From positions 62,001 to 126,000 of the forward strand of contig JAPLES010000002.1 in the NCBI GenBank assembly GCA_026391075.1: a stretch of DNA of 64,000 nt, in the 5' to 3' direction. This DNA comes from Bacteroidota bacterium (GTDB taxonomy: Bacteria; Bacteroidota; Bacteroidia; Chitinophagales; LD1). The notes below the pieces were generated by a model. It saw only the letters and a list, made by a program, of their open reading frames with translations, did not search any database and was not told the origin of the DNA. Within the stretch, counting starts at the first letter, position 1. The number at the start of each line of letters is the position of its first letter. Positions 1-64,000 of this stretch are shown here, piece after piece. The translations under genes were made by a program, and so were the position numbers.

Positions 1-3000
1 GATATAAGGGTTTGCGCCCACCGCCATCGTGTTTGGATTCAAATCAACTTCATACTGAAAGTACTCTTCGTTTTCGTTGAGTGTGTTGTCTTTGTTCAAA
101 TCTTCTTTATCGGGCAAATTGGTTTGCGCGGTAGTAGATACCGTAGCAGTTTGCACAGGCGAGTTTCCTTGCACACCGCAAAAATCTTTGTAGCGTGCTA
201 TTACGCTACCCACATTACCGTAAATATCTTCATCTTTAAAATAACGGTAGTTGTCGCTAGAGGGGTCAGTGGTCAGTTGATCGCGCGGTGCCTGGTCTAA
301 CCATTGAATATTTGAAATAAAATTTGCTTTGCGCAGGCGCTCATCGTCATCATTCAACCCGTCAAAACCCACATCTTGTATTACCCGTAAATTCTGATCA
401 ACATCAAATGCGTCAACCAACGAAGGTTGTTTGGGTACCTGACCCCATGATGTGCTATCGAGCAAACTCTTATCAGCATAAATTCCATTTTCATAACTCA
501 TGCGCGAGTCGCGTAAAATATCCTCCGAAATATTTCCCAGGTTAAAAAATAATTTGCCTCCCAGTGGATTGGTTTGATTTAAAAACGGGTCGAGCATCCA
601 GAACTCGATATACTCTACATTCTGCGCTTCTAAATCATTGTTATCAATGCTTCGCATTACGCCTGCCCATTTATCGCGCGGGTTTTGAAATCTTCCGTCA
701 GGAAACAATTCGCTCTGTCTTGCTTCGTAATTATAAGGTCCACGATACGATGGAAAATAACTCAAGTCAAAGGTGTAAATGTTTTGATCGAGGTTTTGAT
801 TTGGTCGGTTTGGAAAAACTTCTTGTGTAGGAATTAAACGCACATAATGGCTAGCCAAACCAGTACGAAGATCAGTGTTATTTGAAACGGCAGCGCAATT
901 GCAGGATGTTTTATTGAAGAAAACATTATCAATACGATACCAGGCAAGTTTGGCGCGTTTGTAACCGTAGCTTTCGTCATTAATTTTATCTGCTTCGGGA
1001 AACAAAATATGTCCACTTGCATCTCTTGAATCGCGCGGAGTAGAAGCAAGTTTCCAACTTGTGGAAGGGGTTTTTAAATCGTACCCGCTGCTGGTTCCTT
1101 CAAAATCATCTACATAAACCTGTCCTTGTTTATCGGCTCCGTTAATGGCTTTCGAGTGACCGGGTTTCAAATACGCAAACTCTCCATAGGTAGAAATGGT
1201 GCTCATTTCTTTGGTTGAATAAATAGGAAGTTTGTCGAGCCCTTTCGTTAACCAAGGGGCATTGGTTTCGTATTTTACATCGGCACCAAAAATGGTATTG
1301 CTAATAGGGTCGTCACCAATATTCACTTTTTGGGTAAACGGTCTTTCCTGCAAGTGCATGATGGTTGCACCAATATTGAACTTACTGCTAATGCGGTAAT
1401 CCAATCGCGTTCCATACATGGTGCGCACTTGCGATGCAAACTGATTGTTGTTTTCGTAATCCACTTTTATTTGCTGGCCCGAATTCAAAATCCCCTGATT
1501 TATAATAGTCACTCTTCCTAAATTGTAATCAACAGTGTAGTCAGAACCTTCTACTAATTTTTGGCCGCCTGCGTTAACGGTTACGGAACCACGCGGAACG
1601 TTACCTGCACCCAACGATATTTCGCGACTGTTAGACCCTTTATACTGCCCTTTAATTACAAAGCGATTGAACTCGGGAAACTGTTGAGCAATAAATTTTG
1701 TAGAGTCATATAGCTGGTCGTAAACATATTGATCGGCAATGGCTGCGGGGCTTCCACAACCGGTATAAGCGTTGCGTAAATTATCGCCAAAGGGTTCTTT
1801 CACCGGAAAAATTAAACGTCCGTTCTGAGTTATGATGGTAACACCCGGCACATAATCAAACAAACCATCGGCTTGCGGATCGTTGTTCATGTCGAGCTTA
1901 TCTAAATTCAAAACGCTGATGAGTGGCTTGCCCACTAAACAACCTTTAGGCATATAGCGTTTCAAACCGCCACCTGGGTCGTTATAGTAAATATCTAATC
2001 TAAAATCTTCGTTGCTCAGGTTGTATGCACCCAAAGAGTAAATGTTTTTCATCATCAAATTCCAAATAGGAAGACCCGGACGCACCGTAGTTCCTTTCAG
2101 CAATTTGAGATACAAAACTTTTGATGTTGAATTTGAATCGGGTGGAATTTGGTTACCGAATTCCCCCACTTGCAATACCTGACCATTGTATTCATACTGA
2201 AACGCTACTGCTAAAACTTCATTGGGATTCAACTGCGAATTCAACGACAAGTATCCCAACTGTTTGTTTACGACATATTCATTTTCATTTAATTTGCGCG
2301 CATACGTTTTTTCGAAATCTTGTCCCTGTGTTAAGTTTAAGCTGCCTTGCAATTCCGCCACTACGTTATTTACAAAACGACCGGTTGGGTTTCCTGCCAG
2401 TTGACTATACAAATTATTCGCGCTCTTATCGGGCAACGTATTTCCATTTCCTGAAGATTGAATTTGAGTGGAGTATGGACTGTATTCACCAAGGTCATTA
2501 AGCCCCACTACATCGCGCACGTTTTGTGTAGTTCCGTTTCGGTTAGTTACCCAAACTTCAATACGCGTAACGTTGACTACCGATTTTATATTGGGCAAAG
2601 CAGAAAGCGCACGATCGTAATTATCGCGGAAATATTGCGCTAAGAAAAAGTGTTTGTTCTCTTCATATTGGTCTGAACGAATTTCAAAGCTTTGTTTTTG
2701 CGCACCGTTTTCAATGAGCAAAGTTTCCTTTTTCGATTTCTGTTGCGATACCACACTCGTCCACATTAAGCGCCCAAACTGAAATTGTGTTTTCAATCCA
2801 AAAAGCGTTTGGCTACCCGAAATCAATCGAGTTTGCAATGGCAACGAAACATTTCCCGCTTCAATTACTTTGATGATATCGTCTTCATCGCCTGTATAAC
2901 CGAGCTTCACCTGGTTATCAAAATCAAATCCCGATTGTGTATTGTACTTAACTCCAAGTTGAAGTTTATCGCCAATTTTTCCAATAATATTGATGTTGAT

Positions 3001-3603
3001 ATTCATATCAAAATCAAAACCACCAGTCTTGCGATTGCGTTCGGGAATATTCGGATTCGCTGTTTTTTGCGTATTGCCCCCCAAGGTCATATCAATATTT
3101 CCCTGCGGTTTAATTTCAATTTTGCTACCACCAAAAAGTTTATCGAAAAATTGTTTTTTCACCTGAATAGGAGGAACAATACTTTTATCTTCCACTAAAT
3201 TAATGGCCTGTTGACGGTCTTTGATGTAAGCATCACGCTCTTGCTTCTCGGTGTACTTAAGGTAATCTTCATAGCTCATGTACATCGGTGGCCTCACATC
3301 TTGTCCCGCAACTTTTTCTGTGACCACATACATTCCCGTCTTCGGGTCATACTCCACTTCCTCCTTTATGGCAGGCGGGTCTTTCATATAAAAAGGGTCT
3401 TTCGATTTATCCGTAACGAAATCGCCTTCGCGGTCTTTCATCGGATATTTCAATGCCGGAGAATCGGGCTCCATAGTAGGCGCAGGAATTTCAGGAAGCA
3501 AATAGCGGAAACGCGAAGTGTTCTTCTCGCCATACGACATATACAACATGCCTATGCACGAAAGACCAATTACTGCACTAAAAATTTTCTGTTTAACTCT
3601 CAC
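1..3603 (-). CDS. sprA: SprA, T9SS outer-membrane translocon (3' end outside window)
   Basis: SprA is the very large outer-membrane barrel through which type IX secretion cargo crosses; it was first described as a gliding motility surface protein. The reading frame is open for 1,201 codons and runs off the left edge, so roughly half of the usual 2,300-2,500 residues are visible. A hydrophobic signal segment occupies residues 5-22. Family-typical segments follow: MSYEDYLKYTEKQ near residue 105, a region around GDKLQLGVKYNTQSGFDFDN, and many short beta-rich stretches. The start is GTG at 3603-3601, because no in-frame ATG precedes the signal segment. ruvA lies 132 bases upstream on the same strand, an arrangement I recall from other Bacteroidota. 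Identity is confident; the C-terminal half cannot be judged here. Confidence 0.92.
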   Translation of the reverse strand, partial: MRVKQKIFSAVIGLSCIGMLYMSYGEKNTSRFRYLLPEIPAPTMEPDSPALKYPMKDREGDFVTDKSKDPFYMKDPPAIKEEVEYDPKTGMYVVTEKVAGQDVRPPMYMSYEDYLKYTEKQERDAYIKDRQQAINLVEDKSIVPPIQVKKQFFDKLFGGSKIEIKPQGNIDMTLGGNTQKTANPNIPERNRKTGGFDFDMNININIIGKIGDKLQLGVKYNTQSGFDFDNQVKLGYTGDEDDIIKVIEAGNVSLPLQTRLISGSQTLFGLKTQFQFGRLMWTSVVSQQKSKKETLLIENGAQKQSFEIRSDQYEENKHFFLAQYFRDNYDRALSALPNIKSVVNVTRIEVWVTNRNGTTQNVRDVVGLNDLGEYSPYSTQIQSSGNGNTLPDKSANNLYSQLAGNPTGRFVNNVVAELQGSLNLTQGQDFEKTYARKLNENEYVVNKQLGYLSLNSQLNPNEVLAVAFQYEYNGQVLQVGEFGNQIPPDSNSTSKVLYLKLLKGTTVRPGLPIWNLMMKNIYSLGAYNLSNEDFRLDIYYNDPGGGLKRYMPKGCLVGKPLISVLNLDKLDMNNDPQADGLFDYVPGVTIITQNGRLIFPVKEPFGDNLRNAYTGCGSPAAIADQYVYDQLYDSTKFIAQQFPEFNRFVIKGQYKGSNSREISLGAGNVPRGSVTVNAGGQKLVEGSDYTVDYNLGRVTIINQGILNSGQQIKVDYENNNQFASQVRTMYGTRLDYRISSKFNIGATIMHLQERPFTQKVNIGDDPISNTIFGADVKYETNAPWLTKGLDKLPIYSTKEMSTISTYGEFAYLKPGHSKAINGADKQGQVYVDDFEGTSSGYDLKTPSTSWKLASTPRDSRDASGHILFPEADKINDESYGYKRAKLAWYRIDNVFFNKTSCNCAAVSNNTDLRTGLASHYVRLIPTQEVFPNRPNQNLDQNIYTFDLSYFPSYRGPYNYEARQSELFPDGRFQNPRDKWAGVMRSIDNNDLEAQNVEYIEFWMLDPFLNQTNPLGGKLFFNLGNISEDILRDSRMSYENGIYADKSLLDSTSWGQVPKQPSLVDAFDVDQNLRVIQDVGFDGLNDDDERLRKANFISNIQWLDQAPRDQLTTDPSSDNYRYFKDEDIYGNVGSVIARYKDFCGVQGNSPVQTATVSTTAQTNLPDKEDLNKDNTLNENEEYFQYEVDLNPNTMAVGANPYI

Positions 3604-3735
3604 TCGCTATTCAAAAATTTATTTTCTCTTTTCTTTTTTGATATGTCATGCTGAACGAAGGTTTCGGTAGTGAAGCATCTTGTATTTTTGAAAACAGAAT
3701 ACAAGTTTCTTCGCTTCGCAGAGCCTACAATCCAC

Positions 3736-4332
3736 TTACAACAACTTCAACGCTTCCTTAATCAATCCTTCCACCGTCCAATTACTATTGGCACTTTGCA
3801 ACCTTGCAATCACTTTTTCTGCTGCCTGCTTATTGAAACCGAGAGCAAGGAGCGCAAATAACGCATCCTCTTTCATTGTATTGTTTGGCGTAGCAATTAA
3901 ATTTATATCGCCACTCATTTTACCCACCTTGTCTTTCAGTTCAAGAATAATTCGTTTTGCCGATTTAGGACCAATGCCTTTAATGCTTTGAATCATCACT
4001 TCGTTCTCGGTAAGAATTGCATTTTTAATTTCATCGGGTTTGAAAGTAGAAAGCATCATGCGCGCAGTTGCTGCACCTACTCCTGAAACCGAAATCAGTT
4101 TCTCAAACAAATCCTTTTCCGAATCTTCGAAGAAACCATACAAATCAAAACCGCTTACCGATTGATTTTCGATTTTTACAATAAGTGATGTATGCAACTG
4201 ACACACTTCCAAATGCTGAATACGCTCGTAGGTGTTCAGACTAATCTTGACCATGTAACCAATACCTCCTGTTTCCAGAAAAATATGGGTAGGGCTTTTG
4301 AAAGTAATTTTGCCGCTTAAATACGCTATCAT
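3736..4332 (-). CDS. ruvA: Holliday junction branch migration protein RuvA
   Basis: RuvA binds four-way DNA junctions and loads the RuvB motor in recombinational repair. At 198 residues it has the family's usual length. The N-terminal OB-fold begins MIAYLSGKI and contains GGIGYMVKIS. The helix-hairpin-helix region is seen in LISVSGVGAATARMML and IQSIKGIGPKSAKRIILELKDK (residues about 80-130). The C-terminal RuvB-contacting domain is ALLALGFNKQAAEKVI. It sits upstream of sprA and 177 bases downstream of gatA on the same strand; that gap contains a heptamer repeat array. Confidence 0.95.
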   Translation of the reverse strand: MIAYLSGKITFKSPTHIFLETGGIGYMVKISLNTYERIQHLEVCQLHTSLIVKIENQSVSGFDLYGFFEDSEKDLFEKLISVSGVGAATARMMLSTFKPDEIKNAILTENEVMIQSIKGIGPKSAKRIILELKDKVGKMSGDINLIATPNNTMKEDALFALLALGFNKQAAEKVIARLQSANSNWTVEGLIKEALKLL

Positions 4333-4338
4333 CTTGTT

Positions 4339-4373
4339 AATAGTGAATAGTAAATAGCAAGTAGTGAATAGTA
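4339..4373. repeat. Heptamer tandem array, 5 units (intergenic)
   Basis: Five consecutive 7-base units (AATAGTG, AATAGTA, AATAGCA, AGTAGTG, AATAGTA) lie just upstream of ruvA. The rest of the 177-base ruvA-gatA gap shows nothing recognisable. The array has the same size and architecture as eleven others in this window, and its unit family matches the array at 48683. Confidence 0.8.
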
Positions 4374-4509
4374 ACAGCCGAATGCTGCAACCGCTTTCAC
4401 AAATGGTATAAACTATAATTCGCTAATGTAAATTTTCAAGAGTAGAAAGGAGCGATAGGCAGCGGGATTGGGGTTTTGTTTACTAAGAGTATTTTGTTGA
4501 ATTGTCTAT

Positions 4510-5949
4510 TTAAGGATGTTCAATTTGCATCAATTTTTCTGAAAATGCAAGTAGTTTGCTCTCCTGAAATTTATCGGCTAGCAATTGCACACCAATCGGC
4601 AAACCGTTTTTGTCTTGTGCAAGCGGCAAAGAAATAGCAGGAATGCCTGTGAGATTTGCAAGCACGGTGTAAATATCTGCAAGATACATCTCTACCGGAT
4701 TATCGGTTTTCTCTCCAAATTTAAACGCTACCGTTGGTGATGTTGGCATAATAATGAAATCGTATTCTTCGAAGATGCCGCGAATTTTGTCAGTCAAAAT
4801 TCTGCGCACCTTTTGTGCACGTGAATAGTAAGCATCATAATAGCCTGAACTCAAAACGAAAGTGCCGAGCATGATGCGGTTCTTTACTTCCTTTCCGAAA
4901 CCTTCGGTGCGCGAGCGCTTGTAAACAGGGTCCATTTCGTTCGCATTCTTCGAACGGTAACCGTAGTGAACGCCATCGAAGCGCGCAAGGTTGCTCGATG
5001 CTTCTGCAGTGGTAAGCACGTAATACGTAGCAATTAAATGGTCGAGTAAATCGAAACCAACTTCTTCTACAACGTGTCCATCATTTTTCAACTTGTTCAG
5101 AAGGTTTTCTACTGCAGATTTTACTTCTGCATTTAGTCCATCACTATTCATGGTAGAAGGGAAAACAGCGATGCGCGATTTTTTTTCGGATTTTAATTCG
5201 GAAGAATAAGCAGGAACTTTTTCAGAAGAAGAAGTTGAATCGTAATTGTCTTTGCCTGAAATTACTTCCATAATCAAAGCCGCATCTTCTACATTATTTG
5301 TAAACGGACCAATCTGGTCAAAGGAAGAAGCATAAGCAATCAAGCCGTAACGCGACACTCTTCCATAAGTTGGTTTCAAACCAACCAAACCACAAAATGC
5401 TGCGGGCTGACGAATAGAGCCGCCAGTATCGGAACCTAATGAAGCGTGACACAAACCTGCCTGAACTACCACCGCACTTCCGCCCGATGAACCACCTGGA
5501 ACACGCGAATTATCTTGAGCGTTGAGAACATTTCCATAAGCAGAATTTTCATTACTCGAACCCATCGCAAATTCATCGCAGTTGGTTCTGCCAATGATGA
5601 TAGCATCATCAGCAAGCAATTGTTCTACTACAGTTGAACTATAAAGCGAAGTGAATCCTTCTAAAATTTTTGAACCAGCTGAAACTTTATGTTGCTTGTA
5701 ACAGATGTTGTCCTTTATGGCAATTACACAACCGAAAAGTTTTCCTGTTGGTTTTCCTTCTGCTGATTTTTTGTCGAGTTCTTTTGCTCTTTCAATAGCT
5801 TCACAAGAAAAAACTTCGAGGAAAGCATTGAGGTGTTTGTTGGCTTCTATTTTCAGCAAATAATCCTGCACTAACTTTTCACAGGTAGTGTTTCCCGATT
5901 TTACATCGGTCTGAATTTGCTTAATAGTTTTTTTAGACACCTCTGTCAC
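4510..5949 (-). CDS. gatA: Asp-tRNA(Asn)/Glu-tRNA(Gln) amidotransferase subunit A
   Basis: GatA is the glutaminase/amidase subunit of GatCAB, which converts Glu-tRNA(Gln) or Asp-tRNA(Asn) to the amidated form. At 479 residues it is full length. The amidase signature is complete: the catalytic lysine lies in AIKDNICYK (about residue 75), GGSSGGSAVV carries the cis-serine, and SDTGGSIRQPAA carries the nucleophile serine, followed by LVGLKPTYGRVSRYG. The C-terminus contains MPTSPTVAFKFG and the ISLPL segment typical of GatA. gatB and gatC are not in this window. tatA lies directly upstream on the same strand. Confidence 0.93.
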   Translation of the reverse strand: MTEVSKKTIKQIQTDVKSGNTTCEKLVQDYLLKIEANKHLNAFLEVFSCEAIERAKELDKKSAEGKPTGKLFGCVIAIKDNICYKQHKVSAGSKILEGFTSLYSSTVVEQLLADDAIIIGRTNCDEFAMGSSNENSAYGNVLNAQDNSRVPGGSSGGSAVVVQAGLCHASLGSDTGGSIRQPAAFCGLVGLKPTYGRVSRYGLIAYASSFDQIGPFTNNVEDAALIMEVISGKDNYDSTSSSEKVPAYSSELKSEKKSRIAVFPSTMNSDGLNAEVKSAVENLLNKLKNDGHVVEEVGFDLLDHLIATYYVLTTAEASSNLARFDGVHYGYRSKNANEMDPVYKRSRTEGFGKEVKNRIMLGTFVLSSGYYDAYYSRAQKVRRILTDKIRGIFEEYDFIIMPTSPTVAFKFGEKTDNPVEMYLADIYTVLANLTGIPAISLPLAQDKNGLPIGVQLLADKFQESKLLAFSEKLMQIEHP

Positions 5950-6002
5950 TTCAATTTATTTTTGAAAATTGATTATCGTTTTTGAATTAAAATTTTCGGG
6001 AG

Positions 6003-6233
6003 TTATGCCTTTTTCTCTTCGGCAGTTTCTTTTGCGGGGGCGGGCTTGTCTTTCATTCCCTCTTCAATTTCGGTTTTGATATTCGATTTTGCCGCATTGA
6101 ACTCACGCACACCCTGACCAATGCCGCGCATCAATTCGGGAATTCTTTTACCACCAAAAAAAATGAGGATGACAACTACGATAACAATTACCTCTGGTGT
6201 TCCTAATCCGAAGATGGCATATTGAGTTTGCAT
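6003..6233 (-). CDS. tatA: Sec-independent translocase protein TatA/E
   Basis: TatA forms the pore component of the twin-arginine export system. The protein is 76 residues when started at ATG 6233; an upstream non-ATG extension reads into unrelated sequence and is rejected. It has one N-terminal membrane helix (EVIVIVVVILIFF), the hinge FGGKRIPEL and an amphipathic helix IGQGVREFNAA, then a charged tail rich in Lys, Glu, Pro and Ala. It is 53 bases upstream of gatA on the same strand. A divergent promoter region of 144 bases separates it from the outer-membrane protein gene at 6378. Confidence 0.93.
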   Translation of the reverse strand: MQTQYAIFGLGTPEVIVIVVVILIFFGGKRIPELMRGIGQGVREFNAAKSNIKTEIEEGMKDKPAPAKETAEEKKA

Positions 6234-6377
6234 GATTGAAAATTTAGGGCGCAAAGCTATCAGAAAATGCGGAACGGTCAAGGTTTTTTGAGTGGCAAAC
6301 AGTGGCGGTTATTGCGTGGCGAATAACATTTTCTTTCTTTAATCCGAATACAACAAAACAAAAATCATTTGCGTGGC

Positions 6378-7487
6378 ATGAAAACCGGATGGCTTTTTCT
6401 TTTCATTTTTCTCTTTAGTAGCAGCCGAGCTTCTTCATTTTCCGCTATTTCCGATAGCAGCCAATACAAAATTCTTTCGCTCGATAGTTTAAGCGATGAG
6501 GACATGGCTTTGTTGGAGGAATACAAAGATTCGTTTATGCAGGAGGTGAAGTTGATTAAATCAACGCTCGGACTTAAAAAAACAAACCCGATTGACACCA
6601 CCATTGCGTTGATGAATCGTTCTTCGCATTGCGAAATCAGTGTAGATGTAACCGGTCCAATATTTTCAAACGGAAGAACTACCTCGTTGACAGGTGCCGC
6701 CTTTTATCCTTCGGTGATGTACTACCACAAAACGGGTTTGTATGCTTCGCTTTCGATGGGATTTTATACAGATAGCGCTGTACGCAAAAGTGCAGCAGTG
6801 CCATTGGTAGCTTTTTCTGCTGGCTTCTACAGAACGATTTTTAAGCGATGGACTTTCAGCATTGGCTACTCGCGTAATTTTACACTGTATCAAGAAAAAA
6901 TATATCAGGGAATGCTGAACAATTCCTTCAATCTTTTCAACTCTTTTAATTTTTGGAATTACCTAACGCTTGGTGTAAGTACTTCTGTTAGCTGGAGTAG
7001 TAATCTCACCAGCAAAAAATATTTTTTGTTTCAGGTAGACCCTAGCCATCCGGCTAGAAGGGTTTACTACAAAACTTTTACTAATGATATCGGTCAGGCT
7101 TATGGAATAAATGTGGCTTTGTCGCTGCGAAAAGATTTTTCTTTTTTCAATATTCTTGGCGCGAAAATTTTTACTGTTTCTCCGGAACTGTATTTCATCT
7201 TTGGTCACGACAATTCTGCATTTCTCATACAGGGCTTCCGGCTACCTGGTCAATCACCTCTTACCTACGATAAATTTTTTGGCCTACTCGATATTGAGCC
7301 CGGCTTTTCCGTTGACTGGCGAATTCGCAACCTTGAAATCTTCGGTACGTTTCATGTAGCTATTCCGTTTAATGACTACAATCAAACCACATCTAAACGC
7401 GTAGTCAATCCAAAAGAGTATCATCCTTATGGTAGTGGGGGAATCAAATATTTGTTCAGAACCCCGAAGAAAAAAACGCGTAAATAA
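6378..7487 (+). CDS. Putative outer-membrane beta-barrel protein, unknown function
   Basis: This is a 369-residue exported protein I do not recognise. ATG 6378 is preferred over an in-frame TTG at 6369 because the signal peptide (KTGWLFLFIFLFSSSRASS) begins there. After a charged segment at residues 20-75, the remainder alternates aromatic and polar residues in short strands (GLYASLSMGFYTD, WTFSIGYSRNFTLY, YLTLGVSTSVSWSSNL) and ends near GGIKYLF, a pattern typical of beta-barrels. Its neighbours on both sides are on the opposite strand, so it is monocistronic, and a hairpin with a T run follows the stop codon. Confidence 0.7.
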   Translation: MKTGWLFLFIFLFSSSRASSFSAISDSSQYKILSLDSLSDEDMALLEEYKDSFMQEVKLIKSTLGLKKTNPIDTTIALMNRSSHCEISVDVTGPIFSNGRTTSLTGAAFYPSVMYYHKTGLYASLSMGFYTDSAVRKSAAVPLVAFSAGFYRTIFKRWTFSIGYSRNFTLYQEKIYQGMLNNSFNLFNSFNFWNYLTLGVSTSVSWSSNLTSKKYFLFQVDPSHPARRVYYKTFTNDIGQAYGINVALSLRKDFSFFNILGAKIFTVSPELYFIFGHDNSAFLIQGFRLPGQSPLTYDKFFGLLDIEPGFSVDWRIRNLEIFGTFHVAIPFNDYNQTTSKRVVNPKEYHPYGSGGIKYLFRTPKKKTRK

Positions 7488-7504
7488 ACGGTCAGTGTTT
7501 TTTT
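7470..7504 (+). terminator. Hairpin with T run after outer-membrane protein gene
   Basis: A run of seven A followed by CGC (7470-7479) pairs with GTG followed by seven T (7495-7504), with one G-T wobble and a 15-base loop. The stop codon at 7485-7487 lies in the loop. It would terminate the plus-strand transcript and also lies in the convergent gap with the EnvC-like gene. Confidence 0.45.
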
Positions 7505-7510
7505 GTATTT

Positions 7511-7560
7511 CCCTCTCCTTCGGTGAAGGTGTTCGCCTAGGCGGAACGGATGAGGTGGGG
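7511..7560. repeat. GC-rich interspersed hairpin element
   Basis: This is a CCCTCTCCTTCGG-type sequence with stem CCTTC/GAAGG (7517-7521 and 7525-7529), then the perfect palindrome CGCCTAGGCG (7534-7543), then GATGAGGTGGGG. It resembles the elements at 10793 and 10872. It fills the gap between convergent genes and abuts the 3' end of the EnvC-like gene. Confidence 0.6.
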
Positions 7561-7562
7561 TT

Positions 7563-8867
7563 TCAATTCGCTAACCAAAGTTCCGGGTCCATCTTATCTT
7601 TTCCTTTCCAGATTTCGAGATGGACTTTCGTGAGGTCTTCATTTTTGTCTGTGTGCAATTTACCCAGCGATTGCTTGGTTGAAATTGTTTGATTGGTTTT
7701 TACCGAGACCGTTTCAATGTTGCTGTAAACGGTAAAAAATTCTCCATGCTTGATGATAACGCAATTTTGTGTGGTAGGAAGATAGAACACGCTCACTACC
7801 GTCCCGCCAAAAACTGTTCTTGCATCGGCACCGGCTTCGGTTTTAATATCCACTCCGTTGTTCTCCACTATTACACTTTTCAAAAGTGGGTGAGCGTGTT
7901 TCCCAAATTGCGAAACCACATGTCCACGCTCAACGGGCCAAGGCAACTTGCCCTGATTGTTCGAAAAATCTTTTGATAATGCCTGCTCTGCCGGGGTGAG
8001 TGGCATGGTTTCGCTTGTTCCCTTTTTAATAGAAACGTCTTTTGTTGTTCCTGGATTTTTGCGCGCTTGCTCTTCTGCTTTTTTTCTTGCCTGACGAATT
8101 TCATCTTCAATAATTGCCTGAATACGTCCGTTTAGTTTTTCAGCGGCTTTATTTTTTTCGTCTTGCGCTTTGCGTAATTTTTTTTCTTTTTCTAAAAGCA
8201 AACTCACAGCGGCATCCTTTTCTTTTTTCTCGCTTTCGAGTTCTTCCTTTTGGGCGGTTTGTTTCACGAGCAGGTTTTCTTTTTGCTCTTTGGTATCCAC
8301 CAAATTATCTTTCTTCTGTTTCAATTCATCAATAGAAACCTGAATAGCTTTTGCTTGACCTCTGCGGTATTCCGCAATTTTTAAAAGATAATTGTAACGA
8401 TGCAGTGCATTGTAAAACGATGTAGAAGAAAGCAGGAAAGCAGTTTGGTTCTGCAAAGTTGTATTGGCATAACTCGTCCGCAACATGCGCGCATAGTCGG
8501 CTTTCATTTTTTCTACTTCGGTTGACTGTGTCGAAATCTCCACTTCGGTTTTGTCAATTGTTTCATCGAGATTGCCAATTTGATTATTGATGTTGCCAAT
8601 CAGATTTTCGCGCGATTTTATTTTGGCTTGCAGCGAAAGAATTTCGCCCATGCTCTTTTCTTTCTTGGCATTATTGCTCTTTAATGCCGCCTCAATCGTT
8701 TTGATTTCATCCTGCAACTTCTTCATTTGTTGTTGAAGCTGCTCCTTTTTTATTTTGGTAGTTGTTTGCGCAGGAGAGACGATAGACAATAGACAATAGA
8801 CGATAGATAACAGCAAGGCGAGGCTGTTCACTTTGATTTTTGAACTTTGATTTTTGATTTTACTCAC
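7563..8867 (-). CDS. EnvC-like murein hydrolase activator (degenerate M23/LytM)
   Basis: A 434-residue exported protein with a signal segment (residues 15-33), a long coiled coil (about 36-270, rich in Lys, Glu and Gln with KKxxEEQARK patterns) and a C-terminal LytM/M23 domain (about 310-432). The zinc-site residues are eroded: VENNGVDIK lacks the first histidine, VHLEIW keeps only the second histidine of HxH, and TVYSNI replaces the usual TxYxHL. By analogy with E. coli EnvC it should activate amidases at division rather than cut peptidoglycan. The start is GTG 8867, overlapping the DUF4292 stop by four bases; no nearby in-frame ATG exists. Oddly, most of the leader is encoded by two heptamer arrays. 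Confidence 0.82.
   Translation of the reverse strand: MSKIKNQSSKIKVNSLALLLSIVYCLLSIVSPAQTTTKIKKEQLQQQMKKLQDEIKTIEAALKSNNAKKEKSMGEILSLQAKIKSRENLIGNINNQIGNLDETIDKTEVEISTQSTEVEKMKADYARMLRTSYANTTLQNQTAFLLSSTSFYNALHRYNYLLKIAEYRRGQAKAIQVSIDELKQKKDNLVDTKEQKENLLVKQTAQKEELESEKKEKDAAVSLLLEKEKKLRKAQDEKNKAAEKLNGRIQAIIEDEIRQARKKAEEQARKNPGTTKDVSIKKGTSETMPLTPAEQALSKDFSNNQGKLPWPVERGHVVSQFGKHAHPLLKSVIVENNGVDIKTEAGADARTVFGGTVVSVFYLPTTQNCVIIKHGEFFTVYSNIETVSVKTNQTISTKQSLGKLHTDKNEDLTKVHLEIWKGKDKMDPELWLAN
8777..8811. repeat. Heptamer array, 5 units, encoding EnvC signal peptide core
   Basis: Units AGACGAT, AGACAAT, AGACAAT, AGACGAT, AGATAAC on the plus strand. On the coding strand they give the LSIVYCLLSIV part of the signal peptide. 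The array is in the same 7-base phase as the one at 8826: the 49-base offset equals seven units and 14 bases lie between them. Confidence 0.85.
8826..8860. repeat. Heptamer array, 5 units, encoding EnvC N-terminus
   Basis: Units GTTCACT, TTGATTT, TTGAACT, TTGATTT, TTGATTT on the plus strand. On the minus strand they encode KIKNQSSKIKVN immediately after the GTG start of the EnvC-like protein. Confidence 0.85.
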
Positions 8868-9607
8868 TCCTGTTTTTTCATTTTTTCGCTCACTTCAAAA
8901 GGGAAACTCAACTCACTATCAACCGTTGCTTTTAAAATTTCCATCTGCAAATTCATGCGCTGCGAATCGCGGTTGATGAGAATGTTTCGCCTGTACGAAA
9001 ACGGTTTTTCCCGTAATAAATTATACGAGGTAAAAGTAGCCGACAGGTCTTGCTTTAGCAGCTTGTCTTTCAACAAAATATTTTCAATGGTGTAGTTTGT
9101 GTTGTTCACTCTCGCTTTTTCATAGAGCTTATCTGTTTCATCATATAGGGCAACAGCGCTGTCTTCTTTTGCTGCGAAAGAAGTTTTTGTAGCGATACTT
9201 ATTTTTTCTCCGCCCAGAATCTGTTGCAGCATTTTGAAATTTACAGGGAACGTTAGCCAGTTTTCGATATAGCTGAAATCACGAGCTAAATATTCATTTG
9301 AGAGTTTATTGATAAGAAAAAAAGAATCAGGAGTAATGACTACGCGCGCACCTTCAATGCCAAACAATCCCAAACTCAACCATATCACACTGTCTTTCTT
9401 TATGCGAATAGTTGCCAAAAACTCCTGCTCGGTATTGCCATCGTTCCAAATCATCCTTGAACGAAGCGAAATTGTTTTGTAAGAAATTTGATTGGAAACA
9501 ATTTTTGCAGAAACAGAATCGTAGTTCAATTGCAAAGAGTCCTGTGCAACACAAAAGCTTGATGAAAAAAAAAGGAAGAGAAAAAATAGTTGGAGGCGCA
9601 GAATCAT
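8864..9607 (-). CDS. DUF4292 family protein
   Basis: A 247-residue exported protein of the DUF4292 family, of unknown function and common in Bacteroidota next to an EnvC-like gene. A signal peptide occupies residues 1-21, ending near FCVAQD. The body is a beta-rich fold resembling lipoprotein carriers (LolA/LolB-like in shape, by recollection), with recognisable blocks SLGLFGIEGARVVITPDSFFLIN and WLTFPVNFKMLQQILGG at residues about 75-135. No cysteine lipobox is evident at the cleavage site. It overlaps the EnvC-like gene by four bases (TGA/GTG), so the two are translationally coupled, pointing to a shared envelope role. Confidence 0.8.
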   Translation of the reverse strand: MILRLQLFFLFLFFSSSFCVAQDSLQLNYDSVSAKIVSNQISYKTISLRSRMIWNDGNTEQEFLATIRIKKDSVIWLSLGLFGIEGARVVITPDSFFLINKLSNEYLARDFSYIENWLTFPVNFKMLQQILGGEKISIATKTSFAAKEDSAVALYDETDKLYEKARVNNTNYTIENILLKDKLLKQDLSATFTSYNLLREKPFSYRRNILINRDSQRMNLQMEILKATVDSELSFPFEVSEKMKKQE

Positions 9608-9768
9608 TTTTGCTTTTCTGTAAATAAAGTGCCAAAGATAATTTCGCTCTTCACAAATAATTTTCTTTATAACGTTCCCATTGCTGAAAGGCTTTCTTCG
9701 CTTAACAAAATTTGATTTTTAACAACGTGTATCGGGAATATATTTGCCGTCCATTAAAAACAAAACAT

Positions 9769-10779
9769 ATGGAAGTAATAGCAGGAAACACAACAGTTGA
9801 TATTGCCGCTCTCAACGAAAAAATAAATCGTGAAAGCGCATTCGTAGATATTCTGAACATGGAGCTTGGCAAAACTATTGTAGGGCAAAAATATATGGTG
9901 GAGCGATTGATGCTCGCTATGCTTGGCAACGGACACATTCTTCTCGAAGGTGTTCCAGGTTTAGCAAAAACGCTCGCGATAAAATCTCTTGCACAAGCCA
10001 TTCATGCAAAGTTCTCGCGCATTCAGTTTACACCAGATTTGCTTCCAGCCGATTTAGTAGGAACCATGATTTATAATCAAAAGGATAATGAATTTGTAGT
10101 GAAGAAAGGACCGGTGTTTGCCAACTTTGTTTTGGCAGATGAAATAAATCGTGCGCCTGCAAAAGTGCAATCAGCATTGTTAGAAGCTATGCAGGAAAGA
10201 CAAGTTACCATTGGTGAACACACGTATAAATTAGAAGACCCGTTCTTGGTTCTTGCCACACAAAATCCTATTGAGCAGGAAGGAACATATCCACTACCGG
10301 AAGCGCAGGTTGACCGTTTTATGTTGAAAGCGGTTATCACTTACCCAAAGAAAGAAGAAGAGCAACTCATCATTCGTCAGAATATGCAGATGAGTGATAA
10401 GCAAATTAACCCTGTGGTGAAAGCAGAAGATATTGTTGCTGCGCGTAAAACTGTCCGTGAAGTTTACATGGATGAAAAAATTGAGCGCTACATTCTCGAT
10501 ATCGTTTTTGCTACACGCAAGCCCGAAGATTATAAACTGACTAAACTCAAATCACTGATTAGCTACGGAGGTTCACCTCGTGCAAGCATCAACCTGGCTA
10601 TTGCAGCAAAAGCGTATGCTTTCATCAAACGCAGAGGATATGTAATTCCGGAAGATGTAAGGGCCATTTGTTTTGATGTAATGCGTCATCGTGTTGGTTT
10701 GACTTACGAAGCCGAAGCCGAAAATATTACCAGCGAAGAAGTGATTTCTGAAATTTTGAATGCGGTTGAAGTTCCGTAA
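9769..10779 (+). CDS. MoxR-family AAA+ ATPase
   Basis: MoxR ATPases act as chaperones for partner proteins with von Willebrand factor A domains. The protein is 336 residues from ATG 9769; upstream in-frame codons are non-ATG and not family-like. Walker A lies near residue 60 (variant GVPGLAKT, typical of MoxR), Walker B is LADEINRAPAKVQSALLEAMQERQ split around residue 120, sensor 1 is VLATQNPIEQEGTYPLPEAQ, and the arginine region is DRFMLK. It is first gene of a five-gene plus-strand run with DUF58, a BatD-like protein and two VWA proteins, the standard partner set. Confidence 0.93.
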   Translation: MEVIAGNTTVDIAALNEKINRESAFVDILNMELGKTIVGQKYMVERLMLAMLGNGHILLEGVPGLAKTLAIKSLAQAIHAKFSRIQFTPDLLPADLVGTMIYNQKDNEFVVKKGPVFANFVLADEINRAPAKVQSALLEAMQERQVTIGEHTYKLEDPFLVLATQNPIEQEGTYPLPEAQVDRFMLKAVITYPKKEEEQLIIRQNMQMSDKQINPVVKAEDIVAARKTVREVYMDEKIERYILDIVFATRKPEDYKLTKLKSLISYGGSPRASINLAIAAKAYAFIKRRGYVIPEDVRAICFDVMRHRVGLTYEAEAENITSEEVISEILNAVEVP

Positions 10780-10792
10780 AGCCCCACCTAAA

Positions 10793-10811
10793 TCCTCCCC
10801 GAAGGGGAGGA
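10793..10811 (-). repeat. GC-rich interspersed hairpin element (intergenic)
   Basis: A perfect 8-bp stem TCCTCCCC/GGGGAGGA with a GAA loop, followed by bases matching the tail (CACCTAAATC) of the element class. It lies in the 55-base moxR-DUF58 gap, in opposite orientation to the copy at 10872. It could also act as an attenuator or mRNA-stabilising hairpin inside the operon. Confidence 0.7.
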
Positions 10812-10834
10812 CTTAATACAAATACAATAGTGCG

Positions 10835-11800
10835 ATGAAGCTGCCATTTTCAAATGAGGACAAATCTAAAGCCCTCTCCTTCGGAGAGGGTTTGGGAGAG
10901 GTGGCGTCTGACAAAAGAAAGAAGCTAAGAAGAATCGAAATCAAAACCAGGAAACTCTCTAATCAGATTTTCTCGGGCAGTTATCATTCTGCGTTTAAAG
11001 GAAGAGGTATTTCCTTTAGCGAAGTTCGCGAATATCAGTATGGCGATGACATTCGCGCCATTGATTGGAATGTAACAGCGCGCAATCGCAAACCATTCAT
11101 CAAAGTTTTTGAAGAAGAAAGAGAGTTGACTGTGATGTTGCTGATTGATGTAAGTCAATCTTCTTTTTTCGGAACACAAAATGAGTTCAAGAATCACATC
11201 ATTGCCGAGATAAGCGGAGTGATTGCTTTTTCTGCTATTACCAATAACGATAAAGTAGGCGTTCTGTTTTTTAGCGACACGATTGAGAAATTCATTCCGC
11301 CCAAAAAAGGAAAAACACATATTCTGCGGATTATTTCAGAGATATACGATTTCCATCCAAAGCAAACCGGCACTAATCTTCCCGAGGCGTTGAAGTATTT
11401 CAATAATGTGGTGAAGAAAAAATCAATTGCGTTTTTGGTTTCCGATTTTTTAAGTAAAGATTCTCAGCAAGAAAAATTCCAAAAGGATTTTAAGAAGTCA
11501 TTGAGTATTGTCGGCAAGAAACACGACTTAATCGGTTTGCATATTTATGATGAACGCGAAGCCAACATGCCGGATATTGGCTTGGCAAAAGTAGTTGACA
11601 GCGAAAGCGGAAAAGAATTTTGGATTGATACCAGCGATAAAGCGCTTCGTGAAAAATATGCGAAAACCTTTCACGAAAATGTGCGCAGCACAAAAGATTT
11701 ATTTGGCAAGAGCGGAGCGCAGTTAGAATCTGTTAAGACAGAAGACAACTACGTGATTTCGCTGATGAATATGTTTAAGAAAAGAGAAAGCAAAAGATGA
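10835..11800 (+). CDS. DUF58 domain protein (MoxR partner)
   Basis: DUF58 proteins pair with MoxR ATPases in envelope-associated operons. The 321-residue protein carries the signature FKGRGISFSEVREYQYGDD split around residue 55-75, then IRAIDWNVTARNRKPFIK, then a VWA-like fold opening MLLIDVSQSSFFG (about residue 100). The first 26 residues are unusual: ALSFGEGLGEVA is the translation of a GC-rich hairpin element (10872-10890), so the N-terminal extension is probably recent and dispensable. A later start is possible, but no ATG lies between 10835 and the conserved body. The stop overlaps the next gene's ATG by four bases. Confidence 0.87.
   Translation: MKLPFSNEDKSKALSFGEGLGEVASDKRKKLRRIEIKTRKLSNQIFSGSYHSAFKGRGISFSEVREYQYGDDIRAIDWNVTARNRKPFIKVFEEERELTVMLLIDVSQSSFFGTQNEFKNHIIAEISGVIAFSAITNNDKVGVLFFSDTIEKFIPPKKGKTHILRIISEIYDFHPKQTGTNLPEALKYFNNVVKKKSIAFLVSDFLSKDSQQEKFQKDFKKSLSIVGKKHDLIGLHIYDEREANMPDIGLAKVVDSESGKEFWIDTSDKALREKYAKTFHENVRSTKDLFGKSGAQLESVKTEDNYVISLMNMFKKRESKR
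10872..10890 (+). repeat. GC-rich hairpin element inside coding sequence
   Basis: A perfect 8-bp stem CCCTCTCC/GGAGAGGG with a TTC loop, followed by TTTGGGAGAGGTGGC. It is translated in frame as part of the DUF58 protein's N-terminus (ALSFGEGLGEVA). Together with the copy at 10793 it forms an inverted pair about 80 bases apart. Confidence 0.75.
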
Positions 11801-12774
11801 TGAGTTGGCGGTTCGCAATTTACGGTTCACAGTTAGTAAAGTTTTTACGCTTTGCAGCTATTGCATTTTTGTATTTGCCGTTAGCTGTCAACTGTCAACA
11901 GCCAACGGCTGTTCTACGCGCTGACTCCACTCAAATTCAAATTGGCGACCATCTCAATATTCGTTTAACGGTTAAGAGTCCGAACAACTTGGTTGTTCCT
12001 TTTCCTGCTGCTGCTGATACACTCGGAAATTTAGAAATGGTTTCTGCTGCTAAAATTGATACAAGCGCAGAAGGCAGTAATAAAGTTCTTTCGCAACTCT
12101 ATACAGTTTCTGCTTACGATTCAGGAGAGTTTCATGCCGGACCGGTTAAGATTTATTTCAAAAACAATAACGGAGAATTGGATAGCGTTCTTTCAAATGA
12201 CATTCCGGTTACAGTAAATACTTTGAATGTTGATACCGCTAAACCTTTCAAAGCCATTAAAGCTCCTTTAGATGTTCCTTATTCTTGGAGAGAATTTATT
12301 CCTTACATCATTGGAGCAGTAGTTTTGCTGATTGCGATTATTGTCGGCATCATTCTTTGGAAGAAATACCGCAAACCAAAACAAGCGGTGATTGAGCGAC
12401 CAAAACCAAAAGACCCTGCACACATCTGGGCGCGCAAAGAGTTGAAAAAACTGGAAGAAGAAAAAGTTTGGCAAGGCGATGATGTAAAACTGTATTACAG
12501 CCGGTTGACCGATGTGCTTCGCTTGTATGTAGAATATCGTTACGGCTGGTATGCAATGGAATCAACTACCGAAGAAATTCAAAGTGAAATTGAAAACTAC
12601 AACCTGAAAGAAAAGGCAAAAGAAAATCTGCTTTCGATTTTGCGTGCAGCTGATTTAGTGAAGTTCGCGAAGATGATTCCGATGCCTGATGCAAATATCC
12701 GTGCAATGGAAAGCGCTTATAAGTTTATTGATTTCACTGAGCCGAACGAAAACAAACCGGAAGAGAAAAAATAA
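11797..12774 (+). CDS. BatD-like membrane protein of the MoxR/Bat operon
   Basis: A 325-residue exported, single-span membrane protein. After a leader (residues 1-37), residues 38-150 look like an Ig-like beta domain as in BatD N-termini (DSTQIQIGDHLNIRLTVKSP). A membrane helix follows at residues about 168-190 (IPYIIGAVVLLIAIIVGII), then a cytoplasmic helical domain ending in WYAMESTTEEIQSEI and AMESAYKFIDFT. The position between DUF58 and batA fits the short BatD/DUF4381-type proteins of such operons. It overlaps both neighbours (ATGA upstream, TAATG downstream). Two heptamer arrays flank the hydrophobic core of its leader. Confidence 0.65.
   Translation: MMSWRFAIYGSQLVKFLRFAAIAFLYLPLAVNCQQPTAVLRADSTQIQIGDHLNIRLTVKSPNNLVVPFPAAADTLGNLEMVSAAKIDTSAEGSNKVLSQLYTVSAYDSGEFHAGPVKIYFKNNNGELDSVLSNDIPVTVNTLNVDTAKPFKAIKAPLDVPYSWREFIPYIIGAVVLLIAIIVGIILWKKYRKPKQAVIERPKPKDPAHIWARKELKKLEEEKVWQGDDVKLYYSRLTDVLRLYVEYRYGWYAMESTTEEIQSEIENYNLKEKAKENLLSILRAADLVKFAKMIPMPDANIRAMESAYKFIDFTEPNENKPEEKK
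11803..11837. repeat. Heptamer array, 5 units, in BatD-like leader
   Basis: Units AGTTGGC, GGTTCGC, AATTTAC, GGTTCAC, AGTTAGT. They encode residues 3-14 (SWRFAIYGSQLV) directly after the start codon of the BatD-like gene. Confidence 0.8.
11880..11907. repeat. Heptamer array, 4 units, at BatD-like signal cleavage region
   Basis: Units GTTAGCT, GTCAACT, GTCAACA, GCCAACG. They encode LAVNCQQPTA at the end of the leader. The offset from the array at 11803 is 77 bases, again a multiple of seven. Confidence 0.75.
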
Positions 12775-13787
12775 TGTTCAGCAATCTCTCACATATCACC
12801 TTTGCGAACAAATGGGTTTTGTTCTTCATCCCCGCAGTATTTGTGGTGGCGGGTTTGTGGTGGTATTTTTTATCGAAGAAGGCTTTCCCAACGCTTAAGC
12901 TTTCTGCTACTAATTCATTTGCCGGAAACGGAACTCCGTTTAAAGCAACGCTTAAAAAATTTCTTCCCGTGCTGCGCGTGTTGGCTCTTACAAGTTTGTT
13001 AGTTGCTATTGCCCGTCCGCAAACTTCTTTCGATGAAGAAAAAGTAACCACCGATGGAATTGATATTGTTTTAGCAATGGACCTTTCAACTTCCATGCTG
13101 GCGAAAGATTTTTCACCAAACCGTTTGGAAGCCGCGAAGAAAGAAGCCGGAAATTTTATTGACGGTCGTCCGCACGATAGAATTGGCCTGGTGGTTTTTG
13201 CCGGAGAAAGTTTTACGCAATGCCCGGTTACTATTGACCATGCAATTGTGAAGAACCAACTCAAGCAAATCAAGAATGGTTTGATGGAAGATGGTACCGC
13301 TATCGGTATGGGTCTTGCAACTTCTGTTCAACGCTTGAAAGAATTTCCTTCAAAAAGCAAAGTGATAATTCTGATGACAGACGGTGTAAACAACAAAGGT
13401 CTGATTGACCCTGCCACTGCATCTGACATTGCTCTGCAATTCAAAACCCGTGTTTACACAATCGGAATCGGCACCAACGGAAAAGCTATGACACCGGTGG
13501 CTATGTCACCTAACGGAGAATTAATTTTTGATTATGCAGACGTGCAGATTGATGAACCGTTATTGAAAGAAATTGCGAAGAAAACCGGTGGACAATATTT
13601 CCGCGCTACCGATAACAAGAAGCTGAAAGAAATATACGCGCAGATTGACAAACTCGAAAAAACAAAAGTAGAAGTGAGTGCCTTCGAACACAAAACAGAA
13701 AAGTTCTTTCCGTTTGCGTTGCTGGCAATTGCGTTGTTATTGTTAGAAGTTTTAATGCGCTATTTAATTGTAAAGAGCATTCCATAA
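12774..13787 (+). CDS. batA: BatA-like VWA domain membrane protein
   Basis: A 337-residue protein with N-terminal membrane segments (residues 12-30 and about 60-78), a VWA domain at about 90-290 and a C-terminal helix (FFPFALLAIALLLLEVLMRYLI). The metal-ion-dependent adhesion site is intact: DLSTSM near residue 104, a threonine in the GTAIGMGLATS loop and MTDGVNN. The FARPQ-like IARPQTSFDEEK segment is typical of BatA. It starts one base inside the upstream stop (TAATG) and ends with the same junction into batB, so the three genes are tightly coupled. It probably works with MoxR in envelope integrity or stress tolerance; the exact role is unsettled in the family. Confidence 0.87.
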   Translation: MFSNLSHITFANKWVLFFIPAVFVVAGLWWYFLSKKAFPTLKLSATNSFAGNGTPFKATLKKFLPVLRVLALTSLLVAIARPQTSFDEEKVTTDGIDIVLAMDLSTSMLAKDFSPNRLEAAKKEAGNFIDGRPHDRIGLVVFAGESFTQCPVTIDHAIVKNQLKQIKNGLMEDGTAIGMGLATSVQRLKEFPSKSKVIILMTDGVNNKGLIDPATASDIALQFKTRVYTIGIGTNGKAMTPVAMSPNGELIFDYADVQIDEPLLKEIAKKTGGQYFRATDNKKLKEIYAQIDKLEKTKVEVSAFEHKTEKFFPFALLAIALLLLEVLMRYLIVKSIP

Positions 13788-14869
13788 TGAAACGCAGCGA
13801 TTACATAAAATATCTCTGGTTGCTCCTGCTGGCAATTCCCATCGGCACGGTGCTGATACTGTTGCGCGAAGAAGCATTCCGCTTTGAGCAAAAAGAATAT
13901 CTCTGGCTGCTGGCTGCGGTGGCGCCTATGCTCATTCTGTTTTTGCTCTTTCAACACTGGCGCAAAAAAAACCTCGACCGGTTCGCCAGCTCATCGCTGC
14001 TCGCGCAACTCACTCCCGATATTTCCTTCAACAAACATCTGCTCAAATTCATTTTGCTTTCGCTGGCGTTCGAGTTTATGGTGATTGGTTTTGCCAATCC
14101 GCAGGTGGGCACCAAGCAGGAAAAAGTAAAACGTCAGGGCATTGACGTGTTCATCGCTATGGATGTTTCCAACTCCATGCTCAGCGAAGACATTAAGCCC
14201 AACCGCCTCATGCGCGCCAAAAATTTCGTCAGCAATTTTATTGACGAACTGCACAACGACCGCCTCGGCATGATTGTCTTTGCCGGTCGCTCGTATATGC
14301 AAATGCCGCTCACCGTTGACTACAGCGCGGGGCGTATGTATCTCAAAACCGTCAACACCAACCTCATTCCCACGCAGGGCACCAACATTGCCGAAGCCGT
14401 AAACATGGCGCGCGAAAATTTTGTGCAGGGCGATAACAAGCACAAGGCGCTCATCATCATCACCGATGGAGAAGACAATGAAGGCGGAGTAGATGAAGCG
14501 ATAGCTGATGCGGTGAAAGAAGGCGTGAAAGTTTTCACGATTGGTGTAGGGACTGATAACGGTGGACCCATACCGGTGGGCAGCGATTTTAAGCGCGATG
14601 AAACCGGCAACATTGTGCTCTCCAAAATGAACCAGCCCATGCTGCGCGATTTAGCCGCAAAAGGAAACGGGAAATATTTTCAGCTCGGCAGCGGCAAAGA
14701 CGAAATCAACGCCATCTTCAAAGAGCTGGGCCGCATCAACACCAAAGATTTCGAAGAAACCGTCTTCACCGATTTCAACGACCAGTTTCAAATTTGTTTA
14801 ATCATTGCCGCAGTGCTGCTTTTGATTGAATGGTTTCTAAGTGAGAGGAAATTTAGTTTTAAATTTTAA
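13787..14869 (+). CDS. batB: BatB-like VWA domain membrane protein
   Basis: A 360-residue paralogue of BatA with the same plan: N-terminal helices (residues about 9-26, 36-53 and 85-100), a VWA domain with DVSNSM (about residue 125) and ITDGEDNEGG, and a C-terminal helix (FQICLIIAAVLLLIEWFL). The FANPQVGTKQEKVKRQG segment precedes the VWA domain. Codon use looks more GC-rich (many CTC, GGC, GCC and CGC) than in batA, apart from a stretch around 14465-14580, suggesting a different history for this gene or its parts. batC (TPR) and a full-length batD, which usually follow, are missing; the operon ends at a GC-rich element. Confidence 0.87.
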   Translation: MKRSDYIKYLWLLLLAIPIGTVLILLREEAFRFEQKEYLWLLAAVAPMLILFLLFQHWRKKNLDRFASSSLLAQLTPDISFNKHLLKFILLSLAFEFMVIGFANPQVGTKQEKVKRQGIDVFIAMDVSNSMLSEDIKPNRLMRAKNFVSNFIDELHNDRLGMIVFAGRSYMQMPLTVDYSAGRMYLKTVNTNLIPTQGTNIAEAVNMARENFVQGDNKHKALIIITDGEDNEGGVDEAIADAVKEGVKVFTIGVGTDNGGPIPVGSDFKRDETGNIVLSKMNQPMLRDLAAKGNGKYFQLGSGKDEINAIFKELGRINTKDFEETVFTDFNDQFQICLIIAAVLLLIEWFLSERKFSFKF

Positions 14870-14880
14870 CCTGCAATTAT

Positions 14881-14995
14881 AAGGGCGCGTCCCTCGCTAA
14901 GCCTCGGGTCGGGCTATCGCTTCAAGTCCTCGCCCCAAAGCGGGCTGCGGGCTTTCCGCTCTATCCCTCGCACAAACAGCCGCCCCCCCCCCGCA
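14881..14995. repeat. GC-rich non-coding element with C10 tract
   Basis: About 115 bases of clearly higher GC than their surroundings, starting AGGGCGCGTCCCTCGC, containing CGGGTCGGGCTATCGC and CCCCAAAGCGGGCTGCGGGC, and ending in a run of ten C (14983-14992). No ORF is convincing. It resembles, from memory, GC-rich elements dispersed in Bacteroidota genomes, but no second full copy occurs in this window. It marks the truncated end of the bat operon. Confidence 0.5.
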
Positions 14996-15025
14996 CTCAC
15001 CGGTTGGTCTTTTGTATTTTTTTAA

Positions 15026-15343
15026 ATTCAACCAAAAGGATCACTCATTTGCCTTCGCAATGCCGAAGACCATGTGTTTATGCCGTTGATTGAAAACGCG
15101 CCACACAACTTTGGCAAGAGCAAACAATACTACGGAGTAGCTGGCAACTTAACTGCATTTGCCTGTAAGCGTTCGTTCGAATTAGGTTATGAAGGCGAAG
15201 TAGCATTCGAATCAAAAACTCAGTTGATAGAGCATTATCAAACATCGTTGGGCGCGGGCGTTTTAATGGTAAGAAGAATGGCAATTTTAACTGCCGAAGC
15301 ACAAAAATTAGTTTCTTTATACTTCAAAGATTTTCGCGTATGA
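15026..15343 (+). pseudogene. 5'-truncated GNAT-like acetyltransferase
   Basis: The frame is open from a stop at 15023 to 15343 and reads as the second half of a GNAT-like protein: LICLRNAEDH, then LIENAPHNFGKSKQY, GVAGNLTAFACKRSFELGYEG, and AKTxLIEHY-like FESKTQLIEHYQTSLGA. The first half (about 60 residues in the relatives I recall) is absent and the frame lacks a good start; only a GTG at 15074 is available. The break coincides with the GC-rich element, so truncation by rearrangement is likely. The remaining codons are undamaged, which suggests recent loss or residual use. It overlaps the next small ORF by four bases. Confidence 0.6.
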
Positions 15344-15504
15344 AACTCACGAAAAAACAAGTTTACAGTTTAGATGATATTGGCTTTGTAGGCACGCAAA
15401 AAAACTTTAGGCCCGCCCAACAAAAAAAAGAGTCGAAAGAATTTAGCGAAGCCTTACGCAAATACAAAGAGAAGAATGGCATACTCCGAAACAAAGCAGC
15501 ATAA
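15340..15504 (+). CDS. Small hypothetical protein (54 aa)
   Basis: ATG 15340 overlaps the stop of the acetyltransferase remnant (ATGA), a typical coupled-cistron junction. The product is polar and highly charged (MKLTKKQVYSLDDIGFVGT, then a Lys/Glu-rich helix EFSEALRKYKEKNG). It has no membrane segment or cysteine. I do not recognise the family. A small partner or antitoxin of the acetyltransferase is possible on position alone. Confidence 0.45.
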   Translation: MKLTKKQVYSLDDIGFVGTQKNFRPAQQKKESKEFSEALRKYKEKNGILRNKAA

Positions 15505-15640
15505 AAAGTCGCTACAGGCACTTGATAAATACCGCACGCTTGGCAGCGGAAAACCTTTAAGTGAAAAAGATAAGGTTGCTCTTAAAAGTTTTTTTGCGTC
15601 TCGCAGAAAAAAGCAAACTGCTTTTGGTAAAGCGGCTTAG
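15476..15640 (+). CDS. Small basic hypothetical protein (54 aa)
   Basis: ATG 15476 starts 29 bases inside the preceding small ORF, in a different frame. The product is very basic (KQHKKSLQALDKYRTLG, then SFFASRRKKQTAFGKAA) and could bind nucleic acid. I do not recognise it. The overlap with a co-directional ORF and the absence of stops across 54 codons support it weakly. Confidence 0.35.
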   Translation: MAYSETKQHKKSLQALDKYRTLGSGKPLSEKDKVALKSFFASRRKKQTAFGKAA

Positions 15641-15673
15641 TATCATCATCAATCAATAAGACAAAACAACCTC

Positions 15674-15766
15674 ATGGAATTTTTAATCATAGCAGGAATA
15701 ATGGTTGTGGTTGCTTTTATGTCTACCGTTTGGGTAAAGTATGATGCTACGCACCATACTCCGTAA
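15674..15766 (+). CDS. Very small single-span membrane protein (30 aa)
   Basis: MEFLIIAGIMVVVAFMSTVW forms one membrane helix, followed by a short polar tail KYDATHHTP. The ATG lies 33 bases after the previous small ORF on the same strand. Hydrophobicity over 20 residues is the only evidence besides position. The following 137 bases to the PepSY gene contain only an 11-bp inverted repeat (15769-15779 with 15829-15839). Confidence 0.4.
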   Translation: MEFLIIAGIMVVVAFMSTVWVKYDATHHTP

Positions 15767-15903
15767 TCAAGTTTTTTCATCCTCCCGAAATCGAAGATTC
15801 TTTCCGTGTATTAAATATTATTAGCGCCTGAAAAAACTTCGATAGCTTTTGAATAAGCTGGAATTAAGCAAAAAAAACAGTTAGAAGTTTTAAGTCGCAA
15901 ATC

Positions 15904-16356
15904 TTATTCCGCTCCTTCCTCCTTTTTGAGCAACTCTCCCTTTGCTGAAAAAACTACGTCATAGTTTTTGGTTCCTTTAAAAGTGGTAATCGCATAATTA
16001 ATTCCTTTGTCGAAGGTTTCTATTTCGTAAACTTCCTGCACGTTGAAGCCTTCAAATTCTTTTTGAAAAGCGTTTTGCACTTTCATTGGAATTGCATTGT
16101 AATTTATTTCAGTTTCTGTTTCGAGCCACTTACCAGTGCTATCGAACAATGCACTTTGCCTTTTTTTGCCGTTGAAAAATTCTACTTCAAAAGCATCTTT
16201 GCCTGCTCTACTCCAGCCGGGTTGTGAGCCGTTTGAAAATTTTTGTTTGAATGTGTTTGCGCAAGCAGATGGAACTTTATCCATTGTTAGTTTTTGTGCA
16301 AAGCAAAAAGAGGCAACGATGGAAGCAATAAGAATGAGCGTTAGCTTTTTCATCAT
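15904..16356 (-). CDS. Exported PepSY-like (BLIP-like) protein
   Basis: A 150-residue secreted or periplasmic protein. The signal peptide MKKLTLILIASIVASFCFAQ is followed by two repeats of the PepSY-like/putative beta-lactamase-inhibitor-like fold. The first covers residues about 25-85 (SQPGWSRAGKDAFEVEFF, then SALFDSTGKWLETET) and the second about 86-147 (VQEVYEIETFDKGINYAIT, then VVFSAKGELLKKE). The family is frequent in Bacteroidota and its function is unknown. The stop of the hydroxylase gene immediately precedes the start, so the two are co-transcribed on the minus strand. Confidence 0.75.
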   Translation of the reverse strand: MMKKLTLILIASIVASFCFAQKLTMDKVPSACANTFKQKFSNGSQPGWSRAGKDAFEVEFFNGKKRQSALFDSTGKWLETETEINYNAIPMKVQNAFQKEFEGFNVQEVYEIETFDKGINYAITTFKGTKNYDVVFSAKGELLKKEEGAE

Positions 16357-17661
16357 TCAATTTTGTGTTTGTGTTTCTACAGAATTGAATATTGCAGATT
16401 CGCTTTCCACCCCTGCACTCAACTCTGTTTTATAAAACCATGCCGCGGCTAAAGCAGTAACCGCAAAGTAGCAGGCTACTACAACAGAACCCATTGGTAA
16501 AAAACCGTTCAAACCAAACCAGTCGCCACGCACTACAGAGAAACAAACAATACCAGCACCAACCAATACCATGCTTACCATTCCATATTTCTTTTTATCA
16601 AGCAAAGCAGTGAAACCAAAAATAGCGAGCATTAAAAGAATGCCATTGACTAACGCTTCTGTTTTTGTGATTTCGCCAAAACGGAAAAACAAAAAGCAAA
16701 GCAAAAGAAAAATAACGCTAAGGTGAGTTACACTAAATGCACTAAACCAATTGCTGTAAACGGGATTGTATTTTTTGAGGTCGCTCATTTTTTCAACGGT
16801 GAAGAGCGGATATTTTTCCATTACATCGGCAGGTCGCCAACCGGTAGGCATAAACCAAAGGCGAAATTTATCGCGCACATTTTTTGTTCGCCAGGTATCA
16901 ACTGCCAAAGTATACCAGTGTTTAAAGTTGATGATGTACGGGTTCCATGTTTGTGCGGGTCTGCGCATACCATACACACAAGGTTCGCTCGCTAGTTCTT
17001 CTTGAAAAGTGCCGAACATTCTATCCCACACTATAAAAATCTGACTGTAATTTTTATCCATGTAAATATCGTTCATAGCGTGGTGCACGCGGTGGTGCGA
17101 AGGAGTAACGAGAATATATTCGAGCAAACCCATGCGCCCGATGTACCGCGTGTGATACCAAAATTGGCTGAACAAATGAATAGGTCCTACCAGGGCTAAT
17201 ACCTCAGGGGGTATACCAACCAATGCCATAGGCACTAACAACAAAGAATAAACATTCGTCATTACCGCAATTTGCTGACGAAGTGCGCAAGGCAAATTAA
17301 ATTCTTCGCTACTGTGATGCACTAAATGATGACTCCAAAAAAAATTTACGCGATGTTGTAATCTGTGAGCCCAGTAACCACTAAAATCGAAAAACACAAA
17401 AACAATAATGTACGGCAAAACACTTGTTGTACTCCAATGCACTAGTTGAAAATGATGCAGCAGCCAAGGATAGGAAATGATAATGATCGTCAACCCTAAA
17501 GTTGATTTCAGAATATTAGTCATGCCCGAGGTTAAACTCGAGATAGTATCAATTACCGGTTGTTGCTCCTTTTGTTTCCATCTGCCCCAAAACATTTCAA
17601 TCAAGATGAGTATCAGAAAACCCGGCATGGCAATCAACAATATGTTTCCGTAAGCATTCAT
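16357..17661 (-). CDS. Fatty acid hydroxylase superfamily (AGMO-like) membrane enzyme
   Basis: A 434-residue integral membrane di-iron hydroxylase of the sterol desaturase/alkylglycerol monooxygenase type. Start ATG 17661 places a membrane helix (GNILLIAMPGFLILILIEMF) at the N-terminus. The histidine motifs are present: HRLQH and HHLVHHSSEEFN near residues 110-130, a later SHHRVHHAMND near 205, and WDRMFGTFQEE after it. The C-terminal 130 residues add four or five helices not found in the minimal hydroxylase, matching AGMO-like bacterial proteins. The substrate is unknown, probably a lipid. A 177-base divergent region separates it from the aminotransferase gene. Confidence 0.85.
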   Translation of the reverse strand: MNAYGNILLIAMPGFLILILIEMFWGRWKQKEQQPVIDTISSLTSGMTNILKSTLGLTIIIISYPWLLHHFQLVHWSTTSVLPYIIVFVFFDFSGYWAHRLQHRVNFFWSHHLVHHSSEEFNLPCALRQQIAVMTNVYSLLLVPMALVGIPPEVLALVGPIHLFSQFWYHTRYIGRMGLLEYILVTPSHHRVHHAMNDIYMDKNYSQIFIVWDRMFGTFQEELASEPCVYGMRRPAQTWNPYIINFKHWYTLAVDTWRTKNVRDKFRLWFMPTGWRPADVMEKYPLFTVEKMSDLKKYNPVYSNWFSAFSVTHLSVIFLLLCFLFFRFGEITKTEALVNGILLMLAIFGFTALLDKKKYGMVSMVLVGAGIVCFSVVRGDWFGLNGFLPMGSVVVACYFAVTALAAAWFYKTELSAGVESESAIFNSVETQTQN

Positions 17662-17838
17662 GGTTGTAAAGTTTTGTAAGTAATAATCGGAATTTTTACC
17701 GAAGGTGTAAAGATGACATTTAGTCAACTATAAAATTTGGGCTTCCCCTTACGAAAAGTATTCTGAGGTCTTTTCCATTTTCTAATTTATATTTTCGAAA
17801 AAATATCTTGTGCTATCAATAAAATTCAACTCCCTGCA

Positions 17839-19290
17839 ATGAACCCAACTGGCTTTTCCATTAGTGAATATCACGACATTAAACCTATTTATGAGAAGCT
17901 GAACAAATTGGTCTCGCTACCTCTTTCAAAAATTGCACCTGCGCAATTGGAAAAATATTTGAACTACTTCGAAACCAAATGCGTGAAATCGAAAGCGATG
18001 ATGCAGGAAGCGAAAAAATATATTCCCGGTGGTGTGCAGCATAATTTGGCTTTCAATTATCCTTTTCCCGTGGCGTTTACCAAAGCGGAAGGAGCGTATT
18101 TGTATGACCTTGATGGCAACCGGTATATTGATTTTTTGCAAGCCGGTGGTCCTACAGTTTTAGGAAGCAATTACGAAATTGTAAAACAAAAATCTATTGA
18201 ACTGATAAACGAATGCGGACCATCCACCGGTTTGTTTCATGAATACGAATTGAAGTTGGCAGAAATAATTTGTAGGCACATGCCAAGCGTAGAAATGTTT
18301 CGCATGCTCGGTAGCGGCACAGAAGCGGTGATGGGCGCCTTGCGTTTAGCGCGATTGGTAACCGGTAAAAAGAAAATTATAAAAATGGGTGGCGCGTATC
18401 ATGGTTGGAGCGACCAGATGGTTTATAGCCTGCGCATTCCCGGCACATTTATTTTTGATGCAAAAGGAATTCCATTTTTAAGTTCATGGCATACACAATC
18501 GGTGCCACCAAATAATATTAAGGCGTTAGAGCGCACAATGATGTTGAATCAACTGCGTGGTGGAACAGCTGCCGTTATCTTAGAACCTATGGGACCCGAA
18601 AGCGGAACGTATCCGTTGTATAAAGAATATTGCAGCGAAGCGCGCGCGCTTTGCGATAAGTATGGTGCGCTATTAATTTTTGATGAAGTGGTTACCGCAT
18701 TCCGCATTGGCTTGAGTGGCGCACAAGGATATTTAAATGTGAAACCTGACTTGACTATTTTTGGAAAAGTAGTTGCAGGTGGTTATCCGTCTGCTGGTGG
18801 CATTGGCGGCAAAGCTGAATACATGCAAGGTTTAGCAGCCGGTTTAGAAGGCGGCAAAAAAGTAAAAGTTGGTGGAACCATGGCGGCTAATCCGTTGAGT
18901 TGTTGCGCGGGTTATCATACACTCGCAGAAATTGAACGCACCGGTGCCTGCGAAAAAGCAGGACGCGCGGGCGATAGAATTACCAAAGGGCTAAATGCGT
19001 TGATTGATAAATATGGTTTGCCTTTCGTAGCATTTAATCAAGGAGCTATTGTGCATTTAGAAACTGCGGGAACGCTTTATGTAAAACTCAATTTTCTGAA
19101 AATAAAAACAGTGCTGAAAGAAATTGATGCACGCAAAAACCTGATGGAGCAAATGGGCGCGGCTTATATGGCGGAAGGTGTGATTACACTTGCAGGCAGT
19201 CGTTTATACATGAGCATGGCAGATACCGATGAAGTTGTGGACGATGCGCTGAACCGGTTCGAAAATGTTTTTAAAAGCATAGAGAAGTAA
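17839..19290 (+). CDS. Class III (GSA-aminomutase-like) aminotransferase
   Basis: A 483-residue PLP enzyme of aminotransferase class III. The lysine that should bind PLP is Lys310 in FGKVVAGGYP; the preceding FDEVVTAFRIG carries the cofactor aspartate, and GSGTEAVMGALRLAR and MGGAYHGWSDQM are the phosphate and ring contacts. Sequence style is nearest glutamate-1-semialdehyde 2,1-aminomutase-like enzymes, but about 50 extra N-terminal residues and the neighbours argue against a haem role. It is the first gene of a plus-strand group with two class II aldolase-type genes and an amidase, three bases ahead of the next gene, so probably a catabolic or biosynthetic operon of unknown substrate. Confidence 0.85.
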   Translation: MNPTGFSISEYHDIKPIYEKLNKLVSLPLSKIAPAQLEKYLNYFETKCVKSKAMMQEAKKYIPGGVQHNLAFNYPFPVAFTKAEGAYLYDLDGNRYIDFLQAGGPTVLGSNYEIVKQKSIELINECGPSTGLFHEYELKLAEIICRHMPSVEMFRMLGSGTEAVMGALRLARLVTGKKKIIKMGGAYHGWSDQMVYSLRIPGTFIFDAKGIPFLSSWHTQSVPPNNIKALERTMMLNQLRGGTAAVILEPMGPESGTYPLYKEYCSEARALCDKYGALLIFDEVVTAFRIGLSGAQGYLNVKPDLTIFGKVVAGGYPSAGGIGGKAEYMQGLAAGLEGGKKVKVGGTMAANPLSCCAGYHTLAEIERTGACEKAGRAGDRITKGLNALIDKYGLPFVAFNQGAIVHLETAGTLYVKLNFLKIKTVLKEIDARKNLMEQMGAAYMAEGVITLAGSRLYMSMADTDEVVDDALNRFENVFKSIEK

Positions 19291-19293
19291 GCT

Positions 19294-19875
19294 ATGGAAA
19301 TTAGGGAAGCAAAAAATATTGTTTGCAATGCCGGTAAGCAATTACTGAAAGATGGATTGGTGGCGCGTACCTGGGGCAATGTAAGTGTGCGCATTAGCGA
19401 TACGCAAATGGTAATTACACCCACCGGTAGAAGTTATAATGAGTTAGTGCCGGATGATATGGTGGTGGTAGATTTTTACACGCTCAAGTTTGAAGGCAAC
19501 ATCAAACCTTCATCTGAATTGAAATTGCATTGTCAGATTTACAAAACGCGTCCGCACATAAATGCGGTTATACATACACACCAAATGTATGCTTCCATTG
19601 TAGCGGCTGCACAAAAAGATGTAGTGGTGTTAGATGAAGCACATCAAAAAATATTAGGCGGAAAAATTATTAAGACTGCACCCTATGCTTTGCCCAACAC
19701 AAAAAAAATCACTGTAGAAAGTGCCCGCGCCATTGAAAATTCGAATGCGGCACTAATGGCAAATCATGGAGTGGTATGTATTGGAGAAAAATTGGAAGAT
19801 GTATTTAATGTAGCGCGAACACTCGAAGATGCGTGTAAGTTATTTGTTGATTCGCAAAAACAAACAGCGCGATGA
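19294..19875 (+). CDS. Class II aldolase/adducin family protein
   Basis: A 193-residue zinc enzyme of the fuculose/ribulose-phosphate aldolase-epimerase type. Family marks in order: TWGNVSVRISD (about residue 28), ITPTGRSYNELVPDDMVVVD, PSSELKLHCQIY with the catalytic-type glutamate, INAVIHTHQMYAS with two zinc histidines (HTH), and LMANHGVVCIGE with the third histidine. Start ATG 19294 follows the aminotransferase stop by three bases, and the end overlaps the next gene by four. It probably splits or epimerises a hydroxy-acid or sugar intermediate linked to the aminotransferase product. Confidence 0.85.
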   Translation: MEIREAKNIVCNAGKQLLKDGLVARTWGNVSVRISDTQMVITPTGRSYNELVPDDMVVVDFYTLKFEGNIKPSSELKLHCQIYKTRPHINAVIHTHQMYASIVAAAQKDVVVLDEAHQKILGGKIIKTAPYALPNTKKITVESARAIENSNAALMANHGVVCIGEKLEDVFNVARTLEDACKLFVDSQKQTAR

Positions 19876-20474
19876 ATGTAGAAGAAGCAAAATATAATTT
19901 GTTGAATGCAGCACAATATTTTAAAGCGCAAAGCGAAGGCTATAAAAGCTGGGGAAATGTAAACGTGTTGCAAATAGCTTTTAGAATAAGTAACACAGAA
20001 TTTTTAGTAACTGACGAGAACAAATCTTTAGAAGAAATTAAAGTTGGCGACATTCATTTGCAATCTTCTTCTTCAAACATATTCAGACAAGTTTTTTCTT
20101 TCCGAAAAAAAATAAACACCATCTTAATTACACAACAGGAATATGCTTCGCAATTGCAAGAAGAAGTTCCTGCTATTCTCGATGACCAAGCGCAATTGCT
20201 CGGACTTTCAATTCGAATAGCAAAAAATGAAAGCCAAATTGCAAAAGCATTGAGTGGAAGATATGCGGCTATTCTGCCCTATAAAAAAAGCATTTGCATT
20301 GGAACAGGTTTGGACGATGCGTATGTAGCTGCACAGTTACTCGAAAAAACTTCCAAGGTTTTTATAGAGGCTAAACATATTGGTGGAGCAAAGGCCATCA
20401 ACAAAATAGAAGCATGGTTGATGCAACAGTATTATCAATTCAAATATTCGAAAGAAGCGGTGAAGAACCGGTAA
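19872..20474 (+). CDS. Degenerate class II aldolase paralogue lacking zinc ligands
   Basis: A 200-residue protein that aligns with its upstream neighbour in order and spacing: SWGNVNVLQIAFRISNTEFL mirrors TWGNVSVRISDTQMV, SSNIFRQVFSF mirrors SSELKLHCQIY, INTILITQQEYAS mirrors INAVIHTHQMYAS, and ILPYKKSICIG mirrors LMANHGVVCIG. The glutamate and all three histidines of the zinc site are replaced. The frame is intact and overlaps the active-looking copy by four bases, so it is probably a tandem duplicate kept as a pseudoenzyme or structural partner. Catalysis by this subunit alone is unlikely. Confidence 0.7.
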   Translation: MNVEEAKYNLLNAAQYFKAQSEGYKSWGNVNVLQIAFRISNTEFLVTDENKSLEEIKVGDIHLQSSSSNIFRQVFSFRKKINTILITQQEYASQLQEEVPAILDDQAQLLGLSIRIAKNESQIAKALSGRYAAILPYKKSICIGTGLDDAYVAAQLLEKTSKVFIEAKHIGGAKAINKIEAWLMQQYYQFKYSKEAVKNR

Positions 20475-20520
20475 ACAAATTTTTTTAACTATCAAACGTC
20501 AGTATTACAAAACACAAATT

Positions 20521-21939
20521 ATGAGCAAACGAATCAGCGCATTTACCAACGATGCTTTAGGAAATTTAGATGCCGTAGGCGTGGCAGAAGCCATTGCTAA
20601 AAAAGAAATAAGCGTGCAGGAAGTGACCGAAGCCGCTATTGCACGTGCCGAAAAGGTAAACGGTGAACTGAATGCCATCGTGATAAAAACTTATGACGAT
20701 GCGCGAAATTATTCTTCGCTCGCAAAAGACGGTGCATTGTATGGCGTTCCTTCGTTTATTAAAGATAACGAAAACATTAAAGGCTATCCTACACAATTAG
20801 GCACCGGTTCGTTCCGCGCGAAAGTGGCGAAGAAGAACAGCCCTTATGTAAATCAGTTTCATTCTACCGGAACAAATAATTTAGGCAAAAGCACTTTGCC
20901 CGAATTCGGTTTAATATGCAGTACCGAAAACGAACGATGGGGCATTACGCGCAATCCTTGGAATACAGATTACACTACCGGTGGTTCTTCTTCGGGATCG
21001 GGAGCATTGGTGGCAAGCGGTGTGGTTCCTATTGCTTCGGCTAATGATGGCGCTGGCTCTATTCGCATACCGGCTGCGTGTTGCGGATTAGTTGGTTTAA
21101 AACCTACGCGTGGGCGCTTAGTAAACATGGAAGGTTCGGAACTGATGCCGTTGCAAATTGTTTATGAAGGTGTGCTTACACGCACCGTGCGCGATACGGC
21201 AGCATTTTTTTCCGCAGCCGAAAAATTTTATAAAAATGCGAAGTTGCCTGAGTTAGGACACGTAACAAAATCTTCAAAGAAAAAACTGCGCATTGTGTTT
21301 TTTGAAAATCCTCCTGTTGGTATTGGCGCTCATCAAGATGCTTAAACACATCGCGTGCAGTTAGAAACAGCAGCATTATTGAAATCGCTCGGGCACACCG
21401 TAGAGCAACTTCCCCTTCCTATTGATGTAGAAGCCATGACCGATCACTATTTAAGGTACTACGGTTTTCTTGCTTATATGCTCAGCCATCACGGACGTTT
21501 GGTATTGGGTGCAAAAGTAAATCATGAAGTGCTGGAGCCATTCACACTAGGGCTCAGCAAAAAATTTAAAGACAATAAAATGATGCTGCCGCGAAGCATT
21601 AAAACGCTGCGGCAGGTAGGGGCAGATACCGAAAAACTTTTTGATTCTTACGATGTAATCATGACGCCAGTGTTAGCGCACACCACTCCCGAAATAGGGC
21701 ACTTTTCTCCCAACTTGTCGTATGAAGAAGTTTCGAAACGCGCAGTAGAATTTGCCACCTATTGCGGCTTGCAAAACATTACCGGCTCTCCTGCTATTTC
21801 GTTACCGCTAGGCAAAACCGAAAACAATATGCCTATTGCGGTTCAGTTCTCTGCACCTCTTGGTTTAGACCAACGCTTGCTCGAATTGGCTTATGAAATG
21901 GAAGAGGCAAAGCCGTGGAGTTTTATTTATAACAGTTGA
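20521..21939 (+). pseudogene. Amidase signature family, interrupted by one in-frame TAA
   Basis: One frame of 473 codons encodes an amidase, with a single TAA at 21343-21345 (context GAT GCT TAA ACA CAT CGC). Before the stop, 274 residues carry the full signature: SFIKDNENIKG with the lysine, [14 protein letters not shown] with the cis-serine, and [26 protein letters not shown] with the nucleophile. After it, 195 intact residues form the rest of the fold (MTPVLAHTTPEIG, ISLPLGKTENNMPIAVQF). A single base change from GAA would restore the gene. It may be a recent pseudogene, a strain variant or a sequencing error. It follows the aldolase pair by 46 bases. Confidence 0.85.
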
Positions 21940-21963
21940 TAAGCTATGACTGGCAATTTGATT

Positions 21964-22458
21964 TTATTGCTGAGGTGACGCTACCGGCTCCGATAACTCC
22001 TTACCTGCCGAATAAAAATAATTTACTGCGTAATAGTTTTTGTCTTTAATGCTGACCATCGCTCTCAACACAATTGTTTGTGTTTCGTAAGTACTAATTC
22101 GCTTTTCGTAATGCCAATTGTCGGTTGTTGAAACGTAACCTAGTTTGATAAGACTATGAACTAGTTTAATGTAATCCTCTTCATTGGCGGTAAAATATTC
22201 TACTTGAGCCGACCTTGCACCTTCGCTATCCTTATTAACTAAAATATAAAGGAGTTCGCGGGTTGAACGATTGAGCAACCTGAGTTTAATGTTTTCTTCG
22301 CTACTGCTATCTTGCTTAATAACGAAGTCTTTTTTAAGCCAATATTCTTTGGGGTTTTTAATCAACGGCATTCTTTCAAAATCTTTTATGTGAACCGTTT
22401 GTGCAAAACAGATGGTGCTGGTTATTGTCAAGACTAGAAACAGAAAAAAACTTTTCAT
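21964..22458 (-). CDS. Exported hypothetical protein
   Basis: A 164-residue protein with a clear signal peptide (KSFFLFLVLTITSTICFAQ) and a mixed alpha/beta mature part (KDFVIKQDSSSEENIKLRLL, then VEYFTANEEDYIKLVHSLI, then TYETQTIVLRAMVSIKDKNYYAVNYFY). I do not recognise the family. Its ATG overlaps the stop of the DinB gene by four bases, so the two are translated from one message. It converges with the amidase on the opposite strand, 24 bases away. Confidence 0.6.
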   Translation of the reverse strand: MKSFFLFLVLTITSTICFAQTVHIKDFERMPLIKNPKEYWLKKDFVIKQDSSSEENIKLRLLNRSTRELLYILVNKDSEGARSAQVEYFTANEEDYIKLVHSLIKLGYVSTTDNWHYEKRISTYETQTIVLRAMVSIKDKNYYAVNYFYSAGKELSEPVASPQQ

Positions 22459-22943
22459 TGCAATCTTGTTTTGAAAATTTCAATTTGCCTGCGATGGCGA
22501 ATAACGTGCATAACCGCATGTTCAAGCAGTTGGTCTATATCGAAGGTTTGCCCCCATGGGCTTTTGATAATGTTGTTCATTATCTCTTCATCGGTCATTT
22601 TCACTTTTGGGTTTAAACGCTCTTCGCTGTGTTTGAGCAGTGCATCCAGTTCGGCACAAGCGCTTTCTATGCTGCTTACATCTACTTCTTTTTTGCGCTC
22701 GTAAGGCAGGTCGCCAAATTGTTTGGCTATCATATACAGGTAACCGTAACCCGCAAGAAGAATGTGATTTGTAACTGACTGAATGGAAACACAATTTTTA
22801 TCTGTCGTTTCCTTATCAGCAATGGCGGTGAACTGCTGCGGGCTTAAACTGCACAGCACCGCTTTGTATTCTTCAATGGCTTTTTGGTATTCATCGAGCA
22901 GGGCACCAATAAAGCCCATGTTTTGGCGGAATGTTTTTGGCAT
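22455..22943 (-). CDS. DinB-family protein
   Basis: A 162-residue four-helix-bundle protein of the DinB/YfiT superfamily, whose members bind a divalent metal and include thiol transferases. Candidate metal histidines are in VTNHILLAGYGYL (about residue 63) and EHAVMHVIRHRRQIE (about residue 142, the typical C-terminal HxxxHRxQ). Length and helix pattern fit. It is coupled to a secreted protein gene downstream; the substrate is unknown. Confidence 0.8.
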   Translation of the reverse strand: MPKTFRQNMGFIGALLDEYQKAIEEYKAVLCSLSPQQFTAIADKETTDKNCVSIQSVTNHILLAGYGYLYMIAKQFGDLPYERKKEVDVSSIESACAELDALLKHSEERLNPKVKMTDEEIMNNIIKSPWGQTFDIDQLLEHAVMHVIRHRRQIEIFKTRLQ

Positions 22944-23010
22944 AGTTTGTATGTGGTTTTATAGTTGACTTGGTTGGATACCATACAAAGTGAACGACTA
23001 CCAAATCCAA

Positions 23011-23307
23011 TTACTTAAGCAGCGTCTGCAATTTCATAGCAAGACCCATATCTCCTTTCACTTTTATTTTACCGCTCATAAAAGCTGTCATCGGGTTTAT
23101 AGAGCCGTTCGTCATTCCAATAAAGTCTTCCTGCGCTACGCTGATAGTGCAGTCAGCTTCTTTATCTTCAGTAGAAATCAAATTGCCTGCGCCAGTACCG
23201 TCAATAAAAATTTTGTTTTCGCCAAAATCAAACTTTAATGTTTTGCCTAGTGCTTCTGCTTTGGTTGCGCTGGTGGTTAAGTTTGCGAGAATAGTTTCAA
23301 ATGCCAT
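23011..23307 (-). CDS. SCP2 sterol-binding domain protein
   Basis: A 98-residue stand-alone SCP2-type lipid-binding domain. The sequence KTLKFDFGENKIFIDGTGAG is followed by DCTISVAQEDFIGMTNGSINPMTAFMSGKIKVKGDMGLAMKLQ, which is the usual SCP2 C-terminal block. It would hold a fatty acyl or other hydrophobic ligand in the cytoplasm. It lies alone on the minus strand between the DinB gene and the SUMF1-type gene, with gaps of 67 and 161 bases. Confidence 0.87.
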   Translation of the reverse strand: MAFETILANLTTSATKAEALGKTLKFDFGENKIFIDGTGAGNLISTEDKEADCTISVAQEDFIGMTNGSINPMTAFMSGKIKVKGDMGLAMKLQTLLK

Positions 23308-23415
23308 GTTGTTGTTTGTTTAAATTTAGTGAGAAATTATTTTGCTGTTGTTAGTGAAACAAAGAAATGAAAAAAATCAGCAGGACGTTGAGTATGATTA
23401 AGTATAGTACATAAA

Positions 23416-23444
23416 AAAGCTCCCTTCATTGAAGAGAGCTTTTA
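23416..23444 (-). terminator. Intrinsic terminator of the SUMF1-type gene
   Basis: AAAAGCTCCCTTC pairs with GAAGAGAGCTTTT around an ATT loop, with one C-A mismatch in a 13-bp stem. On the minus strand the hairpin is followed by T residues. It lies 25 bases after the stop codon at 23469. Confidence 0.7.
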
Positions 23445-23468
23445 TGTTTTAGAAATATCTTTTACAGT

Positions 23469-24302
23469 TTATTGTCCATTGCCCGAGGCTTGTTCAACCA
23501 TGTAAGCATCTTTAGCAATTCTGAAACCCACATCATCATCGCGGGCGTCTACCGGATAACGGTCGCGGTTGCTAACTCGGCTATAGCTGTCGTCACTCCA
23601 CCACGAGCCTCCGCGGCATGTGCGATACGACTCGGAGGTTGGACCTTTGGGGTCTTTCTCGGCACTATGTAAATAGTAATCGCTATCGAACCAATCCAAT
23701 GTCCACTGAAACACGTTTCCGCTCATATCATACAGGCCCAATTCGTTTGGTTTCTTTTGCGCTACTGGATGCGCCTGTCCTCGACTAATACTATCGTACC
23801 AAGCCACTTCCCTAATATTATCAGAACCCGCATACTTATATCCTTTGCTCATATTACCACCGCGTGCCGCAAACTCAAATTCTGCTTCGGTTGGCAAGCG
23901 GTAGTGTACACCGCTTACTTTATTCAGTCTGTCTAAAAATTCGGTGGCATCGTTCCAGTTTACATTTTCAACGGGGCAGGTAGGGCAGTTTTTCGAAAAC
24001 CACGGACGAGTTCCCATTACGGCTTCCCACTCCAATTGAGTAATAGGGTATTTATCTATATAGAATGAACTCACACTTACTTTGTGTGCGGGCTTTTCCC
24101 AATAGTAGCAATCGCTGTCGCTTTCGTTTTGGCAGCCCATCTTAAAAGATCCTCCGTCTACTCTCACCATATTCTGCACAATTTGCAGAACCACTTCGGG
24201 CATCGTCATTTTTTTACGTGGTGCTTCAGCCGGTTTAGCTGTTTGCGAAAACACTTGCATGCCTAAACAACATACAAGCACAGTAAACATGATATTTTTC
24301 AT
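23469..24302 (-). CDS. SUMF1/FGE-type (formylglycine-generating enzyme fold) protein
   Basis: A 277-residue exported protein with a signal peptide (residues 1-19) and one SUMF1 domain (about 45-270). Typical blocks are MVRVDGGSFKMGC, KVSVSSFYIDKYPITQLEWEAVMG, PVENVNWNDATEFL, YRLPTEAEFEFAARGG, MSGNVFQWTLDW, CRGGSWWSDD and DVGFRIAKD. The fold is shared with the gliding/T9SS lipoproteins GldK and GldJ, but this protein lacks a lipobox and the extra domains of those, so a stand-alone envelope protein of unknown function is the safest call. A terminator follows and a 249-base upstream gap has no other gene. Confidence 0.82.
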   Translation of the reverse strand: MKNIMFTVLVCCLGMQVFSQTAKPAEAPRKKMTMPEVVLQIVQNMVRVDGGSFKMGCQNESDSDCYYWEKPAHKVSVSSFYIDKYPITQLEWEAVMGTRPWFSKNCPTCPVENVNWNDATEFLDRLNKVSGVHYRLPTEAEFEFAARGGNMSKGYKYAGSDNIREVAWYDSISRGQAHPVAQKKPNELGLYDMSGNVFQWTLDWFDSDYYLHSAEKDPKGPTSESYRTCRGGSWWSDDSYSRVSNRDRYPVDARDDDVGFRIAKDAYMVEQASGNGQ

Positions 24303-24551
24303 AGTCCCTTCTTTTGTTTGTTCTTATACTGCTGCACTACGGGCATGTTTCTAAAAAGAACTACTGTTATACAAGTGTTTGCTTGTAATTAAAGCCTCCC
24401 GTTTTGTGCGTGCAGATGGAAAGAGTTGGAAGTTTTTGCCTAAATGGAAAGAAAGTAGATGACAGTCACACTGCTACCAGCAATTATTTTTCGCCTTTGG
24501 AGATTTGGTCTTGGATGTAGGAGGGGGTGATGAGATTCATAAGAAGTTATG

Positions 24552-25031
24552 CTAATTAAAAGTTTTTCTTCCAACACCTTGCTCCACCTTATTCAAATAT
24601 TTTTCCTTGTCCTTATTTATATACCAATACTGCGTATGGGTGGCACATGAAACCGAAGGCTCGTCTTGGTTGAAAGTAATATCAATAGTATCGCCAGTAG
24701 TGTATCGCCACATATAAGTATCGTCTTTATGGACAGCACCCTCATATTCCTTTCCGGCAACTTGATAGGAATAAATATTTATTAAATAGCCTCCTCGGGA
24801 GGTATGTATTTTCTTTTCACCCGTAATAATACCTGTTGTAATTTGCTCCCTCTCAAAGGGGTTCATATCCTTATAAACAAATATTGTTCCAGCAAGCAAA
24901 AGCCCTATAACGAAATACAGCACACCCAACCAATCGATAAATTTCGATTTTCTTCTTTGGGCAAAAGCCATGAAACAAAGATTGGAAACAAAAAAAGCGA
25001 GAGCATAACAACCCCAAAATGCTGCTGACAT
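24552..25031 (-). CDS. DUF3592-like membrane protein
   Basis: A 159-residue protein from ATG 25031 with two membrane helices (AFWGCYALAFFVSNLCFMAF and WLGVLYFVIGLLLAGTIFVY) and a beta-rich domain with ITTGIITGEKK, INIYSYQVAGKEYEG and GDTIDITFNQDEPSVS, as in DUF3592-type proteins. The frame opens further upstream to 25085, but that extension lies in a duplicated piece of icmF 3' end read out of frame, so 25031 is the better start. The 248 bases downstream to the SUMF1-type gene start show no recognisable element. Confidence 0.6.
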   Translation of the reverse strand: MSAAFWGCYALAFFVSNLCFMAFAQRRKSKFIDWLGVLYFVIGLLLAGTIFVYKDMNPFEREQITTGIITGEKKIHTSRGGYLINIYSYQVAGKEYEGAVHKDDTYMWRYTTGDTIDITFNQDEPSVSCATHTQYWYINKDKEKYLNKVEQGVGRKTFN

Positions 25032-25042
25032 ATGTGCGTTTT

Positions 25043-25111
25043 TACATGCTTCTTCTGTATTGCCCTCCCACCTCATACAGCGCATGAGATATTTGCCCGA
25101 GCGAGCAAACC
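25043..25111 (-). pseudogene. Detached last 23 codons of an icmF-type gene
   Basis: On the minus strand this reads [14 protein letters not shown] then GGQYRRSM and a TAA stop, identical in protein to the C-terminus of IcmF encoded at 25723-25791 exactly 680 bases away. The DNA copies differ in seven codons (Cys, Ile, Ser, Gly, Arg, Arg, stop), all synonymous, including a TCT/AGT serine change. Homology ends abruptly at the Val codon. It lies eight bases downstream of the toxin gene stop. This looks like the 3' end of a related genome's icmF carried in with the toxin-antitoxin pair. Confidence 0.85.
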
Positions 25112-25118
25112 GTTGAAT

Positions 25119-25427
25119 TTATTTTTTTGTTCTTACTCGCTTCTTCCATGTTCTCGGATGTCGAGCTAAATGAATATTTGCAATTACGGTAATGGTATCT
25201 TCTTCTAAAACATAAAACACACCGAAAGGAAATCGTTTTGTTTTTGCTTTTCTAATGCCTTTGTATTCAACCGCATTAAGCAACGGTTTGCGAACAATCG
25301 CATTAATAGCGGCATCCATCGACAACAATAAATCTTCTCCTAACCCTGGCAGTTGTAATTCATACCAGTCATAAGCATCCTGAACATCCTGTTCTACTTC
25401 GGTTAAAAAATCTAAGAGGTAATTCAT
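25119..25427 (-). CDS. ParE/RelE-superfamily toxin
   Basis: A 102-residue toxin of the RelE/ParE superfamily (plasmid stabilisation type). The helix DVQDAYDWYELQLPGLGEDLL is followed by the beta strands KRFPFGVFYVLEEDTITVIANI and the basic end HLARHPRTWKKR, typical of the family. It acts on gyrase or ribosome-associated mRNA depending on subgroup, which cannot be told here. Its start overlaps the antitoxin stop by four bases. It is flanked downstream by a copy of the icmF 3' end. Confidence 0.87.
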   Translation of the reverse strand: MNYLLDFLTEVEQDVQDAYDWYELQLPGLGEDLLLSMDAAINAIVRKPLLNAVEYKGIRKAKTKRFPFGVFYVLEEDTITVIANIHLARHPRTWKKRVRTKK

Positions 25428-25633
25428 TTTGCTTTTTTCGCTCTTACATTTTTCTTAATTGTTTCCCAAGTGGTGCGCTTAGATGAAGTGCGATAGGTTT
25501 TCAGTCTGTCATCCAAAAGTTCCTTCTGCTGTTTAGTGAGAGCCATTTTGTCTTCGGCTATACTGTCCCATATTTCTTCTACGAGCAATACTTTTTCAGA
25601 AGTGCTCAGGTCTCTGTAGTTCTGTAAATCCAT
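25424..25633 (-). CDS. Antitoxin (putative addiction module component family)
   Basis: A 69-residue antitoxin with the family pattern LSTSEKVLLVEEIWDSIAEDK followed in two steps by LTKQQKELLDDRLKTY and a Lys/Arg-rich tail. It is first in the pair, as is usual, and overlaps the toxin start. Upstream, 88 bases separate it from the icmF stop; that gap contains an imperfect hairpin TCCCG-AATAG-CGGGA near 25699-25713. The pair probably has its own promoter there. Confidence 0.85.
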   Translation of the reverse strand: MDLQNYRDLSTSEKVLLVEEIWDSIAEDKMALTKQQKELLDDRLKTYRTSSKRTTWETIKKNVRAKKAK

Positions 25634-25721
25634 TTTGTTTTGTTTTAAACTAAAATAAAAAAGTTCCTCTACATACTCCTCCTATACTGCCCACCCTCCC
25701 GAATAGCGGGATCTCCGGTCA

Positions 25722-28700
25722 CTACATGCTTCGCCTGTATTGACCTCCCACCTCATACAGCGCATGACTAATTTGCCCGAGCGAACAAACCTTTACGGTT
25801 TCCATCAGCTCGGCAAAAAGATTTCCGTTGGTAGTAGCCACCTGCTGTAAACGCTTCAGTGCTTCTTCGCTTTCTTTTTCGTGGCGCTTTTTAAAAGCGT
25901 TGAGAGCAGCGATTTGAAATTCTTTTTCTTCAGTGGAAGAACGAATTACTTCTTTAGGAATAATTGTTGGCGAGCCGTTTTTAGAAAGGAAAGTATTGAC
26001 ACCTACAATCGGAAACTCGCCCGTATGTTTTTGGTGTTCGTAAAACATACTTTCCTCTTGAATTTTATTGCGCTGATACATGCGCTCCATTGCACCCAGC
26101 ACTCCACCGCGCTCTGTGATTCTTTTGAATTCAGTCAGCACCGCTTCTTCAACAAGCGCAGTCATTTCTTCAATCAGAAAAGAACCTTGATTCGGATTTT
26201 CGTTTTTCGCAGTTCCTAATTCGCGATTGATGATGAGTTGAATTGCCATTGCTCTGCGCACACTTTCTTCGGTAGGCGTTGTGATGGCTTCATCGTAAGC
26301 ATTCGTGTGCAACGAATTGCAGTTATCATAAATAGCATAGAGCGCCTGTAGTGTTGTGCGGATATCATTGAAATCAATTTCCTGCGCGTGCAAACTTCTG
26401 CCGCTGGTTTGAATATGATATTTCAGTTTCTGCGAGCGCTCGTTGCCTTTGTATTTCTGCTTCATGGCCTTCGCCCAAATTCTGCGCGCCACGCGTCCAA
26501 TCACCGAATACTCAGGGTCCATACCATTGCTGAAAAAGAAAGAAAGGTTAGGCGCGAAGTCGTCAATCTTCATTCCTCTACTCAAATAATATTCTACATA
26601 AGTAAAACCGTTGGCAAGCGTAAACGCGAGTTGTGTAATCGGGTTGGCACCGGCTTCGGCAATGTGGTAACCACTGATAGAAACCGAATAGAAATTCTGC
26701 ACTTTATTCTCGATGAAATACTGCTGCACATCGCCCATCATCTTCAGCGCAAACTCGGTGCTGAAGATACAGGTGTTTTGCGCCTGGTCTTCTTTCAAAA
26801 TATCTGCCTGCACCGTTCCGCGAACAGAAGAAAGCGCTTTAGCTTTTAGTTTTTCGTAAACATCTTTTGGTAAAACTTTATCACCGGACAAGCCAAGTAT
26901 TTGCAAACCGAGTCCATTGTTTCCTTTCGGAAGTTCTCCATTGTATGAAGGTAAGTCTTGTGTCTTGTGTCTTGTGTCTTGAATCTTGTTTTCTGCAATA
27001 TATTTCTCACACTCCTGGTCAATCGCAGCATTCATAAAGAAAGCGAGAATCATCGGAGCCGGTCCGTTGATGGTCATGCTCACCGAAGTTTTCGGACTGC
27101 ATAAATCGAAACCGCTGTAAAGTTTTTTTGCGTCATCAACAGTTGCAATGCTTACTCCTGAATTTCCAACCTTGCCGTAAATATCGGGGCGGTGGTCAGG
27201 GTCTTCGCCATAAAGTGTCACCGAATCAAAAGCAGTTGATAAACGAATAGCGGGTTGGTCTAGCGACACATAATGGAAACGTTTGTTGGTGCGCTCCGGT
27301 CCGCCTTCACCGGCAAACATACGCGTAGGGTCTTCGCCTTCGCGCTTGAGCGGAAACACACCGGCTGTGTAAGGAAACTCACCCGGCACATTTTCCTGCA
27401 ACTGCCACTTCAGAATATCGCCCCAGTCTTTATAGCGTGGCAAATACACTTTGCGGATAGTTGTTCCGCTGAGCGATTTAGATGTGAAGGGCAAATCCAA
27501 AACTTTATCGCGCACTTGAAATGCAAATGTATCGCCTGAATATTTTTTTTGTTTCTCATTCCACTCATCCAACAACTTTTTGCATTCGGGGTGAAGTAGT
27601 TTTTCGAAGTGAGTGATTAGAAGTTCCACTTCTTTAAGAAGTGGAACTTCTTTTGCCACTTCTTTCACTCCATTCAGCTGATACAACTTAGTAGCAATTG
27701 CACACTGCTCATTCACCCATTCATCGTAACGCTCGTTGTTCTCGGCAATCTCTGCCAGATAACGAACACGAGCCGGAGGAATGATTTGTGATTTAGTAAC
27801 GGTGTTCTTTGCTGAAGTATGTTTTACTTTAAAATCAACTTTGGTTTTCTCTGTCATCTTGTGCATCAGCAATTCGAACAAGTGATTCACACCCGCATCG
27901 TTAAACTGAGATGCTATCGTTCCCACTACAGGAACATCTTCGTCCTTCGTCATAAATATTTGATGACTGCGCTTGTATTGTTTGCGCACATCTGCTAATG
28001 CATCCAGCGCACCTGCCTTATCAAATTTGTTGATGGCAATAGCATCGGCATAGTCAAGCATGTTTATTTTTTCGAGCTGCGTTGGCGCTCCGTATTCAGG
28101 AGTCATTACCAATAGCGAAACATTGCAGTAGTCGAGAATCGAAGCATCGCTTTGTCCGGTGCCCGCGCTTTCCAGAATAATAAAATCGAACTGGGCGGCT
28201 TTGCAAACATCAATTGCTTCTTGCACATGCACGCTGAGTGCCTTATCGCTTTCACGTGTAGCCAACGAGCGCATATAAGCGCGTGGATTCGAAATAGAAT
28301 TCATTCTTATTCTATCGCCCAATAAAGCACCACCGGTTTTCTTTTTACTCGGGTCAACAGAAATTACAGCAATAGTTTTATCGGTATAGCTCTTCAAAAA
28401 CCTGCGGACGATTTCATCCGTCACTGAAGATTTTCCTGCGCCACCAGTGCCGGTAATACCGAGAACGGGAATGTTGGATGTCGGGTGTCCGATGTCCGAT
28501 GATGCTTTCCCGTTTTCTGCAAGTGTGATGTATTGACCAATCCGTTTCCAGTCGCTTGTATTTACTTCCGACTTCGGACTTCCGACTTCGGACTTCGTTA
28601 CTGTTTCATAATCGCAATGCTTTACCACATCTTCAATCATACCTTCCAGCCCCATTGTTCTGCCATCATCGGGCGAATAAATTTTTACGATTCCGTATTT

Positions 28701-29030
28701 GTGCAACTCTTCAATTTCTTGCGGATGAATTGTTCCTCCGCCACCGCCAAATATTTTGATGTGGCTGCAACCGCGCTCTTTCAGCAAATCATACATGTAT
28801 TTGAAAAATTCAACGTGCCCGCCCTGATAACTCGTAATGGCAATACCCTGTGCATCTTCCTGAATAGCACACTCCACAATTTCCTGCGCGCTGCGATTGT
28901 GCCCGAGGTGAATTACCTCTGCACCTTTTGCTTGCATAATTCTGCGCATAATATTAATGGCGGCATCGTGGCCATCGAAAAGTGAAGCGGCCGTTACAAT
29001 TCGGACTTTGTGTTTCAGTTGTAAACTCAT
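25722..29030 (-). CDS. icmF: Fused isobutyryl-CoA mutase IcmF (B12 + G-protein chaperone + mutase)
   Basis: IcmF isomerises isobutyryl-CoA and n-butyryl-CoA (some members also others) using adenosylcobalamin, with its own GTPase chaperone fused in. The 1,102 residues show a B12-binding domain (about 8-140; [11 protein letters not shown] holds the cobalt-binding histidine), a MeaI-type GTPase (about 185-410; [13 protein letters not shown]-loop, [18 protein letters not shown]) and the mutase barrel (about 500-1,090; [36 protein letters not shown]). Three heptamer arrays are translated in frame: two in the B12-GTPase linker ([20 protein letters not shown]) and one in the mutase region ([11 protein letters not shown]). 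A 33-bp palindrome encodes part of the GTPase-mutase linker. The C-terminal codons are duplicated at 25043-25111. Confidence 0.9.
26955..26989. repeat. Heptamer array, 5 units, in icmF mutase region
   Basis: Units GTCTTGT, GTCTTGT, GTCTTGT, GTCTTGA, ATCTTGT. On the coding strand they give [11 protein letters not shown] between two conserved mutase blocks ([13 protein letters not shown] upstream and [10 protein letters not shown] downstream), likely a surface loop. Confidence 0.88.
27619..27651. repeat. Perfect 33-bp palindrome inside icmF
   Basis: Arms of 16 bases (27619-27634 and 27636-27651, core AGTTCCACTTCTT) around a single T. A partial third copy of the arm (CCACTTCTTT) follows at 27657. 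It encodes [12 protein letters not shown] in the helical linker between the GTPase and mutase domains. Confidence 0.8.
28471..28498. repeat. Heptamer array, 4 units, in icmF interdomain linker
   Basis: Units ATGTTGG, ATGTCGG, GTGTCCG, ATGTCCG. On the coding strand they give [10 protein letters not shown] just before the P-loop domain. Confidence 0.8.
28564..28598. repeat. Heptamer array, 5 units, in icmF interdomain linker
   Basis: Units ACTTCCG, ACTTCGG, ACTTCCG, ACTTCGG, ACTTCGT. They encode [12 protein letters not shown] after the B12-binding domain. The unit family matches the mutL array at 39749. Confidence 0.88.
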
Positions 29031-29152
29031 AATGGGTGGCTAAATTAAGATATTGCTATCCACTAAAAAGAGAGTTTGCCTTTACGCAAAACGCAACGCC
29101 ATTTCTTTTAATCGGCTTTTCAAACTAATTGTAAATTCGTTTAGCAATTATC

Positions 29153-29614
29153 ATGGCAGAAAAAAAAATAATCAACGATTTAGATGTCAATTACCGTCTC
29201 ATCGGTATTGCGGCTTCGCTTAAAGAATATAAGCTCTGCTATCATCTCAATCAGTTTTTAACTGCCGATTTCAAAAAACTCAACGACCTTGCTTTTCCAT
29301 CTACCGAGCGCACACGCACTATTCAGTTTGCTGTTTTTAAATCGGGCGATGAAGAAGACCGCAATCAGTTTTTTGTTTTTGTAAATAAAAATTTAGGTGA
29401 AGCGCTTTTGACCGAAGCAGGAAATTTCGATTACCTGATACAGATAAAAGGAGAATGCGGTGATGAAGAGGTGGCGGGAATAGTGAGCGGAATAAAATTG
29501 TTTCCTGATGTAATTGCCTGCACCGAAATTTCGCTGAGAAAAATTAAAAACAAGGAGCGGCTTATTTACTTCGAAGAAAAGGCTTCAACAAAGTCCGTCA
29601 AAAAATTCAAATGA
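29153..29614 (+). CDS. IPExxxVDY-like conserved hypothetical protein
   Basis: A 153-residue cytoplasmic protein. Its length, acidic helix-strand pattern and position directly ahead of pyruvate kinase match the IPExxxVDY family of Bacteroidota, whose function is unknown. Visible blocks are DLDVNYRLIGIAASLKEYKLC, FPSTERTRTIQFAVFKS and FDYLIQIKGE. The literal name motif is weak here (LFPDVIACTEI). Its stop overlaps the pyk start by four bases (ATGA), so it is co-translated with pyk. Confidence 0.65.
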   Translation: MAEKKIINDLDVNYRLIGIAASLKEYKLCYHLNQFLTADFKKLNDLAFPSTERTRTIQFAVFKSGDEEDRNQFFVFVNKNLGEALLTEAGNFDYLIQIKGECGDEEVAGIVSGIKLFPDVIACTEISLRKIKNKERLIYFEEKASTKSVKKFK

Positions 29615-31041
29615 AAGTCAGAATAAACAAAACAAAAATAATTGCCACTTACGGTCCCGCCTGCAGCGACATTAAGGTGATGGAAGACATGGTGCAAAGT
29701 GGTGTGGATGTTTTTCGTTTCAATATGAGCCATGGCGACCACAAGCAACATATTGACGGCTATCAAAAAGTTCGGCAGATAAATAAAGAGCACAATCTCA
29801 ACATCGCCATCCTTGCCGATTTGCAGGGACCTAAAATTCGTTTGGGCGAAGTGCGCGATAATATGGAAGTGCTTGAGACGGATCGGGAAGTTGAAATCAC
29901 GAACAAAGAATGTGTGAGCACTTTCAAAAAACTTTACGTCAGTTATAAATCTTTGCCTAAGGAAGTTCAGATAGGAGATGCAATTTTAATTGACGATGGA
30001 AAAATCGAATTGAAGGTTCTCTCCACTAATCGCAGAAATAAAATTGTGGCGAAGGTGATTAACGGGGGGAAAATCAGCAGCAACAAAGGCGTGAATTTGC
30101 CCGATACAAAAACTACGGTTCCCGCACTTACCGAAAAAGATAAAAAGGATTTGAAGTTTGCAATTGCCAATGGAGCAAACTGGATTGCGCTTTCGTTTGT
30201 ACGCTCACCGCAAGATGTGCTTGAGTTGAAAGAAATCATCGGCAAAAAAAATTCGTACATGAAGGTGATGGCAAAAATTGAAAAGCCCGAAGCACTAACC
30301 TGCATTGACGAAATCATAAAGGTAAGTGATGGCATTATGATTGCCCGTGGCGATTTAGCGGTGGAAGTACCACAGGAACGCATGCCGATTATTCAAAAAG
30401 GAATTATTGCTAAGTGTATTCGTTTTGCAAAACCAGTTGTAGTGGCTACACAAATGATGGAGAGCATGATTGAAAATCCGAATCCTACGCGCGCAGAAAT
30501 TACCGATGTGGCGAACGCTGTAATTGATGGTGCCGATGCCGTGATGCTGAGCGGAGAAACTTCCACAGGCAAACATCCCATGAAGGTGATTGAAATAATG
30601 GAAAAGATTTTGACGACTACAGAAAACGTAAGCACCATTTATAACAAAGAGCAGAAAGCAGATATTGATTCGTCTACTTACATCAGCGATGCGATTTGTT
30701 ACAACGCTGCGCGCATCAGCAGCGAGCTTGGCGCACGTGCTATTATCGGAATGACCTTTAGCGGTTACACAGGTTTTGTGCTTTCGAGTTACCGCCCTAA
30801 AGCAGACATTTACATTTTCACCGAAAATCATTCGCTCTTAAACGCGTTGAGTATTTGCTGGGGTGTGCGCGCGTTTCATTACAATAAATTTGTAGGCACC
30901 GATACTTCAATTCGTGATGTTATTCGCATTCTCAAAGAAAACAATCTGCTTAAAGCAGGTGACCTTGCGGTGAATATCGGCAGTATGCCGCTGTCAAATA
31001 AAGGTCGCGCGAATATGGTGAAGGTGACGAAGGTGGAGTAA
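29611..31041 (+). CDS. pyk: Pyruvate kinase
   Basis: Pyruvate kinase transfers phosphate from phosphoenolpyruvate to ADP in the last step of glycolysis. At 476 residues it is standard. Blocks in order: KTKIIATYGPACSD (substrate loop), FRFNMSHGD, ILADLQGPKIRLGE, WIALSFVRSPQDV, MAKIEKPEAL (catalytic lysine), DGIMIARGDLAVEVPQER (metal site), KPVVVATQMMESM and ADAVMLSGETSTGKHP. The C-terminal allosteric domain is present. It is coupled to the upstream IPExxxVDY-like gene. Confidence 0.96.
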   Translation: MKVRINKTKIIATYGPACSDIKVMEDMVQSGVDVFRFNMSHGDHKQHIDGYQKVRQINKEHNLNIAILADLQGPKIRLGEVRDNMEVLETDREVEITNKECVSTFKKLYVSYKSLPKEVQIGDAILIDDGKIELKVLSTNRRNKIVAKVINGGKISSNKGVNLPDTKTTVPALTEKDKKDLKFAIANGANWIALSFVRSPQDVLELKEIIGKKNSYMKVMAKIEKPEALTCIDEIIKVSDGIMIARGDLAVEVPQERMPIIQKGIIAKCIRFAKPVVVATQMMESMIENPNPTRAEITDVANAVIDGADAVMLSGETSTGKHPMKVIEIMEKILTTTENVSTIYNKEQKADIDSSTYISDAICYNAARISSELGARAIIGMTFSGYTGFVLSSYRPKADIYIFTENHSLLNALSICWGVRAFHYNKFVGTDTSIRDVIRILKENNLLKAGDLAVNIGSMPLSNKGRANMVKVTKVE

Positions 31042-31077
31042 AACTACTGCGCTTCTCTCCCCGCATCATGTTGGAAA

Positions 31078-31185
31078 ATGGAAGGCTGTTGCAACGAAGC
31101 GTGTATGAAAGCACCGGCTAAGCGCGAATATAACGGCACCGGTTACTATCAAAGAGAAACAGTAACTGCTTCTTCAAAAGAGTAA
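31078..31185 (+). CDS. Small Cys-containing hypothetical protein (35 aa)
   Basis: ATG 31078 begins MEGCCNEACMKAPAKREYN, followed by a Tyr/Thr/Ser-rich tail. The CCxxxC arrangement might bind a metal. It ends two bases before the convergent T9SS gene. It is short, so chance is a real alternative; the three early cysteines and its place 36 bases after pyk are the only support. Confidence 0.3.
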   Translation: MEGCCNEACMKAPAKREYNGTGYYQRETVTASSKE

Positions 31186-31197
31186 GCTTATTCTTTT
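31176..31197. terminator. Weak bidirectional hairpin at convergent gene ends
   Basis: AAAAGAGT pairs with ATTCTTTT (one G-T pair) around the loop AAGCTT. Both convergent stop codons lie in the hairpin. It is A/T-rich, so its strength is doubtful. Confidence 0.3.
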
Positions 31198-32135
31198 ACA
31201 AACTTTCTTGTAATGCTTTTATCAGAACTGATATTGACAAAATAAAGTCCGTTTGATAAGTTCGATATATCTATGCTCTCTGCTTTGCTGTTTATTTCGA
31301 TATGCAGTTGTTTTCTTCCCTCCAACGAAAATATTTCCACAACACAATTATCTAAAGGGGATTCGATAAATAACTTTTCGTTGGTTGGATTAGGATACAA
31401 TTTTACTTCCGGCTCTTTGTTTTCAATCGGTTTTATGGCGTTGTAAATAAAATTTCCGGTATCACCGCTAATAGCAAAACTTTTAAAAATTAGTTGTCCA
31501 AAAGAGGTGCGTACTTCCACCCATCCATATAAAGTGTCGGCAGGTAAAATTTTGCGAAACACTACATACAAATCTGTATCGCCCTGTTCAATCCAACCGG
31601 AGTATGGTCCGGTGCAATTGTATGTCCACCACGAAATGTTTAGGTATTTTTTAAAAGAACTATCCACCCATGCATACTGGTTGGTAAAGTAAGTAGTATC
31701 CAAATGCCCCCACGGAGAAACTGTATCAATTACAAAGGTTGTGGTATAGTCACGCTTAGTATTATCGGTTGTAAAAACAGAATCGCCCAACATATACGGA
31801 GGCAATTCAGTAAGCGAGTTGTTAAATGTATCCACCAGAATCTGCATGGTGCTTAAAAACTCCAACTGGGCTTGATACATTCTGCCACTGCTACATTCTC
31901 CATCGATATAAGTAAATAGAAAATCATCGGCAGCAGCGCTATCAATGTGCAATGGATATTCGCCATAGCAGTGATAGGTATAATACTGCGTGCAATACAA
32001 ATACTTGTCAGGAACAATATCTGTAACGCGCATATTCTGGTGGCTGCCGGTTATCATTATCGGTTGCTGGGCGCTAATACAAATAAGCGCATGAATAAAC
32101 AGCAATGAGAAAGTAAATCGCATTTTTCCTTTCAT
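31188..32135 (-). CDS. T9SS type A sorting domain protein, unknown function
   Basis: A 315-residue secreted protein. The signal peptide (FTFSLLFIHALICISAQQ) is followed by a 205-residue domain I do not recognise, rich in Tyr, Asp and Thr with several cysteines. A type IX C-terminal sorting domain (about 240-315) has the usual blocks: VKLYPNPTNEKLFIE, VVEIFSLEGRKQL, IDISNLSNGLYFVNI and a final KFVKE. It should cross the outer membrane through the SprA-type T9SS and be released or attached to the surface. It is separated by 39 bases from the M28 gene upstream. Confidence 0.8.
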   Translation of the reverse strand: MKGKMRFTFSLLFIHALICISAQQPIMITGSHQNMRVTDIVPDKYLYCTQYYTYHCYGEYPLHIDSAAADDFLFTYIDGECSSGRMYQAQLEFLSTMQILVDTFNNSLTELPPYMLGDSVFTTDNTKRDYTTTFVIDTVSPWGHLDTTYFTNQYAWVDSSFKKYLNISWWTYNCTGPYSGWIEQGDTDLYVVFRKILPADTLYGWVEVRTSFGQLIFKSFAISGDTGNFIYNAIKPIENKEPEVKLYPNPTNEKLFIESPLDNCVVEIFSLEGRKQLHIEINSKAESIDISNLSNGLYFVNISSDKSITRKFVKE

Positions 32136-32174
32136 GTAAATTGAAAAGTAGCTGAACGTTGGAAGATACCAAAA

Positions 32175-33197
32175 TTACTGCGTTGCGTGTTCTGCCTCAT
32201 ACTGATAAATAGTATAAAGCAAAGTTTTGCCCACAGCATTCAAAGTGGTTTTATCAATCACACTCATATCATCGGCATGTGTGTGCCAGTAACTTCCAAA
32301 AGTTCCTGATGGAGAAGCAAGGTCAATATGAATAATATCGATGGTTGGAATTTTTGCGCCTTGATTAATGTAAACGTGGTCATCGGTAATAGAACCAACT
32401 GTTTGGTTGCTGAAAAAATTTCCGAAGCCAAGTGTGCTCGCGTTTGACCAAACTTTATCCTGCACCCAACCGGCATTGAAGAAAGAAATTCCTTCGCGAG
32501 AAAATACTGCGTCTTTTGCCGCAGCCATGTCTAACAAAATTCCAAAGTCAGCTTTGTATCCTGCTACATGCGGATTTGCACTCCAGTGTTGTGCACCTAA
32601 ACACCAAGAGCCTTCGCTGTCGTAATCCCCAGGTTTTACAATTCCGTCAAGCGAAGAAGAATAGCCACGGTCTTCTGCATCATTAAAAAATAAATCAACG
32701 CCAATATTTTTTAGGGGAGATGATTTGATGGCTCTTGCAATTTCAATCAGTGTTGCTACACCACTTGCTCCGTCACAAGCAGAAAGAATTGGTTTGTCTT
32801 TCTCTTTTGTATCCTGGTCTGCCCACGGTCGACTATCCCAATGTGAAGTGAGCAAAATTCTGTTTGTTGCTTTGGGATTTATTGAACCGATAATGTTCGT
32901 GCATTTTAGGTTTACTCCGTCAAAACCTTTCACATCAAATTTTTGCACGTAAACGGTATCGGTAAACTTTTTTATTTCATCAATCAAATATTTCGCGCAG
33001 GCTTCGTGTCCTTTCGAATTCATTTCACGCGTGCCGAAATTTATTTGCGCTTGTGTGTAGTTGTAAACTGAGTCGCTGTTGAACGCAGGAGCGTTTACAA
33101 CAATTTCCTTTACGGGTTCAACAACAGTTTGCGCTGACTGATTGCATTTATCGCAAGAAGAAAGAAAGAGTAGAATTATTGGAAAGAGTTTTTTCAT
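32175..33197 (-). CDS. M28-family lipoprotein, glutaminyl cyclase-like
   Basis: A 340-residue lipoprotein: the signal ILLFLSSC gives a lipobox cysteine at residue 15. The M28 zinc-peptidase fold covers about 50-335. Metal-site candidates are SHWDSRPWAD (about residue 118), ACDGASGVATL (about 140), FFNDAEDRG and the late YWHTHADDM. The HWDSRPWAD/ACDGASG style is closer to bacterial glutaminyl-peptide cyclotransferases than to aminopeptidases, so N-terminal pyroglutamate formation is a reasonable alternative to peptidase activity. It lies six bases from cysS on the same strand. Confidence 0.8.
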   Translation of the reverse strand: MKKLFPIILLFLSSCDKCNQSAQTVVEPVKEIVVNAPAFNSDSVYNYTQAQINFGTREMNSKGHEACAKYLIDEIKKFTDTVYVQKFDVKGFDGVNLKCTNIIGSINPKATNRILLTSHWDSRPWADQDTKEKDKPILSACDGASGVATLIEIARAIKSSPLKNIGVDLFFNDAEDRGYSSSLDGIVKPGDYDSEGSWCLGAQHWSANPHVAGYKADFGILLDMAAAKDAVFSREGISFFNAGWVQDKVWSNASTLGFGNFFSNQTVGSITDDHVYINQGAKIPTIDIIHIDLASPSGTFGSYWHTHADDMSVIDKTTLNAVGKTLLYTIYQYEAEHATQ

Positions 33198-33202
33198 TGC
33201 AA

Positions 33203-34666
33203 TTAATTTGAACTCCAGCTAACACCGTCCTTCCCGTCTTTTACTTGTATTCCTACTTTCAAAAGTTCATCGCGTATTTTATCCGATGCCGCAAAATCCT
33301 TTTTCGCACGAACATCTTTCCGTAATTCAAGAATCAGGTTCATCAGTCCTTCCACTTTATCTGAACCGCTTTCATTCTCTTCTTTCAAGCCTAAAACATC
33401 CAACACAATTTCATTGAAAAGTTTTTGAAGTTGTTCTTTGTCGGATGATGTGATAGAGTCGTTTCCGTCATTGATAGAATTAATTACGCGCACTGCTTCA
33501 AACAAATTTGCAATAGCAATTGAAGTATTGAAGTCATCATTCATTGCATCGTAAATTGCGGCCTTGATGTTTTCTAAATTGAAAGAAGATTTTTCAGCAG
33601 TTTTTAAATTCGGAATCAGTTTCAACGCATTCATCAATCTTTGATATCCTTTTTCTGCCGCTTGCAACGCACCATTCGACAAATCAAGTGTGCTGGTGTA
33701 ATGTGCTTGTAACATAAAGAAGCGAACCGTCATTGGCGAATAACCCTTCTCTAATAAAGGATGATTCCCTTCGAAAAGTTCATTTGGCAAAACAGAATTG
33801 CCAAGACTCTTGCTCATCTTCTGTCCGTTCATGTTTAACATGTTCGTGTGCATCCAAATATTTGCCGGAGATTTTTTGCAGCACGCAAGGTTTTGTGCAA
33901 TCTCATTGGTGTGATGCGTGGGAATCAAATCCATTCCGCCTCCGTGAATATCAAATTGCTCACCCAAATATTTTGAACTCATCGCGCTGCACTCAATATG
34001 CCAGCCGGGAAAACCTTCACCCCACGGACTCGGCCACCGCATAATGTGTTCGGGCTTTGCTTTTTTCCAAAGAGCAAAATCCAGGCGTCCGCGCTTTTCG
34101 GTTTGCCCTTCCAGGTTATCGCGGGTGCCTTCAAGCAGTTCATCTAATTTTCTTCCGCTTAGTTGTGTGTAAGCATTTGTCTTCGCAAATTTTTCTACAT
34201 CAAACCAAATCGTTCCATCCACTTCATACGCAAGACCATTCTCCATAATCTTCTTCGTCATCTCAATCTGTTCGATGATGTGTCCGCTTGCAGTTGGCTC
34301 AATACTTGGCGGAAGAATATTCAACTTGTCGAGCACCTTGTGAAAATCTATTGCATACAACTGCACAATTTCCATCGGCTCTAATTTTTCGAGGCGCGCG
34401 CGCTTTGCAATTTTATCTTCTCCTTCATCGCCATCACTTTCCAAATGCCCTACATCGGTAATGTTGCGCACGTAACGAACTTTATAACCAAGATGTGTGA
34501 GATAACGCACCACCACATCAAACGAAGTATAAGTGCGGCAATTTCCGAGGTGCGCATAACTGTATAGCGTAGGACCGCATACATACAAGCCCACGTGAGG
34601 CGCATTGAGCGGTTTGAAAATTTCTTTTTCGCGCGTGAGCGTGTTGTAAATTTTTAGTTCAGACAT
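33203..34666 (-). CDS. cysS: Cysteine-tRNA ligase
   Basis: CysS charges tRNA(Cys) with cysteine. At 487 residues it is full length. The zinc and HIGH-region blocks are [19 protein letters not shown], followed by RNITDVGH; the zinc-binding [10 protein letters not shown] and HHTNEIAQ appear in the middle, and KMSKSLGN is the ATP-loop motif. The C-terminal helical domain ends with [24 protein letters not shown]. It is in a minus-strand run with the M28 gene downstream and the EEP-fold gene 28 bases upstream. Confidence 0.96.
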
Positions 34667-34694
34667 GGGCGCAATATAATGCGTTGAAGATTTT

Positions 34695-35810
34695 TCAGAG
34701 AGAAAAAGTAGAGATAACCGGATAATGGTCGGAGAGTTCCCTGCGGATAGTTTTACAAGAGTTGATTTTTATATCGGCATCGAACAACGTGTAATCAATT
34801 CTGAAAAAGGAAAGCTTATTCGCGTATGTAGTTCCGAAACCCTTTCCTTTTTCAACGAACGCATCCTGTAAGTTTCCCTTTGCAGTGCTATAAGTATAGG
34901 ATACGGGCACATCATTAAAATCTCCGCAAAGAATTTTTTGTCCCCGATATTCATTCATGCTTTCTGCCACGGCATTTGTTTGTATAGAGCGTTTGGCGTA
35001 AGCGCGTTTCATTTTCCGCATAATTTTTTTCAACGGATCCCAACGCGTAGTTTGATTTTCTTCCAATGAATCAATAGTTGCATAATCATCATATCCGAGA
35101 TGGATCGATTGAAAATGCACGTTATAGACTCTTGCCTTTTTACCGTTGAAATCAATGTCGGTATAAATACAATCGTTGGCTAAAGAATTTTTAAAATCAA
35201 TTTTGCCGGTATCCACAATTGGAAATTTTGAAAAAGTAGCAACACCCCAGATCTGATGCAATTCTCCTTTTTTCCAGAGTGCAGATTGCAATTTGCTTTT
35301 AGGAAACTTATGCAAATCAACCGATGGAAAAAAATAAACGTAAGGGTAACCCAATGAATCGCGCAGGTATTCGAGATTATGAAAGAGCTGATTGTTGGTA
35401 TAAAATTCCTGCAAGCACAACACATCTGCTTTTTCTTTTTTGATAAGCTCCATCATCTGCGCACGCGTTTCGGTGTTCTTGCTCCAGTTGTATAAATCAA
35501 AATTTTTCACGTTCCAACTCATCACTTTAATTCCCGCTTCTTTATTCACTACATTAAAGTTCACGGCAAAAGTGGAGTAAATGAATTTCCATGTAAGCAC
35601 AATGGCAACGAGCGAAATCAAACCGAAAGCATCGCGCTTTAAAATCCAAAGCAACAGAAAAAAAACATTTACCACCAATACAATCGGAAAGGCAAATCCG
35701 ATAAATGTAAGCTGCCAGTACTTGGTCGGCTCAATGTATGTTGCCATGCAAGAGGCAAGCAAGACAGCAAGTGCAAGTATGTTTAAGAATTTAAAGAAGC
35801 CGCGCAACAT
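34695..35810 (-). CDS. Endonuclease/exonuclease/phosphatase-fold membrane protein
   Basis: A 371-residue protein with two or three N-terminal membrane helices (about 8-25, 35-55 and 62-80) and an EEP-fold catalytic domain (about 95-370). Catalytic marks are MSWNVKNFDL, CLQEFY (metal glutamate), YNVHFQS, LCGDFNDVPVSY and the final SDHYPVIST (catalytic histidine). This type is common in Bacteroidota and its substrate is unsettled. It overlaps the stop of the upstream rhomboid gene by one base (TAATG). Confidence 0.87.
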   Translation of the reverse strand: MLRGFFKFLNILALAVLLASCMATYIEPTKYWQLTFIGFAFPIVLVVNVFFLLLWILKRDAFGLISLVAIVLTWKFIYSTFAVNFNVVNKEAGIKVMSWNVKNFDLYNWSKNTETRAQMMELIKKEKADVLCLQEFYTNNQLFHNLEYLRDSLGYPYVYFFPSVDLHKFPKSKLQSALWKKGELHQIWGVATFSKFPIVDTGKIDFKNSLANDCIYTDIDFNGKKARVYNVHFQSIHLGYDDYATIDSLEENQTTRWDPLKKIMRKMKRAYAKRSIQTNAVAESMNEYRGQKILCGDFNDVPVSYTYSTAKGNLQDAFVEKGKGFGTTYANKLSFFRIDYTLFDADIKINSCKTIRRELSDHYPVISTFSL

Positions 35811-36700
35811 TATTTCTTGGAATAATTGAATAGAAAATCTTTTTCCTCTTTCGTTAAACTATCGTAGCCTGAACGCGCAATCTTGTCCAATATATCATCA
35901 ACTCTTTGCTGCTCGTTTTTGTTTCGAGATACTTTTTCTATTTTCTGTGTTTCGCTTTTGTAAGTAACTTTTATGCTCGATTTTGGTTTGAACAAATTCG
36001 CCATGCCATCAAAAAATTTATTTAGTGGCGTAGCAAAATCAAACCCACTTTGCAATGATTTGATATAAAGATAACCACTCAACGCTCCGCCTATGTGTGC
36101 AATGTAACCGCCCGCATTACCGTAAGGAATATTAATGATGTCGAGCAAGAGCGAAATAATTGCGATGTGTTTTATTTTGATGCTACCAAGAAACATTAAT
36201 CGTATTTCGTAGTCGGGCGCAAGTGTGGCAGCAGCAAACACAATTGCAAAAACACTTGCCGATGCACCTAGCATCATAGAAACATCAGCTTGTGGTTTAA
36301 AAACAGGGAGTAGATTATACGCCAGTAAATAAGTTATAGCACCGGCAAGTCCGCCAATAATATATAGGGGCAGAATTTTTTTATCGCCCAGGTACAACAC
36401 AAAAATTTCTCCGAACCAATAAAACCAAAGCATGTTGAACAGCACATGAAAAAATCCGGTGTGCAAAAACATGTAAGTAAAACCCGACCATGGTTGATGC
36501 AGCAAAACAGAAAGCGATGCAGGCATTTCTACTTTGCTCAACACTAAATTGTAGAGCGAATTGTTTTGAAAAAGAAAGCCAGCAAGATTAAAAATTCCGA
36601 AAAAGAGAAACACGCCAATATTTACAAAAATCAATTTCATAACCATGTTGCCATAGCTGAATTGATGTTTGATATCGTTGGTAATGGAACCGGTTAGCAT
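35810..36700 (-). CDS. Rhomboid-family intramembrane serine protease
   Basis: A 296-residue polytopic protein with six or seven membrane helices (residues about 20-245). The catalytic serine sits in LGASASVFAIVFAA (about residue 148) and the catalytic histidine in YIAHIGGALSGYLY (about residue 205). FHVLFNMLWFYWFGE provides the H-x-x-x-N region. The cytoplasmic C-terminal tail carries NEQQRVDDILDKIARSGYDSLT, a short helical motif typical of bacterial rhomboids. It is in one run with a second rhomboid (38322) and a secreted protein (36704). Confidence 0.92.
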   Translation of the reverse strand: MLTGSITNDIKHQFSYGNMVMKLIFVNIGVFLFFGIFNLAGFLFQNNSLYNLVLSKVEMPASLSVLLHQPWSGFTYMFLHTGFFHVLFNMLWFYWFGEIFVLYLGDKKILPLYIIGGLAGAITYLLAYNLLPVFKPQADVSMMLGASASVFAIVFAAATLAPDYEIRLMFLGSIKIKHIAIISLLLDIINIPYGNAGGYIAHIGGALSGYLYIKSLQSGFDFATPLNKFFDGMANLFKPKSSIKVTYKSETQKIEKVSRNKNEQQRVDDILDKIARSGYDSLTKEEKDFLFNYSKK

Positions 36701-36703
36701 TTT

Positions 36704-38305
36704 CTAATTTACTTTCTCAATCGTGTAACTCAAAAAATATCTGTCCTTCAAATCGAATTTACTGAATGGACAAGGGTCATCATTTTTTCCTTCGTGTGGC
36801 GAATTGGTGAAATGGTCAATGCTTCCAAGTTTATCATACGAATGCAGATTACTTATTTCTCCAAACTCGTCATCTAAACATCCTTTCAAAAACATGTTCT
36901 GAATGGAAAAAATTCGGTTTTTAAAAAAACGTTTCGTGCTTTTGTCGCATGGCGAACCGCCATCTAAAATATCTCCTGCCAGCAAATCAATACCATCCAC
37001 TTCCCATCCGCTCATGTACACTCTAAAGCTTTTTCCGCGTTGAACGGTTACGGTGAATTCATTGTTCAACTTCCATTTGTGGTAATATGTTTTACCCAAA
37101 CCCTTGGTCAAAATTTTTCCCTTTTTTCCATGAAAGTCATTAAGAAAAATCCATTCGCTTCCTACATTGGCAAATAAGCGCACTTCGGCTTTTGAAAGTT
37201 TATCGTTGATGTATCTAAACTTTAAGTTCGTCAACTTCACTTTATAAATATCAACCGGTAGTTCGTTGGCAATGCCTCGACCTTCATCCCAATAGAAATA
37301 AATAGTGCGTGCATAAATTTCTAAGTCATTCGCGTTTTTTGTTTTCCATGGAATAAGAATATGCACAGTAGCAGAGTCATTATTCGTTTCTATGATTTCG
37401 TCCTGCGAAAAACTATCTCCTCTTCTTTTTTCCAATTTATAGCGCAACTGTGCAGTAGCCGATGGACGAGGCAGATTTACTTTAACCGTAAATTCATAAT
37501 CCTTGTTGCTCATGTTTACACGCTTCACAAAACTTTGTGCGTTGAAGCGATTGTTTTGCAAGGCACTGCCATCACCGCTGGCAAACACATCTACTCGGGT
37601 GGCAAACTTTATAGAGCTATCGCCAATAGAAACTTGCTCGGGCAATGAGCGTTTAATGGCAACAATTCTTGGTGGATGAATTTCTGCTTTGCTTGGCGGA
37701 TGGCCTCTGTCCCAAATGTATTGGCCTTCCACATGTACCCAATCGCCAATGCTCGGCCAGTTCCAAATTTTATTGCCCAGTTCGTGACCTGCACTAAAGA
37801 ACCCACCGCTTCGCCCTGCATCATTATCGGCACTTAAAATATTTACTCGATTGCACATTCCCAATCCGCACTCCCATTCAATACCAATAGTGGTATGCAA
37901 GATGGTATCGTTGCCTTCTTTTTTTCTATAAACTAAATACGGAAGAAGATTAGTGTATCGATTGTCGTCTGTTACATCGGGCACTACTTCAAAATCCATG
38001 TCGTGTGAATAGTGATAGAATGGCAAATCCTCATGACTCACATGTGGTCCATCGGTGCCCGTAACCAAATTAGAAGTAACCCTTCCTTCTAAAATAGCCA
38101 CGTAATTTTTGTCAACAACGGGCAACCACGAAGGAAGAATAACACCTATGTCGTAAAACTCATGTCGCTTTAAAAAAGAGATAGTGTCTTTGCAAGGGTT
38201 GAAACCATCTTCGCTTTGTGTAGAATACGGATGCGAAGCCATTGGCGTTTGCGCCATTAAAATATTTGCTGAAAAAAATAATGCGGGTAGTAGAAAAGTT
38301 TTCAC
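36704..38305 (-). CDS. Exported hypothetical protein between two rhomboid genes
   Basis: A 533-residue exported protein I cannot assign. Start GTG 38305 gives a signal peptide KTFLLPALFFSANILMAQ. The middle has a conserved-looking block GDWVHVEGQYIWDRGHPPSKAEIHPPR (shown in part; residues about 195-220), which I recall from hypothetical proteins in several phyla, flanked by beta-rich sequence. Residues 280-470 look like repeated beta sandwiches. There is no T9SS sorting domain and no clear membrane anchor. It lies three bases from the rhomboid upstream of it in gene order and 16 bases from the other. Confidence 0.6.
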   Translation of the reverse strand: MKTFLLPALFFSANILMAQTPMASHPYSTQSEDGFNPCKDTISFLKRHEFYDIGVILPSWLPVVDKNYVAILEGRVTSNLVTGTDGPHVSHEDLPFYHYSHDMDFEVVPDVTDDNRYTNLLPYLVYRKKEGNDTILHTTIGIEWECGLGMCNRVNILSADNDAGRSGGFFSAGHELGNKIWNWPSIGDWVHVEGQYIWDRGHPPSKAEIHPPRIVAIKRSLPEQVSIGDSSIKFATRVDVFASGDGSALQNNRFNAQSFVKRVNMSNKDYEFTVKVNLPRPSATAQLRYKLEKRRGDSFSQDEIIETNNDSATVHILIPWKTKNANDLEIYARTIYFYWDEGRGIANELPVDIYKVKLTNLKFRYINDKLSKAEVRLFANVGSEWIFLNDFHGKKGKILTKGLGKTYYHKWKLNNEFTVTVQRGKSFRVYMSGWEVDGIDLLAGDILDGGSPCDKSTKRFFKNRIFSIQNMFLKGCLDDEFGEISNLHSYDKLGSIDHFTNSPHEGKNDDPCPFSKFDLKDRYFLSYTIEKVN

Positions 38306-38321
38306 TTGAAAGTTGAGCGAT

Positions 38322-39092
38322 TTAATAAAACTCGTTTGAATTTCTATTCCAATATTTCACCAGTAAAAATCCAAACAAGGCGCCACCTAAATGCGCAAAG
38401 TGCGCTACGTTATCTCCGCTATGCATAGCTACTCCTGAGTAGAGCTCTATCAAAATATAAACGGTGACAAAATATTTTGCCTTAATGGGAATGGGAATAA
38501 ACATCAAATACAATTCAGTATTTGGAAACAACATGGCAAATGCAGTAAGCACACCAAACAATGCGCCCGATGCGCCAACAGTAGAAGAAAAATAAGTGCT
38601 CCACGCTTCCGGATTACTTTCGAGCAAAGCCATAGAAGGGTCAACGTTTCCGGTTGCCTTAAAAATTAAAAAAGCTTGAACAAGCATGTGAAGGATTACT
38701 GCACCAAATCCAGTTATTATATAGAACGTAAGAAAGCGCTGAGCGCCCCAAACTCTTTCCAAAATAATTCCGATGGTAAGCAAGCCAAACATGTTGAAGA
38801 AAATGTGGCCAATGCTTCCGTGCATAAACATGTGCGTAATGATTTGAATAGGCATGAACGTTCCGGCTGAACCATAGTAATATGCTTGTTGGGCAAACTG
38901 ATTTAGGTTTGGAAATTGACTCGCATCTATAGAGCCGTTGTATAACGCCTGCAAATAATCGTGCTTGTTGAAAAAATAATGAAGACTCAAAAAGTGTTGA
39001 AGCTCAGGACGAATACTGCAAACAATAAATAGAAGAACATTGATAACAATGAGATTGAACGTAACGCTGCGGGTATCTATATTGTTGAACAT
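38322..39092 (-). CDS. Second rhomboid-family intramembrane serine protease
   Basis: A 256-residue rhomboid with six predicted helices. The serine motif is STVGASGALFGVLTAFA (about residue 172) and the histidine is in VAHFAHLGGALFGFL (about residue 238). MHGSIGHIFFNMFGLLTIG supplies the HxxxN region. A 40-residue insertion rich in Gln, Asn and Tyr follows helix 1 (residues 35-75), a loop likely to be periplasmic. It lies 42 bases downstream of mutL; the mutL-rhomboid order is one I recall from other Bacteroidota. Confidence 0.92.
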   Translation of the reverse strand: MFNNIDTRSVTFNLIVINVLLFIVCSIRPELQHFLSLHYFFNKHDYLQALYNGSIDASQFPNLNQFAQQAYYYGSAGTFMPIQIITHMFMHGSIGHIFFNMFGLLTIGIILERVWGAQRFLTFYIITGFGAVILHMLVQAFLIFKATGNVDPSMALLESNPEAWSTYFSSTVGASGALFGVLTAFAMLFPNTELYLMFIPIPIKAKYFVTVYILIELYSGVAMHSGDNVAHFAHLGGALFGFLLVKYWNRNSNEFY

Positions 39093-39134
39093 GGCTCGAA
39101 TTTAATTAAGACATAAAACGAATGAGCGCACAAA

Positions 39135-40976
<1,842 letters not shown>

Positions 40977-41084
40977 GAATAGAAACTGAAATTTAGGAGG
41001 GCAAACTTAATTATTTGCGAGTGGCATTACGGCAAAAAGTATTGCGTTTTGCTTTCTGCTCCACCTAACTTAAGTACGTCCTTA

Positions 41085-43448
41085 TTAAAACGTATAGCGA
41101 AGTTGTAATGTATAGCTGCGTAGCGGTTCGGGTTTACCCGGTCGCAATTGATACAAACGATTGGTTACATTTTTTACAATGAAACCAATTTTGAAATGGT
41201 CGTTAATGTTCATGCCCGCGCGTATATCCATAAAAAAATCTCCGTTTGGATGATTGGCCACATAATCGTTCAGCGCATTCAGGTTATGAAAGAAAATAAA
41301 AGAGGCTTGCTTAAACAATGCAGGAATTTTTTCGGGTGTTGTTCCATAATTAAATGTGGCCCCCACATAACATTTCCAAAAAGATACTTCTACATCGGCT
41401 CGAAACAAATGGCGAATACGGTAGTAGAGCAATTTATTGGTGTCTTCTACACCCACCTTCTTGAAGTTGTATACAAAAATATCTTTGAAAAATTCTGAAG
41501 TCGTGTAGTGATTACTTCCGGTGTCGTGATCAAATTTTCCGGGCCATGTGTAAGTATAACCCGCCATCAACTGCACACCTACGGGTCCAATTTTTCCGGT
41601 ACCTGCTAAACCAATTTCGTAACCGGCAATTCGTGCCTGTTCAACATTCAATGCTCTTAAACCAAATAGTTGGCCGGGCACACCCGGGTACTCCAATGAT
41701 GTAGGAAATATTTGCGTGCCATTGCTGTATTGATTTGGCCAAAACGCCAATTGGTATTCGATAAAATTTTTGTATTGCTGCCAAAAAAACGATGCATCAA
41801 AGTAGGCGTTCCAATTTCCAATTCTAAATCCTTGTTTAAATCCAAGTTCAGCACTCCAACCTCTTTCTGGTTTTAGTGTATCGTTTGGCACAATCACTAA
41901 GCCGCCAAAAAACTCTGCCGAAATAAATTTTTCGGCAATGCTTGGAATGCGATAGGCCTGACCAAAAGAGGCGCGAAAAAATGTTGCTCTACCTACTTGC
42001 ACATTTGCCCCCGCGCGAAAAACAGGAATGCCTTTTTCAATAATCGTATCCACAGCCGCTACTTCATAGCGAACTCCACCTTGTAGTGTAAGTGCTTTAT
42101 AATTGAATTCAAGCTGCGTGTAAATAGCCGTGTTCCAATTTGTTTGTTGGTCTTTATATAGGTTACTAGAACTTGAGCCATACGAAAAAGGAAAGCCGGC
42201 CGTAAGCACAATCATGTTTTTCCAACGAAACTGATATTGGTTATCCATGGTTACAAAATGTGAAACGGCATTCGCCACCCCCACTCCTCCTTCTCTATAA
42301 ATATACATGTAACGCAGGTTGCTTGAAATGCGATGCCCCTTTGCGTTTTGATAAGTAAAGTGTGGATCGAGCGTAGCGCGTGTATAGTGATCTTCGGAAC
42401 CGGTGGCTCTGAACAGCGCAAGCGAGTCTAGATTTTTAGAAATAAAAAAACGATTGCTGCGTTCGTGCATAATTAAACCATCAAGACCAAAATTTAAGCC
42501 TTCCACTTTAGGGTGTAGATAGCGAGTTTTTAAAACTGCACGAACACGAAATTCATCCGATAGTTCAAGATAACCATCGTTCTTCGTAATGTTTCCGGCT
42601 GCTACTAGTTGCAAATTTTTTATTCTGCGCTGATGGTTCACATTCACCGAGCCAAACATTGGGTTCAAATCACTGCCCCACCATTTTTTGGCAACGTATG
42701 ATGGCTGGTCGTAAATACCATAGTTTAATTCTACTTCTGTTTTCGGGTCATTATCGGTAGGCCATTCGGTAACTACATTCACCACACCGTTCAAAGCTCC
42801 GGAACCGTACACCACTGAAGAGGCGCCCTTAATAACTTCCACCTGTTTCACATTTTCCATCGAAGCCATTTTGCTTTGTCCTTCGCCCAAATCGGCACTC
42901 ATTAAACTCAAACCATCGCTAAGTACCGCCACCCGTGAACCCACTCCATAGGAATATGAACTTCCTCCACGAATAGAAATTTGTCCGTCCTGCACCAGCA
43001 CACCCGGTGTTCTACTTACCACTTCTCCTATATCGTTTGAGTTGGTGTTCTTGATTTGATTTTTGCCAATCACTTCGGTGGTTACCGTTTCTTTGGCCGA
43101 ATTTTTTCGATACTGACTTACCGTTACTACCTGGCTAATTTGAATGGCGGAAGATTTCATGGCCACTTCAATATTTAATTTCTCTCCCTCCTTGAGCAAT
43201 ACTTGCCGCTTATCGGTTTTGTAACCAATGTATGAAATGCTAAGGTCGTGTTCGCCAATGGGAATATTTAAAACAAATTTTCCTGAAGCATCGGTGATAG
43301 CTCCCTTCGTTTTATCAAATTTGACAGATGCTCCAGTTAGTGGTTCGCGGTTTTCGCTATCGCGAACAGTGCCCGATATTTGAGCGGTTTGAGAAAATAA
43401 TATTTTAGTAAAAAGCAGAATAGAGAATAGGGTAGAAAATTTTTTCAT
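41085..43448 (-). CDS. TonB-dependent outer-membrane receptor
   Basis: A 787-residue receptor from ATG 43448 (a GTG two codons upstream is less likely). Signal peptide: FSTLFSILLFTKILFSQ. A carboxypeptidase-regulatory-like domain follows (about 22-105; ISGTVRDSENREPLTGASVKF, GYKTDKRQVLL), then the plug (about 115-230; SRTPGVLVQDGQISIRGGSSY, VEVIKGASSVVYGSGALNGVVNVVT) and a 22-strand-type barrel to the terminal aromatic LQLRYTF. There is no SusD partner nearby, which points to iron, cobalamin or small-ligand uptake rather than a polysaccharide locus, but the ligand cannot be read from sequence. Confidence 0.92.
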   Translation of the reverse strand: MKKFSTLFSILLFTKILFSQTAQISGTVRDSENREPLTGASVKFDKTKGAITDASGKFVLNIPIGEHDLSISYIGYKTDKRQVLLKEGEKLNIEVAMKSSAIQISQVVTVSQYRKNSAKETVTTEVIGKNQIKNTNSNDIGEVVSRTPGVLVQDGQISIRGGSSYSYGVGSRVAVLSDGLSLMSADLGEGQSKMASMENVKQVEVIKGASSVVYGSGALNGVVNVVTEWPTDNDPKTEVELNYGIYDQPSYVAKKWWGSDLNPMFGSVNVNHQRRIKNLQLVAAGNITKNDGYLELSDEFRVRAVLKTRYLHPKVEGLNFGLDGLIMHERSNRFFISKNLDSLALFRATGSEDHYTRATLDPHFTYQNAKGHRISSNLRYMYIYREGGVGVANAVSHFVTMDNQYQFRWKNMIVLTAGFPFSYGSSSSNLYKDQQTNWNTAIYTQLEFNYKALTLQGGVRYEVAAVDTIIEKGIPVFRAGANVQVGRATFFRASFGQAYRIPSIAEKFISAEFFGGLVIVPNDTLKPERGWSAELGFKQGFRIGNWNAYFDASFFWQQYKNFIEYQLAFWPNQYSNGTQIFPTSLEYPGVPGQLFGLRALNVEQARIAGYEIGLAGTGKIGPVGVQLMAGYTYTWPGKFDHDTGSNHYTTSEFFKDIFVYNFKKVGVEDTNKLLYYRIRHLFRADVEVSFWKCYVGATFNYGTTPEKIPALFKQASFIFFHNLNALNDYVANHPNGDFFMDIRAGMNINDHFKIGFIVKNVTNRLYQLRPGKPEPLRSYTLQLRYTF

Positions 43449-43505
43449 CGGCACGGTTTCTTGAAAAATTGAAAGTAGAAGAATTTTGAAATTTTCAAAA
43501 CTACG

Positions 43506-44300
43506 CTAAGGCAAATCTTCCTCTTCTACCTTGAGCCATGTTTCAGGAAAAATAAGATTCTTGTACCAAACCAATTTCCATTCACCGTTGTTGTATTCCA
43601 GCGCGGTCATATTTTCTACCCAATCGCCACTGTTCATATAAGTTACACAGCCGCGTTCTGTTTCAATTTTTTTTATGCAAGGCAAATGCACGTGTCCGTT
43701 AATGACCACATCGTATCCTTCGTCTAAAGCAATTTCAACTGCGGTGGTTTCGTGGTTGTGTAATTTTTTTACTCCGCGTTTGGTAGCAAATTTTACTTCC
43801 TGCGAAAACGAAGATTTTTCGCGACCAAAAAGCACCAGAAAAAAATTGACAAGCTTGTTGATGAGAATTAAAATTTCGTAACCGGTGGTGCCCAATTTTG
43901 CCAGCCACCGCGAACCTTGCATGGTTACATCAAAAATATCTCCGTGAAAAAACCAGTGCTTTTTTCCATCTAATTCCAAAACAAGTTTGTCTTCTAATTC
44001 TAAGTTGCCCAAATTCAATCCTGAATATCTGCGCAACATTTCATCGTGGTTGCCGGTGAGGTAATACACTTTTACTCCTTCTGAAATAAATTTAAAAACG
44101 TACTCTAAAACTTTGCTGTGCGATTTTGGAAAGTAGTAGGAACGAAACTGCCAGATGTCAATGAAGTCGCCATTGATGATTAGAATTTCGGGCTCAATAC
44201 TTTGTAAATATTTGTTTAACTCCTTAGCGCGGCAGCCCACAAAGCCGAGATGAATATCGGAGATGACAACAACTTTTACTTTTCGTTTACGTTCGTTCAT
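43506..44300 (-). CDS. LpxH-like metallophosphoesterase
   Basis: A 264-residue calcineurin-like phosphoesterase. Metal motifs appear in order: VVISDIHLG (residue 12), INGDFIDIWQ (about 42), LTGNHDEMLRRY (about 80), FFHGDIFD (about 118) and VINGHVHLP (about 205). The long region after the fourth motif includes a hydrophobic helix pair (LILINKLVNFFLVLFG), as in membrane-associated UDP-2,3-diacylglucosamine hydrolases that make lipid X. Whether it is the true lipid A enzyme or a paralogue is unsure. It stands 37 bases downstream of the PI-PLC gene. Confidence 0.82.
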   Translation of the reverse strand: MNERKRKVKVVVISDIHLGFVGCRAKELNKYLQSIEPEILIINGDFIDIWQFRSYYFPKSHSKVLEYVFKFISEGVKVYYLTGNHDEMLRRYSGLNLGNLELEDKLVLELDGKKHWFFHGDIFDVTMQGSRWLAKLGTTGYEILILINKLVNFFLVLFGREKSSFSQEVKFATKRGVKKLHNHETTAVEIALDEGYDVVINGHVHLPCIKKIETERGCVTYMNSGDWVENMTALEYNNGEWKLVWYKNLIFPETWLKVEEEDLP

Positions 44301-44336
44301 GAGCTGCTAATTTCTCTATTCCATGTTAGCTGAACA

Positions 44337-45542
44337 TTATTCTTTTATGGTTCCCAAACCCGATTGACCGCTTGCCGAAATAGAATCAATTCGGGCGAGT
44401 TCATGATTAGGAAAGTAAACGTGGTAGTCTGTCCACCCGGTAGTTCCCGCGCGGTAATCTGCTTTATAATAATCGGTAGAAGTAATTTGTGCTCCGCTCG
44501 AAAACGCGGCATACATTTTCGTGTAGTCACCTGTGCGGGCTTCAGTGGTACCCCCATCGGCCCTTGTGCGAACAATAAAACCTTGCTGAACTCTTTGTTG
44601 AATTTGACTATAACTGCCCACAGGTCCGTTCAATATTACAAACGCTGCTTCAGCGGTACTTGGTGAAGAATAAACAAACATAGCTCTGCCTTGTAAGGAT
44701 GGATGCCCGCTTTTGTAAAGTGATTCTGCTGCGCCTTCCATAATGAAAACAACTTTGTTTCGAGCTTTTGCAAGTGTTGGCCAGTTACCATTGCGCGCTG
44801 CTGAATCGAGACGAATGTATGAACCGCGCACATCATCGGGTGTAATTACCTTGTCTAAATTTTCTCCAAACACGCTTTTAATTTCCTCGTCCATTTTATC
44901 GCAGGAGTATGCATCGTAAGGAACCGCGTGTGTAAAATTAAAGGGGAGCGATGCGAGCGTTGGATTGTCGGCCGGCACATCTTGTTTGGTTTCTATATTG
45001 ATAAAAATGGGTAGGTGGTTAGGGTGCGCAACACTCCAATTGTAAATGGTTACCAGCGCACTTTTAAAAGTGTAGTGATTGGTGTTGTAATCAAAATCGG
45101 GAATGTGTAAAATTTTAAATCCTGGGGCATCAAGCTCAGGTATGTGCGCCTCAGCATCCAAACCCAACATTTCTAATCCGGCACGGTGCTTAAATTGTCC
45201 GCCATTGGGGTCGTTATAAATATCCAATTCAATTCCCCGAATTCCGTAATCGTCAAACTGTTGCTCAAGCGGTATATGCGCATAATCAATTCCAACAGGA
45301 TCGTAACTAGATGGTAATATTCCTAGTGCATTTGCGCGAATCAAAAAATCAAACACGGTATCATCAGTATGCCTATGATAACTATTGTGACTGGCAATAA
45401 TTTGAATTTGATTCAGTTTTAAACTATCGGTAGGTCCGTTATCGAAAGTTGTTTCTTCAAGCGGCAAACTTTTTTGAATTTCTTTTTTGCATGCTCCAAC
45501 AAAAATAAATGCTACCGCAAACACAAAGGCGTAATGTTTCAT
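44337..45542 (-). CDS. Ca2+-dependent phosphoinositide-specific phospholipase C domain lipoprotein
   Basis: A 401-residue lipoprotein (FAVAFIFVGAC gives a lipobox cysteine near residue 18). The PI-PLC fold is seen in IIASHNSYHRHTDD (first catalytic histidine), YGIRGIELDIYNDPNGGQF (metal acidic residues), FKILHIPDFDYN (second histidine), HPNHLPIFINIETKQD, and VIFxxEG-like VVFIMEGAAESLY. It matches the family annotated as calcium-dependent phosphoinositide-specific PLC of bacteria. Targets may be host, environmental or own inositol lipids. It is in a minus-strand run with the LpxH-like gene. Confidence 0.82.
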   Translation of the reverse strand: MKHYAFVFAVAFIFVGACKKEIQKSLPLEETTFDNGPTDSLKLNQIQIIASHNSYHRHTDDTVFDFLIRANALGILPSSYDPVGIDYAHIPLEQQFDDYGIRGIELDIYNDPNGGQFKHRAGLEMLGLDAEAHIPELDAPGFKILHIPDFDYNTNHYTFKSALVTIYNWSVAHPNHLPIFINIETKQDVPADNPTLASLPFNFTHAVPYDAYSCDKMDEEIKSVFGENLDKVITPDDVRGSYIRLDSAARNGNWPTLAKARNKVVFIMEGAAESLYKSGHPSLQGRAMFVYSSPSTAEAAFVILNGPVGSYSQIQQRVQQGFIVRTRADGGTTEARTGDYTKMYAAFSSGAQITSTDYYKADYRAGTTGWTDYHVYFPNHELARIDSISASGQSGLGTIKE

Positions 45543-45587
45543 TAACCAAAATTTTACATGAATATATGAAAGTAGGTTAGAGAAGTT

Positions 45588-46556
45588 CTACTTTTTGAAA
45601 CCGGTAAGTGCGCCAATCTCTTCGCCAATTCCAATCATAGAGCGATAGTTCAACGGAAATTCTAAAAAAACATGAAGCATACTAAGAAAGTAAAGTGCAA
45701 TCAATCCTGTTTTATAATCGTAAGCGTAAAGTGCTACCGAAATAATCCAAAGAGCAATTACAGACACCAACCATTTCTTAGGCACTTGATGCCATTTGAT
45801 AATAGATGTTTTCGAAAACCAATTGAGGTAATGATAGGTATACGCAAACGCTATGAATCGCATAATGCCAAAACCAATATCGCTCACAAAAATATTTTCA
45901 CGCGCTGTTTCTCCTAATTTGAAAACATAAATGAACGATTGATTCACCATGGTAAATCCGCTTGCCGTTAACGCCTTCTCGGCATAATCGCTCACCTGAT
46001 AAAAACTAAATTTAGGAAACAGCACAAAGAAACTTAGAGCACAAGCGGCAAACACCAGAATAGAAGCAATGCCTGTTACACTTTTATTTTTCAACGCACC
46101 AAACAGAATGAACAATCCTGTAAAAAGAAAAACGTGAATCAGTGTTGGAAGAAAAACCGCGAAGAGAAAAAAGAAGGGTTGCGTGTTTAAAATCAATCCG
46201 CCAACGAATGCAGCAACCACTACAAACAAAATTTTCCAAAGCAAATCTTTGAACAAAATAAAACCCAGCGCGCTTGCAAACGCAAGGTAAATCATCAAGT
46301 TACTGATGTTGCCGCTTCCCGTAAAAACAAAATTGAACAGAAACAAAAACACGCAAAGCATAATCAGCCAGATGTAATCCGATTTGCCATTAGTAAAATA
46401 ATCGCGCTTGTGCAGCCAGGTAATTTCGGTGAGGTAATGCAGCGGACCGAGTACCGCATACGAAAACAAAAACAATTCAAACGGCACCACAAAAGCCGCC
46501 ACACACGAAATGAGCATAAGGGCAATGTTGGCGAGGTCGATTTGTTTTGTGTTCAT
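45588..46556 (-). CDS. Polytopic membrane protein, unknown function
   Basis: A 322-residue integral membrane protein with about nine hydrophobic helices. Polar or histidine-containing intramembrane segments recur: GPLHYLTEITWLHKRDYF after helix 1-2, AYTYHYLNWFSKTSIIKWHQVPK in the second half and MLHVFLEFPLNYRSM near the end. Such histidines could ligate a metal as in membrane oxygenases (for example Brp/Blh-type), but I cannot confirm any family. It is 45 bases upstream of the PI-PLC gene, in the same direction. Confidence 0.55.
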   Translation of the reverse strand: MNTKQIDLANIALMLISCVAAFVVPFELFLFSYAVLGPLHYLTEITWLHKRDYFTNGKSDYIWLIMLCVFLFLFNFVFTGSGNISNLMIYLAFASALGFILFKDLLWKILFVVVAAFVGGLILNTQPFFFLFAVFLPTLIHVFLFTGLFILFGALKNKSVTGIASILVFAACALSFFVLFPKFSFYQVSDYAEKALTASGFTMVNQSFIYVFKLGETARENIFVSDIGFGIMRFIAFAYTYHYLNWFSKTSIIKWHQVPKKWLVSVIALWIISVALYAYDYKTGLIALYFLSMLHVFLEFPLNYRSMIGIGEEIGALTGFKK

Positions 46557-46567
46557 GAAAGTTTTTG

Positions 46568-46599
46568 TTGCAAATTGAAAATATAAATTTCTACTTTTA
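46568..46599 (+). promoter_or_regulatory. Candidate Bacteroidota-type promoter
   Basis: TTG at 46568-46570 and TACTTTTA at 46592-46599 (Bacteroidota -7 consensus TAnnTTTG), 21 bases apart, lie 26 bases ahead of the lipoprotein start in a divergent gap. The last consensus base differs. Confidence 0.3.
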
Positions 46600-46625
46600 G
46601 CAATCAGTATACTTAACCTCGTGTA

Positions 46626-47369
46626 ATGAAACGAATTTTCTTTTTTCTTTTCGGCTGTTTAATTCTATGCTACTACGGTTGCGATAAAAAGAAATCGGAT
46701 TCTACTGCAATAACCTCATACCCTCTTCAAGCAGGAAATATTTGGGTTTATGATGTAACATACCATCATGATTCCGTTACCACAAACTACACTTATACCT
46801 TTCGGTGTGTTGGAGATACAACCATCAATGGAATTACATGTTCCCAATTAATAAAAACGGAAGCGAATCTTAATACTGGAGCAAGCCAAACATTTAGTCA
46901 CTATTACAAAAATCAGAGCGATGGTTTTTACTTTATTGCTGGGGATTCTTTAACTGATGACATGCTGTATTTCAAAAATGAATTAGCGCTCTTTCCCAAA
47001 TTAGCTTTCAAAACAGAATCCACCTCGAGAGGAATTTTTGTAGCAGACCCGCCATTAAAGCTACTATCGTTTCCAACGAACCAAAATGATTCTTGGATTT
47101 CAAATGAATACGGTAGTCAGTCGCATTTCGGAAGAAAATATTTAGGATATGAAAACACGCTTGCTTCTGCTGGTACTTTCTACTGCATAAAAGTTCAACC
47201 TTATTTTGACAACGACCACAATGGCATCGCTGATTCGTCCATTACAAACTATCAATGGTTTGGAAACAAAGGCTTGGTCAAAGAAACTTCAAAGCAAGTA
47301 GTAACAGATTTTAGTGGTGCCATTTTCATTATTGAGCACTCAGCAAATCTAAGGTCTATAAACTTTTAA
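46626..47369 (+). CDS. Hypothetical lipoprotein
   Basis: A 247-residue lipoprotein: FFLFGCLILCYYGCDKK holds a lipobox cysteine near residue 19. The mature part starts with YPLQAGNIWVYDVTYH, a beginning common among Bacteroidota lipoproteins of unknown function, and is beta-rich throughout. It ends converging with the YbaB gene and overlapping it by four bases on the opposite strand. Confidence 0.65.
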   Translation: MKRIFFFLFGCLILCYYGCDKKKSDSTAITSYPLQAGNIWVYDVTYHHDSVTTNYTYTFRCVGDTTINGITCSQLIKTEANLNTGASQTFSHYYKNQSDGFYFIAGDSLTDDMLYFKNELALFPKLAFKTESTSRGIFVADPPLKLLSFPTNQNDSWISNEYGSQSHFGRKYLGYENTLASAGTFYCIKVQPYFDNDHNGIADSSITNYQWFGNKGLVKETSKQVVTDFSGAIFIIEHSANLRSINF

Positions 47370-47650
47370 GTCAATCCAGGCATCTTCGGCATAGCTCCCA
47401 TCATTTCACTTTGCATTACACCATCGGCTTTTTCTAATGCTTCGTTAGTTGCAACAAGAATTTTTTGTTCAAGCAATGCTTTGTCGTCCTGTTTCAGAAT
47501 TTCTACACGTTTCACTTTTTTATTTCCCGAAACAGCAACGCGCGCATATTCATTTTCAGCAACTACTTCAATGGTATCAAGACGCTTTTTTGCCTCTTCC
47601 ATTTTTTCCTGCAGTTCTTTCAGTTGTTTCATTTGGTCGAAGAAGCCCAT
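47366..47650 (-). CDS. YbaB/EbfC-family nucleoid-associated protein
   Basis: A 94-residue small DNA-binding protein of the YbaB/EbfC family. The N-terminal helix is MGFFDQMKQLKELQEKMEEAKKRL split across the first 24 residues. Core strands IEVVAENEYARVAVSGNKKVKRVEI and helix DKALLEQKILVATNEALEKA follow, with a methionine-rich end. The usual companions dnaX and recR are not adjacent here. A heptamer array begins immediately upstream of the start codon. Confidence 0.9.
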   Translation of the reverse strand: MGFFDQMKQLKELQEKMEEAKKRLDTIEVVAENEYARVAVSGNKKVKRVEILKQDDKALLEQKILVATNEALEKADGVMQSEMMGAMPKMPGLT

Positions 47651-47651
47651 A

Positions 47652-47679
47652 ATTAGATATTAGATTTTAGACGTTAGAT
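47652..47679. repeat. Heptamer array, 4 units, upstream of ybaB
   Basis: Units ATTAGAT, ATTAGAT, TTTAGAC, GTTAGAT, one base from the YbaB start codon on the upstream side. It occupies the position of a ribosome-binding region, so it may affect translation. The rest of the 99-base gap to the YajQ gene is A/T-rich with repeated GAATT. Confidence 0.8.
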
Positions 47680-47749
47680 TGAAATGCAAAAAACCGAATT
47701 CTGAATTCATTTTCGAATTTCCGAATTCTCAAATTTACTAATTCGGCTT

Positions 47750-48241
47750 TTAGCTTTTCATGTTTTCGTATTGCAACGGAAAACCAAAATCACCTTTGCT
47801 CAGATGCGCCATTACTTCCTGCAGGTCGTCAATTTTTTTTCCCGCCACGCGAACAATCATATCCATTTGCGTTGCCTGCACTTTTAATCCGGTATCTTTT
47901 ATTGCCTTCGCAATTTTTTTCATCGTCTCTTTGTCTAAACCATTTTTCAGTTTCACATCTTTCTTAATCATAGGTCCCGATGCATAATGAGCTTTACTCA
48001 CATCATAACTGCGCGGGTCAATTCCCTGCTTAGAGCCTCGCGCAATAATTACATCAATCACCGTATTCAAACGCATATCGTTTTCGGTGGTAATCAAAAG
48101 CGTCAACTCTTTTTTATTGAAATCAATCTCGGTATGCGAGCCATGAAAATCATAACGATTCACGATTTCTTTTTTCGCTACGTTAATAGCGTTCTCTACT
48201 GCTTGTGAATCTACTTTGCTAAGTACATCGAATGAAGGCAT
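47750..48241 (-). CDS. yajQ: YajQ-family nucleotide-binding protein
   Basis: A 163-residue member of the YajQ/DUF520 family, a two-domain RNP-like fold; some members bind cyclic di-GMP. Diagnostic blocks are MPSFDVLSKVDSQAVENAIN, EIVNRYDFHGSHTEIDFN, LKNGLDKETMKKIAKAIKDTG and KGDFGFPLQYENMK at the end. Length is normal. A heptamer array begins seven bases upstream of the start. Confidence 0.95.
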   Translation of the reverse strand: MPSFDVLSKVDSQAVENAINVAKKEIVNRYDFHGSHTEIDFNKKELTLLITTENDMRLNTVIDVIIARGSKQGIDPRSYDVSKAHYASGPMIKKDVKLKNGLDKETMKKIAKAIKDTGLKVQATQMDMIVRVAGKKIDDLQEVMAHLSKGDFGFPLQYENMKS

Positions 48242-48247
48242 GTTTAA

Positions 48248-48275
48248 AGTATTGAGTAGTTAGTATTAAGTATTA
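48248..48275. repeat. Heptamer array, 4 units, upstream of yajQ
   Basis: Units AGTATTG, AGTAGTT, AGTATTA, AGTATTA, lying seven bases upstream of the YajQ start codon. Together with the array before ybaB this places two such arrays at leader positions within 600 bases. Confidence 0.8.
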
Positions 48276-48338
48276 AGACAAATACAATTTCTGTTTTCAA
48301 ACGATGATTTTATTTCTGCTTGCTGCCGCTTTTCTTCG

Positions 48339-48731
48339 CTACTGCTTTATCTGTGACTTAAAAAAGCCAGCTCCGTCCTTAGTCATTCGATTCACGTATT
48401 CCTTTCCATCTTTATTAAAAACAATGTAGCCGCTCGAATCGTTCAGGTAATAATTACCCGAAAGAAATTCTCTCCCGTTAATCTGCCACATAATCATTCC
48501 CGCTTGCGAAACGGGTTTTTTTGGCGCGGTCTTCGGCTCAAAAAAACCGTTGAATAATTTCACGCTGCGCCCATCAAGTGATAAGCTTCCTCCTTTACCA
48601 ATCATCATAACTACATCCATGCTCGTGGTAGAATCGCGAAGGGTTATAAAACTTTTGAGGGGCAATGGTTGCTGAGAGAAACAGCAAGTAGTAAATAGTA
48701 AATAGTAAGTAGTAAATACAAATGCTCTCAT
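48339..48731 (-). CDS. Exported hypothetical protein with repeat-encoded signal peptide
   Basis: A 130-residue exported protein from ATG 48731; a longer start at 48761 adds ten residues ahead of the signal. The signal peptide MRAFVFTTYYLLFTTCCFSQ is encoded largely by a heptamer array. The mature part (residues 21-130) has TTSMDVVMMIGKGGSLSLDGRSVKL, then MIMWQINGREFLSGNYYLN and YIVFNKDGKEYVNRMTKDG, a two-repeat beta unit found in Bacteroidota proteins of unknown function (DUF6799-like, by memory). It stands alone on the minus strand. Confidence 0.6.
   Translation of the reverse strand: MRAFVFTTYYLLFTTCCFSQQPLPLKSFITLRDSTTSMDVVMMIGKGGSLSLDGRSVKLFNGFFEPKTAPKKPVSQAGMIMWQINGREFLSGNYYLNDSSGYIVFNKDGKEYVNRMTKDGAGFFKSQIKQ
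48683..48717. repeat. Heptamer array, 5 units, encoding a signal peptide
   Basis: Units AGCAAGT, AGTAAAT, AGTAAAT, AGTAAGT, AGTAAAT. On the coding strand they give FTTYYLLFTTC, the hydrophobic core of the exported protein's leader. The unit family matches the intergenic array at 4339. Confidence 0.9.
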
Positions 48732-48783
48732 CGTAAAAATTTGAATTAAGATTTCAAACATAGTTTTTGAAACCGAAATGAAA

Positions 48784-49887
48784 TTATGTGTTAAGCAATT
48801 TTCGGAATTCAGAAAGATAAACAGACTTCAACGCTTCAACTGAATATTTTGCTTCAATTGTTTTTCGACCTTCTTTGCCCAAGATATTTCTAAGTTCTTT
48901 TGACTCAATTAAGAACGATAGTTTTGTAAACCACTCCTCTTCGGTGGAGGCTAAAAATCCATTCACTCCATCTTGAATAATATTTATGTTTTCGCCTACA
49001 GCCGCCATTACGGCCGGCACCTCCAAAGCCATGTACTGCAGACCTTTCATTCCACATTTTCCTTTCGACCACTCTGTATTGGGCAGTGGCATAATGCCTA
49101 TATCGAATGTAGCAATTTGACTTACCTCCGTTTCGTGCGACCAGGCTATTCCTTTGATTTCTAAACTGTCGTTGGTGTATTCTGGAACTCCATATACGAC
49201 AAAGCCAATTCTATTAGTGTACTTCTGTTTTAATTTTAGCAGCACAGGAATAATTGTTTTAAAATGTTCAATAGTAGTTTGGCTTCCACTCCAACCAATC
49301 ACCACCTTTTTGCTCTGATTAATTTTGGGTGGAACCTGGTAATAGTTTAGATCGATGGTTGATGGAAACACAACAACATTTTTAGTTGAACTGCTTGCAT
49401 AGTCGGCCAAAAATTTATTTCCTGCAAAAACCGTGTCGGCCAAACTAAGTATCTCATTTATTTTTTCCGGCCGCTTAAGCCATGCCAATTTTTTATTCCC
49501 CTCCGATACATCGCTGTTCCAAATAGCATCATCAAAATCGAAAATAATTTTGGCTCCTGATTTTTTAAACTGCCGTTCAAACAAAACGGTGCCTGTCATA
49601 AAAGCCTCGCGGTAAATATAGATGATGTCGAAATTTTTCGCTCGCCATATATCCTTCAGTCTTCTAAAAAATGCTTTACTAAAAATGATAAGTTTTGAAA
49701 AATAGTTCCCGGTGGAGTAAAAATTTTTGTCTTCTTCTTCGTTAATAATTATGGGCGAGTAAACACATTCAAACCCATTTTGTTCCAAAAATGGCAGGTA
49801 CTGTTCGCAGCGGTATCGTTGACCAGGCGAACGATTAAATCGATGTTGAACGATGTAAAGAATTCTTCTCTTTTGGGTAATTGTCAT
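48784..49887 (-). CDS. GT4-type glycosyltransferase
   Basis: A 367-residue GT-B fold transferase from ATG 49887 (a TTG at 49905 would be a less likely start). The N-terminal half holds RFNRSPGQRYRCEQYLPFLE and DIIYIYREAF; an acceptor-side block IIFDFDDAIW follows near residue 110. The nucleotide-sugar half begins VVIGWSGSQTTIEHF (about residue 190) and includes KCGMKGLQYMALEVPAVMA and NGFLASTEEEW, the usual E-x7-E type region. It probably builds a surface polysaccharide or glycan, but no other polysaccharide genes are nearby. Confidence 0.85.
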   Translation of the reverse strand: MTITQKRRILYIVQHRFNRSPGQRYRCEQYLPFLEQNGFECVYSPIIINEEEDKNFYSTGNYFSKLIIFSKAFFRRLKDIWRAKNFDIIYIYREAFMTGTVLFERQFKKSGAKIIFDFDDAIWNSDVSEGNKKLAWLKRPEKINEILSLADTVFAGNKFLADYASSSTKNVVVFPSTIDLNYYQVPPKINQSKKVVIGWSGSQTTIEHFKTIIPVLLKLKQKYTNRIGFVVYGVPEYTNDSLEIKGIAWSHETEVSQIATFDIGIMPLPNTEWSKGKCGMKGLQYMALEVPAVMAAVGENINIIQDGVNGFLASTEEEWFTKLSFLIESKELRNILGKEGRKTIEAKYSVEALKSVYLSEFRKLLNT

Positions 49888-49927
49888 AATTAATATGCGT
49901 TGCAAATTATTGCAAATCGGAAAAATA

Positions 49928-49959
49928 AAAATCCCGAACCATATTCGATTCGGGATTTT
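49928..49959 (-). terminator. Strong intrinsic terminator of giant gene 1
   Basis: A perfect 11-bp stem AAAATCCCGAA/TTCGGGATTTT with a 10-base loop. On the minus strand it is followed by TTTTATTTTT. It lies 21 bases after the stop of the 1,972-residue gene. Confidence 0.85.
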
Positions 49960-49980
49960 GATTTAAAATGATGAATCAGA

Positions 49981-52900
49981 TTACTTGCCATTGGCAATAA
50001 ACACCTTCTTCGTAATAATCTCTTCGTTGTTTTTCACTCTTACAATTACATAAGCAGCTTCCAAATTTGTAAACGCTTTGCTGTAAATAGTGGAGTGACC
50101 AAATTTCTCGTTGCTCAATTGCTGACCTAATACGTTGTAGATTTCAATCGTTGCCTCTACCTTCGGTTGTTTGCTCATGTCTACATATACCGTGTTATCT
50201 GCACTCCATATAGCAATTGATTTGTTGTCTGTAAGATTGCTGATTCCTGTGGCTGCTTTGGCGGTTACAGTAATCTGTTGTGTGTTTACTGCATTGCAAT
50301 CTGTATTGTTTGCTGTCAATGTAGCTGTGTAATTGCCCGGTGTTGTATAGCTATGTGTTGTAGTAACACCTGTAGCTGTATTGTTATCTCCAAAGTTCCA
50401 GTTGTTGTTCGTTGCATTCGTTGCTGTTGAGTTGAACTGGATGTTGTCGTCCTGCTCTACCACTGTTGCACTTGCCGTAAACGATGCTGTTACTTGTTGA
50501 ACTCCGTTCACTTGTATTGCCTTTACAACTGTGTAGTTATTATTATCAACAAGCGTTACGGTATAAACTCCCACAGGTACATTCAGCACAAGCGGGCTGC
50601 TTGCATTTAAACTGCCGCTGCCTACTGCTACTGTATTGCTGTTTGCAACCGTATAGTTCCAATTTGCCGCTCCCGGTTGAACTACATTGATTGTTCCTGC
50701 CGCATTACAGGTTGCATCTGTCTTGGTAATTACCGCTGCCGGTGTAAAGTGTATTACAAATCGGTTTACATTTTCCATGTTGGTCATGCTGAAGGTGTAA
50801 GAATTATTATCTCTTACATTTTGCATGGCGCCCGTAACTTTATCTTCTAACCAAATGTATGATGTAGGGTCAAAACTATTTACGCCATTGATGGTGATGG
50901 TATAAGTTCCATCTGCACCCGGTATCATTCCCAATGCAACAGTGCTTGCTTGCGCAATACTTGTTTGTGTATTGATAGCATAAGGGAAAGAATTATTTCC
51001 TGTAAACAATGTTGGTTGACCAAGATTACTCCGCTGCTTTCTTAAATCATAGTCTGCATCAAACTGATTGGTGGAAGATGAGTTAAAGGAGAGCGTTGTG
51101 GCATCACCAAATCCATTTCCGTTTACTTCTATTTCCAATGTTTCAATATTGCTGTTGGATTGAAATACATTATTGCCGTTTGTACTTCTGTTTGCTTTGG
51201 TAAAATTATATGTAGCTGAACCGCCTGCTGTTTTAAATATCATGAAACCTTGGAAAGGCGCGAGCACTGTGCCAGGAGTTAGTGGTTGATAAGTTCCGGT
51301 GTATTGCCCCGAAGGAACGTATACAAAACCGTTAGCGGCAAAACCAGCTTGACCAGTATAGGTATAACCACTAGGAAAAGGATTGCTAAGTAAATGCCAT
51401 CCGCTTTCAAACGTGTAATTGCCGCTCGATTGCAAGGTGGCTAAGGTGTAATTGCTATTGGAAAGTGTAGCTGATGAATACGAAGGAGCAAGATTAGGAG
51501 TGCCTGTTACATTGAGTGTGCTGCCACCGTTAGCGTATACAGAATATCCTCTGCCTTGCACTGCCGCATCACTTGCGCTCATTACTTTCCAGCCTTGCAA
51601 AATACAAGTGGAAGGATTGTTTTCATCCCAACGATAAACTTTTCCTGTTGGCGTTCCCGCACCCTGATGAGTTTCATCACAGTTTGCCGTTGGAATAAAA
51701 TAGCCGCTGCTTGCTGCTGCACCAAGGTCGCTCAAGGTTGTATTTACCGGAACCCCCAATTGATGTTGTCTGCTTCCACTTCCTGCTACAAAGCGTTGCG
51801 CGGTTACATTGCCCGTGATTGTTCCATTAAAAGTATTGGGCGAAAAATCATTGATGACAGCGCATTGATTAACCGCTGTGCTTCGCAAACGAAGCGTGCC
51901 GTTTGTAGTATTTAAGTTTCCGGTTTGTAAATCTAATTCCACAAACACATCGAAGAAAGAAGAAGGTGCCATCACCGCACCACTAGCATTGTTTAGTCGC
52001 AAATTCTGAAAAGAAGTTTTGCCGCTCAACGTTTGCACCCCGCTTCCTGCAAGAATTACAAAACCTGTTCCATTAGTAGTAACTGTTGAAGCCGTAGCCG
52101 TTGTGCTTCCAATCCAATTACCATATACCGAAAGCGTTTTGGTGTTATTGACGGCAAGCGTTGCACCGCTTTGCAAAGTTATGTTACGAATAGAGGGATT
52201 CACCAAACCTATCACTGGAAAATTAGGTCCGGGAACAGGCGTTGTAGGAATTACTCCATCTGTAGTAGCAGTAGGAACTCCCAGCGTCCAGTTATTCGGG
52301 TCTGTCCATTGAGTGGTAATTCCTTTCCAAAGATTTACACCACACACTAAATCAACACCATTGCAATCTTCATCAATCGTATTACCACAAATATCTATTG
52401 CTCCCGGGTGAATAGATCCATCGGCATCATCGCAATCTGTTCCATTCGTAGTCAATGAATATCCTATTGGTGTGGTTGCGCCATAACAAACGTTTGCCGA
52501 GCCAATATCGTATCCATCATTGTCTGCATCAATATAAAAAGAAGCGGTTTGCCATTTTAAAATATCGGTAGGCGCACAGTCTGTATTATTCAAAGAATAT
52601 CCGCTCGGTGGTGTGCCTGCATTTACTGCACACACACTTGTCAAACTTCCTGCACCGTATCCGTCACCATCTGTATCGGCATAAAAATTAAAGCTATCGT
52701 GTTTGGTGTTGTCGTTGTCGTTGCAATCGGAATTGTCAGCTACGTATCCCAAAGGCTGTGTGCATGCACTTTGCGTAACTAAAGGGTTGCCATAACCATC
52801 GGTATCAAAGTCTTCATACCAAACCGGAGTAATAGCAGAAACTAGTTGCGAAGCCGAAGACGAACAACCAAAAATATCGGTGAGGGTAACTGTATAAGTA

Positions 52901-55899
52901 TTTGTGGTAGCTACTGAAATTGAGGTTGTGGTAGCTGCTGTGCTCCACAAATAAGTGATGTCGAAAGTTGAATTAGGTAAAGCATTCAACACTTGTGTTG
53001 CTGGCGGACAAATAGTAAGCGTTCCCGATGGCGTAATGGAAGCTGTTGAAGAAACTGTTTGTGCAAAACGAACGTCATCAATTCTAAATGATGGTCCGCT
53101 AGTGGCCGTGTTTGTAAATCGCAATTGAATATTTGACCCGGCAGGAATTGCGTTAACCGTTTCTAATAAATACCAAGTAGCCGTTCCTGAACCAGTAGGC
53201 AAGGTTGCTGTGCCTATAGAAGTCCAGTTTACTCCTACATTGGTGCTGTAATCAACTACTAATTCGCTGCCGTTAGAGGCGATAGTGCTTTTAAATAAAT
53301 AGAATGATAAATAATTCGGGACCACCGAAGTAATCCCCTGTATGATGAGTGTTTTACCATTGATGGCCAGAAAACAATTTCCAAGGCCGGAACCCGGAGA
53401 AAATGTATTATTTCTTACATCGCTTGTTCCCGCAAGCGTTAATCCGGAAGAACCCGCATAACCAGCTATGGATGGAGTGCCAACAGGTGTTCCAAAACTT
53501 TCAACAAAAATATCTTGCAGTGTGCTGAAGGTTTGTGCCGGTGGCAAAGAAACGATAAGCACCGAAGGCGTTGCACAAAGTGCATTGCTAGTTAATTCGC
53601 AACTAATGATATCTCCGGCAGTTAAAACTCCCGGGCTGTAAGTTGTTGCAGTAACCGGATTCAATCCATTCTTTTTCCAAACATAAATCGGAGAGCCGCC
53701 ACCGTTTACACTCGATGCCGTAAATGTAGTTGCTACACCGGCACAAGCCGCTGGTGGACTAATATCTAAACGCGGTGTTAGAAGTGGATTAATAGTAACG
53801 TTCACCGGTCCAAAATTTTTCAAACAAGTAAATGCATCTGTTACTGTTACAGAATAACTTCCAGTTGCAGCTGCTGCAATAGAAGATGTAGTTGCCGCGG
53901 TGCTCCACAAATACGAAACGGTACCTGCGGGGCTTAAGTTCACCGAAAGTGGAACCGTTCCACCACATTGTATAATTGGTCCAGCATTCGAAATAGATGC
54001 AGTGGTTGCTGTTCCATACGAAAGGGTAATATCATCTAACCTATAATCTGCAAGATTGCTATTTCTCCTAAAGCGTAGATAAACCGTTGCGCTTTGAGGT
54101 ATAGCTCCTGTGATAGTGATTTTTCTCCATGCCACCGCAACTGGTACAGTACCCCACGGTATTGCAGTATACGTACTTCCGTCTGTACTAACCTCAACAA
54201 AAAAATCGGTCCCTGTGGTACCGGCTTCGTTTCTCAAACCAAAGCTTAATGCCATGGGCGAAAAGCCCAGAGTATTGATAGTAGCTATCTGAAAAGTTGC
54301 ACCGCTTACCGTAGTTGAGAAATAAATATTGTACGATCCTGATGCCCCTGCGTAAGGGGAACCCGTTGATGAAGGATTCGTTGTTCTGCAATCAGCGGTC
54401 CCACTCATGGTGTATGAAACATTATCAAATTGATTGGCGCTTTCGCGTGAAGCAATGGTTTGCGTTCCCGTGGGCAAAGTTCCCATGCTCTCAGTAAAAA
54501 TGGTAGTGCTTGTATTGAACTGAATGGTAATGGCAAATGAATTATCGCTTCCCACAATAACCGGATTGCTCCCTCTCACTCTTATTTTATATCCCGTTCC
54601 ATTGGGTGTAGAAGTTGGGATAGTGGCTGTAATGCTTCCGCTATTCACGCTGCTCAAAGTGCCTATAGTAGTTGGCGAGCCCCAGCCACCACTAGCATCT
54701 GAAAGTTCTGCTGTAAAAATATTGCCTGCAGTAAATGGCGCATTCACTGTATAAGGAACACTCACCGTTCCTCCAGGGCAAATAAAATTTGGAATAAGAT
54801 TACTTGTGCTAATGGTGTAAACAAAAAGAACAAAGGTGGCATTTATAGTATGGGCTGTAGTAACATTGCTGAAAGTGTAAGTGGTTACTGCCCCCACAGA
54901 ACTTCCGTCCACTGTAACTATAGAAACGGCATAGCCAGGGTCAGGTGTAATGGTATAAATTTTACTTCCTCCGCAGGCAAGCGAACTTACTCCTACTGAA
55001 GAAATAGTTCCGTTTGTACCTGCGCTAGCGGTAATATTTGAAGGCGTATTTATAGCAAAGCTTGCTGCAATAGTATGATTAGCTACTACGTTTGAAAATG
55101 CATAGGTAGTAACTGCTCCCACACTTGAACCATCTACCAATACATCAAGCACATGGTAACAAGCATTGGCTGAAATAGTAAAAGTTTGATTAGCTCCGCT
55201 GCTTACGCTCACGTTTCCTGTAGGAGATATACTTCCGTTTGCTCCGCCTGTGGCAGCAATAGTATAATTCACAGAACACACATTTGTGGCGCTTGACGAG
55301 TTTCTTGCACTTGCCACACCTGCTGAAAAATCCGCAGAGTTGTTGTCGGCATCTGTACATCCGTTCAATGCTCGAGAAACAGAATTGACATTACTTGGAG
55401 CGGTAGTGTTTGCGTTTTCACTACAATTTGCAGTAGTTCCAAATCCAACAAAATCTTGAATAGCTGCTCCTGTTGGGCAAGCCACTGCAAAGGCAGTAGT
55501 TGTATTTGCTACCAGCACTTTGCCTGCCGTAGCCGACATATTAATTCCTGTATTAGTAAAGTCTGCCGTAGGTAAAGCAGCCCCTACAGCACCACTTGAA
55601 GCCAGTTTAACCAGGTAATAACTATTTGCCGCAATAGAACCCGTAAGGGATGCAACACTCCAGGTAGTTCCTGTGGCTGCGGCATATTGCACACTCCAAC
55701 CGGTTAAACTTACAGCCGAACCTGAACTATTAAACAGTTCTACAAAATCATTTAAGTAAGTAGCAGATGCATTTCCTCCTCCGCCATACACTTGACTAAT
55801 TCGAATTGAATTAGCGCTGTATGAAGTAGATACTACAAAGAGTAGAAGAGCTACATAAAGAAGTTGCTTAATACACTTGGCAATTGTTATTCGTCCCAT
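49981..55899 (-). CDS. Giant T9SS-secreted multidomain surface protein
   Basis: A 1,972-residue secreted protein. Order of parts: signal peptide (1-29), lamin-tail domain (about 30-190; FVELFNSSGSAVSLTGW), two bacterial repeats of the type VLVDGSSVGAVTTYxFSN (about 210-360), several jelly-roll or Ig-like domains (about 400-1,000), a MopE-like metal-binding stretch with three units (about 1,020-1,190; DTDGDGYG, DADNDGYD, DCDDADGSIHPGA), an NLWKG...DPNNW domain from about 1,195, a PKD domain (about 1,800-1,880) and a T9SS type A sorting domain ending KKVFIANGK. The last roughly 650 residues match the neighbouring giant gene. Function is probably adhesion or matrix. Confidence 0.85.
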   Translation of the reverse strand: MGRITIAKCIKQLLYVALLLFVVSTSYSANSIRISQVYGGGGNASATYLNDFVELFNSSGSAVSLTGWSVQYAAATGTTWSVASLTGSIAANSYYLVKLASSGAVGAALPTADFTNTGINMSATAGKVLVANTTTAFAVACPTGAAIQDFVGFGTTANCSENANTTAPSNVNSVSRALNGCTDADNNSADFSAGVASARNSSSATNVCSVNYTIAATGGANGSISPTGNVSVSSGANQTFTISANACYHVLDVLVDGSSVGAVTTYAFSNVVANHTIAASFAINTPSNITASAGTNGTISSVGVSSLACGGSKIYTITPDPGYAVSIVTVDGSSVGAVTTYTFSNVTTAHTINATFVLFVYTISTSNLIPNFICPGGTVSVPYTVNAPFTAGNIFTAELSDASGGWGSPTTIGTLSSVNSGSITATIPTSTPNGTGYKIRVRGSNPVIVGSDNSFAITIQFNTSTTIFTESMGTLPTGTQTIASRESANQFDNVSYTMSGTADCRTTNPSSTGSPYAGASGSYNIYFSTTVSGATFQIATINTLGFSPMALSFGLRNEAGTTGTDFFVEVSTDGSTYTAIPWGTVPVAVAWRKITITGAIPQSATVYLRFRRNSNLADYRLDDITLSYGTATTASISNAGPIIQCGGTVPLSVNLSPAGTVSYLWSTAATTSSIAAAATGSYSVTVTDAFTCLKNFGPVNVTINPLLTPRLDISPPAACAGVATTFTASSVNGGGSPIYVWKKNGLNPVTATTYSPGVLTAGDIISCELTSNALCATPSVLIVSLPPAQTFSTLQDIFVESFGTPVGTPSIAGYAGSSGLTLAGTSDVRNNTFSPGSGLGNCFLAINGKTLIIQGITSVVPNYLSFYLFKSTIASNGSELVVDYSTNVGVNWTSIGTATLPTGSGTATWYLLETVNAIPAGSNIQLRFTNTATSGPSFRIDDVRFAQTVSSTASITPSGTLTICPPATQVLNALPNSTFDITYLWSTAATTTSISVATTNTYTVTLTDIFGCSSSASQLVSAITPVWYEDFDTDGYGNPLVTQSACTQPLGYVADNSDCNDNDNTKHDSFNFYADTDGDGYGAGSLTSVCAVNAGTPPSGYSLNNTDCAPTDILKWQTASFYIDADNDGYDIGSANVCYGATTPIGYSLTTNGTDCDDADGSIHPGAIDICGNTIDEDCNGVDLVCGVNLWKGITTQWTDPNNWTLGVPTATTDGVIPTTPVPGPNFPVIGLVNPSIRNITLQSGATLAVNNTKTLSVYGNWIGSTTATASTVTTNGTGFVILAGSGVQTLSGKTSFQNLRLNNASGAVMAPSSFFDVFVELDLQTGNLNTTNGTLRLRSTAVNQCAVINDFSPNTFNGTITGNVTAQRFVAGSGSRQHQLGVPVNTTLSDLGAAASSGYFIPTANCDETHQGAGTPTGKVYRWDENNPSTCILQGWKVMSASDAAVQGRGYSVYANGGSTLNVTGTPNLAPSYSSATLSNSNYTLATLQSSGNYTFESGWHLLSNPFPSGYTYTGQAGFAANGFVYVPSGQYTGTYQPLTPGTVLAPFQGFMIFKTAGGSATYNFTKANRSTNGNNVFQSNSNIETLEIEVNGNGFGDATTLSFNSSSTNQFDADYDLRKQRSNLGQPTLFTGNNSFPYAINTQTSIAQASTVALGMIPGADGTYTITINGVNSFDPTSYIWLEDKVTGAMQNVRDNNSYTFSMTNMENVNRFVIHFTPAAVITKTDATCNAAGTINVVQPGAANWNYTVANSNTVAVGSGSLNASSPLVLNVPVGVYTVTLVDNNNYTVVKAIQVNGVQQVTASFTASATVVEQDDNIQFNSTATNATNNNWNFGDNNTATGVTTTHSYTTPGNYTATLTANNTDCNAVNTQQITVTAKAATGISNLTDNKSIAIWSADNTVYVDMSKQPKVEATIEIYNVLGQQLSNEKFGHSTIYSKAFTNLEAAYVIVRVKNNEEIITKKVFIANGK

Positions 55900-56030
55900 A
55901 ATTTAAAAATTTAGTCGTGTGCGAAATCGTTACAAAAACAATTACATCAAATGGTAAACACAGCTTTGCTAGATTATTTTTTCATTAATCTAATATTGCT
56001 GAGGGGTGGGGTGGGACATTTGATACTAAA

Positions 56031-56063
56031 AACACCAGCACTATTAAAAACAGTGCTGGTGTT
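56031..56063 (-). terminator. Strong intrinsic terminator of giant gene 2
   Basis: A perfect 12-bp stem AACACCAGCACT/AGTGCTGGTGTT with a 9-base loop, followed on the minus strand by a T run. It lies 24 bases after the stop of the second giant gene. Confidence 0.85.
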
Positions 56064-56087
56064 GTAAATACTTTCTTTCTAAAAATG

Positions 56088-59000
56088 TTATTTGCCGTTG
56101 GCAATAAACACTTTCTTGGTAATAATCTCTTCGTTGTTCTTTACTCGTACTATTACATACGCTGCTTCTAAATTTGTAAACGCTTTGCTGTAAATTGTTG
56201 AACGACCAAACTTCTCGTTGCTTAATTGCTGACCTAATACGTTGTAGATTTCAATCGTTGCCTCTACCTTAGGCTGTTTGCTCATGTCTACATAAACAGT
56301 GTTCTCGCTGCTCCAGATAGCAATTGATTTGCTGTCTGTGAGGTTGCTGATTCCTGTGGCTGCTTTCGCGGTTACAGTAATCTGCTGAGTGTTTACTGCG
56401 TTGCAATCTGTATTGTTTGCTGTTAATGTAGCGGTGTAATTGCCCGGTGTTGTATAGCTATGGGTAGCTGTAATTCCTGTAGCTGTTACGTTGTCGCCAA
56501 AGTTCCAGTTGTTGTTTGTTGCATTGGTTGCTGTTGAGTTGAACTGGATGTTGTCATCCTGCTCTACCACTGTTGCACTTGCCGTAAATGATGCGGTTAC
56601 CTGCTGAGCTCCGTTTACCTGAACTTGTTTTACTACTGTATAGTTGTTGTTATCAACCAAAGCTATGGAGTAAACCCCAGTAGGAACATTTAGTGTAATA
56701 GGGCTGTTTATATTTAAACTTCCACTGCTTACTACTACTGAATTACTGTTCGCTACCGTATAGTTCCAAATAGCTGTTCCTGGTTGAATTACGTTAATCG
56801 TTCCGGCTGCATTACAAGTTGCATCTGTCTTGGTAATTTCCGCTGCAGGGGTAAAGTGTATTACAAATCGGTTTAGGTTGTCGTTGGTATCCGCTGCAAA
56901 AACATAGTTGCCGTTTCTTACATCGTGCCATGTGTTTGTTTTTCTGTCTTCCAACGTAATGTAGCTGGTCGCATCAAAGGTGTTTATCCCTTCAAAGTTC
57001 ATCGTAAATGTTCCATTCGTTCCGCAGTCAAATCCCATCGGCACTGTTGACGTAGTGTTGATTGAAGCAAGCGTGTTACGAGCCATTGGCATGCCGTTGT
57101 TTTCGGTATACAATGACTGTCTTGCCGGATCGCCCCATAGTTTGTTACCATCATAAATTGGATCAAAGCTGTTGGTCGCATCGCTGTTGAAGGCAATTAC
57201 TGTTCTGTCGGTTAATCCATTGGTGTTGTCTACGTTAATGGCTAGTTGCTGGTCGTTGCTTTGGCTCTGGAACAATACGCTTGACGGAGTGCGCTTTCTG
57301 TCACTTCCGTTTATCGTGTATAGTGACGTGCCGCCTACCGCTGTTTTATGAACTAAGAACGCCTTGAATGGTGCAATGTCTATTACGTCAAATCCTTTCT
57401 TGTAGTATTTATAACCGCCTGCATAAGCTCCCGTTGTTTGCCATACCGCTACTTGATTGTCCATTCCTGCTCCTCCGCTTGCGTTGCTCAATTCCAAGTT
57501 TGCTAACCATGGGTTGCTTAGTAGGTGCCAGCCTGATGTATCAATATGTCCTTGTAATGTTGTGTTCGTCCAGTTGCTGTTCGTTAATCCTGTTCTGGTA
57601 TAACTATTTGCTAAGTTCGGACTGCCGCTTATCGTCATGGTGCCCGCTCCTGTTCTAGATACTGAATAGCCTCTGCCGTTCTCTGTGTTGCCCGTTTTTA
57701 CAATCTTCCATCCTTGTAAATCACAGGTTGACGCGCCCGGTGCATTTTCTTCATATTGTGCCATGGTGCCAGTTGGTGAGCCCGATGATGATTTTAGCTC
57801 ATCACACGTGGTATTGATGACATAGCCCTCTGTTCCATTTGCTCCAAACAGGGTATAAGCCGCTGCGTTGGCAGGCGAACCCATATAATGTTGTGTCTTG
57901 TACGTTGGCGATGTAGGTGCATTGTAATAACGTTGCATTTTCACAGCACCAACTATTGTTCCATTCATACCAGCACTGAAGTTGTCAATCACTGCACACT
58001 GAGTAGCCGATGTGCTCGTAAACGTTAAATACGTTGCCGCATTTACAGTAAACGTGCCCGTCTTTAATTCTAACGCGTTTGTGATTTGTGACGCGCCTCC
58101 TATGACAGTAGCACCTGCTGAATTATCTAAACGAACATTCGTAAATTTGGTGTTGCCGGTAATGCTTTGCGCTAAACTGCCATTGAACACAACCGAATTG
58201 TTGCCCAATACTACTGCGCCAGTGTTACCTGTCCACTTGCCACAAACACCAAGGTCTGCATTAAGCGTTACTTGACCGCCTATGTTCATGGTTACATTTC
58301 CTACATTTACTGTAGTGCTCACGATAGGCTTATTAGTTACGTTGGTAATAACAACGTTCTCAACACATAAATCAGGAACATTTGCAGGGCTCCAGTTCAA
58401 TGGATTGTGCCAATCTGTATCGAATGCTCCGGTCCATACTGTTCCTGCATAAACGTTTACTGTTGTTTGAGCCGAAGCGGTGCATCCGTTGGCATCGGTT
58501 ACTGTTACTTTATAAATACCTGCCATAGCTACCGTTGCGCTAGGTCTGGTAGTTGCCGGACCAACGGCACTTGTAAACGATGCAGGTCCGCTCCAAGAAT
58601 AGCCGTAAGCTAAAGTTCCTCCCGCTGGCGATGCGGTAAGCGTGATGTTTTGTCCAAGAGAATATGGGCCTCCGTTAATAGCAGTTGTGCTAAGCCCGGT
58701 AACCGGCTGTGTAATAGTTACCGTTTGCGGTAAAGAAACGCAACCATTATTATCGCGAACAACTACGCTATATGCAGCTGCTGAAAGCGTGCTGAAAATA
58801 AATGGACTGGTTTGATTAGAGGTATAATTTGTTCCTCCATTTTTAGAAAAATCGAATGGTGTTGAACCTACTGTAGCAGTAACTGTAATAGTTCCGTTAT
58901 ATCCACCAAAACAACTAACGTTAGTTTGTGCTGTGGTAAAGTTTGGACGAGCGCTAATAGTTAATACCGTATTGTCTGTAGCGTTTCCACATGGCGCTGC

Positions 59001-62000
59001 TCCATAGGCAGTAAGCACTAGTGTTACTGAACCTGTTTCACCAACTCCAGGAGTATAAGTAGGTGCTAATGTTGTAGCTCCACTTAGGTTTCCTGTTCCG
59101 TTATGTGTCCAAAGAACACTGGTATTGTTTGTAGCAGTAGCACCCGTAACATTAAATGGTATGTTGTTACAAGTACTTCCTGTTGCTGCTCCTGCATTAG
59201 CAGTAGCAGCAGGTATTACCGTTAAGCTTTGCTGAACATCTATATCTGCACATGTGCCGTTGCCGTTTACATGAAGGTTTAACGTTACCACATCTGACTC
59301 GCCTACACTAGGGTTATAGGTAGGACTCATCGTGTTTGCTCCGGTTAATGACCCTGTGCCATCTTCTGACCAAAGAACAGATAAATAGTTTGCAGCTACT
59401 GCATCGGTTATATTGTATGTGCCGCTCGAGCAAATTGTTGCATCTATACCTGCTGTAGCAGTAGGTGCAGGAGTAATGGTTAGCGTACGGGTGTCTGCTG
59501 CGCTACCACATGGTGTTGCTCCGTTTGCTGTTAACGTTAACGTTACTACACCAGTTTCGCCCACCGATGGAGTATAGGTAGGGGTTAGGGTGGCTGCATT
59601 GGTTATTGCCCCTGTAGCTCCGCCATTTTTTGTCCACAATATTGATGTGTAATTAGTGGCTGTTGCATTACCCGATAGTATAGTATATGGCGTGTTAGAA
59701 CAGATGTTTACATTGGCTGTGCCTGCATTAGCAGTAGGCATAGGTATCACTGTAAGCGTTTGTTGAACATCTACATCAGCACATGTGCCGTTGCCGTTTA
59801 CATGAAGGTTTAACGTTACTACATCTGATTCACCCACACTTGGGTTGTAAGTAGGACTCATCGTAGTGCCAGCAGTTAACGAACCTGTTCCGTTTTCTGT
59901 CCATAGAACAGAAGCATAGTTTGCAGCTACTGCATCGGTTATATTGTATGTGCCGCTCGAGCAAATTGTTGCATCTATTCCTGCGGTAGCAGTAGGTGCA
60001 GGGGTTATGTTCAATGTTCTAGTATCTACTGCATCTGCACATGGAGCATTGCCATAAGCGGTAAGTGTAAGAACTACTGCACCAGTTTCTCCAATCGATG
60101 GAGTATAGGTAGGTGTAAGTGTATTCGCTCCGCTCGTTATACTTCCCGATCCATTTTCTGTCCAGGTAATACTTGAATAATTTGTTGCTGTTGCATTTCC
60201 ACTCGGAATGGTGTATGGTGTGTTAGAACAAATATTTACAGAGGCTGTTCCTGCATTTGCTGTAGGTCTGGTTGTAATAACCAAATCCTTACTAGCAGTA
60301 ATATCTGCACAAGGCGCATTTGCATTAACGTGTAAAACCAAGGTGGTAGTTCCTGATTGAATAATGTTTGGTGTATACGTAGGATTTAAAGCTGTTTGAT
60401 TAGCCGTAAAAGTTCCTATACCATTATCTGTCCAGTTAAGCGAAACATAGTTTGTAGCTGATGCATCGGTAACAGTAAACGGCACGTTTGAACAAGTTGT
60501 GGCTCCCGTAGGTGCTGTTATAGTTACCGTAGGTGCCGCTACTATTGTTAAAGTCTTGGTGTCGGTAGCATTGCTACATGGCGTATTACCATAAGCGGTC
60601 AAAGTTAATACCACTGAGCCTGACTCTCCAACCGATGGTGTATAGGTAGGTGCTAAGGTTGTTGCATTGGTTAAAGTACCTGTTCCTCCTGTTTTAGTCC
60701 ATACAATAGACGAGTATTGGGTAGCAGTAGCTCCCGAAACAGTATGCGGAGTATTTGAACAAATAGTGGCTGCTGCCGATCCTGCATTAGCTGTAGCTGG
60801 AGCTATTACGGTAATGGTTACCGGTAAGCGGCTAATATTAGCGCAAGCGGTAATTCCATCAGCTTGCGCGTAAATGGTGTAAACTCCCGGTGTATTTGTA
60901 TTTGGTAAACCGGCAGTGCCGTAAGGGTCAAATGTAGCTCCCGTTCCTATTTGTGTTCCACCAGTGGCAGCAGTCCACCAAGATACCGGTGCGTTTACGT
61001 TGTTTGCATATACCAAAATACCAACTGTACCCCAAGTGGCGTCATCACCAACATCATCTGCCGATTCGCTTAAGGTCACACTCACTACTCCCCCTGCATT
61101 GGTAATGTTAGGCAATGCTACAGTTCCCGGGTTAGGTGTTAATGTACCTGATGTATTGCTGGCAGAAAGAGAACTAGTAGCTAAGGTGGTGGCACCGGTA
61201 AGTCCTATACGAAGATCGCTTAACCACGAGGTAGAAGCTGCTAAGGCTACAACATTTTGTAAGTATAAATAGGTATTAGTAACGGTTGCACTGGCTCCAA
61301 GATTTGGAATGGTAATATTGAAATTAACCGGTGCGCTGGTTACTGTTTGGTTGGCCACTGAATATAAAATTTGTACCGGAGCCCAAAGTCCCGGTGTTAC
61401 AGATACGCTGGCAGATGTAGCTCCTTTACATACCGTTGCATTAACTGCTGCGGTTGGTGCTGTTGTTTCTGCTGCCGGTTCTGTTATTACGATATTGGTT
61501 GATGGTGCTGTATTGCCGTTGAAATCTTTTATAATAACCGAATATGTTCCAGGACCTAGGTTAGTAGGTATTGGGCCGAAAGTACCGCCATTTACTGAAT
61601 AAGTAAACGGTGTGGTTCCGCACACTACTGTGCCTCTGGTAAAGGTTCCATTTGCATAACCATTGCAAGTTACGTTCACCGCTGTTAGTGGCGCTGATAC
61701 GGTAGTCACATTTACGTTTGCCGGCAAGCGGTTTGTGCTGTTGCAAGTTCCATTATATGAAGCCGCAAAGAAATTATAAGTGCCAGGTGTGCTGGTATTT
61801 GGTAGCACGGTAGTGCCTACCGCATTGAAAGGAGAACCGGAACCCACTAAATTACCTCCTGTTGAAGCATCGTACCATCTGATGGTGTTGCCGCTGGTAT
61901 AGGTGATAACTAATGTAGCAACTGCGGTACCTGTAGGGAAAGTAACCTCTGCTCCTGCATTGTCATTAAAATAATCCCAATAAAGCAAGTTGAGCGTTCC

Positions 62001-64000
62001 GCTTGCTGCGGCTTGAATGGCAGTTAAAGCAGCTCCTGAAAGCGCACGGCTATAATTCAATGTAGCTGCGTTACTTCCTGGCGCTCCATCACTTTGTGCT
62101 GCGGCATCAGTAATAGCTCCGCTAAATCCTAATCTTACATCAGACAACCATTCTGTTGTACCGATAATTGTAATGTTTGAATAAATTAAAGTAGCTGAAG
62201 TAACCGTAGAGCCGGCAGGTATTGCTGTAAAGGCTGCCGAAGCCACTAAATTACCAGGCGCTGCGTTTGTTTCTGTTGGTTGACCACTAACCGTAAATGA
62301 AACCGTTTGCGTTCCGCTTCCACCGGCAACGGCTGTTAAATTAGCGGTAAGAACTCCGGTGCATACATTAACCCCTGTAGCCGAAGTAGGATCTGCCACT
62401 ACCGCAGGTTGGGTAATAACAACCGTATATGGTGAACTTACTGCGTTAGTAGCATCTTTTACCAAAACAGTGTAGCTACCTGCTGCAAGGTTAGTAGGTA
62501 GAGAAGATACATATCCCGCTCCGTTTATAGAATAACTAAGTGGTGCGGTACCGCAAATAACGGATGTAAGCGAAATGCTTCCATTGCCTGCACCAAAGCA
62601 GGTTAGGTTATTGCCGGTAAGCACTACCGATGTTCCCGAAATAACTACATCTGCCTTTACGCGTGTAGCACTTTTGCAACCGCTGGCATTTACCGAGCCG
62701 CCATAGAAGCTGTAGGTACCTGGCGTAAGCGCTGCACCTACGAGTGCAGAACCAAACGTATTAAATGGATTGCCGATGCCTTGTAAGTTACCGATTGTAG
62801 CCGCATCGTACCATTGAACTGCCAAAGGTGAAGGGGCGGTGTAATTAATAGTGAGCGTGGCTACACCTGCACCGGTAGGAAAAGTGGCTTCTGCGCCTGC
62901 GTTGTCGCTCACGTTATCCCAATACAATAAATTAACAGTTCCGCTAGCTGCCGATGCAATAGCTGTTAATGTGGCAGCCCCAAGGGTGCGTGTATAATTA
63001 AATACGCCTGCTGCATTGGCTGCTCCTGTGCCGCCTAATGCAACATCGGTTATTGCCGTTCCTAGGCCTAAGCGAACATCGGCTTGCCATGAACCGCCCA
63101 AAGCGGTAATTCCGTTAAAAGTAAGAGTAGCCGATGTAACTGTAGCGCCCGATGGTAATGCCGTAAAAGCTGCAGAAGCAACTACGTTGCCGGGTGTAGC
63201 TTGTGTTTCTACCGGCTGGCCGGCTACTGTAAATGATATAGTTTGGGTAAAGGGACCAACTGGACCGGTAGGCGAACCCGTAGCCGAAATGTTTATTGGA
63301 TTAGCCCCTAAACATGCGCTGGCGCCCACCGGTAAAGTAGGGGGTGCAACAGCAGCGGGTTCTGTAAGTGTAAAGTTAATACTTGCACTGCTAAAGCCGG
63401 CATTGTCTTTTACAATTACCGAATGGCTTCCTGCGGCTAAGTTTGTAGGAATTGCTCCAAAAGCACCCACACCATCTACTTTATAAGTAAATGGAGCAGT
63501 ACCGCAAGTGGCAGCAAAGCTGAATGAACCGTTTGCTATACCATTACAAGTAAGATTGATTGGCGTAATAGTTCCTATAACCGGATTAACTATCACATCT
63601 GCCTGTACACGAGTTGCACTTTTGCAACCTGCGGCATTTACCGAGCCTCCATAGAAACTGTATGTTCCAGGTGTTCCTGCAGTTGGTAAAACAGTAGAAC
63701 CAATTGTATTGTATGGGTTGCCCGTGCCTTGTAAGGTACCGATAGTAGCCGCATCGTACCATTGCACTGCTAAAACCGAAGGGGCGGTGTAGTTAATGGT
63801 AAGCGTTGCAACTCCTGCTCCTGTAGGGAAAGTGGCTTCTGCTCCTGCATTGTCGCTCAAGGCATCCCAATACAATAAATTAACTGTTCCACTTGCTGCT
63901 GATGCAATAGCGGTTAATGTGCCGGCAGGAAGGGCGCGAGTATAATTAAACACCCCCGCTGCATTTGCAGCACCTGTGCCCACTAAAGCAGCATCAGTTA
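56088..64000 (-). CDS. Giant repetitive T9SS-secreted adhesin-like protein (5' end outside window)
   Basis: More than 2,636 codons are open and continue past the right edge, so the N-terminus is not visible. From the edge inward there are large modules of about 315 residues (63365 to 62410 and 62410 to 61470, plus partial ones) combining a jelly-roll-like part (LTAIASAASGTVNLLYWD) with an SprB-type repeat (NLTCNGIANGSFSF, CGTAPFTYKVDG). Seven Ig-like modules of about 89 residues follow (58950-60815; CSNTPYTI, PTYTPSVGETG). Then come one more SprB-like repeat, a TVWTGAFDTDWHNPLNW domain, a PKD domain and a T9SS type A sorting domain ending KKVFIANGK. The C-terminal region is paralogous to the gene at 49981. 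It probably acts as a surface adhesin. Confidence 0.83.
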   Translation of the reverse strand, partial: TDAALVGTGAANAAGVFNYTRALPAGTLTAIASAASGTVNLLYWDALSDNAGAEATFPTGAGVATLTINYTAPSVLAVQWYDAATIGTLQGTGNPYNTIGSTVLPTAGTPGTYSFYGGSVNAAGCKSATRVQADVIVNPVIGTITPINLTCNGIANGSFSFAATCGTAPFTYKVDGVGAFGAIPTNLAAGSHSVIVKDNAGFSSASINFTLTEPAAVAPPTLPVGASACLGANPINISATGSPTGPVGPFTQTISFTVAGQPVETQATPGNVVASAAFTALPSGATVTSATLTFNGITALGGSWQADVRLGLGTAITDVALGGTGAANAAGVFNYTRTLGAATLTAIASAASGTVNLLYWDNVSDNAGAEATFPTGAGVATLTINYTAPSPLAVQWYDAATIGNLQGIGNPFNTFGSALVGAALTPGTYSFYGGSVNASGCKSATRVKADVVISGTSVVLTGNNLTCFGAGNGSISLTSVICGTAPLSYSINGAGYVSSLPTNLAAGSYTVLVKDATNAVSSPYTVVITQPAVVADPTSATGVNVCTGVLTANLTAVAGGSGTQTVSFTVSGQPTETNAAPGNLVASAAFTAIPAGSTVTSATLIYSNITIIGTTEWLSDVRLGFSGAITDAAAQSDGAPGSNAATLNYSRALSGAALTAIQAAASGTLNLLYWDYFNDNAGAEVTFPTGTAVATLVITYTSGNTIRWYDASTGGNLVGSGSPFNAVGTTVLPNTSTPGTYNFFAASYNGTCNSTNRLPANVNVTTVSAPLTAVNVTCNGYANGTFTRGTVVCGTTPFTYSVNGGTFGPIPTNLGPGTYSVIIKDFNGNTAPSTNIVITEPAAETTAPTAAVNATVCKGATSASVSVTPGLWAPVQILYSVANQTVTSAPVNFNITIPNLGASATVTNTYLYLQNVVALAASTSWLSDLRIGLTGATTLATSSLSASNTSGTLTPNPGTVALPNITNAGGVVSVTLSESADDVGDDATWGTVGILVYANNVNAPVSWWTAATGGTQIGTGATFDPYGTAGLPNTNTPGVYTIYAQADGITACANISRLPVTITVIAPATANAGSAAATICSNTPHTVSGATATQYSSIVWTKTGGTGTLTNATTLAPTYTPSVGESGSVVLTLTAYGNTPCSNATDTKTLTIVAAPTVTITAPTGATTCSNVPFTVTDASATNYVSLNWTDNGIGTFTANQTALNPTYTPNIIQSGTTTLVLHVNANAPCADITASKDLVITTRPTANAGTASVNICSNTPYTIPSGNATATNYSSITWTENGSGSITSGANTLTPTYTPSIGETGAVVLTLTAYGNAPCADAVDTRTLNITPAPTATAGIDATICSSGTYNITDAVAANYASVLWTENGTGSLTAGTTMSPTYNPSVGESDVVTLNLHVNGNGTCADVDVQQTLTVIPMPTANAGTANVNICSNTPYTILSGNATATNYTSILWTKNGGATGAITNAATLTPTYTPSVGETGVVTLTLTANGATPCGSAADTRTLTITPAPTATAGIDATICSSGTYNITDAVAANYLSVLWSEDGTGSLTGANTMSPTYNPSVGESDVVTLNLHVNGNGTCADIDVQQSLTVIPAATANAGAATGSTCNNIPFNVTGATATNNTSVLWTHNGTGNLSGATTLAPTYTPGVGETGSVTLVLTAYGAAPCGNATDNTVLTISARPNFTTAQTNVSCFGGYNGTITVTATVGSTPFDFSKNGGTNYTSNQTSPFIFSTLSAAAYSVVVRDNNGCVSLPQTVTITQPVTGLSTTAINGGPYSLGQNITLTASPAGGTLAYGYSWSGPASFTSAVGPATTRPSATVAMAGIYKVTVTDANGCTASAQTTVNVYAGTVWTGAFDTDWHNPLNWSPANVPDLCVENVVITNVTNKPIVSTTVNVGNVTMNIGGQVTLNADLGVCGKWTGNTGAVVLGNNSVVFNGSLAQSITGNTKFTNVRLDNSAGATVIGGASQITNALELKTGTFTVNAATYLTFTSTSATQCAVIDNFSAGMNGTIVGAVKMQRYYNAPTSPTYKTQHYMGSPANAAAYTLFGANGTEGYVINTTCDELKSSSGSPTGTMAQYEENAPGASTCDLQGWKIVKTGNTENGRGYSVSRTGAGTMTISGSPNLANSYTRTGLTNSNWTNTTLQGHIDTSGWHLLSNPWLANLELSNASGGAGMDNQVAVWQTTGAYAGGYKYYKKGFDVIDIAPFKAFLVHKTAVGGTSLYTINGSDRKRTPSSVLFQSQSNDQQLAINVDNTNGLTDRTVIAFNSDATNSFDPIYDGNKLWGDPARQSLYTENNGMPMARNTLASINTTSTVPMGFDCGTNGTFTMNFEGINTFDATSYITLEDRKTNTWHDVRNGNYVFAADTNDNLNRFVIHFTPAAEITKTDATCNAAGTINVIQPGTAIWNYTVANSNSVVVSSGSLNINSPITLNVPTGVYSIALVDNNNYTVVKQVQVNGAQQVTASFTASATVVEQDDNIQFNSTATNATNNNWNFGDNVTATGITATHSYTTPGNYTATLTANNTDCNAVNTQQITVTAKAATGISNLTDSKSIAIWSSENTVYVDMSKQPKVEATIEIYNVLGQQLSNEKFGRSTIYSKAFTNLEAAYVIVRVKNNEEIITKKVFIANGK
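58950..60815 (-). repeat. Seven tandem Ig-like modules (about 266 bp each)
   Basis: Each unit contains a CSNTPY/CSSGTY-type start, an SILWTxNGTG stretch, a PTYTPSVGE stretch and a short alternating-strand end. Units 3-4 and 5-6 form a two-module higher-order repeat with a 531-bp offset (for example 59212 against 59743). The segments near 59390 and 59921 differ at only about two of 85 bases, showing a recent duplication. Confidence 0.85.
60815..64000 (-). repeat. Tandem large modules (about 940-955 bp) with SprB-type repeats
   Basis: Module boundaries marked by TEPAA/TQPAV segments fall near 63365, 62410 and 61470, spacing 955 and 940 bases. A further copy runs off the right edge. The third module is shorter (about 655 bases) and lacks the second half. 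The first two share long identical protein stretches such as AGVFNYTR and DNAGAEATFPTGAGVATL. Confidence 0.8.

What the first reader, a model, noticed from the sequence alone, without database searches (positions are those of the whole stretch)
4339..48717. Twelve dispersed arrays of 4-5 imperfect 7-bp units, most with their own heptamer
Seen: arrays at 4339, 8777, 8826, 11803, 11880, 26955, 28471, 28564, 39749, 47652, 48248 and 48683. Each is 28-35 bp and each is built of exactly 4 or 5 units. Units mostly differ between sites (AGACAAT, TTGATTT, GTCTTGT, CTTCGGA, AGTAAAT, AGTATTA and others), but many fit a loose pattern GTNNNAA/GTCNNAN in some rotation. Uniform length with variable unit argues against simple slippage, which would give variable lengths. 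I recall similar repeat-encoded peptides ([22 protein letters not shown]) in other Bacteroidota proteins, but know no mechanism. Inference: a process that writes short heptamer patches into the genome, for example a repair or terminal-addition activity or a tiny mobile unit.
Basis: partly seen in the sequence, partly recalled or inferred. Interest (0 to 1): 0.75.

Follow-up and report, generated by a model that had tools for sequence, protein, structure and literature searches.

The report
Fixed-length heptamer repeat patches
This bacterium's genome is dotted with short patches in which one seven-letter DNA word is repeated four or five times; the patches have an almost fixed length, share a lineage-specific vocabulary of words, and lie at sites that tolerate change, which ordinary repeat slippage does not explain well.

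Summary
In 460 kb of this genome 56 four-unit arrays of period 7 stand against 0 in shuffles. Length peaks at 4-5 units and drops sharply, alike in coding and non-coding DNA. Heptanucleotide repeats are a known prokaryotic class (Mrazek 2007, seen through PMC4679880), and four-unit convergent pairs are reported in Xanthomonas (PMC4692102), so the kind is known. Four things go further. (1) Words recur, and the vocabulary differs between clades of one genus (AGTCCGA and AGACAAT in G000/G004/G015, AATCAGA in G017). (2) Orthologous arrays that keep their word keep their length; coding sites that changed word or lost the array mostly differ by 0 or 21 bp. (3) Neighbouring arrays are usually convergent, purine-rich arm first, here and in other phyla. 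(4) Substitutions within a word sit at preferred positions. No reverse transcriptase (PF00078) or Ku was found in G000. Best reading: a lineage-limited process writes about 30-bp heptamer patches and spreads their words in trans; enzyme unknown. Rivals: 7-nt slippage, modular binding sites.

The parts
4339..4374 (+). heptamer array, unit AATAGTA, just upstream of the start codon of a RuvA-like gene (3736-4332, -)
   Evidence: gene by Pfam RuvA_N
8777..8807 (+). heptamer array, unit AGACAAT, at the N-terminal end of an M23-peptidase ORF (7563-8867, -, GTG start); left arm of a convergent pair
   Evidence: Pfam
8832..8861 (-). heptamer array, unit AATCAAA on the minus strand; right arm of the convergent pair with 8777
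11803..11837 (+). weak, diverged heptamer array (AGTTGGC GGTTCGC ...), N-terminus of ORF 11797-12774 (+); below the detection threshold
   Evidence: seen; not in the list
11880..11914 (-). weak heptamer array (GTCAACT ...), possible partner of 11803; below threshold except 11885-11899; the complementarity to 11803 is not significant
26955..26989 (-). heptamer array, unit ACAAGAC on the minus strand, inside the fused methylmalonyl-CoA mutase ORF 25722-29030 (-); the G015 ortholog has equal-length non-repeat DNA
28471..28501 (+). heptamer array, unit TGTCCGA, linker of the same ORF; left arm of a convergent pair
28564..28597 (-). heptamer array with alternating units AGTCCGA/AGTCGGA on the minus strand; right arm of the pair
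39720..39730 (+). single-unit remnant (GTCCGAT) at the place where G015 and G004 hold a four-unit left arm; 21 bp shorter here
39749..39779 (-). heptamer array, unit AGTCCGA on the minus strand, in the linker between the MutL transducer and dimerisation domains (ORF 39135-40976, -)
47652..47679 (.). heptamer array, unit ATTAGAT, directly upstream of the start codon of a YbaB-family gene (47366-47650, -)
48247..48277 (+). heptamer array, unit AAGTATT, directly upstream of the start codon of a DUF520 gene (47750-48241, -); followed by ACAAATACAA
48679..48718 (+). heptamer array, unit AGTAAAT, coding for the signal-peptide-like N-terminus of ORF 48339-48761 (-); AGACAAT at the same register in G015 and G004

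Best explanation
The arrays are heptanucleotide repeat patches produced by a lineage-limited mutational process that writes about 28-36 bp of DNA as 4-5 copies of one 7-nt word, then stops. The word is mostly drawn from a vocabulary already present elsewhere in the same genome, so finished blocks or their words are copied in trans to new sites. Once written, an array rarely grows or shrinks and decays at about the rate of its flanks, until it is lost or rewritten with another word. Arrays survive where sequence is tolerated: start-codon regions, signal peptides, linkers, loops. SHOWN: period 7, length mode, word recurrence and clade vocabulary, length stability of same-word orthologs, exchange of words at one site, convergent purine-to-pyrimidine order, position-specific substitutions. 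INFERRED: that birth is a single burst, that copying in trans happens at DNA level, and that the 7-nt step reflects repeated realignment of a 3' end on its template (convergent arms would be the two 3' ends of one gap or break). The enzyme is unknown; no reverse transcriptase (PF00078) or Ku was found in this genome.
For: Length mode at 4-5 units, coding and non-coding alike, also in loci from other phyla. Clade vocabulary in whole-genome counts, 3 words x 40 genomes, up to 2 mismatches, overlapping matches counted: AGTCCGA x3 G015 45, G000 25, G004 19, G017 0; AATCAGA x3 G017 57, G000 6, G015 5, G004 3; AGACAAT x3 G000 60, G015 34, G004 28, G017 8. Recurrence beyond random 7-mers in the G000, G017, G004 and G015 samples. 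One loop of near-equal length (within 3 nt) in five species: AGTCCGA or variants (G015, G004), AGACAAT (G000), AGACACA (G001), degenerate (G016). Same-word orthologs: length change 0 or +/-1 in 16 of 18 comparisons; array identity 0.86 equals flank identity 0.86 in 13 equal-length same-word pairs. Five of 16 G015 stretches picked for AGTCCGA share the variant unit AGTCTGA at or near the 3' end of the array, with unrelated flanks. Convergent pairs: genus 11 purine-first against 0 reversed of 18; other phyla 40 against 7 of 71.
Against: No enzyme, donor molecule or intermediate is identified. Word sharing between loci could in part be a sequence preference: a weak common motif exists and substitutions sit at preferred positions, which neutral copying does not predict. 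Within-genome against between-clade word similarity: near-identical pairs p<1/400 for G015/G017, 0.02 for G000/G017, 0.06 for G004/G017; mean similarity does not differ for G000/G017 (p=0.46). At non-coding sites a changed or missing array is length-neutral (within 1 bp) in only 2 of 12 comparisons, so length neutrality may be owed to selection on proteins. 21-bp differences (5 of 15 coding array/no-array comparisons) are what 3-unit slippage would give. [quoted passage not shown] One G015 array of about ten units exceeds the size rule (L244). The nearest relatives are 88% identical, so births were not seen directly. Sampled stretches were not random.
Confidence: 0.42

Rival explanations
1. 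Ordinary replication slippage with a polymerase-dependent 7-nt step (the proposal of Mrazek and colleagues 2007, as told in PMC4679880 and PMC4692102): a local 7-mer is duplicated a few times, and coding arrays are filtered for frame, so +3 units (21 bp) is favoured.
For: Period 7 dominates in loci of other phyla too. 21-bp differences in 5 of 15 coding array/no-array and 3 of 10 coding other-word comparisons. Concerted unit changes, e.g. AGTAAAT against AGACAAT at 48689.
Against: The length peak is the same in non-coding DNA, and arrays of 2.5-3.5 units are rarer than those of 4-5. Same-word orthologs do not change copy number in 16 of 18 comparisons. Words recur across loci and are clade-specific. 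Unlike words stand at one orthologous site: AGTCCGA and AATCAGA, AGTCCGA, AGACAAT and AGACACA.
Confidence: 0.3
2. The arrays are binding sites of a modular single-strand RNA- or DNA-binding protein that contacts 7 nt per module, with 4-5 modules; the vocabulary follows the protein's specificity. MacGregor (PMC4679880) raised translational regulation and cold-shock proteins for TAACTGA repeats.
For: 54 of 124 arrays lie within -60..+120 of a start codon against 16.8 expected. Position-specific substitutions inside words. Narrow range of unit numbers.
Against: Same-word arrays are no more conserved than their flanks: 0.86 against 0.86 in 13 pairs. Sites swap between unlike words. 62 word classes in 121 arrays. 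43 of 124 lie inside genes. Start regions are also where signal peptides and leaders tolerate change.
Confidence: 0.18
3. A small mobile element (REP/BIME, MITE or RPE-like palindrome) moved by a transposase such as a REP-associated Y1 transposase; arrays are its ends.
For: Convergent inverted pairs; recurring inner-flank words AATACA (21 against 2.5 expected) and AACAGCC (11 against 0.37); arrays inside genes.
Against: No shared flank beyond a few bases among the AGTCCGA loci compared (by eye); no target-site duplication seen, though none was searched for by program. Y1_Tnp genes occur in array-rich and array-poor genomes alike. Arms often carry different words.
Confidence: 0.06
4. Chance, assembly artefact or plain protein-level selection.
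For: Arrays code for usable signal peptides, linkers and sorting-domain strands; several genomes are fragmented drafts.
Against: None in shuffles by the unit-consensus test; the same arrays at orthologous sites in separate assemblies, e.g. L256/L259 and L254/L006; 46 of 124 arrays are intergenic against 18.9 expected.
Confidence: 0.03

Closest known systems
Heptanucleotide long simple sequence repeats of prokaryotes (Mrazek, Guo and Shah 2007; not held, known here through PMC4679880 and PMC4692102)
   Same: Excess of 7-nt units over other unit lengths in many prokaryote genomes.
   Different: Here the length mode (4-5 units), its drop beyond 5.5, copy-number stability of same-word orthologs, clade vocabulary and convergent polarity are measured; the proposed slippage does not predict them.
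GGGAATC repeats of Xanthomonas and GGGGA(T/C)T repeats of Nostoc (PMC4692102, passages)
   Same: Most Xanthomonas arrays have four units (range 2-26); 70 and 75 convergent pairs reported in two species, always one on each strand.
   Different: One G-rich word, studied as G-quadruplexes, and extensive length variation between the two species reported; the main words here (AGTCCGA, AGACAAT, AATCAGA) have no G-tracts, so their four units cannot be owed to quadruplexes. In Nostoc only a few paired repeats were found.
TAACTGA direct repeats of Beggiatoaceae, Cyanobacteria and some Bacteroidetes (PMC4679880)
   Same: Heptamer arrays of two to six copies, the majority just upstream of start codons in the Maribeggiatoa genome.
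   Different: A single word; its class AACTGAT is seen in other-phyla loci but is not among the words they share with the genus sample.
STRR heptamer repeats of heterocystous cyanobacteria (Mazel 1990; recalled, with search listings only)
   Same: Lineage-specific heptamer families (recalled).
   Different: Not compared by sequence here.
Constant-size, variable-sequence tandem repeats of Bacillus (PMC8161180, abstract and passages)
   Same: Unit size fixed while sequence varies between families and species.
   Different: Units of 52 or 20-21 nt; that study takes 10 nt as the minimum repeat length, so 7-nt repeats would show up as 14-nt ones.

Membership tests
Heptanucleotide simple sequence repeats (Mrazek 2007 class) | Tandem 7-nt units longer than expected by chance | tested here: met
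Heptanucleotide simple sequence repeats (Mrazek 2007 class) | Period 7 exceeds neighbouring periods | tested here: met
   (56 against 11, 8 and 3 for periods 6, 8, 9)
Heptanucleotide simple sequence repeats (Mrazek 2007 class) | Origin by continuing slippage: copy number varies between relatives | tested here: inconclusive
   16 of 18 same-word ortholog comparisons unchanged in length, but 21-bp differences among array/no-array pairs; no strain-level pairs available
Xanthomonas-type convergent heptamer repeats | Four-unit mode | tested here: met
Xanthomonas-type convergent heptamer repeats | Convergent pairs | tested here: met
   11 purine-first and 0 reversed of 18 adjacent pairs in the genus; 40 and 7 of 71 in other phyla; at a looser threshold 13 and 2 of 28, 44 and 10 of 89
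Xanthomonas-type convergent heptamer repeats | One G-tract word able to form G-quadruplexes | tested here: not met
   62 word classes; main words lack GGG
REP/BIME or MITE with transposase | Conserved palindromic consensus or terminal repeats | tested here: not met
   many word classes; no shared flank beyond a few bases among AGTCCGA loci, by eye
REP/BIME or MITE with transposase | Association with a Y1 (RAYT) transposase | tested here: inconclusive
   35 of 40 genomes have Y1_Tnp, array-rich and array-poor alike
Repeat cDNA made by a reverse transcriptase (retron/DRT kind) | Reverse transcriptase gene (PF00078) | tested here: not met
   none in G000 (98% complete), nor in array-bearing G001 (73% complete), G004 (89%), G010 and G016; present in G015 (3) and G017 (1)
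Templated insertions of bacterial end joining | Ku (PF02735) | tested here: not met
   0 of the 16 genus members searched, G000-G015; G016 and G017 were not in that search

The most novel reading that the evidence does not exclude
Bacteria of several phyla carry an unrecognised DNA-writing activity that lays down fixed-length patches (4-5 copies of a 7-nt word, purine-rich strand pointing at the centre of the event) and takes the word from a genome-wide, evolving vocabulary in trans, so that whole genomes change their heptamer dialect within a genus. It would be a mutational source that supplies signal peptides, linkers and untranslated leaders with ready-made sequence.
Probability: 0.3. Interest if true: 0.85.

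Novelty: new variant of a known kind. Interest (0 to 1): 0.62.

Why it matters
Heptamer excess in prokaryotes has been on record since 2007 with polymerase slippage as the proposed cause (told in PMC4679880 and PMC4692102). A narrow unit number, stability of same-word orthologs and a clade-specific vocabulary make that proposal testable and point to copying in trans. Arrays with the same length mode occur in loci of other phyla, they alter proteins, and they could explain recurrent low-complexity peptides in predicted bacterial proteins (inference). The genus offers array-rich and array-poor species for finding the responsible gene.

Tried and rejected
Hairpin constraint as the sole cause: paired arms are complementary (6 of 7 or better) in 3 of 11 purine-first pairs in the genus and 23 of 40 in other phyla (random words 7.5% and 12.3%); unpaired arrays show an excess of complementary DNA on the inner side only in other phyla (174 arrays, p=5.7e-5; genus 83 arrays, p=0.36). 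A universal word: other-phyla words overlap the genus words at chance (9 classes against 7.5, sd 2.4). Reverse transcriptase, Ku and Y1 transposase as drivers. Frame as the reason for four units: non-coding arrays have the same length mode. G-quadruplexes: the main words have no G-tracts.

Errors of mine: a variable overwrite broke the reverse-complement function. The motif run and the complementarity figures are invalid and were redone; the purine/pyrimidine pair counts do not use that function and stand. One search did not remove edge units, so position 1 of AGTCCGA and position 7 of AGACAAT may be edge effects, and part of position 5 too where the variant is the last unit; for AATCAGA the bias is weaker and its highest position is 2 (17 of 64), not 5 (15 of 64), with few inner units.

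Sampling biases: the G000 stretches were partly chosen on contigs with CTTCGGA matches, so the AAGTCCG count in the sample is inflated; one search repeats the test without that class and on contig C14 alone. The density table rests on 20-460 kb per genome. Genes were called by a simple open-reading-frame rule.
Full report
Observation. The window is G000:C14:62001-126000 of a 3.6 Mb draft genome in 91 contigs. Period 7 is specific. At a strict score the window holds 5 hits of period 7 and none of any other period from 2 to 30 except the multiples 14 and 21, and 10 shuffles hold none. In 460 kb of the genome the unit-consensus test gives 56 for period 7, against 11, 8 and 3 for periods 6, 8 and 9, and 0 in a shuffle; periods 4 and 5 give 47 and 18 at the proportionate but much weaker threshold, and 3 and 0 at the strictest one, where period 7 gives 21. 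A lag score gives 28 for period 7, 3 in a shuffle, and at most 6 for other periods that are not multiples of 7.

Length. In 1.17 Mb from six array-rich genomes of the genus the number of units peaks at 4-5 (31 arrays at 4-4.5, 29 at 4.5-5), falls to 7 at 5-5.5 and to a single array beyond that, while arrays of two to three and a half units are fewer (11, 8, 11 in half-unit bins; the method sees little below 2.3 units). Coding and non-coding arrays show the same peak, so the reading frame is not its cause. Periods 6, 8, 9, 10 and 11 show no such peak. Arrays away from the search seed in 837 kb of loci from other phyla show the same peak (23, 29 and 27 in the bins from 3.5 to 5, then 5), with an added long tail. 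Outside the sample one G015 array has about ten units (L244).

Where they lie. Of 124 arrays, 46 are intergenic (18.9 expected), 34 lie in the first 40 codons (11.4 expected), 43 inside genes (86.6 expected) and 1 in the last 25 codons (7.1 expected); 54 lie within -60..+120 of a start codon (16.8 expected). Genes were called by a simple open-reading-frame rule. Examples: signal-peptide-like N-termini in which a purine-strand array gives the polar part and a pyrimidine-strand array the hydrophobic part (L205); the linker of MutL between its transducer and dimerisation domains at 39749; and three arrays in a fused methylmalonyl-CoA mutase gene.

Words. The arrays do not sample random local heptamers. 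In G000, 56 arrays fall in 38 classes where 53.8 (sd 1.4) are expected; without the AGTCCGA and TGTCCGA classes, which my choice of stretches favoured, 47 arrays fall in 36 classes where 45.4 (sd 1.2) are expected; G017 (15 classes in 18 arrays, 17.8 expected), G004 (16 in 20, 19.7) and G015 without AGTCCGA (16 in 22, 21.7) agree. Whole-genome pattern counts over 40 genomes show a vocabulary that differs between clades of the genus: AGTCCGA G015 45, G000 25, G004 19, G010 6, G009 5, G001 2, G016 1, none in the other 33; AATCAGA G017 57, G001 14, G016 10, G000 6, G015 5, G009 5, G006 4, G004 3, others 0-2; AGACAAT G000 60, G015 34, G004 28, G017 8, G001 3, G023 2, others 0-1 (overlapping matches counted; reversed-pattern controls 0, except 1-2 in three genomes for AGACAAT). 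In the sampled arrays near-identical word pairs are commoner within a genome than between G017 and G000, G015 or G004 (p=0.02, <1/400 and 0.06), but mean similarity does not differ for G000/G017 (p=0.46). Outside the genus the words overlap at chance, so I see no universal word. There is a weak common degenerate pattern, and within the words substitutions sit at preferred positions: position 5 in 30 of 58 for AGTCCGA and 34 of 77 for AGACAAT; for AATCAGA positions 2 and 5 lead with 17 and 15 of 64.

Comparison with sister species. G000, G015 and G004 are about 88% identical in the MutL region. In 55 ortholog comparisons among them, some sites counted from more than one side, 18 keep the word, 15 hold another word and 22 hold no array by my detector. 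Of the 18, 16 keep their length within 1 bp. Coding sites with an array on one side only differ by 0 in 5 of 15 and by 21 bp in 5 of 15; coding sites with another word differ by 0 in 5 of 10 and by 21 bp in 3 of 10. Non-coding sites with another word or no array are within 1 bp in only 2 of 12, so length neutrality is a coding feature and may be owed to selection. In 13 same-word pairs of equal length the array is as conserved as its flank (0.86 and 0.86). Five other-word pairs of equal length have 0.61 in the array and 0.84 in the flank, with 26 of 33 unit-spaced double changes identical, but they represent two sites only and 24 of the 26 come from the 48689 site. At 26955 the G015 ortholog has equal-length DNA without a repeat. 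In one loop five species hold near-equal-length DNA with AGTCCGA or variants (G015, G004), AGACAAT (G000), AGACACA (G001) or a degenerate array (G016); in another, G015 and G004 have AGTCCGA, G017 has AATCAGA, and G000, G001 and G010 have a non-repeat loop of similar length; in a third, G015 has 21 bp more than G000. Five of 16 G015 stretches picked for AGTCCGA share the variant unit AGTCTGA: the last unit in four, followed by two diverged units in L244.

Pairs. Adjacent arrays within 120 bp are mostly convergent with the purine-rich arm first: genus 11, reversed 0, same-strand 5, undefined 2, of 18; other phyla 40, reversed 7, same-strand 22, undefined 2, of 71; at a looser threshold 13 and 2 of 28, and 44 and 10 of 89. 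Arms are complementary (6 of 7 or better) in 3 of 11 and 23 of 40 (random words 7.5% and 12.3%). On the inner side the words AATACA (21 against 2.5 expected, 18 of them within 7 bases of the array; 3 on the outer side) and AACAGCC (11 against 0.37) recur; in one locus the latter belongs to a terminator-like hairpin (seen).

Which machinery. G000 has no reverse-transcriptase gene by PF00078, nor have array-bearing G001 (73% complete), G004 (89%), G010 and G016; G015 has 3 and G017 1. Ku is absent from the 16 genus members searched, G000-G015. Y1 transposases occur in array-rich and array-poor genomes alike. Array density is high in G000, G001, G004, G010, G015 and G017 (6.5-14.3 per 100 kb) and 0-2.5 in most other sampled genomes, with G005 at 7.5 and G009 at 3.8 (small samples; no array in 20 kb of G016, whose genome does match AATCAGA).

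Literature. Heptanucleotide excess is known: PMC4679880 (introduction and the Bacteroidetes section read, passages elsewhere) and PMC4692102 (passages) report that Mrazek 2007 found it and proposed slippage over a 7-nt polymerase contact; the 2007 paper itself is not held. [quoted passage not shown] PMC8161180 (abstract and passages) reports constant-size, variable-sequence repeats in Bacillus. PMC12699852 (passages) reports that a subset of repeats of unit length six to nine is highly enriched in prokaryotic phyla and that short tandem repeats are indel hotspots in Pseudomonadota. Searches for the DNA words and the encoded peptides found no paper. In the listings of the other searches made I saw no report of a clade vocabulary of heptamers or of their length stability; the library lacks most subscription journals.

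Judgement. The kind is known; the narrow unit number, the stability of same-word orthologs and the clade-specific vocabulary are not what slippage predicts. I commit to a writing-and-copying process in trans at 0.42, with slippage (0.30) and modular binding sites (0.18) as serious rivals. These odds were moved from 0.45 and 0.27 on rechecking, because length neutrality holds at coding sites only and the concerted changes come mainly from one site. The step from pattern to enzyme is inference.

Noticed in passing
L051:12848-13019 (G015), ortholog of window 28471-28615: In place of the two heptamer arrays, G015 carries an inverted pair of a different palindromic element (AGCCCCCAAACCCCCGAAGGGGGCTTTAAGG and its reverse complement, by eye) flanking the same gene segment.
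   Followed up: partly
L034:3877-3936, 9673-9785, 11800-11856: Other dispersed short repeats, some matching in both orientations, found in many places of the genus genomes.
   Followed up: no
window 39135-40976: The MutL mismatch-repair gene itself carries heptamer arrays in its linker in several species of the genus, with different words.
   Followed up: partly
L040:5464, L040:10497, L041:10795: Heptamer arrays encode strands of C-terminal domains that look like type IX secretion sorting domains (FPNPS...NYELRITNYE); family assignment is recalled, not searched.
   Followed up: no
L257 (G015:C6:146660-146880): A terminator-like hairpin AACAGCCAAAGA...TCTTTGGCTGTT next to an AGTCCGA array; the word AACAGCC recurs beside arrays.
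   Followed up: partly
   Followed up: no
L244 (G015:C5:48951-49200): The longest AGTCCGA array seen, about ten units including end variants, an exception to the 4-5 unit rule.
   Followed up: no

Follow-up and report, generated by a model that had tools for sequence, protein, structure and literature searches.

Short tandem repeats of 7-base units probably serve as export signals in the analysed freshwater Bacteroidota genome, and the heptamers appear to turn over in place under selection for the properties of a signal peptide. The starting example is the leader of an EnvC-like protein encoded within a 64,000-nucleotide stretch of DNA (the window, whose numbering is used below unless another contig is named), and the features concerned are as follows.

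7563-8867, minus strand: EnvC-like gene, an ORF of 434 aa with a GTG start, comprising the leader, a coiled-coil region and a C-terminal M23 domain
8864-9607, minus strand: upstream gene for a LolB1-type outer-membrane lipoprotein insertase (DUF4292)
8766-8867, minus strand: predicted signal peptide MSKIKNQSSKIKVNSLALLLSIVYCLLSIVSPA with Q at +1 (from the translation; cleavage site inferred from the sequence)
8777-8811, minus strand: h-region array, GTTATCTATCGTCTATTGTCTATTGTCTATCGTCT on the coding strand (sequence, TRF); its unit recurs in 26 other leaders of the same genome
8812-8825, minus strand: spacer of 14 bases between the arrays, AGCCTCGCCTTGCT on the coding strand, without heptamer repeat
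8826-8860, minus strand: n-region array, AAATCAAAAATCAAAGTTCAAAAATCAAAGTGAAC on the coding strand (sequence, TRF); other heptamers replace it in congeners

The C-terminal part of the EnvC-like protein matches PF01551 (M23/LytM domain) at 58.2 bits. The NCBIfam EnvC model gives a near full-length alignment at 60.6 bits, which does not reach the equivalog cut-off of 270, and since the score lies under this curated threshold, the protein is referred to as EnvC-like rather than EnvC. The product of the upstream gene scores 151 bits with NCBIfam LolB1_Flavo, over the cut-off, and also matches PF14125. The TGA of this gene and the GTG of the EnvC-like gene overlap as GTGA (8864-8867), so the GTG start is well placed. 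The leader fits the pattern of a Sec signal peptide (SPase I or lipoprotein type), with a K-rich n-region, the core LLSIVYCLLSIVS and an SPAQ end, the last being present also in the related genomes G004 and G015 (the genome under study is G000). Of 41 related genomes, 40 yielded an orthologue of the EnvC-like protein.

Both arrays are evident in the sequence and were detected by TRF, together covering residues 3-31 of the minus-strand ORF; the initial annotation is borne out in so far as it described repeat DNA as the material of the leader and of its hydrophobic core. On the plus strand, positions 8777-8811 read AGACGAT AGACAAT AGACAAT AGACGAT AGATAAC, and this array with its flanks encodes the hydrophobic core. 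Positions 8826-8860 read GTTCACT TTGATTT TTGAACT TTGATTT TTGATTT, where the slot GTTCACT is a poor match to the unit, and encode the K-rich n-region KIKNQSSKIKVN. The further proposal that the two arrays form a patchwork of 12 slots in one phase does not hold: the units are unrelated (AGACAAT vs. TTGATTT), the spacer is not heptameric, and in G001 the n-region array is offset by one base relative to an AACAGCC anchor, most of which lies in the spacer and which is conserved in G004, G015 and G001. A shared register is in any case an empty observation, because unrelated units can always be rotated into register. In the 255-kb contig, 13 period-7 arrays scoring at least 16 were found vs. 0 in an order-3 Markov simulation, and other periods gave 0-1 arrays each, with the exception of period 14, a multiple of 7.

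Because 7 equals 1 modulo 3, a change of the frame in which a perfect heptamer array is read only rotates the encoded heptapeptide, so that no more than two peptides can arise from a heptamer unit, one from each strand. The three-frame translation proposed earlier as a check is thus answered by arithmetic, as every frame gives the same rotated heptapeptide and the strand alone matters. The unit TATTGTC is translated into SIVYCLL, with a mean hydropathy of 2.4, a value reached by 2.6% of open heptamers; its complement gives a polar peptide containing a stop. For most of the A-rich units located in n-regions, the encoded peptide is polar and contains K or R.

The census of arrays covered 1.26 of the 3.6 Mb of this genome and 0.55 Mb from three congeners (~1.8 Mb from four congeners in total), while sequence retrieved around pattern matches contributed to the TATTGTC list alone and was kept out of the census. 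Gene calls were made by a simple script, starts and cleavage sites were inferred, and the reading frames of leaders were chosen by whole-frame coding scores. The pattern of the TATTGTC family has 74 matches genome-wide (reversed control, 0), which correspond to 38 places: 27 in the sense orientation in leaders, three sense outside likely genes, five antisense in polar protein stretches and three antisense outside genes. All 27 leader places use the strand giving (SIVYCLL)n, and the opposite strand is confined to hydrophilic stretches or non-genic DNA (27 sense-in-leader vs. 5 antisense-polar among the 32 coding places; hand-computed Fisher p ~5e-6). The leader that had been singled out as unusual has about 26 counterparts in the genome. 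The 27 proteins are mostly unrelated and represent ~20 families, including three PorP/SprF proteins, BatD, a GH3 enzyme, GldD, an LptC-related protein, penicillin amidase, two PhoD-like paralogues, an Lnb-type protein, an OmpA-TPR protein, a putative porin and several proteins without a family. On visual inspection, an [AS]Q cleavage site was recognised at the end of 17 of these leaders and a lipobox cysteine at the end of seven (24/27 together).

In one of the three frames, variants of the unit with the sequence TATCGTC can introduce an Arg codon into the core. This frame is used by 1 of 31 such units, where one third would be expected (p 6e-5, a value that is too small, as units within an array are not independent), and such avoidance of Arg codons in cores points to selection on the peptide.

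The census yielded 112 arrays. An N-terminal position was found for all 25 genic arrays whose product is hydrophobic, vs. 35 of the 62 other genic arrays (p 1.7e-5), and arrays in leaders were also observed at loci of G001, G004, G015 and G017. A number of these hydrophobic arrays at N-termini lack a clear cleavage site or precede the likely start (e.g. C14:66336, upstream of a RuvA-like protein), and some arrays are intergenic near starts. Arrays were present in 17 of the 318 roughly predicted exported proteins of the sample (about 5%), which amounts to more than a marginal effect in this genome. Among named matches, the nearest are MAGs of freshwater and other origin that carry the label Bacteroidetes or Chitinophagales; since these come from several projects and the arrays are short, an assembly artefact is disfavoured. 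The 112 arrays fall into 58 unit classes, vs. ~102 expected for random units, and units aligned by rotation and strand have a common skeleton, GAMAWYN, with an information of 5.05 bits vs. 4.22 ± 0.13, part of which may be explained by classes related by descent.

Arrays were also found in other parts of proteins. The MutL gene (39135-40976, minus strand) contains a perfect AAGTCCG array at 39749-39779, in the part encoding the linker that joins the N- and C-terminal domains, and a 1102-aa methylmalonyl-CoA mutase fusion gene (B12-binding, MeaB and mutase domains) contains arrays at 26955-26989, 28471-28501 and 28564-28597, all three of which give polar peptides. In five proteins (G000:C18:73881 (L084 region), G000:C24:13683, G000:C37:11011, G017:C2:55640 and G017:C2:77366), a heptamer array lies near the C-terminus directly before a GVYF-like motif, in a region that looks like a putative type IX secretion sorting domain.

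Comparison of the N-termini of orthologues revealed that distant relatives have other leader residues and no 7-base periodicity, EnvC-like leaders in other genera being non-repetitive, and that near relatives have the 7-base periodicity with other units. No distant relative with the same residues and no periodicity, which the initial annotation had regarded as the mark of coincidence, was encountered. Heptamers occupy the EnvC-like leader site in at least five congeners, in which the mature protein is 97% (G004), 94% (G015), 78% (G001), 77% (G016) and 76% (G017) identical to that of G000. The n-region units of these congeners are GAAGTCC in G004, AATTACA in G015, AAGTTCA in G001, ATACGAA in G017 and TTTTCAA in G016. 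The core unit is TATTGTC in G000 and G015, TGTCTTG in G001, CTACTGC-like in G017 and ACTCATT in G009, and the core of G004 is a worn copy of the TATTGTC array. When the leaders of G000, G004 and G015 are aligned on the AACAGCC anchor, the sole gap is one codon, and the unit differences repeat slot after slot, which makes independent point mutation very unlikely and indicates that the arrays were homogenised or replaced in place. With only ~60% identity at four-fold sites between these three genomes, there has been enough time for units to turn over. Both arrays of the GH3 leader differ between G000 and G017, and the MutL linker carries AAGTCCG in G000 and GAAATCA in G017 at the same place (reciprocal best hits in both cases); between G000 and G015, the unit is unchanged in a 514-aa protein (C14:56326-57870) and in an epimerase-like protein. 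All of the array-bearing orthologues found are in frame. In addition, the gene at 11797-12774 (plus strand) is only weakly periodic, at 7 bases, in its predicted cleavage region, and its orthologues in G015 and G017 have core arrays of the GGTCAAT type, which indicates that the strength of an array at one site differs between species.

The arrays observed, the rule linking strand and location, the change of units at fixed sites and the avoidance of Arg codons are probably best accounted for if repeat DNA serves as export signals. Heptanucleotide arrays of 3-5 units are numerous in the genome, their units belong to a restricted, related set, and the strand of an array sets whether its heptapeptide is hydrophobic or hydrophilic, whatever the frame. 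T-rich arrays, giving (SIVYCLL)-like peptides, would be retained solely in leaders at the N-terminus, where most of them form the hydrophobic core, and A-rich arrays, giving mostly K/R/N/Q/S peptides, would be retained in n-regions, linkers and loops; the EnvC-like leader combines one array of each kind as its n-region and h-region. Units at one site change jointly in all slots, with the length kept in frame, which agrees with concerted evolution through slippage or conversion, and selection would act on charge, hydropathy and frame, not on particular residues. The leaders presumably work in export.

A more far-reaching version, in which the dispersed heptamer family is a genome-wide supplier of signal-peptide cores, its arrays being copied between loci and turning time and again into the export signal of unrelated proteins, with new leaders born from repeats, is put forward tentatively, as a possibility slightly less favoured than its opposite. 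Blocks of 28 bases are common to C17 and C18 and to C20 and C79, the latter with a rare GCC variant, and shared blocks with rare variants suggest copying between loci; as proof of copying, these blocks were rejected, because two-variant patterns recur by chance.

Signal peptides are tolerant of sequence, and the arrays might be tolerated junk, neutral repeats surviving as passengers because signal peptides accept nearly any hydrophobic sequence. Their occurrence in linkers and loops as well (the MutL linker, the methylmalonyl-CoA mutase fusion) fits such a reading. However, the array makes up most of the hydrophobic core of the EnvC-like protein and has to be the functional part of the signal if export takes place, and one unit class recurs in 27 leaders within a vocabulary more restricted than that of random units. 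This explanation, which differs in degree from that of repeats serving as export signals, is considered rather unlikely.

Phase variation would imply that slippage adds or removes units and alternately breaks and restores the reading frame of the downstream gene, the way in which 3-53 perfect AAGACTC units switch neuO in E. coli K1 (PMC13001214). As in neuO, the arrays are located towards the 5' end of genes and encode a repeat peptide, and their unit length is not a multiple of three; moreover, enrichment of simple sequence repeats near N-termini has been cited as a sign of phase variation (PMC4692102). Unlike in neuO, the arrays described here have 3-5 imperfect units, the peptide is a predicted signal-peptide core, and every array-bearing orthologue was found in frame. 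Short and interrupted arrays also slip more slowly, and many of the genes are housekeeping ones (LptC, MutL, EnvC-like), so that a switch of this kind is improbable.

It is equally doubtful that the arrays act at the DNA or RNA level, binding a regulator or keeping the mRNA start unstructured, with the peptide as a by-product. The shared GAMAWYN skeleton and the intergenic arrays near starts would agree with such a role, and a translational role has been proposed for the TAACTGA repeats of Beggiatoaceae, Cyanobacteria and some Bacteroidetes, which are located mostly before start codons (MacGregor 2015, PMC4679880). Similar to the arrays of this study, those are heptamers near gene starts, a few of which lie inside ORFs at protein ends, and TAACTGA rotated to GATAACT is one position off the GAMAWYN skeleton. 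They differ in having one fixed, mainly intergenic unit, as opposed to many units in leaders here, and no TAACTGA array was found among the TRF arrays of the window or the units of the census. In addition, a role in DNA or RNA predicts neither that the strand rule tracks hydropathy nor that Arg codons are avoided, and the units at one site differ between close species. Finally, the notion that an AT-rich leader only looks periodic, to which the poorly matching slot GTTCACT and the empty register claim might lend some weight, is practically eliminated by the 13 vs. 0 arrays of the simulation and by the heptamers at the same site in congeners.

Heptamer repeats in bacteria are already known, and their use as signal-peptide cores would be the new aspect. 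The arrays have the properties of bacterial heptanucleotide simple sequence repeats, namely a 7-base unit, tandem copies beyond chance and dispersal. According to the accounts of Mrazek 2007 given in PMC4679880 and PMC4692102, an excess of heptanucleotides among long simple sequence repeats is found in bacteria, likewise in several tandem copies, dispersed and with slippage as the proposed origin; as far as these accounts go, the arrays of this study differ in lying within coding sequence and in signal-peptide cores, in the strand rule and in the change of units at fixed sites. The GGGAATC repeats of Xanthomonas and the GGGGA(C/T)T repeats of Nostoc (PMC4692102) are also dispersed heptamers, present in hundreds of copies, but they are G-rich, quadruplex-forming and under-represented on the coding strand of ORFs. 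No account of heptamer or tandem repeats as signal-peptide cores was found in the open-licence papers searched.

Matches to the GAMAWYN pattern occur in 58 of 395 genomes sampled across the phylum, some of them much richer than this genome, the highest number being 230 in G330 (control, 0). Samples of 80-100 kb from two further genera of this family and from one genome of a different family contained no period-7 arrays. Three lineages at a greater distance (G387, G155 and G313) have their arrays mostly between genes, and leader use is not evident there. GACAATT-type arrays of G387 (L216-L222) occur as inverted pairs 20-50 bases apart, mostly intergenic, and these pairs could form long hairpins. 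Based on this small sample, the use of arrays in leaders may be particular to the clade studied here.

The probable concerted evolution of a coding repeat is visible at a site where only the peptide properties, strand and frame are kept. The results suggest that repeat DNA of low complexity can act as protein targeting signals in nature and at scale, which bears on the origin of new exported proteins.
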